A stretch of 64,000 bases of DNA. Origin: Liolophura sinensis. Lineage: Eukaryota; Mollusca; Polyplacophora; Chitonida; Chitonidae. A model generated the notes under the pieces. The model searched no databases. It saw only the letters and a list, made by a program, of their open reading frames with translations, and was not told where the DNA came from. A program made the translations under genes and the position numbers. Location of the stretch: assembly GCF_032854445.1 (NCBI RefSeq), contig NC_088296.1, forward strand, positions 9,954,706 through 10,018,705. The letters are read 5' to 3'. Below, in pieces: positions 1-64,000 of this stretch (its first letter is position 1; every line of letters starts with the position of its first letter).

Positions 1-2
1 GG

Positions 3-1514
3 TCACAGGATCACGTCAAACTCTTGGGGGTAAAACAAAGTGCAAAAAACGCGGCTTCTGTTAACTGGAATGACCGCATCCAGAAGGTCGGCAGCACCCT
101 CAAGGGATGGAGCAAGAGAGGCCTAAGCATTGTTGGGCGAGTCCTTGTGTTAAACTTGCTGGCAATGTCGAAATTGTGGTATGTTGCCTCAGTCTTCGAC
201 TTGCCGACGGATAAGGAGCACACATTAGTTGGGATGTGTCGGGATTTTTTGTGGAAGAGCAAAAAGCCTCTGGTCTCTTCCAAAGTTTGTACCCTCTCCA
301 AGGCAAGTGGAGGTCTAGGCCTCGTAGATATCCCCAAGAAGGTTCAGTCCTTAAAGCTGGCTTTTTTGGAGCGGCTTATGTTGAGTTCGTCTCGGTGGGC
401 TCAGGTAGGCCGGAGGCTTGTGGCGTCGAAAAGTGAACCCCACGCGGTGGTTGATTTTTTCCGGCTGCTTAAAGCTCCAACGCGTTTCAGTTCTCTTCCT
501 CGGTGGTACTTCGACCATCTGAAAACCTTCTTTAAGCTGAAACGGACTGAGGCTGATCCGGTTTCGTGGCAGGAAGCTCTGGATCAGCCTTTGTATGGAA
601 ATCCCCTAATTTTAGGAGAGGGTGGAAGACCCTTGATTCCTGGTAAGACGGCCACGCCCAGTTTCCGGCGATTGTCGGATATTGTGGATGGAGGCACCAG
701 AGTGTGGCTGGTCTTGGAGTCGGTCAATTGGCGTCACCTAGCAGCTGTGCGAAGGGCAATACCGAAGGCATGGTTCAGTCTGCCGGATACTGTCACGAAT
801 CCCAGCCGGACGAGGTATCAGGTTAACCAACAGGACCTTTCTCAGCTTTCCTCCAGGAGATGGTATCAGATCCTTCTGGTGGACAACGACGTAACCCCTG
901 CCGGAGTCCAGAAGTGGCAACAGTTGGGTTGGGTGCCATCGTCCTGGAGGAACTTGTTTTTATCGCTCTGGAAGTCTGGGGTAGACAACCGAGCTAAGGA
1001 GGCTGTTTGGCTGCTGTGGCACAGACAGTGGTGGGTCGGGCATAAGTTAGTCCGAGCAGGACTGTCTGCATCTGCCGACTGTCCTTTGTGCTCGTCTCAA
1101 GACGAGACCGTAGAACACCTTGTGTGGCATTGCCCGGTTGCGTCCAGCATGTGGCAGATGTTGGAACGGACAATTGGGCGCCTCCTTGGACGAGGGTTCT
1201 CGTTCAGCCTGGAAGATGTGTTGTGGGGCGACTTGAGACAAGTGCCTTCTTCATTGAAACCGGTCGTCAGAGATCAGGTGTTTCTTTGTATCTGGTCGAT
1301 TTGGAGGCATCGGTGCTACGTGGTAGCACACAATCACGTGATCGACCATCTTAAGGTGGTGCCCAGCCTTTTCCACAGAGACCTGCAGTACCACTTGCTG
1401 ACTGTTTTTGAACGGCATCGCAGGCTGGGAAAGTTGGCGACATTCAGTACGACCTGGTGTCGCAATTCTATTCTTTGCGTTCTGCGGAACGGCAGGCCCG
1501 TTGTCCAATTTTAA
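3..1514 (+). CDS. LINE ORF2 protein, C-terminal part (partial at 5' end)
   Basis: The reading frame is open from base 3 to the stop at 1512-1514, so this copy shows no break in the visible 503 codons. It covers the region after the reverse-transcriptase core (matching copy B from about 6017 on) and ends with a zinc-binding motif near 1081-1132, seen as CPLC followed by EHLVWHC, typical of the zf-RVT domain at the C terminus of many LINE ORF2 proteins. The homologous stretches of copies B and C carry several frameshifts or stops, so copy A is the least decayed here. Whether its upstream half is also intact cannot be seen. The start codon lies outside the window. Confidence 0.9.
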   Translation, partial: SQDHVKLLGVKQSAKNAASVNWNDRIQKVGSTLKGWSKRGLSIVGRVLVLNLLAMSKLWYVASVFDLPTDKEHTLVGMCRDFLWKSKKPLVSSKVCTLSKASGGLGLVDIPKKVQSLKLAFLERLMLSSSRWAQVGRRLVASKSEPHAVVDFFRLLKAPTRFSSLPRWYFDHLKTFFKLKRTEADPVSWQEALDQPLYGNPLILGEGGRPLIPGKTATPSFRRLSDIVDGGTRVWLVLESVNWRHLAAVRRAIPKAWFSLPDTVTNPSRTRYQVNQQDLSQLSSRRWYQILLVDNDVTPAGVQKWQQLGWVPSSWRNLFLSLWKSGVDNRAKEAVWLLWHRQWWVGHKLVRAGLSASADCPLCSSQDETVEHLVWHCPVASSMWQMLERTIGRLLGRGFSFSLEDVLWGDLRQVPSSLKPVVRDQVFLCIWSIWRHRCYVVAHNHVIDHLKVVPSLFHRDLQYHLLTVFERHRRLGKLATFSTTWCRNSILCVLRNGRPVVQF

Positions 1515-1563
1515 TCTGGCAATTGTTCGTGACCTGGTGTCGTAACTTTACGTTTTCAGCAGT

Positions 1564-1583
1564 TCCGCCTATTCTGAGGCGGA
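1564..1583 (+). other. 3' UTR stem-loop of LINE copy A
   Basis: A perfect 7-bp stem, TCCGCCT/AGGCGGA, encloses a 6-base loop. Copy B keeps it intact, while copy C has changes in both arms. Its role is unknown; it could be an RNA fold in the LINE transcript. Confidence 0.55.
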
Positions 1584-1742
1584 GGTTTTACTGTTAATTT
1601 TAATGGATATTTGTTTCTTGTGTCTGTCCTGGCTCTATCTGTCTGCCGGTTGTGACGTTTTAGTCATATAATGATGGGCTGGTCCTGTCAGTAAGGATGT
1701 AGGTATGTTTTACATACTGCGGACAGATTTGGTTCTGTTTTC

Positions 1743-1763
1743 CCACAGCCTAGATTGCTGTGG
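1743..1763 (+). other. Terminal hairpin of LINE copy A, next to poly(A)
   Basis: CCACAGC, a 7-base loop, then GCTGTGG form a perfect 7-bp stem that ends 5 bases before the poly(A) run. The same hairpin occurs unchanged at 7758-7778 and 13786-13806. In some LINE clades a 3' stem-loop is what the reverse transcriptase recognises; applying that here is inference. Confidence 0.7.
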
Positions 1764-1792
1764 CGTACAAAAAAAAAAAAAAAAAAAAAAAA

Positions 1793-1804
1793 GATAGATA
1801 GATA
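1793..1804. repeat. (GATA)3 junction between LINE copies A and B
   Basis: Twelve bases of GATA repeat separate the poly(A) of copy A from the first element base of copy B. The exact border is ambiguous because copy B begins with GAG. The same 12 bases recur at 7800 and 13821. Confidence 0.9.
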
Positions 1805-2297
1805 GAGCTTTGGAGGTCAGACGTGTTGTCAGATCGCTCCATCTGTCAGGCTTCATTTCTCTGGATTTCCAGTGATTTCTTGTGTGTTTCTGATACTCAC
1901 AGATTTCTCTTGTCACGAGCTATCCATTGAGATAGTTTGTAGTCAGAAATTCTATATTTTTGACTAATTTTTTGACGTTTTGGTGTTTGGCCAGCGTGGC
2001 CGGTGGGCCAGCCCGCGCGGCTTGGCTCAGGCACCAGTTGTCGTGGCCTGTGTTGGAGGCCTATACATGTTACAGCATAGGACAGTGAACAAGGTCAGCT
2101 TGGCCGGTCGAGCGCCATTCATCCCGGGCTAGCAGGGCAAAGCTTTTGTCAATAACAGGCAGCAAATTCGTGCACTCTTGCACGAAGTTTATTGGCCACT
2201 GTTCATTGATCAGTGAAGGGGTTGAGCACACAGTGCAGTACCTGACTGGCCGTCCACACAGTTGGACGTGTCAGCCGGGTAGCTCCTTTGGGCGAGG

Positions 2298-2318
2298 TTT
2301 TTTTTTTTTTTTTTTTTT
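2298..2318 (+). other. Poly(T) tract in LINE 5' UTR
   Basis: A run of 21 T lies 14 bases upstream of the ORF1 ATG. Copy C has a run of the same length at 8311-8331. Homopolymers usually drift, so equal length in two copies implies recent copying or a function. In the transcript it would be poly(U). Confidence 0.75.
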
Positions 2319-2332
2319 GAACCACCACCAGA

Positions 2333-3844
2333 ATGGCTTTCCGCATTAAAAGGCCTCTTAGCCTTAAATTGCGGATTAAAGGCAATATAAAAGCCATTGA
2401 AGTTTATCATGGGTTGCAGGAACGCATCGGCAGCGGACCCAAAGTGTTGAGGGGTTTGGTCCACGTTACTGGCGATCTGTGGAATGTCACTGTTGCCAAT
2501 GAGGAGGTCAAGCAAAAACTGCTTAATGAAGATCTGGTGCTTAATGGGGTAAACTGTCCGGTTTATGAAGTTGAGCAATCCAGAACTTTGGTTAAGGTGA
2601 AGAGCCCCTATGAGATTCCGGATGAACGGATAGGGGCTGCTCTCAAACAGTTTGGAACGGTGCACTCTGTCGAACGAGAATGCTACCTGTTCGACAGAAC
2701 CTTGCAAAATGGGGTTAGGAGAGTATGGATGAGCAACATTTCGTCCACCATTCCTGAAGCCATATGGGTGGGAGCATCTTTTCGGTTACCAGTCTGGTAC
2801 AGAGGGCAAGTGCGAGCTTGTCACCTGTGCCAGGCAACAGACCACGTCAAAAATGACTGCCCACTGAGAAACAAATGTTTGATTTGCAAGCAAGAAGGTC
2901 ATTTTCAAAAGAATTGTCCTCAAGATCTGGACACTGAGAGTAGCGACAATGGGACAAGTAGTGGAGATGAAGATGACATCGCAGTTGCGATGGATGATAG
3001 TGGTAATAAGGGCGACGAGGATATGAAAAATGATGATCATGACAATGAGCAGGGAGATAATGACAGAAAGGTTGACAGTGATGATGACACGGATGATAGT
3101 AATGAGGCTGAGGATGATTGTGAAATGGTGAATGGGGATACGAATGGTGGACAGGAGAGTAGCAATGATGTAGTGGGTAATGATGATAAAAATGAGGTGA
3201 ATGAGGCAGAGGACGGGAATGATAAAGATGCTATGGATAATGGTAAGGATGGGCTGGAGGGTGGTAGCAATGGAGAGGGTAAAGAGGAGGAAAATGATGT
3301 GGACAAAAATGCAGATGATGGTATTTCATCAGTTTCTAGCCAGGTCAAACAGGAGGAAGTATCGTTGCGTTTCACTGAACCGTTGGTTCCGTACAGCTCG
3401 ACCGGTCAGTCTCACGAGCAAGACTCTTCACAAGACTTGTGGAGTCAGTCATTTACCTTTTCCCAGCCAGTTGCAAAACAAGATATAAATGAGTCCTTAT
3501 GGAGCACCGCTTCAGAGGCCATTTTTGTAGACACCTCAAAAGACCAAGTTAGCGGCATTGAAGCCTCTGGATCGGTTATCCCCATGGACGACACGACGTC
3601 GGAAATGGAGGATTCCGTTCCGGGAGAAGACCTAGACGAGTCAATGCCGGCATACGCTAACGATCAAGGCGAGGTTTTAGTCCCTGTCTCCACTTCTTTA
3701 GGAATCCATTATCGGACCATGCGCCGCGACTCAAAAATTGAGAAAGTCAGGAAACAGAGGAAAGTCATTTACCTGTCCCAGGAGGACTTTGCTGCACGCA
3801 AGGCTGCCCTGTACAAGAAGTCGAGAAATACAAAACTTAAATAG
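2333..3844 (+). CDS. LINE ORF1 protein (zinc-knuckle RNA-binding), copy B, intact
   Basis: The frame encodes 503 residues from an ATG in good context (agaATGG). Residues about 40-150 resemble the RNA-recognition-like part of such ORF1 proteins. Two CCHC knuckles follow: C163, C166, H171, C176 and C182, C185, H190, C195. Residues about 200-340 are a low-complexity acidic stretch rich in Asp, Glu and Asn. The C-terminal part is Ser/Thr-rich and ends in a basic segment. ORF1 proteins of this type bind their own RNA to form the particle used for retrotransposition. The stop lies 7 bases before the ORF2 ATG, so ORF2 is probably translated by reinitiation or a similar route. Confidence 0.88.
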   Translation: MAFRIKRPLSLKLRIKGNIKAIEVYHGLQERIGSGPKVLRGLVHVTGDLWNVTVANEEVKQKLLNEDLVLNGVNCPVYEVEQSRTLVKVKSPYEIPDERIGAALKQFGTVHSVERECYLFDRTLQNGVRRVWMSNISSTIPEAIWVGASFRLPVWYRGQVRACHLCQATDHVKNDCPLRNKCLICKQEGHFQKNCPQDLDTESSDNGTSSGDEDDIAVAMDDSGNKGDEDMKNDDHDNEQGDNDRKVDSDDDTDDSNEAEDDCEMVNGDTNGGQESSNDVVGNDDKNEVNEAEDGNDKDAMDNGKDGLEGGSNGEGKEEENDVDKNADDGISSVSSQVKQEEVSLRFTEPLVPYSSTGQSHEQDSSQDLWSQSFTFSQPVAKQDINESLWSTASEAIFVDTSKDQVSGIEASGSVIPMDDTTSEMEDSVPGEDLDESMPAYANDQGEVLVPVSTSLGIHYRTMRRDSKIEKVRKQRKVIYLSQEDFAARKAALYKKSRNTKLK

Positions 3845-3851
3845 ATCCATA

Positions 3852-6800
3852 ATGGCTCTGAATGTTGTCACACTAAATTGTCAGGGTTTGCTTTCGGACT
3901 GGAAGCAATTTTCCCTTGGCCATACCTTCAGGTCATTAAAAGCAGATGTTGCTTTTCTACAAGAGACGCATTTTACTGACGTCAATGACGTAACCCGGTT
4001 TGAAACAGCTGTGAAAGGGAAAGTCTTTTCCTCTTCCGGCTCGAATCATAGAGCGGGCACGGCTATTGTGTTTCTTGCTTCTTTCCTCGCCTCGGGGACC
4101 ATAGTGTCATCTGTCACTGATCCCGGTGGTCGTTGGGTCAAGGTTGAGGCGGAGTATTCAGGCTTTGATTTTACGTTTGTCGCCGTACATGCACCAACAT
4201 ATGTTCCTGACCGTCGTCGGTTTTTCCATGGTCTAGAAAGAGTTCTGGGTGATTCAAACACCAACGTCTTCCTGGCCGGAGATTTCAATTGTGTCTTAAA
4301 TCCTCTAATAGATAGGCGAAGCACGGCCGCGGTAGCTTCTGATTCGTCTACTGCTCCCTTGGCAACTTTGATTAAAACATATTCTCTGTCGGATACTTTC
4401 AGGTTCCTTCATCCTGATGCCACATGAACCCACTGCCATGTCTGATCATACTATGGTCACAGCCAAATTTGATTCAGGGGATTGGGTAGAGAAAGGTCCG
4501 GGGTTCTGGAAGCTCAACGTCAGCCTTTTGAATGACGAAGAGTTTCACAAGAACATGCGAGATTATTTTGCCTCTTGGATGTCAGAGAGGGATTCTTTTA
4601 GGTCTGCTGCTGAATCCTGGGAGGAGGGCAAATCTGGGCTTAAGCGGGTGGCACTGTCGTACAGTAAGGCTAGGGCACGTCGCCGTAAACGGGCTCAACG
4701 TAAACTCCTAAAGGATTACAACAAGGTCTCTAAAAGAATTAGTGATGGGGAGACCCATCTAGTTGACTTGTTGGAAGGTCTAAAACGTAAAGTGCGGGCT
4801 GGTGAGCAACAGGCTTATAAAGCAGCCGCCGTTCGTGCCAGAGTCAAGTGGCAGGTGGAAGGCGAGAACCCCACTCGCTATTTCTGTTCTTTGGAGAAGT
4901 CGCGTGCTACTGAAAAACTTATCCGCGAAGTAGCAACTCCTGATGGCCGTTCAGTCCGGTCCACCGAGGATTTATTGCAGGCCACATGCGATTTCTACCA
5001 GAGCCTCTTCACCTCAGAGGGAGTTGAGAGAAATTGCATGGAGGAGTTGATCTCCCAGATCTCCCAGATCTTGCCTCCTCAGGAGGCCGCGATCTGTGAA
5101 CAGCCGTTCACTTTGGAAGAGCTGCACTCTGCAGCAAAGTCCATGACGCTGAACAAGTCCCCAGGTATCGATGGTCTTCCTGTCCAACTGTATTTGGCTT
5201 TCTGGGATGTCCTAGGCCCTATCCTGCTGGACGTTGCCAACGAGGCTTTTGAGCAGGGTGAGTTAACCAATTCAATGCAGCAGGCTCTTGTCAGGCTCGT
5301 TCACAAGTGGGGGCCAAAAGAGGACCTGCGGAATTGGAGGCCGATTTCACTCTTGTGTGCCGATTATAAGATCATTACGAAGGCGCTAACCCGCAGACTT
5401 GGATCCGTGATGGGCCTTGTTGTTCACAGTGATCAGACCTGTTCTGTGCCAGGGAGGTCAATCCTCACCAATAGCTTCCTTGTTCGGGACCTTATAGAGC
5501 TGGTCGAACACGAGGATATCGAGGCGGCAATCATAAGCCTTGATAACGAGAAGGCTTTTGATCGTTTGGAATGGGCTTTTATGCACAAAGTGTTGGAGCG
5601 GATGGGGTTCGGGCCTGTTTTTTGTAAATGGATCCGGCTTCTTTACAAGTCTCCTGTTAGTCGTGTAATGGTGAATGGTTTTATTGGTGACCCTGTTCTC
5701 CTCGAGCGTGGAGTTCGCCAGGGCTGTCCTCTGTCTCCCCTGCTTTACATTCTGGCCGCAGAGGTTCTTCGGGTGGTTGTGAGGTCTTCTGACATGAAGG
5801 GAGTGAGAGTCCCTGATGTCGAAGAACCGATCAAAATCTCCCAGTATGCCGACGACGCATCTCTCTTCGTTGGAGATGATGAAGACTTCCACATTGCTGA
5901 GGCGATCTTGAACAAGTACCAGAAAGCATCTGGCTGCAAAGTCAACAGATCCAAGTCAAAAGGGTTATTCTTGGGTGCTTGGAGGGGTCGTGCTGATACA
6001 CCTTTGGGTATTGAATGGTCACAAGATCACGTCAAACTCTTGGGGGTAAAACAAGGTGCAAAAAACGCGGCTTCTGTTAACTGGAATGACCGCATCCAGA
6101 AGGTCGGCAGCACCCTCAAGGGATGGAGCAAGAGAGGCCTAAGCATTGTTGGGCGAGTCCTTGTGTTAAACTTGCTGGCAATGTCGAAATTGTGGTATGT
6201 TGCCTCAGTTTTTGACTTGCCGGCGGATAAGGAGAACACATTAGTTGGGATGTGTCGGGATTTTTTGTGGAAGAGTAAAAAGCCTCTGGTCTCTTCCAAA
6301 GTTTGTACCCTCCCCAAGGCAAGTGGAGGTCTAGGCCTCGTAGATATCCCCAAGAAGGTTCAGTCCTTAAAGCTGGCCTTTTTGGAGCGGCTTATGTTGA
6401 GTTCGTCTCGGTGGGCTCAGGTAGGCCGGAGGCTTGTGGCGTCGAAAAGTGAACCCCACGCTGTGGTTGACTTTTTTCCGGCTGCTTAAAGCTCCAACGC
6501 GTTTCAGTTCTCTTCCTCGGTGGTACTTCGACCATCTGAAAACCTTCTTTAAGCTGAAACGGACTGAGGCTGATCCGGTTCGTGGCAGGAAGCTCTGGAT
6601 CAGCCTTTGTATGGAAATCCCCTAATTTTAGGAGAGGGTGGAAGACCCTTGATGCCTGGTAAGACGGCCACGCCCAGTTTCCGGCGATTGTCGGATATTG
6701 TGGATGGAGGCACCAGAGTGTGGCTGGTCTTGGAGTCCGTCAATTGGCGTCACCTAGCAGCTGTGCGAAGGGCAATACCGAAGCATGGTTCAGTCTGCTG

Positions 6801-7529
6801 GATACTGTAACGAATCCCAGCCGGACGAGGTATCAGGTTAACCAACAGGACCTTTCTCAGCTTTCCTCCAGGAGATGGTATCAGATCCTTCTGGTGGACA
6901 ACGACGTAACCTCTGCCGGAGTCCAGAAGTGGCAACAGTTGGGTTCGTGCCATCGTCCTGGAGGAACTTGTTTTTATCGCTCTGGAAGTCTGGGGTAGAC
7001 AACCGAGCTAAGGAGGCTGTTTGGCTGCTGTGGCACAGACAGTGGGTGGGTCGGGCATAAGTTAGTCCGAGCAGGACTGTCTGTATCTGCCGACTGTCCT
7101 TTGTGCTCGTCTCAAGACGAGACCGTAGAACACCTTGTGTGGCATTGCCCGGTTGCGTCCAGCATGTGGCAGATGTTGGAACGGACGATTGGGCGCGTCC
7201 TCGGACGAGGGTTCTCGTTCAGCCTGGAAGATGTGTTGTGGGGCGACTTGAGACAAATGCCTTCTTCATTGAAACCGGTCGTCAGAGATCAGGTGTTTCT
7301 TTGTATCTGGTCAATTTGGAGGCATCGGTGCTACGTGGTAGCACACAATCACGTCATCGACCATCTTAAGGTGGTGCCCAGCCTTTTCCACAGGGACCTG
7401 CAGTACCACTTGCTGACTGTTTTTGAACGGCATCGCAGGCTGGGAAAGTTGGCGACATTCAAGACCACCTGGTGTCGCAATTCTATTCTTTGTGTTCTGC
7501 GGAACGGCAGGCCCGTTGTCCAATTTTAA
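3852..7529 (+). pseudogene. LINE ORF2 (endonuclease-reverse transcriptase), copy B, broken
   Basis: The frame opens at ATG 3852 with an APE-type endonuclease: LNCQG at the start, FLQET with the catalytic Glu, and GDFN. A 98-base deletion at about 4421 then removes the conserved SRLDRVY region and shifts the frame; the last endonuclease motif, SDH, is already in the new frame. That frame (4417-6489) carries the reverse transcriptase, including FDRLEW, GVRQGCPLSPLLY and the catalytic YADD at 5845-5856. An extra T near 6475 ends it, and further single-base gains or losses follow near 6580, 6782, 6945 and 7045. The last 142 codons, with the zinc motif, are open again (7101-7529). Confidence 0.9.
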
Positions 7530-7757
7530 TCTGGCAATTGTTCGTGACCTGGTGTCATGACTTCACGTTTTCAGCAGTTCCGCCTATTCTGAGGCGGAAG
7601 TTTTACTGTAAATTTTAATGGATATTTGTTTCTTGTGTCTGTCCTGGCTCTATCTGTCTGCCGGTTGTGACGTTTTAGTCATATAATGATGGGCTGGTCC
7701 TGTTAGTAAGGATGTAGGTATGTTTTACATACCGCGGACAGACTTGGTTCTGTTTTC

Positions 7758-7778
7758 CCACAGCCTAGATTGCTGTGG
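7758..7778 (+). other. Terminal hairpin of LINE copy B
   Basis: The same perfect 7-bp stem and 7-base loop as in copy A, ending 5 bases before the poly(A) at 7784. Confidence 0.7.
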
Positions 7779-7799
7779 CGTACAAAAAAAAAAAAAAAA

Positions 7800-7811
7800 G
7801 ATAGATAGATA
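7800..7811. repeat. (GATA)3 junction between LINE copies B and C
   Basis: Poly(A) of copy B, then three GATA units, then the 5' end of copy C. It is identical in structure to the junction at 1793. Confidence 0.9.
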
Positions 7812-8345
7812 GAGCTTTGGAGGTCAGACGTGTTGTCAGATCGCTCCATCTGTCAGGTTCCATTTTTCTGGATTTCCAGTGATTTCTTGTGTGTTTGTGA
7901 TACTCACAGATTTCTCTTGTCAAGAGCTATCCATTGAGATAGTTTGTAGTCAGAAATTCTATATTTTTGACTAATTTTTTGACGTTTTGGTGTTTGGCCA
8001 GCGTGGCCGGTGGGCCAGCCCGCGCGGCTTGGCTCAGGCACCAGTTGTCGTGGCCTGTGTTGGAGGCCTATACAGGTTACAGCATAGGACAGTGAACAAG
8101 GTCAGCTTGGCCGGTCGAGCGCCATTCATCCCGGGCTAGCAGGGCACACAAAGGCTTTTGTCAATAACAGGCAGCAAATTCGTGCACTCTTGCACGAAGT
8201 TTATTGGCCACTGTTCATTGATCAGTGAAGGGGTTGAGCACACAGTGCAGTACCTGACTGGCGGCCAACACAGTTGGACGTGTCAGCCGGGTAGCGCCTT
8301 TGGGCGAGGGTTTTTTTTTTTTTTTTTTTTTGAACCACCACCAGA

Positions 8346-9377
8346 ATGGCTTTCCGGATTAAAAGGCCTCTTAGCCTTAAATTGCGGATTAAAGGCAATA
8401 TAAAAGCCATTGAAGTTTTCCATGGGTTGCAGGAACGCATCGGCAGCGGACCCAAAGTGTTGAGGGGTTTGGTCCACGTTACTGGGGATCTGTGGAATGT
8501 CACTGTTGCCAATGAGGAGGTCAAGCAAAAACTGCTTAATGAAGATCTGGTGCTTAATGGAGTAAACTATCCGGTTTATGAAGTTGAGCAATCCAGAACT
8601 TTGGTTAAGGTGAAGAGCCCCTATGAGATTCCGGATGAACGGATAGGGGCTGCTCTCAAACAGTTTGGAACGGTGCACTCTGTCGAACGAGAATGCTACC
8701 TGTTCGACATAACCTTGCAAAATGGGGTTAGGAGAATATGGATGAGCAACATTTCGTCCACCATTCCTGAAGCCATATGGGTGGGAGCATCTTTTCGGTT
8801 ACCAGTCTGGTACAAAGGGCAGGTGCGAGCTTGTCACCTGTGCCAGGCGACAGACCATCTCAAAAATGACTGCCCACTGAGAAACAAATGTTTGATTTGC
8901 AAGCAAGAAGGTCATTTTCAAAAGAATTGTCCTCAAGATCTGGACACTGAGAGTAGCGACAATGGGACAAGTAGCGGAGATGAAGATGACATCGCAGTTG
9001 CGATGGATGATAGTCGTAATAAGGACGACGAGGATATGAAAAATGATGATCATGACAATGAGCAGGGAGATAATGACAGAAAGGATGACAGTGATGATGA
9101 CACGGATGATAGTAATGAGGCTGAGGATGATTGTGAAATGGTGAATGGGGATACGGATGGTGGACAGGAGAGTAGCAATGATGTAGTGGGTAATGATGAT
9201 AAAAATGAGGTGAATGAGGCAGAGGACGGGAATGATAAAGATGCTATGGATAATGGTAAGGACGGGCAGGAGGGTGGTAGGAATGAAGGGGGTAAAGAGG
9301 AGGAAAATGATGTGGACAACAATGCAGATAATGGTACTTCATCAGTTTCTAGCCAGGTCAAACAGGAGGAAGTATAG
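8346..9377 (+). pseudogene. LINE ORF1, copy C, truncated by a stop
   Basis: It matches ORF1 of copy B closely and keeps both CCHC knuckles and the acidic region, but a TCG-to-TAG change ends it at codon 344 instead of 503. The same frame reopens immediately after the stop. The product would still have the RNA-binding part but lack the Ser/Thr-rich and basic C-terminal segment. Confidence 0.88.
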
Positions 9378-10898
9378 TTGAGTTTCACTGAACCGTTGGT
9401 TCCGTACAGCTCGACCGGTCAGTCTCCCGAGCAAGACTCTTCACAAGACTTGTGGAGTCAGTCATTTACCTTTTCCCAGCCAATTGCAAAACAAGATATA
9501 AATGAGTCCTTATGGAGCACCGCTTCAGAGGCCATTTTTGTAGACACCTCAAAAGACCAAGTTAGCGGCATTGAAGCCTCTGGATCGGTTATCCCCATGG
9601 ACGACACGACGTCGGAAATGGAGGATTCCGTTCCGGGAGAAGACCTAGACGAGTCAATGCCGGCATTCGCTAACGATCAAGGCGAGGTTTTAGTCCCTGT
9701 CTCCGCGACTCAAAAATTGAGAAATTCAGGAAACAGAGGAAAGTCATTTACCTGTCCCAGGAGGACTTTGCTGCACGCAAGGCTGCCCTGTACAAGAAGT
9801 CGAGAAAAACAAAACTTAAATAGATCCATAATGGCTCTGAATGTTGTCTCACTAAATTGTCAGGGTTTGCTTTCGGACTGGAAGCAATTTTCCCTTGGCC
9901 ATACCTTCAGGTCATTAAAAGCAGATGTTGTTTTTCTACAAGAGACGCATTTTACTGACGTCAATGACGTAACCCGGTTTGAAACAGCTGTGAAAGGGAA
10001 AGTCTTTTCCTCTTCCGGCTCGAATCATAGAGCGGGCACGGCTATTGTCTTTCTTGCTCCTTTCCTCGCCTCGGGGACCATAGTGTCATCTGTCACTGAT
10101 CCCGGTGGTCGTTGGGTCAAGGTTGAGGCGGAGTATTCAGGCTTTGATTTTACGTTTGTCGCCGTACATGCACCAACATATGTTCCTGACCGTCGTCGGT
10201 TTTTCCAAGGTCTAGAAAGTGTTCTGGGTGATTCAAACACCAACGTCTTCCTGGCCGGCGATTTCAATTGCGTCTTAGATCCCCTAATAGATAGGCGAAG
10301 CACGGCCGCGGTAGCTTCTGATTCGTCTACTGCTCCTTTGGCAACTTTGATAAAAACATATTCTCTGTCGGATACTTTTAGGTTCCTTCATCCTGATGCC
10401 CATGAATACACTTGGACCTCGCCAACTGGTGCGCACTCTTCGCGTCTGGATAGAGTGTATTGTAGCAAGGATCTCCTTGGACATCTGGTTCATGCAGGTC
10501 ATGAACCCACTGCCATGTCTGATCATACTATGGTCACAGCCAAATTTGATTCAGGGGATTGGGTAGAGAAAGGTCCGGAGTTCTGGAAGCTCAACGTCAG
10601 CCTTTTGAATGACGAAGAGTTTCACAAGAACATGCAAGATTATTTTGCTGCTTGGATGTCAGAGAGGGATTCTTTTAGGTCTGCTGCTGAATCCTGGGAG
10701 GAGGGCAAATCTGGGCTTAAGCGGCTGGCACTGTCGTACAGTAAGGCTAGGGCACGTCGTCGTAAACGGGCTCAACGTAAACTGCTGAAGGATTACAACA
10801 AGGTCTCTAAACGAGTTAGTGATGGGGCGACCAATCTAGTTGACCTGTTGGAAGGTCTAAAACGTAAAGTGCGGGCTGGTGAGCAAAAAGGCTTATAA
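9378..10898 (+). pseudogene. Fused frame: end of LINE ORF1 joined to ORF2 endonuclease, copy C
   Basis: After the premature ORF1 stop, the frame stays open for 506 codons. A 34-base deletion near 9706, relative to copy B, moves the ORF1 C-terminal coding sequence into the ORF2 frame, so ORF1 remnant, ORF2 ATG (9831) and the whole endonuclease domain are contiguous. The endonuclease keeps QET, GDFN, SRLDRVY and SDH, unlike copy B. An extra A near 10885 ends the frame before the reverse transcriptase. I regard this as decay, not a functional fusion. Confidence 0.8.
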
Positions 10899-13557
10899 AG
10901 CAGCCGCCGTTCGTGTCAAGTGGCAGGTGGAAGGCGAAAACCCCACTCGTTATTTCTGTTCTTTGGAGAAGTCGCGTGCTGCTGAAAAACTTATCCGCGA
11001 AGTAGCAACCCCTGATGGCCGTTCAGTCCGGTCCACCAAGGATTTATTGCAGGCCACATGCGATTTCTACCAGAGCCTCTGCACCGCAGAGGGAGTTGAG
11101 AAAAATTGCATGGAGGAGTTGATCTCCCAGATCTCCCAGATCTTGCCTCCTCAGGAGGCCGCGATCTGTGAACAGCTGTTCACTTTGGAAGAGCTGCACT
11201 CTGCAGCAAAATCCATGACGCTGAACAAGTCCCCCGGTATCGATGGTCTTCCTGTCGAACTGTATTTGGCTTTCTGGGATGTGCTAGGCCCTATCCTGCT
11301 GGACGTTGCCAACGAGGCTTTTGAGCAGGGTGAGTTAACCAATTCAATGCAGCAGGCTCTTGTCAGGCTCGTTCACAAGCGGGGGCCAAAAGAGGACCTG
11401 CGGAATTGGAGGCCGATTTCACTCTTGTGTGCCGATTATAAGATCATCACGAAGGCACTAACCAGCAGACTTGGATCCGTGATGGGCCTTGTTGTTCACA
11501 GTGATCAGACCTGTTCTGTGCCAGGGAGGTCAATCCTCACCAATAGCTTCCTTGTTCGGGACCTTATAGAGCTGGTCGAATACGAGGATATCGAGGCGGC
11601 AATCATAAGCCTTGATAACGAGAAGGCTTTTGATCGTTTGGAATGGGCTTTTATGCACAAAGTGTTGGAGCGGATGGGGTTCGGGCCTGTTTTTTGTAAA
11701 TGGATCCGGCTTCTTTACAAGCCCCCTGTAATTCGTGTAATGGTGAATGATTTTATTGGTGACCCTGTTCTCCTCAAGCGTGGAGTTCGCCAGGGCTGTC
11801 CTCTGTCTCCTCTGCTTTACGTTCTGGCCGCAGAGGTCCTTGGGGTGGTTGTGAGGTCTTTTGACATGAAGAGAGTGAGAGTCCCTGATGTCGAAGAACC
11901 GATCAAAATCTCCCAGTATGCCGACGACGCATCTCTCTTCGTGAGAGATGATGAAGACTTCCACATTGCTGAGACAATCTTGAACAAGTACCAGAAAGCG
12001 TCTGGCTGCAAAGTCAACAGATCCAAGTCAAAAGGGTTATTCTTGGGTGCTTGGAAGGGTCGTGCCGATACTCCTTTGGGTATTGAATGGTCACAGGATC
12101 ACGTCAAACTTTTGGGGGTAAAACAAGGTGCAAAAAACGCGGCTTCTGTTAACTGGAATGACCGCATCCAGAAGGTCGGCAGCACCCTCAAGGGGTGGAG
12201 CAAGAGAGGCCTAAGCATTGTTGGGAGAGTCCTTGTATTTAACTTGCTGGCAATGTCGAAATTGTGGTATGTTGCCTCAGTTTTTGACTTGCCGGCGGAT
12301 AAGGAGCACACATTAGTTGGGATGTGTCGGGATTTTTTGTGGAAGAGTAAAAAGCCTCTGGTCTTTTTCAAAGTTTGTACCCTCCCCATGGCAAGTGGAG
12401 GTTCAGTCCTTAAAGCTGGCTTTTTTGGAGCGGCTTATGTTGAGTTCGTCTCGGTGGGCTCAGGCAGGCCGGAGGCTTGTGGCGTCGAAAAGTGAACCCC
12501 ACGCTGTGGTTGATTTTTTCCGGCTGCTTAAAGTTCCAGCGCGTTTTAGTTCTCTTCCTCGGTGGTACTTCGACCATCTGAAAACCTTCTTTAAGCTGAA
12601 ACGGACTGAGGCTGATCCGGTTTCGTGGCAGGAAGCTCTGGATCAGCCTTTGTATGGAAATCCCCTAATTTTAGGAGAGGGTGGAAGACCTTTGATGCCT
12701 GGTAAGACGGCCACGCCCAGTTTCCGGCGATTGTCGGATATTGTGGATGGAGGCACCAGAGTGTGGCTGGTCTTGGAGTCGGTCAATTGGCGTCACCTAG
12801 CAGCTGTGTGAAGGGCAATACCGAAGGCATGGTTTAATCTGCTGGATACTGTCACGAATCCCAGCCGGACGAGGTATAAAGTTAATCAAGAGGACCTTTC
12901 TCAGCTTTCCTCCAGGAGATGGTATCAGATCCTTCTGGTGGACAACGACGTAACCCCTGCCGGAGTCCAGAAGTGGCAACAGTTGGGTTGGGTGTCATCG
13001 TCCTGGAGGAACTTGTTTTTATCGCTCTGGAAGTCTGGGGTAGACAATTGAGGTAAGGAGGCTGTTTGGCTGCTGTGGCACAGACAGTGGTGGGTCGGGC
13101 ATAAGCTAGTCCGAGCAGGACTGTCTGCATCTGCCGACTGTCCTTTGTGCTCGTCTCAGGACGAGACCGTAGAACACCTTGTGTGGCATTGCCCGGTTGC
13201 GTCCAGCATGTGGCAGATGTTGGAACGGACAATTGGGCGCCTCCTTGGACGAGGGTTCTCGTTCAGCCTGGAAGATGTGTTGTGTGGGGGGACTTGAGAC
13301 AAGTGCCGCCTTCATTGAAACCGGTCGTCAGAGATCAGGTGTTTCTTTGTATCTGGTCAATTTGGAGGCATCGGTGCTACGTGGTCGACCATTTTAAGGT
13401 GGTGCCCAGCCTTTTCCACAGGGACCTGCAGTACCACTTGCTGACTGCTTTTGAACGGCATCGCAGGCTCGGAAAGTTGGCGACATTCAAGACCACCTGG
13501 TGTCGCAATTCTATTCTTTGCGTTCTGCGGAACGGCAGGCCCGTTGTCCAATTTTAA
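9831..13557 (+). pseudogene. LINE ORF2 (endonuclease-reverse transcriptase), copy C, broken
   Basis: The endonuclease (9831 to about 10540) looks complete. After a frameshift near 10885 the reverse transcriptase is open to 12495 with GVRQGCPLSPLLY and catalytic YADD at 11917-11928. A 29-base deletion near 12402 shifts the frame. Downstream, stop codons appear at about 12808 and 13048, both from CGA-to-TGA type changes, and there is an insertion near 13285. The C-terminal zinc motif remains recognisable. The lesions differ from those of copy B, so the copies decayed independently after copying. Confidence 0.88.
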
Positions 13558-13785
13558 TCTTGCAATTGTTCGTGACCTGGTGTCATAACTTCACGTTTTC
13601 AGCAGTTCTACCTATTCTGAGGCGCAAGTTTTACTGTTAATTTTAATGGATATTTGTTTCTTGTGTCTGTCCTGGCTCTATCTGTCTGCCGATTGTGACG
13701 TTTTAGTCATATAATGATGGGCTGGTCCTGTCAGTAAGGATGTAGGTATGTTTTACATACCGCGGACAGACTTGGTTCTGTTTTC

Positions 13786-13806
13786 CCACAGCCTAGATTG
13801 CTGTGG
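13786..13806 (+). other. Terminal hairpin of LINE copy C
   Basis: The stem and loop are unchanged from copies A and B although much of this copy has decayed. It ends 5 bases before the poly(A). Confidence 0.7.
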
Positions 13807-13820
13807 CATACAAAAAAAAA

Positions 13821-13832
13821 GATAGATAGATA
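13821..13832. repeat. (GATA)3 at the right end of the LINE array
   Basis: Three GATA units follow the last poly(A), then unrelated sequence begins (ttttaccgct). This gives the right boundary of the array and the likely target remnant. Confidence 0.85.
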
Positions 13833-15260
13833 TTTTACCGCTACATTCAGTGTATAGATATCTTAGATGTATACATGTGCCAGATGTAGTACAGACGTAG
13901 CTACATTCAGTGTATAGACATCATAGATGCATACATGTGCCAAATGTAGTAAATCGCCATCTGGACAACATTTGATGGCGTGCATGACCTGTGTTTTTAA
14001 CACAGCTCAGCCATTTTCAGCATGCATACAGTACATTTATAGTCCTCTAGGCACAACAATTTTCACCTTTGCAACTATAGTAGTTTTTTGATAGCAATTT
14101 AGGACAAAACTATACATTCCGCGAAAGAAAGAAAACCCGAGTCGTGATCAGCATATCAGACTACGCCGGGTGGGGAACTTACAATATTTCTACACCCATT
14201 CTAGACACGAATAGATTGTATATGCATTATATAACATCAGAGGTTAAGTACCAAGAAGTATGCAACTTCCCTATAGCTAGTCCCCTCGGCACTTTACACT
14301 TTTCTTCCATCTCTAAGGCATTATGTGACGTATCGCCGCAGCAATGTATTTTTTTTCTATCTATTGCACAGCAAACGTTTGAAAAACAGCTGATGCATGG
14401 TGGGAAAAACGTTCCGAACGCTCCTCTGTTAAAATAGACTAAAGTCTTTGAAAGTAATTTTTTAGAGTTACTTAGAAATGTACAAATAGTCAGTATGCTA
14501 TTAACTGTACAGCAACAATGATTAGCGAAGCAGTAGTATTTAAATACGAAGTTTCGGTTTCAAGGTGTGGCCATTTCTCGTAGGAGCACTTTACATTAGA
14601 TTTCCCATGATTCAGTTCACAATTTTAACCCCAGAGGTTTCTCTGTCACGTGGAACGAGCTTCTACAGATGACGTAACATGTGAAATGTGACTGATTAGT
14701 GAGTGAGTGCTTAGCGCTTTAATGTTGTGCAATTTTTTTTTAGACATTTGACAACGGAGGAGTCTTTAGAGTGCATATACGGGTAATTACAGGACGGAAT
14801 TCCATCGCTCTTTTATCTTGTGCTGCTTCACTGACACGACTTACTGGAGGCAAGCAAGACCAGATTCGTAGCCAGGACATCAAATTACGTCAGATAGCTT
14901 ATTTAAAATATTTAAATGCAATTTTAAAAAAAAAAACTGAAAAAAAAAAGATCACGCGACATGAATTGCACTCCCCCAAGCGATGCCGTGTTTCCTCTTA
15001 CCATAATATTGCCCACCGTCGTCTATAAAGCGAAATATTGAGTGCGGCGGTTAACCCCGGTCATATAAATAGATATTTCCCACGAGCTTATTTAACACAG
15101 TGAACAGGAAGTCACTAGCCCTGGGTTAACGGGAACTATGCATATTATACTGTCGTATATGGTTGTCATATCTGATCACACCAAACATTCTTGTACACAG
15201 ACATGTACAGGGTACAGGCCCCAGGTGATTCTATACATTTACTGCATCAGTGGGCTTACT
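13833..15260. other. Intergenic stretch between LINE array and receptor 1
   Basis: It is AT-rich and I see no gene in it. It starts with a 60-base tandem duplication (13840-13899 and 13900 to about 13951). A degenerate plus-strand SINE tail lies near 14995-15060, with 'ataatattgcccaccgtcgt' and 'gagtgcggcg'. The open frames at 14144-14437 and 14771-15028 show no recognisable domain and are probably chance. Confidence 0.6.
13840..13951. repeat. 60-base direct tandem duplication
   Basis: Two adjacent copies with period 60 share 'gctacattcagtgtataga' and 'catacatgtgcca', with a few differences between copies. Confidence 0.75.
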
Positions 15261-15261
15261 T

Positions 15262-15427
15262 TTGACATAACAAGGAAGTCCCATCACCAGGCGTATGTTA
15301 CCAGCTTCTGCGTAAGCATATACTCATACATGCGCATAAAACTATAAGCTTACATGTGTGGATCTGGCTGTATAGGTGTGTAATTGTGAAGCAACAGGCC
15401 TATTTATAATTGTGACAGCAGACAATC
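15262..15427 (+). promoter_or_regulatory. Conserved 5' flank of receptor 1, likely promoter region
   Basis: The block just upstream of the signal-peptide exon is shared with the flanks of the two other signal-peptide exons (42420-42607 and 47337-47526). The shared words are a 'gacataacaaggaagt' element about 165-190 bases before the ATG and a proximal 'tgtataggtgtg...gtgaag...gacag' stretch. A TATA-like 'tatttataattg' lies near 15400. Conservation in a duplicated block alone does not prove function; the transcription start is not visible. Confidence 0.45.
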
Positions 15428-15506
15428 ATGGAATCTCTGAGGCTTCCAAGACGCTGGGGACGAATTCTAATTCCACTGGTCATTCTGACGGCCACATGTA
15501 TTTCTG
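15428..15506 (+). CDS. Receptor 1 exon 1: signal peptide
   Basis: The exon encodes 26 residues: a basic start with PRRWGR, a hydrophobic core [10 protein letters not shown] and a likely cleavage site near the exon end. It ends in phase 1 at a GTGAGT donor. Near-copies with the same 79-base length lie at 42608 and 47527. Confidence 0.85.
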
Positions 15507-18500
15507 GTGAGTTAAATCAAAATTGGAAATGTTTGAGCTAAGACAGGAGAAACAAATTATATCAGCTGTATAGAGTATATGTTTTTTTAGTTTTTGCCCT
15601 CAGCTGAGCAACTCGTACACTTCTACAGTGACTTTAGCAGCTACATATATGTTGTCACGCCGCACACACAGAGACAACCAGTTAGTCCTGTATGATTAGT
15701 TTTGAGGTACCAGGCAAACCAGCAGATCAAGGTGAGGCTGGAATCGAACAAAACTACCTCAATGATTAGGGGAAAGTTGTCTTTCAGAAAAACCTGTTCT
15801 GTGAACGTGAATATCCCAGGCCCGTACACTTAAGCTATGAAAATGTAGTTTACATTAAATCAATAATTTTTCTGTCATGAATTTACCAGGTCTATTTAGG
15901 TTTGCTCAAAATCAAGTCTCGTACGTGGGAAGGTTTGTTGGCGACGTGCAGATAGTCGTGGGTGATAGCGGCCATTCTCACCGCACCTTCCTCGCCCCCG
16001 CGGGCAGCGCGGTTTTCTTCCCGCGAGTTCCGCGAGGTTGCGCCCCTTTCTTAAAACCGCGCCCTTCGCAGGGGTGAGGAAGGTGAGGTCAAAAATGGAC
16101 GGCATCAGCCACTATACGTAACATACCTTTGTCACAAAGTATATAGAACCCTCTGGTGGGATTTAAATATAAAAGTAAATAATAAATGCAAGTAAAGCTG
16201 GGCCAAGGCACATGTCTTCACTGTTATGTTTCATGTATCATGAGTGCTGCGTCAGGCGCAAGGCTTGTCTTAAGTGAGCATTTTTCTGGGGTGAACTTGG
16301 CCTGAAGTTAAGGTTTGTCCCAGCTTAAGCTTTCTCAAGTTAAAGTTTGTTTAGAGTTATTGCTTGCTCCAGGTTTAAGGTTTGTCTGCGGTTTTAGGCT
16401 TGCTTCATGTTTCAGGTTTGTCAGAGGTTTGACAAGTTAACTTTTGTATTGCGTTATGGTTGTTTGACGTGAAGGTTTGTCTGACTTTAGTATTTGTCTG
16501 AGGTTAAGATTTGTCTAAGGTTAAGGTTTGGCTGAAGTCGGTTTACCCAAACTAGGGTTCTGTTCTAAGTGCTCAGGCTTAAAAAAGTAACAAATTACAA
16601 GCCCCTAGAATGAAACATAAATAGGTAAAATGCAGTGACATTACTTACAATTTATCAAACGTCATTGGTCATTATTGCCGTTGCTATATACTATATAACA
16701 ATTCGGTATTTTCACCTGACTCATCCCTTAGTTCACATGAGCTAATGTTAGTTAGACAAGAGCTGTAGTGTATCTATCTCCACTTATTTTATGACGCAGG
16801 CTGAAAAATTCTCTTCCGCTTAGAGATTTTGCCCAACGTACTACATGGAAGGTTTGATTATATAGCCTTTCACTTGAATGCCCAAAGTTTTGCGAAGAAT
16901 ATTCAAGCTACAGCATTGTTGCCCGATTTTTTGTTGATAATAACACTGTAACAGGCTAAAATGCAACATAGGCTTTGAAGAGGAAAGCGTATAAAAAGGT
17001 CAGCAATGTCGTTGTTTCTGTTACTTACGAAGTTTCCGAGGTGCGAAGTACAAACTGGTTGATGACAAACACCCGTACAACTGCTGTTCATTGCCATTGT
17101 CACAACACTGAGAGCGGGATTCTGTGTCCAAAGTTACTGATTTCCAAAGGGTTACTGATACCTCGTGTGCCCCGTAGTCGGATTTTTTTATTTATTTGAT
17201 AGGTGTTTTATGCCGTACTCAAGAATATTTCACCTATACCACGGCGGCCAGCATTATGGTGGGAAAAAAACCATGCAGAGCACGGGAAACCCACGACCGT
17301 TCGCAGGTTGCTGCAAGACCTTTCCACTTACGGGCGGAGAGGAAGCTAACATGAGCTAGACTTGAAATCACAGCGACCGCATTGGTGTGAGCCTCCTTAT
17401 TACACTGTGCTAGCCCGCTAACTAACTGAGGAGGCCCAATCTTTACCCAATACCCAGGTTGATAATAATTTGATAATAAATTTTGTGATAGTGAATATGA
17501 AAAAAAAAAACAAATGGCTTTCTGCATTGCGCGTCACTGACAGCGTTGGTAACGGTATAGGCCTATGTTCCTATGGGAATACCGCGTAATCATAATAAAA
17601 TTGATCATAATTGCTCTCCATTACTTGATCTGGAACTATAACACCCAGCTAACCATTATAAAGTTAGTAATTATGAATAATGACAATTTGTGTACACTTT
17701 ATTCCGTACAATAACTATCAACGACGTGAACAGAAAATCGAATTTTGCACGGAATATGTTAAGGTTTCCTTGAGATTTAAGGTTTGTCGGAGGTTATGGT
17801 CTGCCTTTGGTTTAAGGTTTGGCCGTGGATATGGTTTGTCTGAGGTTAAGGGGGGTTTTTTGGTTAAGGTTTGCTGGAGTTAAGTTTTGCCTAAGGCTAA
17901 GGTTTTTAATTTTACAGTTAGGGAATGGTTTGTGTGTGAGCTAAACACTTGTCTGCGATTAATGTTTTCTGTCATTAAGGTTTGTCAGAGGCTATGGCTT
18001 GTCTGCGATTATGGTTTGTCTGAAGCTAAGGCTGTCTGAGGTTCAGGTTTGTCTGAAGCTAAGGCAGTCTGATGTTAAGGTTTGTCTGAGGTAAAGGTAT
18101 GTCTGAAGCTATCACAGTTAAGGTTTTGGTCTAAATTCTGAGGCTTAAACTGTAGCAAACTACAGGCACAAACTATAATTAGGTAGGAATGCGGTGATGT
18201 CTCTTGAAAATAACCAGACGTCACTGGTCATTGTCTTCACTCTCTACTGTGTAAAAATTCGGTATTTTCAACTGACTGCCCCAATAGTTCACGTACGCTA
18301 ATGTTAATTAGACTAGAGCTGTAGTGTGGCTGTCACCACCATCTTATGACGCATTCTGAAAAAGTCCCTCCGCTTAGCAGCGAGATTTAGCCCAAGGGTT
18401 AGTTGCAAGCTTTAATTATGACACTTTTTTGACCTGAATAATTTCGAAGAGTATTCAAGCTACAACAATGTTACCTGACGCTTTGTTGATAATGACAATG

Positions 18501-21500
18501 TAACATGTTAAAAATTAAACAGAGACATTTAAGAGGAACGATGATAAAAGGTCAGTAATGTCATTGTTGCACAGAGTAAATAAATTCACAAAGGTTCTGC
18601 AGCACGGGGCAAATATATTAACAAAGACATCACATCGTGGACTTTTTAGCCCCAACGTGTATTTTAGCCCCAACGATATTGTCACGTGCACTTTAACTTA
18701 AACTGCATATGAACCTGAGTCAGTTTTGTTACACTGAGCTGGTTATGGCAGCTGGATTAGATCTTCATCGCCTCATTGCAGTATTGTTGCTCCTCGATGC
18801 TTGGTAACATCGGAGAGCGATGTAACAATGTCGTCAAGGGAGATAATAGTACCAAAGAGACTCTCAAGCGACCACATCATGTCACGGTCGCTACAATCTT
18901 AGTTTTATTATCGACTCAAGATATTTTTCCGCCCACTCATGTTGTAATTAAGTCAATCAGGATTCCAGTGCAAGACTAAGCCTCCACGAGCCTGGTCCAG
19001 AAGCACTGTTTTCATGAGATTATTGACTAAATATTACGACAACGCAGCAATAGAGTAATTGTAGGCCAGTGAGGTTTTATGAATTGCACTAAACATCATT
19101 TTTTACTTAACTTACCTTACGCCACAGTTCTCGCATGGGTCATGAAAGTTGGCAACATATAAGCATAACCATGAACAGTTATATTAAAACATAACAGAAG
19201 AAAATAGGTTTTAATCATCATGCTGTAGTCTTCTGTATTGTAACATTGCCTCTACCGCTTAGGTAGAGGCAATCTCCTCACAATGTTTTCATTAGCGCTC
19301 GTTGATCTGGCCAACTGCGGTATGACTTGCATCGCCTCTAGACCTGTATGCTTCTGTATCTGGGGACCAGATTGCTATGCTACCCTACTGGCCAATTCTC
19401 ATCCCACTAGATACAACACATCTGTAATGGTCTAGGTTAGGTCAAACTTTGTAACAATCAGCGGATACAGATCCCAGGTGCATTTCTAGCGGCTGTGAGC
19501 GTATTTTTGACAAGACAAGGAAGTACAAATCACAAAGCCGATGACGGATTTTACCTATCAAGTATAATAAATCTTGCATACACACATAGACAAAGATAGC
19601 ATGTGGATTTTGCTTAAAGTCTGCTAGGATCAATTAAGAAATGGTCAAGTTAACACAATTAAATCATGTAGTAAATGAATAATAAATATTTGTACGATTT
19701 TAGTGATCTAACGTCCTTGAACGTGCAGTCCGCTTGGTTTATTGACTATATGAATTGTATAAACTATTTCCTTTTCTTATTTTCCATTTGTTTGCGTGGA
19801 TTTCCATTATTTCTTGATGTGCGATATAAAGATTGAATTAATTTCTTTTTCTATTTATTTCACAGGTATGGAAGCCTTTTGTGATGGGAAATGTGGAGAA
19901 GGGACATATTGTGGGAGATGGGAGTGCTATTGTAAAGATGGATATGATGCTTTACGAACCTTGCCTACAACCGGTGTGAAATTTTGCTCGCGTAAGTTAT
20001 CATCATACATGGAAAACAGGATTTAATAATGACTCCAGAGTTAGTTGAGAATGGATATAAACTTGTCTGTTTACGTTACCTTTGCAGGTGTACACTCCAA
20101 CCTATTAGGTACTGTTCCAAAATTCGGGGCATACATGAATCCAATATGAATAAACCACAACTCTGACTTTCCTCATATCCATCATAGATAAACAGCATGT
20201 CAGTAGAAATTAGGCATGTAATGAAGAACACGTTTTATTCGTCATTTAATCCATCAAAAGAGTAACAAATGACTGATCAGTAAACTATCACATGCGATCA
20301 TACCAGGTTAACGTCCATGCCATGCAAAACGCCTGCGAAAAAAATGTGCAAACGCCATAGAATTCTAAAAAGTTTTCAGGCAATATACTCCACAAGTCAA
20401 TGGAAAACGTTTGTCTTGTGTAGTAGTTTTAATTTAAAACACATAAGGTTCAACCTGTGTGATCTGTCCTGACCTTTTTATAGGAATGTTCGGCTATTTA
20501 TTTTTTGTCTATTTATTTATTTATTTCATCATTGTTTAACGATGACTTATTCACTCACAAGATAGAGATCAGGTTAAGGAGTGAGGTTCGCCGTGATGGT
20601 CGCCGACCGCTTGTTGTCATCAAGGCCTGACAGGCAGTCAGACGGGGAATCTACAAATTTCCTGACAAAAGGCCGGGTTTGAACTCGCGCTCTTAACGAC
20701 AATATCACCTGATGTTCTGATATATAAGACTTACAGTATATATAGTAAAACCACAAAAGAGACAATAATGAGTCACACCAATGAAAATGCACACAAAGAC
20801 AGGACTGACTACATATGTATAACGTTGTCACAGTGGACTCTTCAGCTTCTAATGAAGTCCTTTCCTCATATTTCGAGGACATGTTGCAAGCCAAGCCTGT
20901 CCAATAGGCCTACAGCATGAATACGCCACTTCTGCATACGCATGCGCTGTAGGATATTTAGCGAGGGAAGAACCGCCATATTGATTTTGGAGCGAAGTCT
21001 TATATAATTGTGCATTAAATGTGAAGACACCACAACATTTTCCATATTCCCATATCATTACAGTCTAATAATTTACTAATTTTCTTTTACGTAATCCTGC
21101 ATTAAGTCTTAATGCTGGAGGCAGATGCGTTCCTGCAATTTTGCTAGTGTAAGCTGGACTTGACCTCACGGCTATCCCATGGGTAATAGGCTCTTGGATC
21201 ATTGATCTTTGGTTGTACGCTGACCATTCAGCCAACAAAACGAGGGTAAACTCAGGGAATGAAACTGGGGTAAACTCAGAAGGGGTCGGGATTCACCGGT
21301 CACACTTAGCAGTTAGACAGGCATCACACCACTGTTGGTTGCTGTTGCTCTAGTTTTACTCTCTGTGATGTAAGATATTACTCAGCAGTATTTCACTTAC
21401 ACGACGGCAGCCGACATATTTGTGGTGGGACGTATTTTAGCATCAAAAACTTGTATGCTAGTGTGATACACGATTTGAATATTGATTTCACTCATTCACC

Positions 21501-24500
21501 CGGAACATCCCTTGCGCTTTGCAACATCATTGAAAACTGCTGACTGCTCTTCTTTGCATGATTCCGTCCTAATTTCGTACTTTAGATACAGTTTTAATTC
21601 TTTGGTGGTTTGTGTTATATGTCGTTTTGGGAATTGGCCTTGTGACCACTGACCCCGAACGTCCTTATTGGTTGATGGCTGGCAAACATACGTCTCTTTC
21701 CACGCATAGATCCTGTGATGTATTATATTATATTTTAATCAAATTTATCGACACGCTGCTATCATTATGCTTTTGATTTATACTGAGCCCCGCCAAGTAG
21801 TTTCTTAGCTCTCTGAGCAGGACGTGGCTTTATACTGCGGTAACTTTCGTTGGTGACGTGAACATCCTCGCCGTGATGTAGCTGGGAGGACAGAGAAGAC
21901 ACGAGACTGGGTTTTTTCATTTGATAGACACTGTTACAAAACTGGGCTCGCTGTTAGGCTAGTGAAGGTACGCCATTGGTACCAATATGTGATCTCTTTT
22001 CGTTTCTGTTGAAACAGCAAAATGTGCGTCTAAAGCCTTGTTGTGTCCTGCCAACACCAATTGTCAAAAGATACGCCTGGAGGGAGACGAAGGCTACGTA
22101 TCCGAGCATCTGTGTGAGTGTTCAAGTGGAATAAGATTGTCACATACAGGACGATGTTGGGGTGAGTCTTCTTTCAGTACTGGTTACAGTAAACGGGTTA
22201 TCGTTATCAAATCATTAAAAGGCGTGAATACTGGGTCAAGATTAGGCCAACTATGTTGTTACCATATTTAGCTTCATTGCAGCAAGGATTCCACATTGCT
22301 TAGAGTTTGAGTGTTGGTTAATTTACCAGGACATAACGATGGGCTTCGTTTCTTGCATGTCATTTATGCCTATCGCTACATCTCACCCCACAAACAACAC
22401 TAACGTCACCAAACGAACTTAAATCTTCCGCGTGTGCAGTTTCGTTCTCGGTTCATAACTGCCTCATAGGAGAGTTTCGGGTTGGGACTGTTATCATCAA
22501 CGATAAAAACAGTCTTACTGTGTCATGTGACTGGTGAAAAATGTTAGGCAACCTTAGTTGACATTAATTTACTGATCACATGAGAGTCTCCTATGTTGTG
22601 GGCTATCGCACACGAGGCTATAGGCATAGTGCCCAAATTTTATTTATGCACTTTCGTTGGAGAGACTATTGACATTGTAGTTTTGTTTTTGACATTAGTT
22701 AGTTTTGTAATACTAGAATTCTATATGTGATTATTTTTTCGTATAATGTTAGGGGTCAGCACGTGGCGCTCTGGCTGTGAGTTTCCTCTACCCCCCCCCC
22801 CCCCCCCCGGTTTTCCCCCGATGTCCCGAGGTAGAAACCCGTTTTCTTCCAACCATAATGATGGTGGCCGTTGTATAACTGAAATATTGTTAAATACTGT
22901 GTAAAACACCAGTCAAATAAATCACTAAACAAAATGCTACATCATAACGACTCAACCCAGAGCAAGGACGAAAAGAAGTAAGCCCACAGACATCAAAATA
23001 AATTTTACCAACTTCAATAAGTTTTTGTACGGAACCGCGGAAAGGACACTTTTTTATTTCTTTTTATGTCGCCATTGGATAAAAAGGAGAATAAAACACT
23101 TATTCTGCAAAACGTGGGAGAAATTGGCTGACTGGCTACCAAGTCGGGGTAAATTAAGTGATAGTAAAGTGTATCTTTTTATTATCTTTTTATCACCTGG
23201 AAAAAGAGACAATTCATGTACTAAAATAAGTCCGTGCGATTATTTTCACAGGCGAATTAATTTCTGCGTCTTTTAATAGCTAAATAGTCAAATTTCCATC
23301 CTTTTTTCTGGAGAAAATATGAAAAAAAGAAGAGAATATGACCCTTTCGAAGAGATGGAATTCAAAATTGCGAATATCGCGAGGACGGACAATTCACTCG
23401 AAGTTGCCAATTTGTGGAAAGCTCTTTCAGATATGGCAAATCACTAGCATTGGAAGCGTCACGCGATATTTTGTGACGTCAAAACACTTGTCAGCTTTTG
23501 ATTATTAGTGTTGCTTTCTGTGGTTATTTAAGTGTTCAACATGAAAAAGAAGGAAACATAAAAATGATGCCAAAATCAGAAGAAAGAGCGTGAAAACTCA
23601 TTATCAAATACGGTCTTTATTCTTATTATTGTTTTTTTTTTTTCGTTTTTTTTTCTTTCAGCTAAAAAAAATATTTGAGAACATTTTGTATGGTGGATAT
23701 TTGGAATTACCTCATTGTATATATCATCTTCAGGTAATAATGTTCTATAAAGCTGAGAGGCATGTCTTTTTATTTGAATGTGAGTTTGCTGTTTATATCA
23801 CACCGCATGCATTTAATATCAATTCTGACAATACTTAGGAATGTATTAAAAATTTTAAAAATCAGGCCGAACTTATTTGCTTGCTGAAAATACCAATTCC
23901 TATTGCAAATATATATTTATCAAACATGTGTTACATCCCCATTGATAATATCATCACGCAGACAATATATTCCAAGGAGTGGTCCCTCTTTGTCAAGTGT
24001 GTTTTTATCTTTAAAGAAAGATCGACAACAATACTGACGACCACATTGACCGCTAATTTTTCCAGCTCTTTCATCTGAACTTTATGTATTTGTCATGTTT
24101 TCTCCAGCTTCAAAGCTGTTAATCCAAAAAGGCAGTCATAGAGTTTTGTTGGAGAGTTACCAATACTTACATGTTGGACAGTGGTCTGCAGTAAGATGTC
24201 AGGGCCAGCTGGCAACAAAACTGACAGACATTGCGTGAGATTTTATTGCATAAAATTTCCTCCGCGAAGCCAGACTTATTACGAAAATGTCTACACTTCA
24301 CATGCGCTATTAATCTCAAACATAGTTCGGTTGGTTAGCGCGCTAGCGCAGCGTAATGACCCACGAGCCTCTGACCAATGCGGTCGCCGTGAGTTCAGGT
24401 CCAGCTCATGCTGGCTTCTGGGAAGGTCTGACAGCAACCTGCGGATGGTCGTGGGTTTCCACCGGGCTATGCACGGTTTCCTCTCACCATAATGCTGGCC

Positions 24501-27500
24501 GCCGTCGTATAAGTGAAATATTCTTAAGTACGGCATAAAACACCGATCAATAAATAAATGAATGAAACATAGTTGGTCATTTTGGCTAAAACTTTTGAGG
24601 GGGTATTTAAATTTTCTCGTAAAATTTCATGGTCGACCACGTACATTGAATGTTGGAAACGCGACTGAGTTTTGTACAGATGCTACAAGAGAGCTCTTAA
24701 TGGTGTGACGTGACAAAACATGACAAAATGGAGCCACTAAATGATTGGCATTCCTTTAACTTCGTAGACATTAAACATTTTTAGAACAACTCTGGGAAAC
24801 TTTCAGAAGTAATTGAAATTTAGGAGTTGATTTCATGTTCACTTAAAATAATTCCCCTGTTGGTAATTAGACGTTGTTTAAAGTGATATACCGAGGGTAG
24901 TTTAATCTTCAATCCCCACAGGCGTTACAGCAGATACATGTGAAGGGAGGTGTGGATACGAGACGTCATGTGTACCGGGAAGGCACTGTATATGTCAGGA
25001 GGGATGGTATGGTCCACTTACACAACCAGGAGTCCCTGAGCTGTTTTGTCTGCGTAAGTTAACGTTACAATAAGGTTAGTGCCATTATAGCACTATTTTA
25101 CAATATAAAGGTGAGATGTACCTCAGAGATTAATGTATAGCCTGAACAATGTAATTGCAAAACAAGATGTAAAACACGTGTAAAATTGTCATGGCCGGTA
25201 AACTTTGTTACGTACATGCTTTAGTTTTGTGCCATCACAGGGGCAAAGTACATTTTAATCTCTTGTTGATAAATAGGAATGTGTGGGTCTGGTGGGCATA
25301 ATTGTCTTGCCAACACCACATGCACAGCGCTGCATTTTGACAGGAGGGAAGTAAACGTGTGTGATTGTTCTGCTGGCGCAAGACGATCATCTACAGGGCA
25401 ATGTTTAGGTGAGTATTTCGACATATCCCATTGCTTTATCTGTGATGGTACACAGGCCAGCTTTATCTACAAGACAAGTTTGGCCTACAATCGGGATCGT
25501 AACTCTGAAAAGTTACTATCGCCTTACAACCACTGTGTAAACAGCGTAATTTATTTTCACAGTCGATTGTAAAGTGAATTCCAGAATCGGTTGTAGCTGC
25601 TGTATGACCCTTGGGACAAGCGGGCCCAGATTGCGGCTTTTAGTCAAAGGATTGTCAAGCACCTGGCAAACCGGCCAATCCGGTTTCTCCCACCCATGAA
25701 CCTAATTTCAGACAAGAGTTGATAAAATGAGGGGGTCACATTATGTAGAGGATAATCTTACTTTCTCTGATTTTTGTTCGATGTATCGTTTATGGATTTG
25801 GCACAGACAAGTTTAGAAAGACAACCCAGGATACTTTTATGCTCAATTACAGGACATTAGAAGGCATACCGGTTCATCTCTATGAATTTTGTATTTTGAC
25901 AGCTGGTAAATTAAATGTCTGCCCTCAGTGAAATATCCAGTCAATAAAGTCTGAAGAATGTTTCACTAGACAACAATTATATCGCAACAATTTTATGACG
26001 AATAATTGAATCCAAATATGTATTTGCCTATAGCAATTAAAGAAAATGTAAGCACAATAATTAATTTAATAATCAAATTTGAAGATTTTATAAATTTTAC
26101 ATGGTTATTCTAGTGTGAGATAGCTGGTCTGTAGGTTTTTTTTTCTATTTTTAAAACTTTACCAAAATTGAATAGCTGATATAGCAATGATTATATAGAG
26201 GTAAAGGCATCTGCACAGAAAACCTTTGTTTAAATTTACTATTAGTTTAAATTTCTATTCACATGCCTGGATCCTCATGTTGGGCCCTTATCGTTATACT
26301 GGGATCTTTATCATCCTGATGTTGGTATCTTTATAATCCTGATGCTGGGATATGTATACCGATACTGGGATCTTTGTCTTCCTTATGTATCTTTCGTTAT
26401 ACTCAGATCTTTATCATCCTAATGCTGGGGCTTTAATACTGATGCTGGGGTCTTTATACTGATGCTGGGGCCTTTATACTGATGCTGGGGTCTTTATACT
26501 GACGCTGGGGCCTTTATACTGATGCTGGGGCCTTTATACTGATGCTGGGGTCTTTATACTGATGCTGGGGTCTTTATACTGATGCTGAAATATGTATACT
26601 GATACTGGGATCTTTGTCTTTTTTATGTATCTATCCTTATACTGAGATCTTTATCATCGTCATGCTGGGGCCTTTATACTGATGCTGGGGTCTTTATACT
26701 GATGCTGGGGCCTTTATACTGATGCTGGGGTCTTTATACTGACGCTGGGACCTTTATACTGATGCTGGGGTCTTTATACTGATGCTGGGGTCTTTATACT
26801 GATGCTGAAATATGTATACTGATACTGGGATCTTTGTCTTCCTTATGTATCTATCCTCATTCTGAGATCTTTATCATCGTGATGCTGGGGTCTTTATACT
26901 GATGCTGGGGCCTTTATACTGATGCTGGGGTCTTTATACTGATGCTGGAGGCTTTACACTGATGCTGGGGTTTTTATACTGATGCTGGAATATGTATACT
27001 GATACTGGGATCTTTATCTCCCTTATGTATCTATCCTCATTCTGAGATCTTTATCATCCTGATGCTGGGGTCTTTATACCGATGCTGGGGCCTTTATACT
27101 GATGCTGGGGTCTGTATACTGATACTGGGGTCTTTATATTGATGCTGGGGCCTTTATACTGATGTTGGGGTCTTTATACTGATACTGGGGTCTTTATACT
27201 GATGCTGGGGTCTTTATACTGATGATGGAGGCTTTACACTGATGCTGGGGTCTTTATACTGATACTGGAATATGTGTACTGATACTGGGACCTTTATCTT
27301 CCTTATGTATCTATCCTTATACTGAGATCTTTAAAATCCTAATGCTGGGGCCTTTATACTGATGCTGGGGTATTTATACTGATGCTGGGGTCTTTATACT
27401 GATACTGGGGTCTTTATACTGATGCTGGGGTCTTTATACTGATGCTGGGGTCTTTATACTGATGCTGGTGTCTTTATACTGATGCTGAAATATGTATACT

Positions 27501-30500
27501 GATACTGGGATCTTTGTCTTCCTTATGTATCTATCCTCATTCTGAGATCTTTATCATCCTGATGCTGGTGTCTTTATACTGATGCTGGGGCCTTTGTACT
27601 GATGCTGGGGTCTTTATACTGATGCTGGAGGCTTTACACTGATGCTGGGGTTTTTATACTGATGCTGGAATATGTATACTGATACTGGGATCTTTATCTC
27701 CCTTATGTATCTATCCTCATTCTGAGATCTTTATCATCGTGATGCTGGAGTCTTTATACTGATGCTGGGGCCTTTATACTGATGCTGGGGTCTGTATACT
27801 GATGCTGATGTCTTAATATTGATGCTGGGGCCTTTATACTGATGCTGGGGTCTTTATACTGATACTGGGGTCTTTATACTGATGCTGGGGTCTTTATACT
27901 GATGCTGGAGGCTTTACACTGATGCTGGGGTCTTTATACTGATACTGGAATATGTGTACTGATACTGGGACCTTTGTCTTCCTTATGTATCTATCCTTAT
28001 ACTGAGATCTTTATCATCCTAATGCTGGGGCCTTTATACTGATGCTGGGGTATTTATACTGATGCTGGGGTCTTTATACTGATGCTGGGGTCTTTATACT
28101 GATGCTGGGGTATTTATACTGATGCTGGGGTCTTTAATACTGATGCTGGGGTATTTATACTAGTGCTGGGGCCTTTATACTGATGCTGGAATATGTGTAC
28201 TGATGCTGGAATATGTATACTGATACAGAGATCTTTATCATCCTGATGCTGGGGTCTTTATACTGATGCTGGGGCCTTTATACTAGTGCTGGGGCCTTTA
28301 TACTGATGCTGGAATATGTGTACTGATGCTGGAATATGTATACTGGTATCTTTATCTATCCTTATAATGAGATCTTTATCATCCTGATGCTGGGGTCTTT
28401 ATACTGATGCTGGTGTCTTTATACTGATGCTGGTGTATTTATACTGATGCTGGAGTATGTGTACTGATGCTGGAATATGTATACTAATACTGGGGTCTTT
28501 ATACTGATGCTGGGGCCTTTATACTGATGTTGGGGCCTTTATACTGATACTGGAGTATGTGTACTGATGCTGGAATATGTATACTAATACTGGGGTCTTG
28601 GTCTTTATACTGATGCTGGGGTCTTTATACTGATGCTGGAATATGTATACTGATAATTAAATCTTTATACTGATGCTTGGTCTTTAAACTGATGCTGGGG
28701 TCTTTATACTGATGCTGGAATATGTATACTAATAATTAAATCTTTATACTGATGCTTGGGCCTTTATACTGATGCTGGGGTCTTTATACTGATGCTGGGG
28801 TTTTTATATTGGTGCTGGGGCCTTTATACTGATGCTGGGATCTTTATACTGATGCTGGGGCCTTTATACTGATGCTGGGGTCTTTATACTGATACTGGGA
28901 TATGTGTACTGATACTGGGACCTTTATCTTCCTTATGTATCTATCCTTATACTGAGATCTTTATCATGGTGATGCTGGGGCGTTTATACTGATGCCGGGG
29001 TCTTTATACTGATGCTGGGGTCTTTATACTGATGCTTAGGTCTTTATACTGATGCTGGGGCCTTTATACTGATGCTGGGATCTTTATACTGATGCTGAAT
29101 TATGTATACTGATACTGGGATCTTTGTCTTCCTTATGTATCTATCCTCATTCTGAGATCTTTATCCTCCTGATGCTGAGGTCTTTGTACTGATGCTGGGG
29201 CCTTTATACTGATACTGGGGTCTTTATACTGATGCTGAAGGCTTTACACTGATGCTGGGGTTTTTATACTGATGCTGGAATATGTATACTGATACTGGGA
29301 TCTTTATCTCCCTTATGTATCTATCCTCATTCTGAGATCTTTATCATCCTGATGCTGGGGTCTTTATACTGATGCTGGGGCCTTTATACTGATGCTGGGG
29401 TCTGTATACTGATGCTGGGGTCTTTATATTGATGCTGGGGCCTTTATACTGATGCTGGGGTCTTTATACTGATACTGGGGTCTTTATACTGATGCTGGAG
29501 GCTTTACACTGATGCTGGGGTCTTTATACTGATACTGGAATATGTGTACTGATACTGGGACCTTTGTTATCCTTATGTATCTATCCTTATACTGAGATCT
29601 TTATCATCCTAATGCTGGGGCCTTCATACTGATGCTGGGGTATTTATACTGATGCTGGGGCCTTTATACTGATGCTGCAGCCTTTATACTAATGCTGGGG
29701 TCTTTATACTGATACTGAGGCCTTTATACTGATACTGGGGCCTTTATACTGATGCTGGAATATGTATACTGATACAGAGACCTTTATCATCCTGATGCTG
29801 GGGTCTTTATACTGATGCTGGGGCCTTTATACTGGTGCTGGAATATGTATACTGATATCTTTATCTATCCTTATACTGAGATCTTTATCATCCTGATGCT
29901 GGGGTCTTTATACTGATGCTGGTGTCTTTATACTGATGCTGGTGTATTTATACTGATGCTGGAGTATGTGTACTGATGCTGGAATATGTATACTAATACT
30001 GGGGTCTTTATACTGATGTTGGGGCCTTTATACTGATACTGGAGTATGTGTACTGATGCTGGAATATGTATACTAATACTGGGGTCTTGGTCTTTATACT
30101 GATGCTGGGGTCTTTATACTGATGCTGGAATATGTATACTGATAATTAAATCTTTATACTGATGCTTGGGCCTTTATACTGATGCTAGGGTCTTTATACT
30201 GATACTGGGATCTTTGTCTTCCTTATGTATCTATCCTTATACTGAGATCTTTATCATGGTGATGCTGGGGCGTTTATACTGATGCTGGGGTCTTTATACT
30301 GATGCTGGGGCCTTTATACTGATGCTGGGGCCTTTATACTGATACTGGAGTATGTGTACTGATACTGGGATCTTTATCTTCCTGATGTATCTATCCTCAT
30401 ACTGAGATCTTTATCACCCTGATGCTGGTGTCTTTATATTGATGCTGGGTCTTTATATTGATGCTGGGGCCTTTATACTGATGCTGCGGCCTTTATACTG

Positions 30501-33500
30501 ATGCTGGGGTATTTATACTGATACTGAGGCCTTTATACTGATGCTGGAGCCTTTATACTGATGCTGGGGTATTTATACTGATACTGAGGCCTTTATACTG
30601 ATGCTGGAATATGTATACTGATACTGAGATCTTTATCATCCTGATGCTGGTGTCTTTATATTGATGCTGGGGTCTTTATATTGATGCTGGGGTCTTTATA
30701 TTGATGCTGGGGCCTTTATACTGATGCTGCGGCCTTTATACTGATGCTGGGGTATTTATACTGATGCTGGGGTCTTTACACTGATGCTGGAATATGTGTA
30801 CTGATTTTGAGATCTTTATCTTCCTGATGCAGAGATCTTTATCCTGATATTGGGATTTTACATCCTGATGTAGAGAACGTTACATCATGATACAAGGATA
30901 TTTATTATCCTGATACCGGGATCTTTATCCTGATACTGCCGTATTTATTATCTTAACACTTGGATTTTTATCATGCCTATGCAGAGATCTTTATCCTGAT
31001 ACTGAGATCTTTATCTTTCTAATGTAGAGACCTTTACCCTAATACTGGTATCTTTACATTCTGATGCTGGCATATTTATCATCTGGATGTTGTTATCTTT
31101 ATCATCCCGTGCCGGGATTATTATCATTCTAATGCTGTTGCCTGTATCATCCTCATGCATGGGCCTTCATTATTATCCCACAAGGTGCAGGTCATACTCA
31201 AGTGTTCAAGGCGTTTGCCTATGAATCACCAGGACATTCGAGGCGCACGTCAAAACCTTCTTACGAAAGCAATTTTCCTTCCACCAATGTGGTGTGCATG
31301 TCTATACGACACAGGTGGGATAGCAAGCCGGCAACCTGCCATAACTCAATGGTTTACCCACGGCACTGGTATTACCCACACATAATTTAAGTTGATCAGC
31401 ATTACAGAAGTGAAAGATTCTTGAGTCTAGCATTAATTGTAGCATCAACCTAATGAAGAAATATTATTAAACCCATGTACCACAGAGCCTAAAACAGTGT
31501 AATTGACAAGGTGCTGAATGTCTGATGAGTCACAGCAAAAGCAAAGCAAAAATTACTTGGGTTATATTTAAAGTATGCATCCATTATTTAGCCGTATCTA
31601 GTTTTATGTTTTTTACGTGGTCTTCAGATATTGACGAATGTGTCGAAAAGTGGCGGATTTGTGGTAACAACTCTATATGCGAAAATACAGAAGGCCACTA
31701 CACATGCGCCTGTACAAAAGGATATAGTAAGAAAAACGGTGAGAAGTTGAGATGCAATCAAGGTAAGTTAATCTCTCAGCCACAGTACAATGGTGGTGTG
31801 GTGACTTTTATATGCTGAGTGACTTGAGAATAAAGGTCTTAGAGCAACCTGCGGATGGTCGTGGTTTTCCTACCAGAATAATGGTGGCCGCTGTCGTATA
31901 AGTTAAGTATTCTTGAGCACAGCATAAACTACCAGTTAAATAAAAATATATACATTCCACAGTTTGATATACACAGTTTTACGTCATACATGGGAAAGTT
32001 TTTCAGTAACTACGGTTGTTTAGCACAGACATTCTGGTTGGCTCTGCAAAGAAAGCAGACCATGGTTGTATGTTGCAAAACTTTATGTGCATAGCGTTAA
32101 AATACAGTCAAATAAATAAATAAATAAACACTGTACCGACATTGAGATATCGTTGTGTGCCACTGGATGTTGTCAGATACTAGTACGTTCAACCATATGG
32201 ATTTAACCTTGGATGTAAGACGAACCGCTCGATCTATAGGAGCGTGTAAAGATCTACTATTTACGCATTCACATGAGCAGTTAGAATAAAACCCTGACGG
32301 GGGTAAATTGATACGAGGCCCTGTTTCATCGGTTTCGAGTGACTATTTACCAGCTATCACACTGTCGTCGCTGCTCTGGTCGTACTCTGTGTGCTGTACG
32401 TCTTTAATTATATTATACTGATACGGGTCAACCAGTCGTTGCAACTTCCTCTTTTAAGGCCTTAGGTGTGACCTGACCCATTAATGACCCTGGATCTACC
32501 GCCCCAACGAAGCGGGCATTCTCAAACTGAGCTATCGGGGCCGGTGTTTACTGAAGAAACAAGAATATGAAAACACTATGATGTTCTGTAAGAAATAATT
32601 ATCTACGTAGATTAATCAATTTCCACGTATGTTTACACTTGTCATACAGATATCAACGAGTGTACCGAAACTCCAAACATATGTGGTAAAAACTCTATTT
32701 GTACAAACACGGAGGGTAGCTACATGTGCGCGTGTGCAGAGGGATACAGACAGAGAGAGGATGAAGCCGTTGGATGCAGTCAGGGTAAGGGAATATAATA
32801 TATATACAAGCGCGGAAGAAAACGACAGATTCGTGTGCTGACTTTATTTTTAGATCTATCCTCGATCCCATGGCAATAGATCGCTATATCTCCTGTGGAC
32901 GGTTTAAGAACTCTACAGCTAGTCAGGGATCAAATTTCACTTTAAAAAAATTACATTTTGCTAATCAATGTCGTTAATTTGGCATACTGAGGATTCCGAA
33001 AAGTCGGTTAGAAACCCCTCAGTTTGAAGGTGTACTGCATTTTCTAGTTTAAATATTTACACTTAGCAACAGTATCAAATATCAGAGGGATGTGTCGTTT
33101 TTAAAGAGCCCATACCGGAGACTTATGCTAAAGCAAACAGCGCAAATCACGCGATTTTAGAATACCTCAAATTATTGCTGTTCACAAACTATCGGCCTGG
33201 CCTGTGCACTGGTTTGATTTTTTATCAAAATACACGCATGGGGGAACCCAGCAATCAAAGAATTAAGAGCAGGTTGGCCTGATCTTAGCTACTGAATTTG
33301 GTGTAGGAAAAGATCAAAGTATAGTTGCTGTTCTTGTGTCATTAAGAAAAATGAAGTGACAATTTTCCCCGCGACACGTCTTTCTAGACTAATATTTCCA
33401 CCCAGATGTGTTTTGTACATGAGGACTAACAAAGTGCCACACCTTGGTGAAAGGGCAAGGTTATGTTATAGAAACCAAGTGGGTGGGTGGTAACCACAGT

Positions 33501-36500
33501 ATTTTGTGAGGCAACACACGTATTTATAATAATCATAAAATTGTTGCATAACATATTTGTTTGGTGACTACTTCATTAGAATTTGTCAATCTCGCGGTGG
33601 GACAGTGGGCGTAAAAAAAAATCTGCTTATTTTCCTCAAGTGTGAGATTATTAGTAACAGCTAGAAAACTTGGCGCATCAATCGTCTGAACTCGCTGGCC
33701 TCATCCGGTGCTATTCGGACTGTATAAGCATCCATGTTTGTTACATCAACATGATGATTTTGTGAACAACAGCAATCAAACTGCGACAGAGATACCTGTA
33801 TTTCTGTTTGATCTGTAAATTATTCATGGGTAGTGAGCTCGGAATTTGAACTGACGGGTGTTTTAAGCCCCGTTCACACAATTTTTTGCCGAACCGTTAC
33901 AAATTCACGTTGTATGTAATCGTTTTGGAATTCGTGATCTTTCGTCTGGATTCGTTAGTGTTGGTAATGAATTCGTGTTCTATTTTTCATTTGGGTTAAA
34001 GTTTCAAAAAGTTCCAAAATTTCGTACCTATACGTAAGTTCGCAGTGATTCTTAAGTATTGGTAATAGATCGTAAATATTCGCGAAGCTGTCGGTTGCAA
34101 TCGTAAGAATAACGTAATCATTCCGGAAGCATTGCTTTGTCGTAACGGAGTCTCAAAATCAACCAATTAGGGCAGAACAAACTCGAAATACTTGCAAATG
34201 AATACCAGCTTACGACAGATAGTATCGTAAGGCATTCTCAATTAATCGTAATTCTGTCATAAACAGAGGGCGGTGATCGTTTTCAAAAATTCAAAGGATG
34301 TCATACACCGTTTCGCAACTTGTTCATGACTGTCCTCAGCATGTCGTGAAATTCACCACAATTTTAGACTTGAGACGAATGTTGTACCGAACCGTTAGGA
34401 CAGATACGAATTGCATCGTGTAGCACAAGATAAATTGGCGTGAATTTCAAGACAGGCTTACTCCAGTCACGAACAAATTGCAAAACCTTCGGGAAGATCA
34501 TTCATATTAAATCATTCGTAATTTATTCGTAAAACAGAGTGAATAGGCTACAGGAAAATCGGGACCATTCTTAACTTTGTCATAAGGACTTGTCTTCATA
34601 AGTATATTGTAAATTCGTATTCATTTGCAAGTATATATTCTGCCTTAATCGACTAATTTAGAGAATCGCTACAACACAGCCATGCTTCCGGAATGATTAT
34701 GTTGGGTGCAATCAAGGTCGGGAAATGTAAAATACTAGCGGAACAAAGGGTACATACAGCCGGCTCTCTGTAGATCTGACCACATCCACAGTACAATGTG
34801 GTGTTAGTCCCAAATCCGTCATCCCTTCAATCATGCAATGTGTCATCATGTTTATGGTGCGGCTTCTCTAAAGCATTATGCTGAAGATCTGATCCCAACT
34901 CAGTTACAGGGTAATGACTGTGGTGGTTACATTGATAGGATCACATTAGCACGGAAGCCACATGGTATCACCGCGACCCTGTAGATAGTGCCACAACCTG
35001 AGCTATAGGACAAAATATTAAATACAGGCGATGAAATGAATTCATAAATCATTTTAACATTTACAGATTTTTTCTGTTTACTGATTTGTTGACAGATAAA
35101 AATGGAAATTTTATAGTTTCACGGGTATGCTTTAAACAAACGAAAAATCAACAACATCTAAGGCATCGGACTGCTCATGTTCTACTGAAGAGATAGGCAG
35201 GTTACATGTAACAGTGCATTTGTCATGTACGCTTATGTTTCACGTGTGCCAAACAAATATTGATGAGTGTGCCCAAAATCAAACCATATGTGGTAACAAC
35301 TCCGTTTGTGCAAACACGGTGGGCAACTACACGTGCTCGTGTGTGATGGGGCTCAGACAGAGAGAGGGTGAAGATGGGAGATGCAATCTGGGTAAGCAAG
35401 TATAAAGTTCCAGCGGAAAAAAGGCAGATTCAGGTGGTTGTCCGTAGATTTGTCCACATCCACAGTACAGTGTGGTGTGAGACCCTATTCAGCAAGTTAT
35501 CCATTCATTGATCCAGTGTGTCATCATGATTATGATTTTGCCTCGCTAACGCATCATGTCCAAGACTAGATCCCAGCTCAGTTACAGAATAATTATTCCG
35601 GTGACTACAATGAGTCGGTTGCATGTACATGAACAAGGAGTGCTATTTAGACGTCCAGTACTTAGAAAACGACCAGAGCAGCAACGGCAATGCGATAGCT
35701 GGTAACACGTAAGCCGTAAAATATGGTCTCTTGTCAATTTACCTCAGAAACCACTAAATAGCCTCTAAATAGTTCGGCGACCTTAGCAATAGAACAAACC
35801 AGTGTTCTATGGCACCAGGAAGTTTTTACCCCAGCTTGGAGTTTAACGCTAAGGAAACGAACAGTTGCATGTTGCCCTGATTTCAACTACTAAACATGTT
35901 TCATGCATTAAACAGGGCAGTGGATTCAAGATTTTCTGTTTCCTTTGCTTTTGGTTTAACTGGAGAATTCTCTACCCATTCATTTCAATAAATCTCTCTC
36001 ATGGTAACCAGTCGGTCAATGACCTGACGAGGTGCGGTGACTTCTGTTCGCCCTTTGTATGATTCCTTCCATCCATAAATCTGAACATTGCCCGTTTTAT
36101 GGGCTATTAAAGTAGTGTTAAGTTTCTCAATAAAATATATAACGTAATACTAGGATGTGGATTAACGCTACTGTGTTAAACAATCATCAAAAAGCTCATA
36201 TACTGAGTTGTTGTTGTTGACTACGTTTCAGTCAGTACAGCCCCAGCTGCATCTACAGCCGCGGATTCCTCAACGTTGACGATCGGTCTGGCAGTAGGTA
36301 TAGGCGGAGTGGTTCTTCTGGGCGTGGTCGTCCTAGCCGTTGTTGTTATTTTCAGGTAACCAATGGGATTGTGCCCAACGGCAGCCATTTATGAAATCAG
36401 AACTTGAGATACTTATTTTTGAGCCTTACAGATCAACATTTTAGTTCCCTCATGAATATAATCGAAGACAATAATACCAAAATTTTAACTACCAGTACCA

Positions 36501-37831
36501 AAAGCTGGGTATTGTGACGAGGTTTAAAATTTTGACTTTGTTGAATTCCCTTAGATTCGTCTCAAAACATCATCGAGTTGTGGCACTTAAAAGAAATGTC
36601 GAGAATTACTATAACCTTAGTTATTTTGGAAGATGGGGCTACAGTTATTTTTTTCTGACATACTTTTAATCTGGAAATAGCCAGTAAATACACCATAACA
36701 TATTGGTGTAACCGGAAACACGATGGTGAATCACTCGTAACCAAGGTTTTATATAGCAAAATGGTAAAACAAAGACAACGTTATGTCCCTCTGGACATTG
36801 TACTCTGGGAGGAGCTATATAAAAACTTCCACCTGATTGTTACAATTGACAATTTTGCAAGTCTAGGCTTTACAACAATATGGCGGAGCTTTCTGTGGGT
36901 GTTTTGCTTACTTTGAACCTCGATATCTCCGTTAAACAATCATTTGTAATATTTTGATTCTTTACTTTTCATATTTAGTCAGTCAATCAGTTGAAAAGCG
37001 AGAGTAGAATATAAAAATATTGTCGTCAGAACAGTTTTTTGTTTTACCCTATATCAGTCATTTCAAGCGTGGCGTTTCTATTTGTAAATATTCCTTGAGA
37101 AATTAAACAATTAACGAAACTAATGTGTATAATTTTTAAATTGCAGGGCAAGAAATCGTTCGAGCGGAGGTGTTAGAGAAGATATAGTGTTAGAAAAGCA
37201 GAGGAAACGTTCTGACGTCATAGCTTACGAAAACATCACTGATCAATCTGTACAACAACAGCGCGGGGTTACTAATCCAACATACCCAGTACTACCCGAT
37301 GTGTTGGGTTCCAGTACACAGTTGCCATCCGGCACTGACGTCCGCTACGAGGAAGTTGACCTACCGCCACAGGCAGAACTGAATCACGATGCACAGAGTT
37401 TGTACAGCTTAGCAGGAAATTTCGACAATCAGAAACCTAGTGAGAATGAACATAAGGATCTGTATTCAAATCACAAGATTGCAGACAACAAAGCCAAACA
37501 GATGGCTACGGAGAAAAGCCAGGCCTCAGAAACTTCCCCGAGGGAATCCACGTACAATGTTTTGTCCAAACCTCACGTAAAACCTACCACTGCCACCACC
37601 AACACCGGGGACAGTTATAACACACTGTATGGTTTAAAACCAAACGATGAAAGTCCAGAAAATATTCAGCCCGGGCAGGCCGGATACGGAAATCCACATA
37701 GAAACGATGACGTCCAATATGACACAACATACAGCGCTGTCAGACAAATTGGGGACAATGGCGAACAGCTGACAAGCAATGAACAGCAAGAGGGTAATGA
37801 GTATGATGAACTTAAGGTGCAGAAAGTTTAA
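15428..37831 (+). CDS. Receptor 1: EGF-like/cbEGF single-pass receptor with tyrosine-rich tail (10 exons)
   Basis: Exons: 15428-15506, 19866-19991, 22018-22161, 24922-25053, 25277-25408, 31628-31762, 32650-32784, 35257-35391, 36232-36355, 37147-37831. They sum to 1827 bases, giving 608 residues plus stop. Layout: signal peptide (1-26); EGF-like type A (27-68), B (69-116), A (117-160), B (161-204); three calcium-binding EGF modules (205-339) starting DIDEC, DINEC and xIDEC, each with the Asn/Asp hydroxylation pattern CxNx4YxCxC; Ser/Thr linker and helix (about 354-379); tail to 608. All extracellular introns are phase 1; the intron after the helix is phase 2. The tail has IAYENI, NPTY, VRYEEV, STYNVL, YNTL, TYSAV and EYDEL. 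By family knowledge this suggests a surface receptor that recruits SH2/PTB proteins; ligand and role are unknown. Exon 8 lacks a normal acceptor (35255-35256 is AA). Confidence 0.82.
15984..16085. repeat. GC-rich imperfect inverted repeat (foldback)
   Basis: Arms 15984-16016 and 16053-16085 are inverted complements at 27 of 33 positions, with a 36-base GC-rich loop. The G+C content is far above that of the surrounding intron. It could be a small foldback element or a CpG-rich insert; no target duplication was identified. Confidence 0.7.
16260..16550. repeat. Degenerate ggtttgtctgaggttaa array, first copy
   Basis: About 20-base imperfect units with core 'ggtttgtctgaggttaa' repeat through this stretch. 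Related arrays lie at 17755-18130 and 43170-43540, the last in the matching place downstream of the orphan signal exon. Confidence 0.7.
17187..17432 (-). mobile_element. SINE, tRNA-derived, near full length
   Basis: Read on the minus strand it has a tRNA-like head with a B-box-like 'gatttcaagtc' region, the central 'gcaacctgcgaacggtcgtg' block, 'ataatgctggccgccgtggt' and a 3' end with 'gagtacggcataaaacacc' and ATAAATAA repeats. It is the same family as the other elements listed below. Confidence 0.8.
17755..18130. repeat. Degenerate ggtttgtctgaggttaa array, second copy
   Basis: Same repeat as at 16260-16550. The sequences right after both arrays (16630-16850 and 18180-18400) are also similar, so array plus flank was duplicated within the intron by about 1.5 kb. 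Confidence 0.7.
19430..19630 (+). repeat. Relic of the signal-exon 5' flank
   Basis: The stretch 'gacaagacaaggaagtac' followed by 'cacaaagccgatgac' matches the conserved flanks at 47337-47390 and 15262-15300. No signal-peptide exon follows before exon 2 at 19866, so this looks like a duplicated promoter flank that lost its exon. Confidence 0.5.
19992..22017 (+). other. Receptor 1 intron 2
   Basis: It contains no supported gene. A dispersed repeat fragment of the family described at 41960 lies at about 21450-21720, and a short minus-strand SINE fragment near 21380-21430. The minus-strand open frame at 20574-20894 has no domain that I recognise. Confidence 0.6.
22752..22920 (+). mobile_element. 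SINE fragment with poly(C) interruption
   Basis: The 3' half is recognisable from 'ccataatgatggtggccgtt' and 'gtgtaaaacaccagtcaaat'. The centre is degraded and contains a long C run. Confidence 0.55.
24327..24565 (+). mobile_element. SINE, tRNA-derived, near full length
   Basis: A tRNA-like head (ggttagcgcgctagcgcag, then a B-box-like gtgagttcaggtcc) is followed by the central 'gcaacctgcggatggtcgtg' block, 'ataatgctggccgccgtcgt' and a short A+T-rich tail of ATAAATAA units. Confidence 0.82.
26271..31150. repeat. 20-bp minisatellite array with higher-order structure
   Basis: Almost 4.9 kb is built from a 20-base unit close to 'tactgatgctggggtcttta'. Variant units with 'gatactgggatctttgtctt' and 'ccttatgtatctatcc' recur at intervals of 180, 280 and 220 bases, and the set repeats at 680 bases (26841 to 27521, 27021 to 27701, 27301 to 27981). 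The last few hundred bases are more degenerate. It lies entirely in intron 5 of receptor 1. With a 20-base period every frame is read through in turn, and no long open frame exists. Confidence 0.95.
31841..31955 (+). mobile_element. SINE 3' fragment
   Basis: It has 'gcaacctgcggatggtcgtg', 'ggtggccgctgtcgtataag' and 'cttgagcacagcataaacta', then an A+T tail. The tRNA-like head is missing. It sits just after exon 6. Confidence 0.7.
32252..32415 (+). repeat. Dispersed repeat R1 (gtcgtcgctgctctgg family)
   Basis: It contains 'cagttagaataaaaccctga', 'ccagctatcacactgtcgtc' and 'gctgctctgg' in the order found in at least nine other places in the window on both strands. No coding potential is visible. 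It may be a non-autonomous transposon. Confidence 0.7.
32462..32543 (-). mobile_element. tRNA-like SINE head (second SINE type)
   Basis: On the minus strand the sequence starts 'ggccccgatagctcagtttg', a good A-box-like tRNA start, then 'cccgcttcgttggggcggta' and a degraded B-box region. It does not fold into a proper tRNA as far as I can judge, so I call it a tRNA-derived SINE part, not a tRNA gene. Confidence 0.55.
33870..34710. mobile_element. Inverted-repeat element between receptor 1 exons 7 and 8
   Basis: Bases about 34111-34205 are the imperfect inverted complement of about 34615-34708; shared words include 'tcattccggaagca' and 'ttgcaaatgaatac'. Between and before them is AT-rich sequence with many 'attcgt' words and no coding frame. 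Its right end abuts a relic of a cbEGF exon, so insertion or a linked deletion removed that exon. The left limit is a guess. Confidence 0.6.
34706..34722 (+). pseudogene. Relic 3' end of a lost cbEGF exon
   Basis: The bases 'gttgggtgcaatcaagg' match the last codons of the cbEGF exons, and the following 100 bases match their downstream intron (for example at 35392 and 51350). The donor is mutated (tcggga in place of gtaagt). The rest of the exon is missing and the inverted-repeat element lies directly upstream. Confidence 0.65.
35257..35391 (+). CDS. Receptor 1 exon 8: cbEGF module with defective splice acceptor
   Basis: The exon is open and keeps all six cysteines and the CxNx4YxCxC pattern. 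Where the parallel exons have 'catacag|at' this one has 'caaacaa|at', so the AG acceptor is gone. An AG at 35213-35214 would splice in the right phase and add 14 codons, but has a poor pyrimidine tract. Skipping would also keep the frame and give a receptor with two cbEGF modules. The donor (gtaagc) is fine. Confidence 0.6.
35625..35770 (-). repeat. Dispersed repeat R1, minus orientation
   Basis: It contains the reverse complement of the R1 core (ccagagcagcaacggcaatg, then gcgatagctggtaacacgta) and 'cttgtcaatttacctcag'. It lies in intron 8. Confidence 0.65.
36232..36355 (+). CDS. Receptor 1 exon 9: juxtamembrane linker and transmembrane helix
   Basis: It encodes a short Ser/Thr/Ala linker and a Gly/Val/Leu helix of about 26 residues (from [10 protein letters not shown] through VVVIF), then Arg as the stop-transfer start completed by exon 10. 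It enters in phase 1 and leaves in phase 2. The paralogous exon is 53675-53795. Confidence 0.85.
37147..37831 (+). CDS. Receptor 1 exon 10: cytoplasmic tail with tyrosine motifs
   Basis: It encodes 228 residues. After a basic juxtamembrane segment come IAYENI, NPTYPVL (NPxY), [34 protein letters not shown] and EYDEL near the C terminus. IAYENI, VRYEEV and STYNVL fit the ITIM pattern [S/I/V/L]xYxx[L/V/I]. YNVL and YNTL are 17 residues apart, wider than a classical ITAM. No kinase or other enzyme domain is present, so signalling would depend on recruited proteins. Confidence 0.88.
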
Positions 37832-37899
37832 AAGGAACAGTTCACAAGCGTATAGTTAAGAGTCACCTGCTGTCATTCGGACAGTCCTGTGAAGGACCC

Positions 37900-37905
37900 A
37901 TTAAA
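37900..37905 (+). promoter_or_regulatory. Candidate poly(A) signal of receptor 1
   Basis: ATTAAA lies 69 bases after the stop codon. Receptor 2 has ATTAAA at the matching place (54928), inside a conserved 3' UTR stretch. Confidence 0.5.
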
Positions 37906-37939
37906 AAGTTTTAGAAGACAACACACGACGTGGAAAGGG

Positions 37940-38155
37940 GTACAAGGTGGAAATGTCACAAAGCACAATGTGAAAATGTCACAAGGTACAATGTGGAAAT
38001 TCACAAAGTACAATGTGGAATTGTCACAAGGTATAATGTGGAAATGTCACAAGGTGCACTGTGGAAATGTCACAAGGTACAATGTGGAAATTCACAAAGT
38101 ACACTGTGGAAATTTCACCAGATTCAATGTTGAAATTTTACAAAGTACAACGTTA
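37940..38155. repeat. Short degenerate tandem repeat after receptor 1
   Basis: About ten units of roughly 21-22 bases, close to 'acaatgtggaaatgtcacaa', follow the gene. Small open frames here arise only from the repeat. Receptor 2 has no such array after its stop. Confidence 0.85.
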
Positions 38156-38589
38156 CGCTAGTATTCGCGTCATTCCCTACGAATATGTGCATATAACACA
38201 AAAGTGTATGTACTCATACTTGATTATGATGGCATATTTCGTATGTTTCTCCAAATTATTAGTGGGGTTTGGCATTTTGGACTAGGAACGACGCAGGTAC
38301 AACGTACTAAGCCAGTATGTAGCTATATTTTTATGGAACTGTGCTATAATAGGAAATATGTTTTTCCTCATAGCGTTTTTTTTTTTGTAAGAAATCAGTA
38401 AATATATTTTACTGTCTTTATTGGGGTAGCTCTTCCTCTCCGGCCGTACGTTGGAAGTTCTACTTGTAACTTACGGACGCTCTTGGGTTTTCCTTAGCCC
38501 GGTTTTATAAAACACTAATAAATAAATATATCATAAACAAGTCAGAGACATCAGGAAAGCTCGGTACGCTTTCCCCTTTTAAAGCTAAA

Positions 38590-38950
38590 CTAGCTCAGGG
38601 GCCTAGTTGAGTGGCCTAGTTAAGTGTTTAGATGTGTGCTCTAGTAGGGCTATCTGTGCAATCTAGTTATGTACTTTGGCTGTATGCTGTGCACCGGTAG
38701 TATGCTATAGTTGTGTATCCTCGGTGTGTACTCTAGCTTTGTTGTCTAGTGTTATACTTTGTACAAGAGTTGTGCATTCAAGACGCGCACTTTAGTTGTA
38801 GAATCAAGTATTAGTATTTAGCTGTATTCTTTGGTTTAATTTCAATGTAATGCTCTGGCTTTATACTTTAGTTGTATACTCTTCTATAATCTAGTTGTGT
38901 ACTCTGGTTTTATATTAGATTTTATGTAAGAGTTGTGTCACGACCAAACA
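38590..38950. repeat. Degenerate tctagttgtgtact repeat in receptor 1 3' flank
   Basis: Imperfect units of about 14-28 bases with 'ctagttgtgtact' and 'tagttttatact' repeat here. The same kind of sequence follows receptor 2 (about 55600-56060). Confidence 0.7.
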
Positions 38951-40700
38951 AGACAAATTTTACTGAACGTGTTCAGCTTATGACATCAAAATGATGTAAA
39001 TATAATTCCATGAAAATGTGAAAATGTTAAAAAGTTCAATTGACCTGTTATTGCTATTATTATCTTAAATATATCTATTGGTTACCTTTGTAAATGTTTA
39101 TAATTTTTTGTAAACTTTTTGTTATATTAATTTTTGTCATCTTTTTACGAATATGTATTTCATATGTTTATGTGTTTGCTTTTGATATGAGATATTTTTT
39201 GTCCAAATTGTAGTATAACTGCATAAATGTGGCCGCCGTAAGTAAATTCCAGTAAGATATATTCAGCTATACCTGTAACATCACAACTTTATTCAATGTA
39301 CTCACGACTTAATAATGTTCATCCAGAAATTTCTGTGGATTAATATGTATGGTAACAACAATTTCTCCTTAATTTAGTGTTTTGATTACTTGGAATAAAT
39401 GTACCGTACTTAAAATGAATTATTGTGCATTCATAGATATATTTCGTTCCCTTTGTAAACTTGAATGTATGTTTATACATGTCGTAATGTCTGTTGATTA
39501 TGTCGCATAAGCGTTGTCTAGCCAGCCGGCCTCTCAGTCATCTCGGCGAATGGCCTATATGGGATGGGATGGGCGTCCTTTGATGTTGTCCGCACTGGCC
39601 ACGGTTGGGTGGAAATAAAGCTGACATTGCAGAGATTCTACGTTTATAATAATTCATGTAATCGGATTCGCCCGTCTAGTGGAATTAATGAAGATCTTCA
39701 GCGTGAGGTCAACATGTGCCTTTTTGTCGATTTAAGAGATTTTTACTTGTACAAATTCTGTAAGCAATAACACCAGGAGCGGGATATATCTGAAGTAGAT
39801 TTTTTCGTGGTGTTTTGGATCAGAAGCCGGTTATTCAAAAGTTAAAAATTAAAAGTTAAATTAGACATAAATCTGAATGGCAGTTTTATCTTTGTACAAA
39901 AGAAAGGGAACTTTGACTCAGTCTAGTAATAATTGATTCATATTACACTATCCATGATCACTGGGTACATGTGGCAGTCTAGGTCACATCAGGACGTTTA
40001 TATATCGTATTGTGGTAAGAGTTTGTATATATACATGTAACAAAGTCATTGATTTATTTCTATATGTATTCTTTATATACATTGTCATAAACAAAGTTAT
40101 TTTTTCTATATGTGTTCTTGTATTGTCTATATACTGTGTCATGTAAAAGTCATTTTTGTTTCTATATGTATTGTTCTATTGTCTATATACAGTGTCATGT
40201 AACAAAATCATTCTTTTTTCTGTATGTATTCTTCTATTGGCTATAAAAACAGTGTATATGTCCGTGGATATTGTAAATGTATTTCAAGTATTTTAATTCT
40301 GTATTTCACCAAAAGTTTGATATGTAAAAATTCACTTTCGGAAAATTATAAAGGCCTTAAAATAATACCAGAAATGCTGTAGCCCAAGTTATAATAAGTT
40401 TCTTCAGGTAAGAAATAAAGTAAAATCAAGCAAAATTTTAAAATCACTTAAATGGCTCTATAAGACGAGAGAACCAGTCAGATTCAAGCAAACTGAGTCA
40501 GCTGAAAAATGCTAAACTTTGGGTGAAATAGAGTACATTGTTTAAATTGAATTATCTGGTGTTTTTGTAATCGTGTCTGATCCATTGTTGAAAAGCCTCA
40601 TCATTCAGTTACTTAACCAAAGTCAGCTCACACTAAGCTCGAATAAGTAGAGATGACTTCAAACAACATCGACTGTGTCACGCTGGTACGTTTACCTCCC
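38950..40700. other. Receptor 1 3' flank, duplicated downstream of receptor 2
   Basis: It has no gene. Several blocks recur after receptor 2: 'tagccagccggcctctcag' near 39520, 'gaagtagattttttcgtggt' near 39792, the 60-base array at 40025-40258, and 'tggctctataagacgagaga' near 40452 (59521). These define the right end of the duplicated unit. Confidence 0.7.
40025..40258. repeat. About 60-base tandem repeat in receptor 1 3' flank
   Basis: Four imperfect units contain 'catgtaacaaagtcat' and 'ttctatatgtattcttctat'. A shorter version is at 59150-59338. Confidence 0.75.
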
Positions 40701-42419
40701 CGGATAATATCATGTCATGCTGTTTATTTCTGCAAATAAAAGGATTTGAAGTTGCCTACATGATTGATTTGCTTCTGATTTATGTAAAGGTGAAATATCC
40801 AAACTTCCCTCGGGATTCTGAAGGAGGTGAGTCTGGTGAAAAACAACTGCAGTATGAAATATGCCAGTTACAATATATTCTCCATATTTGGGGGTAAAAC
40901 AGACTTTAACACCTTCATCAAGATTCAGGGGTATATCATGTAACACAACAGAAACCGCTACGACTGTGTGACACACTGAATGATACCTTTGCATTAGCCC
41001 GACAGTAGGAAGCCGTTCCCTCAAGCCGCGTCCGACTATACCTATATGCAGTATGTATATAATAGCGTGTGCCTTTGCATAAAACGTTGAGATATCATGT
41101 CGTTTTCAGCTTTTTTTTTTGGAGGGGGGGGGGTATTTTTATATCTTAAACGTCTCTTTCTTCGTTCAGTTAAACTTGTGTGTAAGAGAAATACGTGGTA
41201 TGGTGTAAATAACTAGGTCACCAGTGAAACACCAGCGGCGGTGTGCTCACTCTGATGTTAAGAGATAGGCTGAGCTAATTTGTTTATCTGCCTTTTTAGA
41301 AAACGAGGCTCAGTATCTAGGTAAACGCAATAGAGCATGACAGAGTGCTAGAACTGATTAGCGATATGATGCCCCCTAGCACCATGTCTTAAACAGCATT
41401 AGACAAAAAAAATGAAGTGATGTTTATTGCAATTTATTAGACGTTACTGGTCTACAATTACTCAAAATACTGTGTTTTCATAACATTTGACATAAAAAAA
41501 TGTCAAAAACAATACAAAGTGACCGGGCCTCGAGGATGCTCAGTTCACCAGCACATTCCTGGTTTATTCAGGAATACAGCAGTCAACCCTTTCCAGATGA
41601 CAAAAAGACATAAGAAATGTTTTAGGCGAATCAATTAAATCAGCACCCAAGTCGTGCACATTGTTAGTACAAAGCCGTACTAAAGTCTTTTTATCTAACG
41701 GTAATACTGCGTCAACAAGATTCATGGGCAAAAGAAATACCGAGAATAAACCGTCGCTTTGGACAAATCTCTGACAAATTTTTGACTTGAATCTAGTTGA
41801 TACATTGTACCCACCATGGAACGTATTGTATCTCTAATTCCTCTCAACCCGAGGAGAGGGGCTTTCCATTCATCGTGATGAAGTAGATTGCCACTTAGGA
41901 TATATGAACGGTTGCGATCAAAGAGCAATTGAGATACATATTTTCTTAGCGGCAACTAGTATTTTAGCATGGTACACGATCTGAGTACTGATTTAACTCA
42001 TTCGCCTAGCATATACCTTGCGTCTTTCGGCTTCTCTTTGCACGATTCCGTCCTATTTTCGAACTTTACATGCTATGCTAGTTGTGTGTTTGTGTCAAAC
42101 GTTGTTTTGGCAACTGGCCATGCGATTAATATTTAACGTCGTTATTGTTTGACGGCTGGTATACGAATGTCTCGTTTCAAAGATAGATTTGTATTACTGC
42201 AGGAAGCTATATGTGTATAATTCTGTAGTCAAAGTACATATAATTGTTACGCTCAGTGAATTCGTCGTGCATAAAGAACCATATTCATCTCTGCGAGCTG
42301 CCATATAAAGTTACCCCAAACATCCTACAGAGGCGTGATGAGCCCAAGCCAGGTCACGGTTCGTAACGTAGGGCACAGGTCTCAAGCGATTCTACACATT
42401 TACAACACTACTGGGTGTG
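40700..42419. other. Intergenic stretch before the orphan signal exon
   Basis: It has no supported gene. The block 41545-41830 resembles 46850-47130, upstream of receptor 2, and 41960-42190 is a dispersed repeat also seen at 21450. The minus-strand open frame 40710-41024 has no recognisable domain. Confidence 0.6.
41960..42190 (+). repeat. Dispersed repeat R2
   Basis: It shares 'cacgattccgtcct', 'gttttggcaactggcc' and 'cgttattgtttgacggctgg' with 21450-21720, and with reversed copies at about 43590-43800, 44370-44540 and 45720-45900. It has no coding frame. Confidence 0.6.
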
Positions 42420-42607
42420 TTATTGACATGACCACGAAGAACCTAGTCGATCACTTGTCTAAGCCCAAGTATTCCGACTCTAGCGTAATCACACTCACAC
42501 ACGTGCTCGCATAGCTAAAAGAATTACAGGTATGTAACCGGCTATATCTAATATGTACGTGGAGAACCAGACAGTCAATTTAATAGGAATCCTGACAGCG
42601 GAAAATA

Positions 42608-42686
42608 ATGGAGGTTCAGACCCTTCCAAGACGCTGGGGACAGATTCTGATTCTATTGGTCATTTTAACATTGACATGTGTCCCAG
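42608..42686 (+). pseudogene. Orphan signal-peptide exon between receptors 1 and 2
   Basis: It is an intact 79-base copy of receptor exon 1: ATG, PRRWGQ, hydrophobic core and a proper GTAAGC donor in phase 1. Its 5' flank and the 'ggtttgtctgaggt' array after it (43170-43540) match those of receptor 1. No EGF-like exon follows before the next signal exon at 47527. It could be the remnant of a deleted receptor or an alternative first exon of receptor 2; splice sites permit the latter. Confidence 0.6.
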
Positions 42687-43169
42687 GTAAGCTACTTGAA
42701 GTGTAAACGTGTTAGAGTTAAGACAGGAAAAACAGATTCTGTCAGTTGTATATAATGTATCACACACCTGGCTGTTTAGTTACTTAGGTAACAGACAAAC
42801 CATCCGATCAGGCGGGGGCTGGAATCGATTAAAGCTACCGGCACCTCTTTGATTAAGGGCAAGCCGTCTTTGAGAAGTACCCATTTCTCATCACTGTGAT
42901 TCGTACACTTAAAGTGTAGCAATATGGTTTGCATTAAAAAACAAAAGTATTTTTCTGTCAGTAAGTTTCCAGCTAAGCCTTTTCGAGTTCCATGGCAATT
43001 AAGTTGCAACGGAATATACCTGTGTCAGCAACCTCATGGAATCCCCGGGTGGGATCTAAATGCATAAGGTTAAATAAGAAGACTAAATACAAGCAAAGTT
43101 GGGCCATTCGCAATTTTAAGTAATGACGTAAGTCTTCAGGAAGATGTTTGATATATAATAAGCGTTACT

Positions 43170-43540
43170 CCTAGGTGCAAGGCTTATCTGAGGTGAACGT
43201 TTGTTTGAAATCGTGGTGTGTTTGTTTGAGATTTGTCTGAGGTGAACGCTTGTATGAACTCATTGTTTTTTGAGTCTGGTCTGAGGCGAACGTTTTTCCG
43301 AACTCATGGTTTTTGGGTCTGAGGTGAAGGTTTTTCCGAAATTGTGGTTTGTTAAGGCTGGTTTGAGGTGCAAGGCTTGTCTGAGTTGAAAGTGTGTCTG
43401 ATGTCGTGGTTTGGGGCTGGCCTGCAGTTTAAAACTTTTCTGAGGTTAAGGGTTTTCCTGAAGCTTAGGCTGTCAGAAGTTACAGTTTGTCTAAACCTTA
43501 GGCTATTTGAGGTTATGGTTTGTCCGAGTTAAAGGTTTGT
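43170..43540. repeat. Degenerate ggtttgtctgaggtgaa array, third copy
   Basis: It is related to the arrays at 16260 and 17755 and lies the same distance after a signal-peptide exon as in receptor 1, so it moved with the duplicated 5' unit. Confidence 0.65.
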
Positions 43541-43559
43541 TGCAATCATTAACTTAGCT

Positions 43560-46350
43560 AGATTGTTTACCAGCCGTCATCTAATAAGGACTTTAGGGGT
43601 AAGAAACGACAAGGTCAATTCCCAAAACGACGTTTAACACAAATTACCAAAGGGCTAAGAAAGTATATTAAAATGAAAATAGGACGGAATCATACACAGA
43701 GAAACGGTCAACAGTTTTCAGTGATGTAGGAAAGACGTAAGATATGTTCGAGGCGAATGAGTGAAATCCATGTACTATGCTAGAATATCAGTTGTCGATA
43801 ATAAAAGATGTGTCTCAGTTGGGCTTTGACTGCAGCTGTTCATATATCCAAAGCCGTGATCTAATTCAACACGATAAATACACCGCCCCTAGCCCCGAGT
43901 TAAGCGGAATTAGATATAATCTTAAAGCCGAGGGTCAGATATCCTGAATGCTCTGAAAGCTTTTGAACGGCTCCGTCTTACACATTACCAGCTCTCTAAA
44001 CTATTTATATATTAATTGGTAGTTAATGGCGTTTTGATTTCCGCATCCCGTGTGTCTGGTAGTCAGCAGTAGTGAACTTTCCTCACAACGTTCCGTTCTC
44101 GGGTTGATGAATGGTATGGGGGATCCAAATGGTAGTCTACATTACGTATCTTTAATTGGCTGTCTAACTGTATAGGTCGGTTACTATAGAATACATAAAA
44201 TCTACATGTAGTAGGGAATACCACTTAATTACAAAATCGATAATAATTAAAATCTCCGTTACTTCACCTAAAACTATAACACCCAGAAAGCCATTACAAA
44301 CTTGGTAATAATTAATAATATAAATACGAACCTAGGGAATATAATCGTCATGTCCGACATTCGTATAACATTCGTAGTCCGTAAATGGCTTTCCAAGTCG
44401 ATAATCGCAAGATCCATTTCCAAAACAACGTTTAACACTGGCTCCTAAAGACAAAGGTATGTAAGAAACTACACAAATAAGAAATAAAGGCCGGTAACAC
44501 ACAAGAGAGAAGCGGTCATAAGTTTACAATGATTCTGGGCAGACAGTTGATATTCCAGGAATGAATTCCATATCAAAGTTCAAATTCCTAGTCCATGAAA
44601 GAGTTCCGGATCAAATAACGATTAAACAAGGTATCTCAGTATTAGATATATTTCGAAAATGACGAGCGTTACAGACCCTAACCGAACACATTGTGATTCA
44701 AAAGTAACGGACGATTACGTCTTTCCCGTTAATATGTAAGGATCTCATACTACAAGAGGCGTCATCTTTGATGTTACACATGGCATGCTGGTCTGTATAA
44801 AAGCTGTTCACAAGATAGACGGTTACACTGGGCAAGCAAGGCCATCTATGTTGTTAAAAAACCATGTACGCCATAGATATGTACATAAAGATAACAGCGC
44901 CGTCTATGTGGTTGATCACAATGCACATCGCCAGAGATTCTGAACGCTCTGTCCATACCTGTCAAAGGGGTGATATACTCATTGTAAAATTTGAGAAACT
45001 TAGAACGAAGGCATTTGATGGAGTATGCTTGACAAACTAGTTTTTGGACTAACAACTTGTGCCGCAGATTAAAGTCATCACGATTTACGCAAGATCTGAC
45101 AAATGCTACAAGGCGAGATATGTATACGCCATATGCAGGACCTTTTGTTATATTGCTATCCAAATAAATCAAAATTTAAATGATCCCTTTTGTCGTAAAG
45201 ACATCGTGAGAGAAGACCTTGTTCGTCTTTGTACAGACCTTGTTCGTCGTTGTTCCCACGGGCTCTGCCCGGTTTCTTCCCACCGTAATGCTGGCCGCCG
45301 CCGTAAAGTGAGCACGGCGTAAAACGCCAATCAAAGAAATACCTAAATTTGCGTACACTAACTGTGAACGTCGTAAACATGATATTATGTCGAACCTCTT
45401 TATGGAATATTTAGCATGTGGCTCGTGCACGACATTTATCTTGCGTTGAGACCAGTGTGTAGTATCGAATATTTCAACTGCAGATAGTGTGTGCGTAATG
45501 TAGGTAACATGCCTACAAGGTATGGAGAACCAGTTTTGTGACATGATAAAAGCACGCACGTCAAAGTGCTATTCTAAAACACAGCAAAACCTAACAAATC
45601 ATTTATGAATTCTAAAAAGAGCATGGACCACCTTTAAAAGATTCCTTTCATTGATCGATGTTGAATGCTAGGCCCTGAAACAGACATGCGTATACCAGAA
45701 GCCAATTATATATACCGCACTTCCTGGCCATTAGTCACGAGACCATTTCCTAAATAACGTTTAACACAAATCAGCAAAGAGTTAAGACAACATACAAAGT
45801 AACAAATTAGTACGCTTTAATGTGAAGTGAAGAATTTTTCAGTAAGACATAAGGGATGTTCTACGCGAATAAAGTAGATCAGCATTTAAGTTGTGTACAC
45901 TACTATTTCAAAGCCGTACTCAAGACACGGCCATATACAACAGTAGTGAGATTCACGGGTAAAGGAAGCTGAAGACCCGAGAGTAAACCGCCGGCTATGG
46001 ACTGGCGCCTGACAAAACTCTTGAGTTAAAGCTTAAGTCGAACACGCGATAGCTGGAGTCGAATCTGTGACTTGAGGTGTTCATCCTTTCCATAACAACG
46101 CAGCCGTGACTGATGTATTTATTATTTGATTGATGTTTCACGCCGTACACAAGAACGGCGGCGGTCAGTATTGTGGTGGAGGCGCGGGATTGGGGATAAG
46201 GAGGAGACAACCGTGATTCAGCCGTGCAGTACTTAACATTGCCTCAGCAAGTATATATCGCATCCCATCTGCAACAGGCATTATAACATAGTCAACAACA
46301 GGTCAATGATAAATACGTCAACAGCCAGCAACTATCAGAGGTCAAATTCA
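43560..46350. other. Repeat-rich intergenic stretch
   Basis: It has no supported gene. It holds reversed R2 repeats (43590-43800, 44370-44540, 45720-45900), SINE fragments at 45225-45345 (+) and 46110-46200 (-), and a block (45350-45600) repeated at 59855-60070. Minus-strand open frames at 44846-45172 and 45176-45559 overlap repeats and show no domains. Confidence 0.6.
45225..45345 (+). mobile_element. SINE 3' fragment
   Basis: It contains 'gggctctgcccggtttcttc', 'taatgctggccgccgccgta' and 'gcacggcgtaaaacgccaat'. The head is missing. Confidence 0.7.
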
Positions 46351-46357
46351 TTAGTCA

Positions 46358-46452
46358 TGAAGGTCAACAGATTAATGAGACTTCAGATAATCTTTTTGTT
46401 TTGGACACAGATTCTGGTTCCACTCTTATTTATTATTGCATTTGTCATCGAC
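46358..46452 (+). pseudogene. Second-class signal-like exon, copy 1
   Basis: ATG at 46358 opens a frame with the hydrophobic segment WTQILVPLLFIIAFVI, alignable with [13 protein letters not shown] of the receptor signal exons. Relative to the copy at 60621, one base is missing just before the expected donor, leaving GAC|GTTCAG, a weak donor in phase 0. So this copy has an open frame but a damaged exit. Confidence 0.5.
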
Positions 46453-47336
46453 GTTCAGTTTAGTTGATGTACGTTAACAATGGTGGCCTTTCCAGCGCTT
46501 GATCTGGCTAAAGGCTACATACAGACGGCCTAGTGGTGAGTTTGTTTAATGATTTTAGAATGATGAAGACCAGCTATAGATATGCTAGTCGTGGGGTAAT
46601 GGGCAACACACATTTATCAACAGAAAACATCAGTATTTAGCCTATGGTGACTTGTCTATGGTAGCCCTTGCACGATAGTTATCTTTTTGATTGAGACTAT
46701 TGTGTGATGTCTCATATTTGACTTGCAGAATGTGCCTAATCTAGTTAAATAAGCATGACTGATCTCTAAGCGACCCTAATGTATGGTTGCGAAAGTTATA
46801 TTCTGAGCAAATCACAAAAACACAGGGGGTAATTCAAGTATATACTATACTAGTATACCAACAATTTCATATAAAGAAAAGCAGTCAGCAGTTTTCGATG
46901 AATGATAATAAGAGACGTAAGGAATGCTCTAGGCGAATGAATTTATTCAGTATGTTAGTGGTGCACAATGCCAATTGGAAGCCATACTGAAGACTTTTTA
47001 TCTTACGGTCATACCGTAGCAGTCAGATTAATGGGTGAAGGAAATTGAAATACCGAGAGTAAACCTACGTCTTTGGACAAGTGCCTGACAAACGTTTTGA
47101 TTTGAAGCTGGTACATACCCATCATGGAAGGCATTTGTATTTCTGTATTAAGCCCTACGTTCATGACCCTGTAGTTCAAGTACATGTACTGTTACGCTCA
47201 GTGAATTTGTCGTCCATAGGGTGAATGTAAAACACATTCTTTTCTGCGGGTTGTCGTATAATGTTACACCAAACACTCTGCTATAGAGGTGTGAATAACC
47301 GAAGCCAGCTCAAGGAGTGTATCATAGGGCACAGGT

Positions 47337-47526
47337 TATTGACATAACTAGGAAGTACCATCACAAAGCCGATGACCCATTTAAGTTTCAAGTATACTGA
47401 CCTGCGTAGCCCCATTCACTCCGAACACATATAACTAAAGACTGTTGGTGAAAACCCGACTGTATAGGTGTGGAGAGGTGAAGAACCAGACAGTCCATTT
47501 TGTAGAAATTGTGACAGCTGGCAATC
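47337..47526 (+). promoter_or_regulatory. Conserved 5' flank of receptor 2, likely promoter region
   Basis: It shares the 'gacataactaggaagtacc' word and the proximal 'ctgtataggtgtgg...gtgaag' and 'ttgtgacagc' words with receptor 1. The transcription start is not visible. Confidence 0.45.
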
Positions 47527-50500
47527 ATGGAATTTCAGACGCTCTCAAGACGCTGGGGACAGATTCTGATTCCGTTAATCTTTCTGGCAGCTACACGTAT
47601 CCTAGGTAAGTTGCATTAAGTGTAAAAATGTTTATGCTATGACTATATCTGTGGTTTAATTCGTAATTTTGGGAGCGGACGTGTCCTAGTACTATTCACG
47701 CCAGGAAGCGCTTCCACTCCGACTGTTTCAGTTGTCTCACGTTTATGGAACATCCCCCCATTCTACTGTACCAATAACATTTGCAAGTCTTTACGTTTTA
47801 AACCACGTTGAACGACAGTCAGGTAACTAATATACAGTAATATACTTTTACGTTAGCAACCAGCTGTTTATATTTGCTGAGGCAGTTTTTGTATTAGGCC
47901 AATAATGGTATTAAGGTTTAAGTCTAAATTAACTTTTAACGCACATCTGAAAAGAAAAACCGGGCCCTGGGTTCAGTTTAACGAAACTTTCCACATTCAG
48001 TAAATTGCTGTAGTTGGTAGGGTTTCTTTTTGCCTAAGTCCAAGATCGAGTAACAAACACTACCACCAAAGCATAGCGTTTAGTTATTTTGCTTAAAGGA
48101 TCAGTGTCTACATTTAGATACTGATCCTAATTACAGATATCATAGCTTGTTTAAAAAGTATACTAACAGAAGAACTTCTGAAAATTGAGAAAATGACTTT
48201 AAACCTACTACAAATATTTACTATGATCTCTGGGCGACCGTCCAGTAATGAAACCACCGCTATGATCTCTGGGTGACCGTCCAGTACTGAAACCACCGCT
48301 AGAACGTCTTCTCTCACGATAAAATGCTCTTCTCACACGGCTGGTTGAGCTTCTGGAAATCCCTATAAAAAATGATGTCAGTTTTGAGATGGATTCTAAC
48401 TATACATGCACAAGTAAACATATTGCCGTACCAATTTAAACCAACAGTGGGCGACGATGACATACTTATCTATGACAGACCAGGATTTTATTCTCACTTT
48501 GCATGTAAGCCTTCTTTGCCAGCTCATTCCCCCTCTTCGTTCCGATACAAGCAGGGCAATCAGCAAGTATCTAAAATTCACGGGTATTGCCGAGGCTTGA
48601 ATCCAACACACAACAATGGTTAGAGAGTATATTTATAACGGACCACAATAGAACGTTACCATTTTCTCGCACCTATTTGGCATTTATATAGTTCATAGAG
48701 GCACACGAGGCAATTTTATCCGTGTAACAAGGGATGTAGATCTTTACTCTTATTTCTTTGGGTGAACTGTCTATATGTATACATTAACGTTTGACACATT
48801 CTATATCTATTCCTGTAGATTTAAAAGCTGACAGATGTGGCGGGATGTGTGGATATGCGACTGTATGTACGAATAGAGGGTATTGTAAATGTCAGACAGG
48901 ATTCAAGTTTATTATAACAAAGTCAGGAATCCCTTCGCTTTATTGCGTGCGTAAGTTACATTATAATAATATAGAATCTATACAAGAAATTACCCCGCGG
49001 CACGTCTTCTCCAATTTGCGAAGAATTAATAATATAAGTGCATGCAATACTGTAAATGTCTTTACCAATGTTGTCAAAAGTAAATAACTACTGTTTTGAT
49101 CTTCAGATATTGTAAATAAAAGAAATTAGGCACAGAATTAAACTTTCAAGCTGTGTAGCTGAAAACACGAGATTGAATGAGTGTAGAATCAGTGCAGCTT
49201 GTGTGAAGAGCAGTACACCTTTTTGTCACAAGTACTATAGCCTGTTTTCTTTAACTGATCGCCTATATCCAGCTATCTGTTCAATCAGACATACTTTCGT
49301 CAGTGACACGTTACACCACACGCCGTACAGATTCATTGCCTCGGGTGACATGTAGATATTTCTTTCACAATACTTTACACCTCAGAGGATAAGACTAAAC
49401 TCTGCATAGTAACAAAGCCTACACTACCGTCTCCGCGAATAGACTACACTGTGTTTTTATAACAAAATTTACCTCGAACTTTGAAAACTCTGTCGTGAGA
49501 TCACAAGGGATAAAATTAATTTCATTTATTAAGTTTATATTATACTAAAACTTGAAAGCAATTTCACATTTGACACTGTGAGAACGTGGTTTAAATTAGA
49601 GCCACTCACAACTTCGGTAACTGAGGTGGTTCCCCGTCAAAATAGAGTGGAATGCGTCCATTTTCTAGCATTCCATTGTTTATAAATAATTGAAACCTCG
49701 GGGGCAACGACTTTTTGAAGTCGAAAACAGAAGTTTAGAGAGTTTACAATTCCGGATTTGGACAAGTATTCTAACTGTATTTTCCTTGCATTGATATGAT
49801 AGAGCTCGTCGCGTTACGTGTCACTGATTAAGGCAATTTTGATAGTGAGTGTGAGTGATCGTGCAGAGAGCTGAATATAGGTGACATATTAAAGAGACGG
49901 ACTACAGAGCTTAGAACCATGTTGGTGGGAAAATGTATTGCATTTTTGTCGTGACACAGAAACATGTGGGAATGAAGGGGATGAGTGCCCTGACAACACC
50001 ACTTGCATATGGCTTGCTTTCACTATGGGTCCAAAGGAAAACGTGTGTGATTGCTCATATGGCGCAAGAAAGGCAGATAGTGGACAATGTCTCGGCAAGT
50101 CGGACTTTATATTACTTATATCTTATAGTTTTCAAGGAACCTCGCTGGATCTTTTAACTTGCGGCTCTCTATATTTTCTGTCAATGCTATAGGGGAAATA
50201 AGAAGACTCATCACGTATTTGGGGCTAAATATCTCACTAAATCATCATACCAAAAAGGCTGTCACTTGATGTTGTCGCGTCTGCGTATATGCTCGTCTGC
50301 AGACATTGACACGTATCTTTTGCTGCCTTCTTCAATTGTCTAAAATTAAAATTGCTCAATTGTGGCGAGACCAAAAAGGCTGTCACTTGATGTTGTCGCG
50401 TCTGCGTATATGCTCGTCTGCAGACATTGACACGTATCTTTTGCTGCCTTCTTCAATTGTCTAAAATTAAAATTGCTCAATTGTGGCGAGAGTTTACCAC

Positions 50501-53500
50501 AGTCTACCACAAGCTTTTTGCATAAACAGTTTTCTGTATAACTAAGATGGACGCTGTGTGTTTGTATAAACTGCTCACAATGAGATGATGCATTTAGTTG
50601 ACTCTGGAATAAACGTGTAACTCTTAAGTTGTCCTTTTTGTTCTATACGAACCAGCACATTTAAACAGTTGTCAGATGTGATTAACCACTAAAGGCGCAC
50701 AATCTCAATACTATGTATTCCTGCTTCATAATTTTGAATAGGACGAGGTGTACAGTTATTGTTTTATCACCGTCTATAGAGATCGCAGGTCTTAAATCAA
50801 CGATACAACATCTTGTAAACAATCCCAGCTGCACAAGAGAAACAAAACACCACCGGTGTCCATTCTCAAGTATCTTTTTATCAGGTCTGCAAACCTCTTG
50901 TGAGGGGTAAACTGTGTGAAGAAATGTCATGTAACCTCTCTACACCCATGTGGTTCTGAATATCATCTGAGTGTGTACAGTGGATTGCCATAGTTTTTTT
51001 TTTAAGTCCTTCGTTCACAAACCAGCGAAAACACATTTACTGAACTTAGGAGCGCGGTCAGAGGGGCATCTACCTGTTGAGCCCTTGGTGATTTTAGCGT
51101 AATTTTAAAAAAAGTTCATGTCAGATAGACAGGTTAGATGCAATAGTAAATGTTTTGTGTAAAATATACGTAGATTTGACCATATTCTGCTCATCCTTTA
51201 CGTGTGCCATACAGATATTGACGAGTGTACCGAAAATCAAATCATATGCGGTAACAACTCCGTTTGTACAAACACATTGGGCGACTACACATGCGCGTGT
51301 GCGGAGGGATATAGGCAGAGAAAGGCTGATGAGGTCGGGTGCAATCTGGGTAAGTAAATATAAAACAACAGGGGTAGAAATGATAGCCATTGGCGGTTAT
51401 CCGTAGATTTGTCCACATCAGCAGTGCAATATTGCTTCGGTCCTTAATCAGCCATTTATACCATCCAGTGTGTCATCATGTCTACGGTGCTGACTCACTA
51501 AAGCGCCATGTCGGAGACTTGGTCCTATCTCAATGTAATGACTGTCGTGGTTAGACAGATAGGATTACATGAACAGGGAAGTAATATTGTATCACCACTG
51601 CCTCCAGATAGCACCGCGTCATAGGTAATTGGATAAAATGTTATATACAGTTAATGAAATGAATTTATTATTTTGAAATTTACATATTCCTTTCTGTTTA
51701 CTGATTTTGTTGAGAGATAGAGGTACAGATTTCATAGTTTGATGAGTGTGGTTGGAACAAACTAAAAATCAACCACAAATAAGGCATGGGATAGTTCACG
51801 TTTTACTGAAGGAATAGGCAGGTTAATAGTGTATGAGTTATGTAATACACGTATCTACGTAGATTTGACCATATCCTGCTGATCGTTTACGTGTGCCATA
51901 CAGATATTGACGAGTGTATCGAAAATCAAACCATATGCGGTAACAACTCTGTTTGTACAAACATGGTGGGCAATTATACATGCGCGTGTGCGGAGGGATA
52001 TATGCAGAGAAACGGTGAAGAAGTGGGATGCAGTCTGGGTAAGTAAATATAAAACATCAGGGGTAGAAATGATAGCCACTGGCGGTTGTCCGTAGATCTG
52101 TCCACATCAGCAGTGCAATATTGCTTCGGTCCTTAATCAGCCATTTATACCATCCAGTGTGTCATCATGTTTATGATGCCACCTCACTAAAGCAAGATTT
52201 TCGAAGGCTGGGTCCTAACTCAGTTACAGTGTAATGACTGTGGTGACAAAATAAGATTAAATGAACGCGGAAGCCACGTGGTATCACCACCGTCTCTAGA
52301 TAGTTCCGCAACATTTATAGCTCTCGGACAAAATATTCTACGCAGATAAAAAAAATTAAAAAAAAACATAATTATTAGGAAATTTACATATTCCTTTCTG
52401 TTTACTGATTTTGTTGAGAGATAGAGGTACAGATTTCATAGTTTGACGAGTATGGTTGGAACAAACTAAAAATCAACCACAAATAAGGCATGGGATAGTT
52501 CACGTTTTACTGAAGGAATAGGCAGGTTAACAGTGTATGAGACATGCATAATACACATATCTACGTAGATTTGACAAAATAATATATACAGTTAATAAAT
52601 ATAATAATAATAATAATGATAATAAAAATAATAATATATGTATCTACGTATATTTAATCATATTCCGCCTATGTTTTAAATGTGCCATGCAGATATTGAT
52701 GAGTGTACAGGAAATCCAGAGATATGTGGTAACAATTCTGTTTGTACAAACACGGAGGGCAGCTACATGTGTGCGTGTGCAGAGGGATACAGACAAAGAG
52801 AGGGTGAAGAGCTTGGTTGCATCAGAAGTAAGTACCGTAAATGTTAATCGTTGTGAGTTCAAGTCCAACTCATGCTGGCTTCCTCCCCGGCCGTAAGTGG
52901 AAAGGTCTGCCAGCAGCATGCGGATGGTCGTGGGTTTCCCCCGGGGTCTGCCCGGTTTTCTCCCACCATAATGCTGGCCGTCGTTATATAAGTGAAATAT
53001 TCTTGAGTACGGCGTAAAACACCAATCACATAAATAAATAAATTAATGTAAATGCTAAACACGAGTTTTCAACAGTTTTCGAGCGCACGGCAACAAGAAA
53101 CTTTTGCCCTAGTAGGGAGTTTGACCCGTAAGAAACGAATAAAATATGTTTTTAATTTACAGCATGAACATTGATTGATGGATTTGTTGGTAGGAGAGTG
53201 GATTTAAGATTTTCTTTGGCTTTGCTTTTGTTATTACCGGAGAATTCTCTCCCATTTATTCCAGTTAAATGTCTCATGGCAACCAGTCGGCGATTCACCA
53301 GTGGTTTGATCACAGCCTTAAATCATCAGATTTCTCTGGTACCTTAGACGGTGCGGTGATTTTTGTCCGTCCTGTGTCTGGTTTCTTCCATCCATAAATC
53401 TGTCGACTGTTTATATATGCTATTAAAGTATAACTAAGACGTACGGCATAGAGAGCAAAGCCAGAACAGCGAAGATGGTACGATAGGTGGCAAATAGTCA

Positions 53501-54863
53501 CACGTAACCGTGAAATACAGCCTCATGTAAATTTACCTGAGTAGTCTTGTGTACCCCAGTGAAACAGATGAGAAAACAGTAGGATGTAAATTCCAATGGG
53601 AGTTTAAATACGGTTGTGTTCAGCAATCACTGAGATTCTTATGCACTGCGTTGTTGTTGTTTACTACGTTTCAGTCATAACAGCGTCAACTGTATCTCCA
53701 GCCGGGGATTCCTCAGCGTTGACGGTCGGTCTGGCAGTAGGTATAGGAGGAGTGGTTCCTCTCGTCGTGGTCGTCCTAGCTGTTATTGTTTTCCGGTAAG
53801 CAAGGGGATTGTACGCAGTGGCAACTATTGTTGAAATCAAAATTTGAAATTCGATTTTAAAGCTCAAAAGGTGTTTTGCTAAATTTGAACCGCAGTTTGT
53901 CCGTTACACATCCTTCTGTAATCTGTCAGTTGTTCTTTCTTAATCTTTGCTGTTGAGGCCATCAGTCGTATAGTAATATGTAGGTATACTGTCTTCCTAA
54001 AACTTTTCTTTTGTTTCAGCACTGTGCCAATAATTTTACGTTTCCACTTGCAAAAATTTCTTCAGAAATTATATTTAAACCAAAATTAATGCCCATACAT
54101 TTTGAATTGTAGGGCAAGAAATAGTTCGAGGGGAGATGGTAGAGAAGATACAGGGTTGGAAAGGCAGGGGAAACATTTTGACGTCATAGCTTACGAAAAC
54201 GTCACTGATCAATCTGTACAACAACAGCGCGTTGCTAATTCAACATATACATTACTTCCGGATGAGCTGGGTTCAAGCACGCAGTTGCGATCCGGCACGG
54301 ACGCCCGCTACGAGGAAGTTGACCTACCGCCACAGGTAGAATGGAGTAATGATCCACAGAGTTTGTATAGCTTAGCAGGAAATTTCGACCAGAAGCCTAA
54401 CCCGAGCCAATCCACGTACAATGTTTTGTCCCAACCTCATGTGAAACCTTCCACTGCTGCTACTGTCAGCATCCCAGAGAATTATAATACTCTTTATGAC
54501 ATGCATGCAGAAAATAAAGCCAAACAGCTGCATGAAGAGAAAAGCCAGGGTTCAGAAACTTACCGGAGCGAATCCACATACAATGTTTTGTCCAAACCTC
54601 GAGTAAAACCTTCCACTGCTGCTGCCAACACTCCAGACAATTATAACACCCTTTATGATCTCAATTTAAAACCGACCAATGAAAGTCCAAATGACCTTGA
54701 GTCCGGACAGACCGGATACGGAAATCCACATGGGAACGATGACGTCCAATATGACACCACATACAGTTCTGTGAAACAAGGTGAAGACAACTGCGTACTA
54801 CAGCCAAGTAATGAACGGGAAGGGGGAAGTGAATATGATGAACTAAAAGTGCAGAAAGTTTAA
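47527..54863 (+). CDS. Receptor 2: EGF-like/cbEGF single-pass receptor with tyrosine-rich tail (8 exons)
   Basis: Exons: 47527-47605, 48819-48950, 49960-50094, 51215-51349, 51904-52038, 52693-52827, 53675-53795, 54113-54863. They sum to 1623 bases, giving 540 residues plus stop. Layout: signal peptide (1-26), EGF-like type A (27-70), type B (71-115), three cbEGF modules (116-250) each starting DIDEC, linker and helix (about 265-290), tail (291-540). It is paralogous to receptor 1 in every exon but has one A-B pair, not two. The tail has IAYENV, STYTLL, RYEEV, two YNVL...YNTLYD modules, QYDTTYSSV and EYDEL; the NPxY of receptor 1 is NSTY here. The intron after exon 3 starts with GCAAGT, a GC donor. 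Expected role: surface receptor signalling through SH2-type partners; ligand unknown. Confidence 0.85.
48221..48298. repeat. 39-base tandem duplication in receptor 2 intron 1
   Basis: Two adjacent copies of a 39-base unit with 'ctatgatctctgggcgaccg' differ at a few positions. The rest of the intron (47606-48818) has no gene that I can support. Confidence 0.8.
50095..50100 (+). promoter_or_regulatory. GC donor splice site of receptor 2 exon 3
   Basis: The paralogous donor in receptor 1 is GTGAGT at 25409. Here the same place reads GCAAGT, the usual form of a GC-AG intron. The phase is preserved, and the full gene model stays in frame only with this junction. Confidence 0.65.
50249..50490. repeat. 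Perfect 121-base tandem duplication in receptor 2 intron 3
   Basis: Bases 50249-50369 and 50370-50490 are identical at every position that I compared. This is either a very recent duplication or an assembly artefact. No coding content. Confidence 0.92.
51122..52850 (+). repeat. Three tandem cbEGF exon units of about 0.7 kb in receptor 2
   Basis: Each unit is exon plus flanking intron. Exon starts 51215, 51904 and 52693 are 689 and 789 bases apart, and the introns share long blocks such as 'gatagaggtacagatttcat' (51716 and 52421) and 'cgtagatttgtccacatc'-type sequence after the exons. The exons arose by unequal exchange of whole units. Confidence 0.85.
52848..53046 (+). mobile_element. SINE, tRNA-derived, nearly complete
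   Basis: It runs from a B-box-like 'gtgagttcaagtccaactc' through 'gtttcccccggggtctgccc' and 'taatgctggccgtcgttata' to 'gagtacggcgtaaaacacca' and an ATAAATAA tail. It starts only about 20 bases after exon 6 of receptor 2, in the plus orientation. Confidence 0.82.
53425..53545 (-). repeat. Dispersed repeat R1, minus orientation
   Basis: It carries a diverged reverse complement of the R1 core, then 'cacacgtaaccgtgaaatac' and 'tgtaaatttacctga'. It lies in intron 6 of receptor 2, in the place matching 35625 in receptor 1. Confidence 0.6.
53675..53795 (+). CDS. Receptor 2 exon 7: transmembrane helix
   Basis: It encodes a Ser-rich linker and a helix with [10 protein letters not shown] then [12 protein letters not shown]. 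Proline replaces a leucine of receptor 1 in mid-helix. It leaves in phase 2 at GTAAGC. Confidence 0.85.
54113..54863 (+). CDS. Receptor 2 exon 8: cytoplasmic tail with tyrosine motifs
   Basis: It encodes 250 residues after a TAG acceptor. Compared with receptor 1 it holds one extra copy of the module STYNVL - x17/18 - YNTLYD - NKAKQ-type spacer. The end, YDELKVQKV, is identical in the two receptors. No enzyme domain is present. Confidence 0.88.
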
Positions 54864-54927
54864 GAGCCGCAGTTCACAAGCATACAGCTTCTCGTTATTT
54901 ACGGCCATACGGGCCTGCAATGGATCC

Positions 54928-54933
54928 ATTAAA
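54928..54933 (+). promoter_or_regulatory. Candidate poly(A) signal of receptor 2
   Basis: ATTAAA lies 65 bases after the stop, at the place matching the signal of receptor 1. Confidence 0.5.
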
Positions 54934-55642
54934 ATGTTTCAAACCCATCATCGACACGTTGCTGTTGAAAATGACATTTGTTAAATCTCATTACTTTACT
55001 GCTGGCTACACATGAGCCTGCTTCCACTGGGCAGCATGAAAGGTGAGTCCAAGTCATATGGTACATTGTCCATGAGAGGTAGCCGGTTTCATGTGTATAT
55101 TGTTCTCTTGAAAACGTTTGGTATCTTCTGTTACAAAAACGATATTAAGCTTGTTTCTTCATTGAAAGACTGCTACGGTTGTCGGCATGCCAAAGACTTT
55201 AAAAATGATACTTCTTATATCGCTTGGCGCTCAACACTGAGTGACTAGAGCAAAGAAACAGGGTTTGTTGGCCTGGTGTCAGTATTGTGTGACTGGGTGT
55301 GGTGTAATGTCTGGTGTCTTGAAGTTTCTGTTGCGGCAGTACTTTGGGGATTCACCTTGCCACAAGTAGACAGCCATCACTCTGTCGTCGCTGCTGTGGT
55401 TTCCTTCCCTATGCTGTACAATCGTAATATGTATCTACACACATATACACATATTGTCAAATAAACACAATAATTGTTCAGTGCGAAATAAATCCCAGGT
55501 ATACATGCATACTTCTTAGCGGAAAAAAATTCTCTAAAAATCATCTTGGAGCCGTCCCATGGAGAAGAAAAGTGTAATAGTGGATTCAAGCTGTGTACTT
55601 TAGTCATGTACTCTGGCACTCTACTTGTGTCTACTTGTGTAT
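54934..55642. other. Receptor 2 3' flank
   Basis: It has no supported gene. A fragment of repeat R1 is at about 55365-55430. The open frames at 55012-55248 and 55276-55464 have no counterpart after receptor 1 and no domain that I recognise. Confidence 0.55.
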
Positions 55643-55896
55643 TCTTGTATAGGGGCTTCTGTGGCCGAGGATGTTAGCACGTCAGCACGGCGTAATGCCC
55701 CAAGAGCCTTTTAAACAAAGCGCTCATGCTAGCTTCTTCTCCGGCTGTACGTGAGAAGGTCTGTCAGAAACCTGCGGCTTTTCCCCCAGCCTTGCCAGGT
55801 TTCCTTTCATCATCATGCTGGCCGCCGTCCTGTTAGTGAAATATTCTTGAGTACGGCGTTAAACACCAAATAATAAATAAATAAATACTCTTGTAT
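55643..55896 (+). mobile_element. SINE with target-site duplication
   Basis: The element (55652-55887) runs from a tRNA-like head 'ggcttctgtggccgaggatg' to an AATAAATAAATA tail. It is flanked by the 9-base direct repeat 'tcttgtata' at 55643-55651 and 55888-55896. It interrupts the tctagttgtgtact-type repeat that is uninterrupted after receptor 1. Confidence 0.88.
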
Positions 55897-57487
55897 AATC
55901 TAGTTTTATACTTTAGTTTTGAACTCTGAATTGTGTAGTCTAGTTTCTTACTATTGTTGTATGCTGTAGTTATATAATCTAGCTGTGTAATTTAGTTTAT
56001 ATATACTCTAGTTTTATATTCTAGGTGTCTACTCTAACTGTGTCCTATATGCTAAAAGCTCTTTGATACCCGGACTTCTAGGATCTATGTCAGATACCTG
56101 GTGTACTTTGAGTTAACCACTTTGTGACTAATCCAGACTAAGAACCCCTTGCAACTACATGTAGATACGAAATCGTACCACTTTGCTGAAGCATTGAGGT
56201 GTAATTTTTTTTTCATGCAGAAAAACAGGTGAAACTTACATGAATACCAAGTACAATTACTGAAGAACGTGTGTGAAAAATACGAGTGATACGATTTATA
56301 CTCTTTGTTCTATCAAAAGTGAATTTTGCTACTTTAAGACGTTTTCCTGAGGGAATTCCATTCATACTAAAACTAAGATTACGTGAACCAAACTGATTTC
56401 CATATATGTGATGTGTAGTTAGAGAGTAGTAAGCTGTACACAATCAAGCTACACAATCATATTTCTATAAATGGAAAACAATGAAATAATCTGACAGTTC
56501 CGAGGAACTCTACATTCACCGTAATATTTCATGTCTTCTGAATCATCGTCTGTATTGATCCAATCGTAACATCCATGCTTTGAAACCATTCTGTCTAATA
56601 CGATATCGAGTTCGATCCCTATTATTGCATACTATTTTTAGAGCTTAAAAAATTGGGATAAGGGAGCCGGAGAAGGGTGGGGGTGGGTGTGAATTTTAAC
56701 CACACAAGAAATTCATTTTTTATATTCTTTTTATATATTGTCAAGCTATACGTTAGATAAGTATATATATATTATTGTAAATCTATATAGATTATATACA
56801 GTATTCTTCCAATGAAAGTTCAACGCTGTTTACTTCAGCTGACAGCATATTCTACAATTATACATTGAGAAACGGCTCATGTGTTTATTAGTTTAGCTTC
56901 GTACTAAATGTCTATTAAAGACACTGTCATATATTCGCTGTATAATTCGTAAGACAAAACTCGTTTCGAATACCTACATTAGGTGGAAAAGAATAATACC
57001 CTATCCATTTAACGGCATACAGTAGGCTGGAGGATAGCAACAAATATTTTAACTTAGCCTATTACATCGATTACACATATTACCTAACTTCAACCGCATA
57101 CCCGGGAAGCCTTTGCGTCACTTCACAGATGATCTGTGGCTGTGGGCAGGATGGCAATCAGCCTGAGCGACAGGGGGGCGATTTCCCGTCTAGTTGCAAG
57201 GAATCCTTTGATTCTCTCTGTTCAGGTTATGACATCCACATGATGTAAAAAAAAACTTTGTACAAAGATAAATACTTAAAAGTTCTTATTAACTTTTACT
57301 GTTATTTTTACCTTACATATATGTATTGTAAAGACTTACCTTTTATCAATGTTTTACGTCTGATATTTTTGTACACTTTCTGCTATTATAAGCTTTGTAA
57401 CATTGTAAATTTTGTATTGTAACAACAATGTTTCCTTAATTACGTATTTAATTATTTTAAATCTATGACGTGGATACAACAATGATC

Positions 57488-57489
<2 letters not shown>

Positions 57490-57537
<48 letters not shown>
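57490..57537. repeat. (TA)n microsatellite
   Basis: About 24 perfect TA units in the receptor 2 3' flank. Confidence 0.95.
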
Positions 57538-57538
<1 letters not shown>

Positions 57539-58594
57539 CAATGCATACTGAATTTGTCCCTAAAACGTTATCTAGCCAGAGGACATCTAAATGGGATGGG
57601 GGCGTCTTTTGTCTTTGGATGTTTTGAGTTCCTTAATTTCGTATTTGATTATTTTAAATGTATGACGTGGGTACAAAAATGAACTGTTTTTGTATCTGTA
57701 GATATATTTTATTTCCCCGTAAATTTGTCCTTTTGGGAATTTGTCCCAAAAGCGTGATCCAGCCACGCGGCATCTCTGTCCTAGATGTGATAGGGGCGGG
57801 GCGTCTTTTGATGGTTTGAGTGCTGACCATGGTTAGGTGTGAAAAAACTTGATATTCCAAGGATTCGACGTATATATAATAATTGAAAGAATAGCTTACA
57901 TTCCGTCAATCTAGTGTAATTAACGAAGCGTGAAAACAGCGTCTGTCTGTTTGTCGATTCAAGAGATTTTTACTGGTACAAACTCTGTAAGCTATATCAC
58001 CAAGAGTGGGATATTTCTGAACTAGATTATTTCGCTGTGTTTTGGATCAGGTGTCGGTTGTTTAGAACTGTATTACAAGCTACATTAGACTTAAATATTA
58101 ATACCAGTCTTATCCTATTACATAAGTAATGAAACTTGATCGAGTCCAGTAATAAATGGTTAATACTAGTTTACCTGCTAATACAAAGAAATGGCACTTG
58201 ATTCAGTCTAGTAATAAATGATTAATATAAATTTAGTTGCTAATATACTTTTGAACAACAATGTTCTGTGTATTTCGTGAATATACTTGTATGTGTAAAG
58301 GTCTAGGCTAATAATAGTACCATTTATATACGTGATGTATGTTCTGTGATATTCCAGAGATCGATATTTGAGTGGAGGACATGGGTGGATTAAACCAGAG
58401 TGTATGTGTTCAAGGGGACGGAGAATATCACAGGTAGTTGGACTGAAAGTAACTTTATACAGTAATTAAATTTTCAAGATGACTGAATACACCTGGCAAT
58501 GTAGATAACATGTTAACTGTGATGACTACACAGCAGTTTGAATAATTCTAAATCTATGGCGTCAGTCGCATCTATTGCAATTAAGATTACTGCA

Positions 58595-58745
58595 TTTTTA
58601 AAATAAAACCGTAATTGAGGTAAATTGACAAGAAGCCATATTTCACCGGTTACTGGTGACCATTTGCCAGCTATCACAGTGTCGTTCCTGCTCTGTTTTT
58701 TTTTCTCTATGCTGTGCGTCTTAATTGTATTAGAACGTTTATGCA
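58595..58745 (+). repeat. Dispersed repeat R1
   Basis: It contains 'gaggtaaattgacaagaagc', 'ttgccagctatcacagtgtc' and the diverged core, in the standard R1 order. Confidence 0.7.
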
Positions 58746-59149
58746 TCGTACTGCGGCAAGACCGTATATATTTGTGATAAGAGTATCGTGTCATTTCTAC
58801 ATGTATTCTTGTAACGAAGCTTTTCAGCGTGGGGTCAGCCTGTGATTTTTTGTGAATTCAGTCGATGTTTACTGGTACAAGTTCTGTAAGCAATAACACC
58901 AGGAGCAGAATATTTCTGAAGTAGATTTTCTCGTGCTGTTTCGAATCAGAAGCCAGTTATTCAAAAGTTAAAAATTAAAAGTTAAATTAGACATAAGTCT
59001 TAATGCCATTTTCATTTTTGTACAAAAGAAAGGATTTTTGTGTCAGTCTAGTGATAATTGATTAATATTAAATTATCCATGATCACAGGATACACCTGGC
59101 AGTCTAGGTCACATCAGGACGTTTATATATCGTATTGTGGTAAGAGTGT

Positions 59150-59338
59150 GTATATATACATGTAACAAAGTTATTGATTTATTTCTATATATATTTTTGT
59201 ATTGTCTATATACATTGTCATGTGACAAAGTCATGGTTTTATTTCTATATATATTCTTGTATTTTCTAATTACCGGACCATATAACAAAACTATTTTATG
59301 TCTATATGTATTCTTCTATTGGCTATGAATACAGTGTA
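59150..59338. repeat. About 60-base tandem repeat, copy after receptor 2
   Basis: Three units related to those at 40025-40258. Confidence 0.7.
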
Positions 59339-59700
59339 TATGTCCGTGGATATTGTAAATGTATTTCAATTATTTTAATTCTGTTCTCCACTTGAAGTTT
59401 GGTATGTGAAAATGCACTTTCGGAAACACTTCATGAGCTTAAAATAATACCGGAAATGCCATATTAAGTTATAATAAGTTTTTTCTGGTAAGAAATAAAG
59501 CACATTTTACAACAAACATTTAAGTGGCTCTATAAGATGAGAGAATAAGTCAGAATCAAGTAAAATGAGTCAGCTGAAAAATGCTGAACTGAAGGCAAAA
59601 TCCAGTACAGTTTTTAAAATAAATCACGTGATGCTGTTTTAATCGTGTTTGACCCGTTGTTCAAAAACCACCTCATTCGTTAATTTATAATTAAAATTCG

Positions 59701-59830
59701 AACCTGTGGATGGTCGTCGGTCTCACTCAGGTTTTGACCGATTTCGTTTCACTATATTGCTGGCCGCCGTTGTATAAGTGAAATATTCTTGAGTACGGCG
59801 TCAATCACCAATCAAATAACCAATTAAAAT
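59701..59830 (+). mobile_element. SINE 3' fragment
   Basis: It contains 'acctgtggatggtcgtcggt', 'gctggccgccgttgtataag' and 'gagtacggcgtcaatcacca'. It sits at the right border of the duplicated receptor 2 unit. Confidence 0.7.
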
Positions 59831-60173
59831 TTGTGTACACTTTATTTCTGTACACTAACTGTGAACGTCGTTAAGATGCTATCATGTCAAAGTTTTTTCA
59901 TGGAATATTTAGCATGTGGCACGTGCACGACATTTATCTTGCTTTGAGACTAGTATGTGATGTCGAATATTTGCAGATAGTGTGTGCCTAATGTAGGTAA
60001 CAGGCCTACATTACATGGAGAACCTCTTTTGTGATATGATATGCACTCACGTCAAAGTGCTATTCCAAAACACACAAAAAGTTTTTAGTGATGACGGAAA
60101 GACATCAGGGATGCTCAAAACCGTACCCAGGACTGTTTGACATAGGCCCATATACAACAGCAGTGGAATTCAT

Positions 60174-60270
60174 TCATTTATTTATTTGATTGATGTTCTA
60201 CGTCGTACTGAAAAATATTTCATTTATACGACGGCAACCACCATTATAATGGGCGGAGTCGGGCAGAGCC
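60174..60270 (-). mobile_element. SINE 3' fragment
   Basis: On the minus strand it carries the '...gccgtcgtataa' and '...gtacggcgtaaaacacc' type 3' end, diverged; its counterpart upstream of receptor 2 is 46110-46200. Confidence 0.6.
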
Positions 60271-60620
60271 CTTGTGAACAAGTGCTGAGCTGTGCACCAC
60301 TCAAAGTTGCCTTTGCATATATATATATATATCGATTCCCATCGGCAATACACGCTATAACATCACCATCATCATTATTTTAATGGTAAACCTTATTTTT
60401 TTTAATTAAACAAACATTTGGTTGGGTTAGGAAGCCGGAAATTGAGAGATGTTACAGTTTTATACTTCAACTTCTTGCACTCACTAATCATGAGTTGGCG
60501 CGCAGGCCCAGGAAGACCAAAACAGCGAACAAGAGATCAACGGTAAATACGTCAACTGCCAGCAACTATCAGAGGTCAACTTTTCATAAAACATCACCAG
60601 TTGAGAAAATCAACAGAAAA

Positions 60621-60693
60621 ATGAGTGTTCAGAGAATTTTTTTTGCTTTGGACGCAGATACTGGTTCCAATCGCAATTATTATGGCTTTTGTC
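60621..60693 (+). pseudogene. Second-class signal-like exon, copy 2
   Basis: It matches the exon at 46358. The hydrophobic frame WTQILVPIAIIMAFVIE leads to a normal phase-1 exit G|GTGTGT, which fits the acceptor at 63889. However, the ATG at 60621 is out of frame with it because of a run of eight T, one base too many relative to copy 1. The homopolymer could be a sequencing error or a real frameshift. Confidence 0.5.
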
Positions 60694-61087
60694 ATTGAAG
60701 GTGTGTTTTTGTTGATGTACGTTAACACTGATGGCCTTGGTCTGGCTACAAGTTACATACAGACGGCCTAATGTCGAGTTTGTTTAATGATTTTAGAATG
60801 ATGAAGACCGGCTATAGGAATGCTAGTCGTGGGGCAATGAGCAACACACATTTATCAACAGAAAACATCAGTAACTGTATGCCTTCAGTAGACGAAGGCT
60901 ACATGAATGGTAGTGGAATGCATTACGCCTGCTACAAGTGTGATAGTGACGAGTTAATGATGTCAGGTACCTTATACTTACACCACAACACTAGTTTTAC
61001 ACTCTCCGGAAACAAAGGTAAGGCAAATGGTAATGTTATGTCAGAAGTTTGCCACATATTTGCTTTTGGTGAGCTAATGCCAGTTAC

Positions 61088-61235
61088 ATGAACAGTTAGA
61101 ATAAAACCCGAACTTAGATAAATTGACAAAAGTCCGTCTTTCACCGGTTACGTGTGACCATATGTCAGCTATCACACTGTCGTCGCTGCTCTGGGGTTTC
61201 TCTCTATGCTCTACATCTTAATTATATTGTATTCC
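61088..61235 (+). repeat. Dispersed repeat R1
   Basis: A well-kept copy: 'gaacagttagaataaaaccc', 'ttcaccggttacgtgtgacc', then 'gctatcacactgtcgtcgct'. Confidence 0.75.
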
Positions 61236-61329
61236 TGTATAAACCAGAATTCTGTTGGTGGGCTCAGAACAAATGAACCCTGGTTCCTTTGCTTTGTTTT
61301 AATGCGATTGTATGTTAAATGTGGTAACA

Positions 61330-61540
61330 AAGCAGCATTTTTAGTAATTCTAGACCAGTGACGTCTAATAAGCCAGGGTGCTAGGGACGTGTAGTCTGCC
61401 ACAATTTATGCATTTACATGAATAGTTAGAATATAACCCTGACTAAGATAAGTTGACAAGAGGCCTTATCACACTGTTGTCGCTGCTCTGGCTTTTCTCT
61501 GTGTGCTGTACTTCTAAATTCTGTTAGACATCGTATCCAT
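61330..61540 (+). repeat. Dispersed repeat R1, longer copy
   Basis: This copy extends further left, with 'attctagaccagtgacgtct' before the common part, so the full element is over 200 bases. The same left end is seen in reverse near 63720 ('agacgtcactgctctacaat'). Confidence 0.65.
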
Positions 61541-62554
61541 ATGGACAACGGCATTGACTCCACACCCTCAACAGGTGTGGCCTGCTGAACAGTCTTAGTG
61601 TCTATCCTTTTCCCCTTTATACTGTTTTTGCTTTGTGATTTAAGTAAAGGTTACTGTCACAACTTTTTGAATAAATCTGGACCAGTGGCGTGAAACGAGT
61701 TCAGTGTTCGTAGATGTCCCATTTTCAAAGCTTAGTCGGTTCGTGGCGCCTTAGTGATTTCCTGGAGAACGTTGCCGGTTCACTCCTGGCATTCCTGTTT
61801 ACTATTCCTATGAATTTGACTAGTATGCCTTAAGCAACAACCAAATGAATAAATAACTGTGTTTTGTATCGCAGTCAGTTTGTCAGTCAACCGAACAATC
61901 TAAGCTGTCATACTAGGTCAGGTTCATATGCAGTCTGTCATTTTGCTTATAGATTTAACCTAAAGCATAGCAGCTTTTACACCAGGGAAACACCTCTGAG
62001 CCTGGTATCTCTTTACCCAATTTCTGTTACGTTTCTCGTCTACTCGGATAATGTTATTCATACACACTCTTGACATATTAAAATTTAATTGAATTCAAAA
62101 TAAAAAAACGGGAAAGTGTTGTGCGAAAGGAAAAACTGACCAGTATCAGTTTGTCACAGATTGCATCATACAACCCGCATAAAGTCCTTCAATATATGTC
62201 CCACTGATAGTGTATATACATAACCATATAAGGAAATATCTGTTTGACTCATGCCAGCTCTATTTTGTTTGTCCAACCAGGAAGTATGTGCATGAAAACC
62301 CAGCTCCTTAAAAAAATCCGCACGTAAATAGCCGGGCAGAGCGTTTAACTAGGCCGACCTGATGTCAACAGGCCTGCTCACAAACAGAGAACCGCATGGC
62401 CGTTTAACATGTAAAATCTAACTTCCTTTATAAATATACTTTATCGCGTAATAGCTGAACAACAGCTAAAGCGAGCGTAAGGATCGGCACATGCGCTGTA
62501 TGGAGTATGATCACGTCATTTAATATAATCTGGGATACAAACCAGATTTAATTA

Positions 62555-63735
62555 CAGACATAGAGCACAAAGAGTAAAAATACAGCAGCGACGACAGCGT
62601 GATAGGGGACAAATGATCACACGTAACCGTGGAAATACAACATCTTGTCAATTTACCTCAGATCAGTTTTTATTTTAACGTCATTAATGTAAATGCTTAA
62701 ATAGTAGCAATCTGCACGCCCCAGCACCTTGGCTTAAGCAAAATTAGGTAAAAAAACGCATTGGTGTGGGAACGCAATATAAAACACTTACCGCATGGAG
62801 AGTAAAAGCCGATCAGCGACGACAGTGTAATAGCTGGCAAATGGTCACATTTAACTGGTGAAATACGGCTACAGTATAAAGCGTAAAACCAGATCAGCGA
62901 TGATAGTGTGATAGCTGGCAAATGGTCACACGTACCCGGTGAAATACAGCCTCTAATCTATATACCTTAGTTAGGGTTTCATCTAACTTTTCACGTGAAT
63001 GCCAAAACAATAGCTAATTACACGCCCCCTGGCACCATGGCTCAAGCAGAATTAGGTAAAAACTTAATTGGTGTGTAACATTTTAAATTTAAAAAAATAT
63101 TCCAGCTTCATTTTCATTGGAACAATATGATCGTCCAACGCATTAACGTGTGGAGCCTTTAGTGGTACGTGCCACTTACTGAAGGTAATCTTAACAGTCA
63201 GTATCAGTGATGATATCAGTGTTGACAGGCGACCAGATGAAAGAAACAGGCAATAATCTGACAGAAAATATATTGTTTTGGGGGTTTTTTTATGTTCATT
63301 GTTATTACATTGGTATGAGTATTTGGTGCAGGCTTGTATCCAGTACATGGCATTATAAGCATCCATAGGTTGGCGAACTCTTGTATAGTCAGGTCATTTA
63401 ATGGAATGCAGTCAGGTTTTATATTAACGTCATGAATGTAAATGCCTAAATAGCAGCAATCTGCACGACTCATCACGTTCGCTTAAGCGAAATTAGGTAA
63501 AAAAACGCATTGATTTAAACGCATGGAGAGGAAAATCAGAGCAGCAACGACAGTGTGATAGCAGGCAAATCGTAACCGATGAAATTCGGCCTCTTGTCAG
63601 TTTACCTCCGGGTTTTATAACAGTTCATGTAAATGTTTAAACAGTACCAAGTTTCACGCTCACCTTAATCATCCCGGTTTAAGCAAAATTAGTTTTAAAA
63701 AAATCAAGTCATGTCTGCTTTATAGAAGACGTCAC
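62555..63735 (-). repeat. Tandem cluster of about four R1 repeats
   Basis: Successive minus-strand copies are seen by 'gtgatagctggcaaatggtc' (near 62600, 62829, 62907, 63557) and by the adjoining 'gcaaaattaggtaaaaaaac' words (near 62738, 63048, 63489, 63685). There is no gene. Confidence 0.7.
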
Positions 63736-63749
63736 TGCTCTACAATTAT

Positions 63750-63855
63750 TATCCTTTTTATTTATTTATTTATTTATTTGGTGTTTTACACCATACCTAA
63801 GAATATTTCACTTATACGATGGCAGCCAGCATTATGATGGGAGGAAAACCGGGAC
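63750..63855 (-). mobile_element. SINE 3' fragment next to receptor 3 exon
   Basis: TTTATTTA units lead into 'ggtgttttacaccatacc', 'cacttatacgatggcagcca' and 'gcattatgatgggaggaaaa'. It ends about 30 bases before the exon acceptor. Confidence 0.8.
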
Positions 63856-63888
63856 TATCTGTTTTATCTTTTCTGTATTTTATAATAG

Positions 63889-64000
63889 GCTTGCAAGCTG
63901 ACAACTGTAATGGGGAGTGTGGAGAGGGAACGTCTTGCTCGTGGAGGCGTTGTCAATGTAAGGAAGGCTTTAGCCGCCGCAGAAAAGCACCTGGATCTAA
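63889..64000 (+). CDS. Receptor 3, first EGF-like (type A) exon, cut by window end
   Basis: After an AATAG acceptor the frame is open in phase 1 and reads like the type A modules of receptors 1 and 2: Cys x3 Cys-Gly x4 Cys x4 Cys x Cys, then Gly-Phe. Spacing matches exon 2 of receptor 1. Five of six cysteines are visible. The rest of the gene lies outside. Its signal exon is uncertain: the candidate at 60621 has the right phase but a frameshift, and no first-class signal exon is seen. Confidence 0.7.

Follow-up and report, generated by a model that had tools for sequence, protein, structure and literature searches.

Genes 1 and 2 of the window (the whole stretch of Liolophura sinensis DNA that was analyzed, 64,000 nucleotides) are proposed to be members of a chiton family that is large and locally expanded and consists of type I single-pass receptors. 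The reading that we favor, at roughly even chances, is that they act at the cell surface as variable receptors whose conserved tail docks SH2/PTB domains, probably in an ITIM/SHP-2-like manner and probably for immunity, the function being deduced from sequence. The layout given to both genes by the initial annotation was found, comprising a signal exon, six-cysteine A/B modules, cbEGF exons, a single transmembrane (TM) exon, and an enzyme-free, tyrosine-rich tail. The summed exon lengths, 1827 for gene 1 and 1623 for gene 2, were reproduced exactly, with no internal stops in either translation. The lophotrochozoan origin implied by the initial annotation was right, the species being a chiton. 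The order of the A/B modules differed, being A-B-A-B in gene 1 and A-B in gene 2. The features are as follows.

15428..15506, + strand: gene 1 exon 1, start codon and signal peptide; ORF followed by a GTGAGT donor; copies 72% (42608) and 64% (47527) identical
19866..19991, + strand: gene 1 A1 module exon; AG/GT, phase 1-1; six cysteines, invariant across 11 aligned A modules
22018..22161, + strand: gene 1 B1 module exon; AG/GT, phase 1-1; six cysteines, invariant across 13 aligned B modules
24922..25053, + strand: gene 1 A2 module exon; splice model and A alignment; paralogues at C2:10158507 and C2:10518114
25277..25408, + strand: gene 1 B2 module exon; splice model and B alignment
31628..31762, + strand: gene 1 cbEGF exon 1; cbEGF pattern, splice model, Pfam EGF_CA in the spliced protein
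32650..32784, + strand: gene 1 cbEGF exon 2; cbEGF pattern, splice model, Pfam EGF_CA
35257..35391, + strand: gene 1 cbEGF exon 3, probably crippled; preceded by ACAA in place of AG
36232..36355, + strand: gene 1 TM exon; hydropathy 3.07 over 19 residues; related TM exons at other loci
37147..37831, + strand: gene 1 tail exon, 227 aa, 12 tyrosines, stop TAA; own-genome matches, tyrosine contexts
42608..42686, + strand: orphan signal-peptide exon copy; 72% identity with exon 1 of gene 1; GTAAGC donor
47527..47605, + strand: gene 2 exon 1, start codon and signal peptide; ORF and splice model
48819..48950, + strand: gene 2 A module exon; splice model; outpaces introns in divergence from L014 and L015
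49960..50094, + strand: gene 2 B module exon; GC donor (GCAAGT)
51215..51349, + strand: gene 2 cbEGF exon 1; cbEGF pattern, splice model, Pfam
51904..52038, + strand: gene 2 cbEGF exon 2; cbEGF pattern, splice model, Pfam
52693..52827, + strand: gene 2 cbEGF exon 3; cbEGF pattern, splice model, Pfam
53675..53795, + strand: gene 2 TM exon; hydropathy, splice model
54113..54863, + strand: gene 2 tail exon, 249 aa, 15 tyrosines; ORF, alignment, tyrosine contexts
63889..64000, + strand: gene 3 A module exon, cut by the window end; acceptor read directly at 63887-63888; the remainder of the gene is at L016

Three cbEGF modules had been assigned to each gene. This held for gene 2, but in gene 1 the third cbEGF exon is probably crippled, as its lack of an AG acceptor is the lone exception among the 48 cbEGF exons found by pattern. 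Omission of this exon gives a gene 1 model of 1692 nt with the frame kept. The GC donor after the gene 2 B exon was the same in all four gene 2-type copies examined. Among 98 homologous module and TM exons in other loci, 79 had both an AG exactly where predicted and a donor of matching phase, 11 could be fitted only with a shifted start, and 8 had no such model. The third gene had been described as sharing the layout, and an A module exon was indeed observed at the window end. However, the apparent ATG (63820) lies inside a dispersed repeat with nine further places of at least 75 bases in the window, a search for an intact first exon of gene 3 found none, and the tail has 4 tyrosines in 182 residues, with most tyrosine motifs lost. 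Gene 3 was therefore rejected as a repeat of the ten-tyrosine layout of genes 1 and 2, and its A exon more likely starts at 63889, as judged from the splice acceptor.

The clustering claim was borne out and proved too narrow, since the cluster reaches far past the window. With the gene 1 tail as the query, 47 own-genome matches were obtained and merged into 38 loci, 36 of which are on the scaffold of the window (C2) and 19 of those within 0.6 Mb; the loci form three blocks of C2 plus C4. A match elsewhere in the genome (98% identity, E=8.9e-144), together with the 38 loci, excludes a chance origin. Sequence was examined, either fetched or in the window, for 30 of the 38 loci. Members differ in their A/B modules and cbEGF number, and some have near-identical tails.

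The cbEGF modules were supported by Pfam EGF_CA scores of 59.4 bits for gene 1 (third cbEGF omitted from the scan) and 84.3 bits for gene 2, against a cut-off of 27. No Pfam match above cut-off was obtained for the A or B modules: gene 1 gave none, gene 2 gave EGF_Mua-3 at E=0.42, and gene 3-type modules gave sub-threshold matches to EB (16.1 bits, cut-off 24.3) and EGF_3 (18.4 bits, cut-off 28.5). In PDB sequence searches, neither the A+B stretch of gene 2 (E limit 5) nor the tail (E limit 10) had a match. The A and B modules were modeled with AlphaFold from window sequences only (3 rows each), at mean pLDDT values of 74.6 and 67.3, respectively, and neither model gave a Foldseek match at E<=0.001. 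The 8 weak matches of the A model (all E>5) included chains of the EGF-bearing proteins HHIP, uromodulin, and CD97, while the 30 weak matches of the B model were apparently unrelated. The cysteine pattern and the weak Foldseek hint suggest that A and B are probably compact, EGF-like six-cysteine units.

Several known classes were compared with this layout. Receptor tyrosine phosphatases and receptor tyrosine kinases were rejected because the cytoplasmic part has neither domain, as Pfam gave no Y_phosphatase or kinase match in either spliced protein and the tail terminates in a stop codon. The gene 2 ectodomain matched NELL2 best in the PDB, followed by CD97 (9mqr, 1.2e-26), with Notch and fibrillin also matched. 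The EGF-TM7 proteins CD97 and EMR2 likewise have EGF units that include cbEGFs, but these are seven-pass GPCRs, whereas the chiton genes encode a tyrosine tail after a single TM exon. Membership was rejected since Pfam gave no seven-helix match and a single hydrophobic exon lies between the cbEGF exons and the tail. That the layout may not be a named family agreed with the searches: no Pfam or PDB family spans it, and none was found in a literature search that had most subscription papers outside its reach.

The tails provided the main evidence on signaling. For the 23-tail alignment, L008 (stop), L010 (frameshift), L030 (broken), L017 and L018 (cut at the end of the sequence taken), and L027 and L031 (near copies) were left out before counting. 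About ten tyrosine sites per tail had been noted, which fits genes 1 and 2 but not gene 3. When the gene 1 tail was compared with five distant paralogues, tyrosine was the best conserved residue (mean 0.71 over 7 sites), the next being isoleucine (0.52), and tyrosines were kept among tails at 30 to 42% identity. The ten tails of alignment A3 had six invariant columns, namely three tyrosines plus the L, T, and L of YxxL/YNTL motifs. Across 15 gene 1-type pairs the tail dN/dS was 0.20 to 0.86, from which it was concluded that the tails evolve under constraint.

Motif counts were compared with composition shuffles in 16 of the 23 tails, seven near copies being excluded. Yxx[ILVM] exceeded the shuffles (p<0.05) in 9 of the 16, with 7 versus 1.86 expected in gene 1 (p=0.0012) and 9 versus 2.18 in gene 2 (p=0.0002). 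The inhibitory-type motifs proposed earlier found support, as ITIM, [ILVS]xYxx[ILV], was above chance in the tails of gene 1 (3 versus 0.44 expected, p=0.008) and gene 2 (5 versus 0.55, p=0.0002); enrichment was present in 4 and absent in 12 of the 16 tails tested. YxN was not enriched in 15 of the 16. The ITIM-like sites are IAYENI, VRYEEV, and STYNVL, accompanied by a TxYxxV site and YxN sites. In gene 1 the two conserved motifs YNVL...YNTL lie 21 residues from each other, and in gene 2 a YNVL...YNTLY unit is duplicated internally. An NPxY motif, NPTY, is carried by gene 1 and a number of its close copies; gene 2 has NSTY, and most distant tails lack NPxY, several other sites also being lost in distant copies. 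No acidic or basic residue was present in the TM cores examined, so there was no sign of activating-receptor adaptor pairing.

The description of these receptors as fast-changing stood for some pairs, in which A/B outpaced introns or tail, while other pairs were weaker or null. The A/B exons of gene 2 diverged by 9 to 10% from those of L014 and L015, compared with 2.6 to 2.9% for introns (A+B versus introns, 24/267 versus 131/4487, p=4e-6, and 27/267 versus 115/4454, p=1.4e-8, respectively). Since both comparisons include gene 2, they may reflect one event; L014 versus L015 was null (p=0.26). The A exon exceeded introns for L005-L007 (24/129 versus 22/239, p=0.013), and B versus introns was null for L005-L007 (p=0.68), L005-L006 (p=0.47), and L006-L007 (p=0.49). 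Gene 1 and L005 carry alike tails on very different A/B modules, with dN of 0.027 in the tail, 0.68 in A2, and 0.43 in B2. A dN/dS above 1 for A/B is not claimed, as counts were small and the N/S ratio gave no significant contrast between A/B and tail in 7 of 7 pairs (p 0.24-0.77).

In the favored mechanism, the A/B modules, with variable loops on a calcium-stiffened cbEGF stalk, would be the likely ligand-contact surface at the N terminus. Ligand-induced clustering would allow Src-family kinases to phosphorylate the long, probably disordered tail. The main output would be inhibitory or tuning, through an SHP-2 homologue recruited by the paired YxxL sites. Such a homologue is present in the genome, with tandem SH2 pieces on C9 and a PTP exon about 3 kb downstream, and the SH2 pair of a compact SHP-2-type copy on C7 matches PTPN11 at 5.6e-77. 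The YxN sites could bind Grb2-type SH2 domains, NPxY could contribute in some copies, and adaptors and engulfment partners would provide secondary outputs. Relatives with tyrosine-poor or short tails may serve as decoys or co-receptors. The most likely use would be to let haemocytes or mucosal surfaces recognize microbes, parasites, or altered self.

This proposal is best read against known systems. Clustered variable receptors with immunoreceptor-type tails are a known kind, to which the chiton family would add EGF-type ectodomains. In the available text of PMC5310918 and PMC7494358, Biomphalaria Grctm6 (Guadeloupe Resistance Complex) and PTC2 are likewise molluscan single-pass clusters with a strongly variable ectodomain, linked to parasite resistance, and the TM/cytosolic part of Grctm6 is more conserved than its ectodomain. 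By description, these reportedly have no known domains besides the TM, whereas the chiton family has cbEGFs and tyrosine motifs. The SudRes1 MEGF/GBD receptor tyrosine phosphatases of Biomphalaria sudanica are also clustered single-pass receptors of EGF type with links to parasite resistance and tyrosine signaling, as outlined in the accessible part of PMC12297450, but their galactose-binding domain, like their phosphatase domain, was not found by Pfam in genes 1 and 2. Botryllus fester co-receptors (FcoR) are clustered, with a single TM and a long tail bearing ITIM, hemITAM, or YxxI/L/V motifs, and differ, on the sections of PMC12065747 consulted, in having Ig and sushi ectodomains in place of EGF-type and extra six-cysteine modules and the 12 to 15 tyrosines of genes 1 and 2. 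If the proposal is true, a pattern described there for Botryllus and Hydractinia would extend to a mollusc and a different domain class, and the tail peptides and their partners (SHP-2, Grb2-type, PTB adaptors) would be directly testable. One narrow literature search (chiton, immune receptor, EGF) turned up no chiton immune receptor papers.

A bolder version, judged rather unlikely, is a chiton-specific or mollusc-wide diversified system that resembles vertebrate KIR/LILR clusters in design but is built from EGF modules. A/B modules under diversifying selection would be recombined onto a few homogenized polytyrosine tails, and tyrosine-poor relatives (the gene 3 type and an 81-residue-tail type) would be signal-poor partners or decoys in the cluster.

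Engulfment receptors like Draper/MEGF10/CED-1, taking up corpses or microbes via NPxY (PTB adaptors) and YxxL (Syk/Shark type) with an SHP-2 brake, are an unlikely alternative. The EGF-type ectodomain, single TM, and tyrosine tail are shared, and the NPTY of gene 1 and several close copies, with several YxxL sites, speaks for this reading. Draper and MEGF10 signal via NPxY plus YxxL/ITAM, and Draper-II binds Corkscrew through ITIM, according to the available text of PMC8092387. The chiton genes differ in their cbEGF stalk and multigene cluster, and most distant copies do not keep NPxY. Membership was rejected because no EMI domain, N-terminal in that class, was found in the Pfam scan of both spliced proteins (E<=0.1) and the YxxL pair is too widely spaced, a usual ITAM having two YxxL less than 21 residues apart.

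Recognition of self/non-self or gametes, or cell adhesion, with the variable modules marking individuals, species, or cell types rather than pathogens, appears less probable again. Adult chitons live singly without fusing, so selection for allorecognition would be doubtful. Proteins of adhesion and guidance often contain cbEGF arrays, as in the ectodomain matches above. Clustered receptors with ITIM/hemITAM tails do act in Botryllus allorecognition (PMC12065747, in part).

A cluster that is largely decaying or inflated by the assembly (recent inverted duplications, pseudogenes, and haplotypes left uncollapsed), in which few genes work and a special function is lacking, is improbable given the constrained tails, the mostly intact splice sites, the retained tyrosines, and intron divergence of 2.6 to 13.5% after masking between the other compared copies, despite the lost acceptor in gene 1, the breaks in L008, L010, L030 (several), and L005 (two cbEGF exons), stops in 11 of the 47 tail matches (some perhaps true tail ends), and the similarity of gene 2 and L013. 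The latter are 98.5% identical across 6.3 kb, with 0/267 differences in A+B exons and 42/4629 in masked introns. This is near the heterozygosity reported for the species (1.24%), and among the close copies some may represent haplotypes that the assembly did not collapse. Upstream, at about 2-14 kb, two retroelement copies in tandem were rejected as components of the receptor system. The orphan exon at 42608..42686 would be either an alternative first exon of gene 2 or a remnant.

Genes 1 and 2, the two complete predicted receptors, were reassembled exon by exon from their splice sites, and the rebuilt totals of 1827 and 1623 nt agreed exactly with the exon sums of the initial annotation. Gene 1 comprises signal-peptide (SP), A1, B1, A2, B2, three calcium-binding EGF (cbEGF), transmembrane (TM) and tyrosine-rich tail exons, and gene 2 the series SP, A, B, three cbEGF, TM and tail. 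Every A, B and cbEGF exon of both genes is of phase 1-1, and a single exon could therefore be skipped or added with the frame kept. The comparison of splice sites across loci served as the substitute for RNA data in judging these models. An AG at the exact expected place and an in-phase donor were found for 79 of 98 homologous module or TM exons of other loci; 11/98 needed a shifted start to fit, and 8/98, including the TM exons of the three gene 3-type copies, gave no such model.

The three cbEGF modules proposed for gene 1 were borne out in part: the third exon is present in the model, with ACAA in front of it where AG was expected, while 47 of the 48 cbEGF exons found by pattern search in the window and fetched loci have an AG acceptor. 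An in-frame AG was read farther upstream, and gene 1 minus this exon amounts to 1692 nt, still in frame. Module B of gene 2 has a GC donor, which is likely real since it was found in 4/4 copies examined. The donor called automatically for gene 2-type B exons, a GT inside the exon, was rejected as wrong in favor of the GC. A perfect 121-base tandem duplication (window 50249-50491) lies in a gene 2 intron about 155 bases 3' of this donor, and a 4.4-kb minisatellite (window 26422-30860; 20-base unit, about 220 copies) occupies most of the gene 1 intron from B2 to the first cbEGF exon. An additional signal-peptide exon was found at window 42608, with no module match between it and gene 2.

The start first assigned to gene 3, the relative cut by the window end, was not upheld. 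Its ATG sits inside a repeat with nine more window places of at least 75 bases. The gene 3 A exon has an AG acceptor at window 63887-63888, and the sequence before it showed no intact signal exon. This dispersed repeat of about 90 bases (window 63757-63853) lies within the cluster on both strands and is also present in many fetched loci.

The gene 1 tail gave 47 matches in its own genome at E<=0.001, which were merged with four fuller intervals from distant-tail searches into 38 loci:

C2:9.94-10.55 Mb, block of 19 tail loci
C2:7.55-8.59 Mb, block of 12 tail loci
C2:13.0-14.5 Mb, block of 5 tail loci
C4, 2 tail loci

The window itself spans C2:9954706-10018705. Queries with three distant tails found no locus beyond the 38. 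The DNA of 30/38 was examined. A and/or B modules were present in the fetched core-block copies; at L009 the stretch begins at the cbEGFs, with a B match just upstream. Among the twelve later loci, chosen mainly for their tails, a B module was seen only in L026, L027 and L031. A single cbEGF-pattern exon was present in L019, two in gene 3 types and three in gene 2 types; the highest number was six, in L009, where one exon lacks a good donor. Broken copies include at least L008, L010 and L030, and two cbEGF exons of L005 are broken. Stops occurred in 11/47 tail matches, some of which are perhaps true tail ends. Dense cbEGF exon clusters also lie at C1:76.7-78.0 Mb and C8:8.80-8.88 Mb, where the genome search with the tail gave no match. 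Two copies of a non-LTR retroelement lie head to tail in window 2000-13800 and share 95-98% identity in four aligned pieces; the element has frames for a zinc knuckle, an endonuclease and a reverse transcriptase.

The gene 2-gene 3 pair recurs, inverted, at C2 10.24-10.26 and 10.38-10.40 Mb. The nearest copy of gene 2, L013, is 98.5% identical over 6.3 kb. Since this divergence is near the heterozygosity of 1.24% given in the assembly paper (PMC11068029), L013 could be an uncollapsed haplotype. Intron divergence among the other compared copies was 2.6-13.5%, with poorly aligned columns masked. That paper names the species Liolophura japonica, which the authors later amended to L. sinensis (PMC12441733); the mitochondrial COX1 of the source genome is open throughout under the invertebrate code.

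Twenty-three tails were aligned, with seven left out (L008, L010, L017, L018, L027, L031 and L030). Twenty contain 6-15 Tyr and the remaining three (L016, L019 and L023) 3-4. Across 10 tails with identity down to 30%, the six invariant columns were three Tyr and, from the YxxL and YNTL motifs, the residues L, T and L. Of the gene 1 residues kept in five distant tails, Tyr was highest (0.71 over 7 sites), followed by I (0.52) and L (0.49); a column-based version gave p=4e-5 with columns picked by Tyr content, which biases it towards this result. Motifs were named by consensus rules: ITIM, TxYxxV, YxN (Grb2-type SH2) and NPxY. In the 16 tails tested, Yxx[ILVM] exceeded same-composition shuffles (p<0.05) in nine, ITIM in four and YxN in one. 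The conserved YNVL...YNTL pair of gene 1 has a Tyr-to-Tyr distance of 21, closer to the spacing rule for paired ITIMs than to that for ITAMs, and the gene 2 tail carries two copies of this unit. The gene 3 tail, contained in L016, has lost most motifs and retained LYSNHKI..NKAKQ, and that of L019 ends after 81-83 residues. NPxY/ITAM motifs are described for Draper and MEGF10 in PMC8092387. The tails are constrained: dN/dS was 0.20-0.86 across 15 gene 1-type pairs.

Most of 11 aligned A modules follow C-x3-C-x5-C-x4/5-C-x-C-x17-C. In 13 B modules the frame is constant and the C3-C4 loop highly variable in length and sequence. The A+B exons of gene 2 differed more than introns from those of L014 (24/267 versus 131/4487, p=4e-6) and L015 (27/267 versus 115/4454, p=1.4e-8); the tail differences were 14/751 and 15/751, respectively. 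Several points count against fast A/B change. Both of these comparisons have gene 2 in common. No A+B differences (0/267) separated gene 2 from L013, and L014 and L015 differed at 11/267 (p=0.26). Between L005 and L007 the A exon was faster (24/129 versus 22/239, p=0.013) and the B exon was not; B exon rates were not different for L005-L006 and L006-L007. The N/S contrast was significant in 0/7 pairs. The tails of gene 1 and L005 are alike (dS 0.065) but their A2 and B2 exons far apart (dS 0.64 and 1.12), and front and tail are therefore deduced to have separate histories, by exchange or conversion.

In the proposed mechanism, the A/B modules would form the ligand-binding part, a Src-type kinase would phosphorylate the tail, and SHP-2 and adaptors would dock on it (putative binding); the likeliest use would be the tuning of haemocyte responses. 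The family is proposed to work like the clustered FcoR receptors of Botryllus, like the Biomphalaria transmembrane clusters for schistosome resistance and, to a lesser degree, like Draper/MEGF10, as a likeness rather than demonstrated membership. No named family with this layout was found in the literature searched, where subscription papers were mostly absent, and uncharacterised proteins elsewhere may represent the family.

A phosphatase gene of the SHP-2/Corkscrew type is likely present in this genome. This was deduced from C9:22.228-22.233 Mb, where pieces of two SH2 domains are followed by a PTP exon some 3 kb downstream, and from a compact SHP-2-type tandem SH2 copy near C7:35.497 Mb (L033, C7:35496400-35498700) whose best PDB match was PTPN11 (5.6e-77). 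The C9 pieces read near-identically to the C7 pair. The C7 copy is probably a broken retrocopy of the C9 gene; the sequence of its first SH2 runs over two reading frames. Of 397 candidates, 150 were scored, and these gave 151 tyrosine phosphatase exon matches on C7, C15 and C3. Many are arranged in tandem blocks, which looks like a large expansion of receptor phosphatases in L. sinensis.
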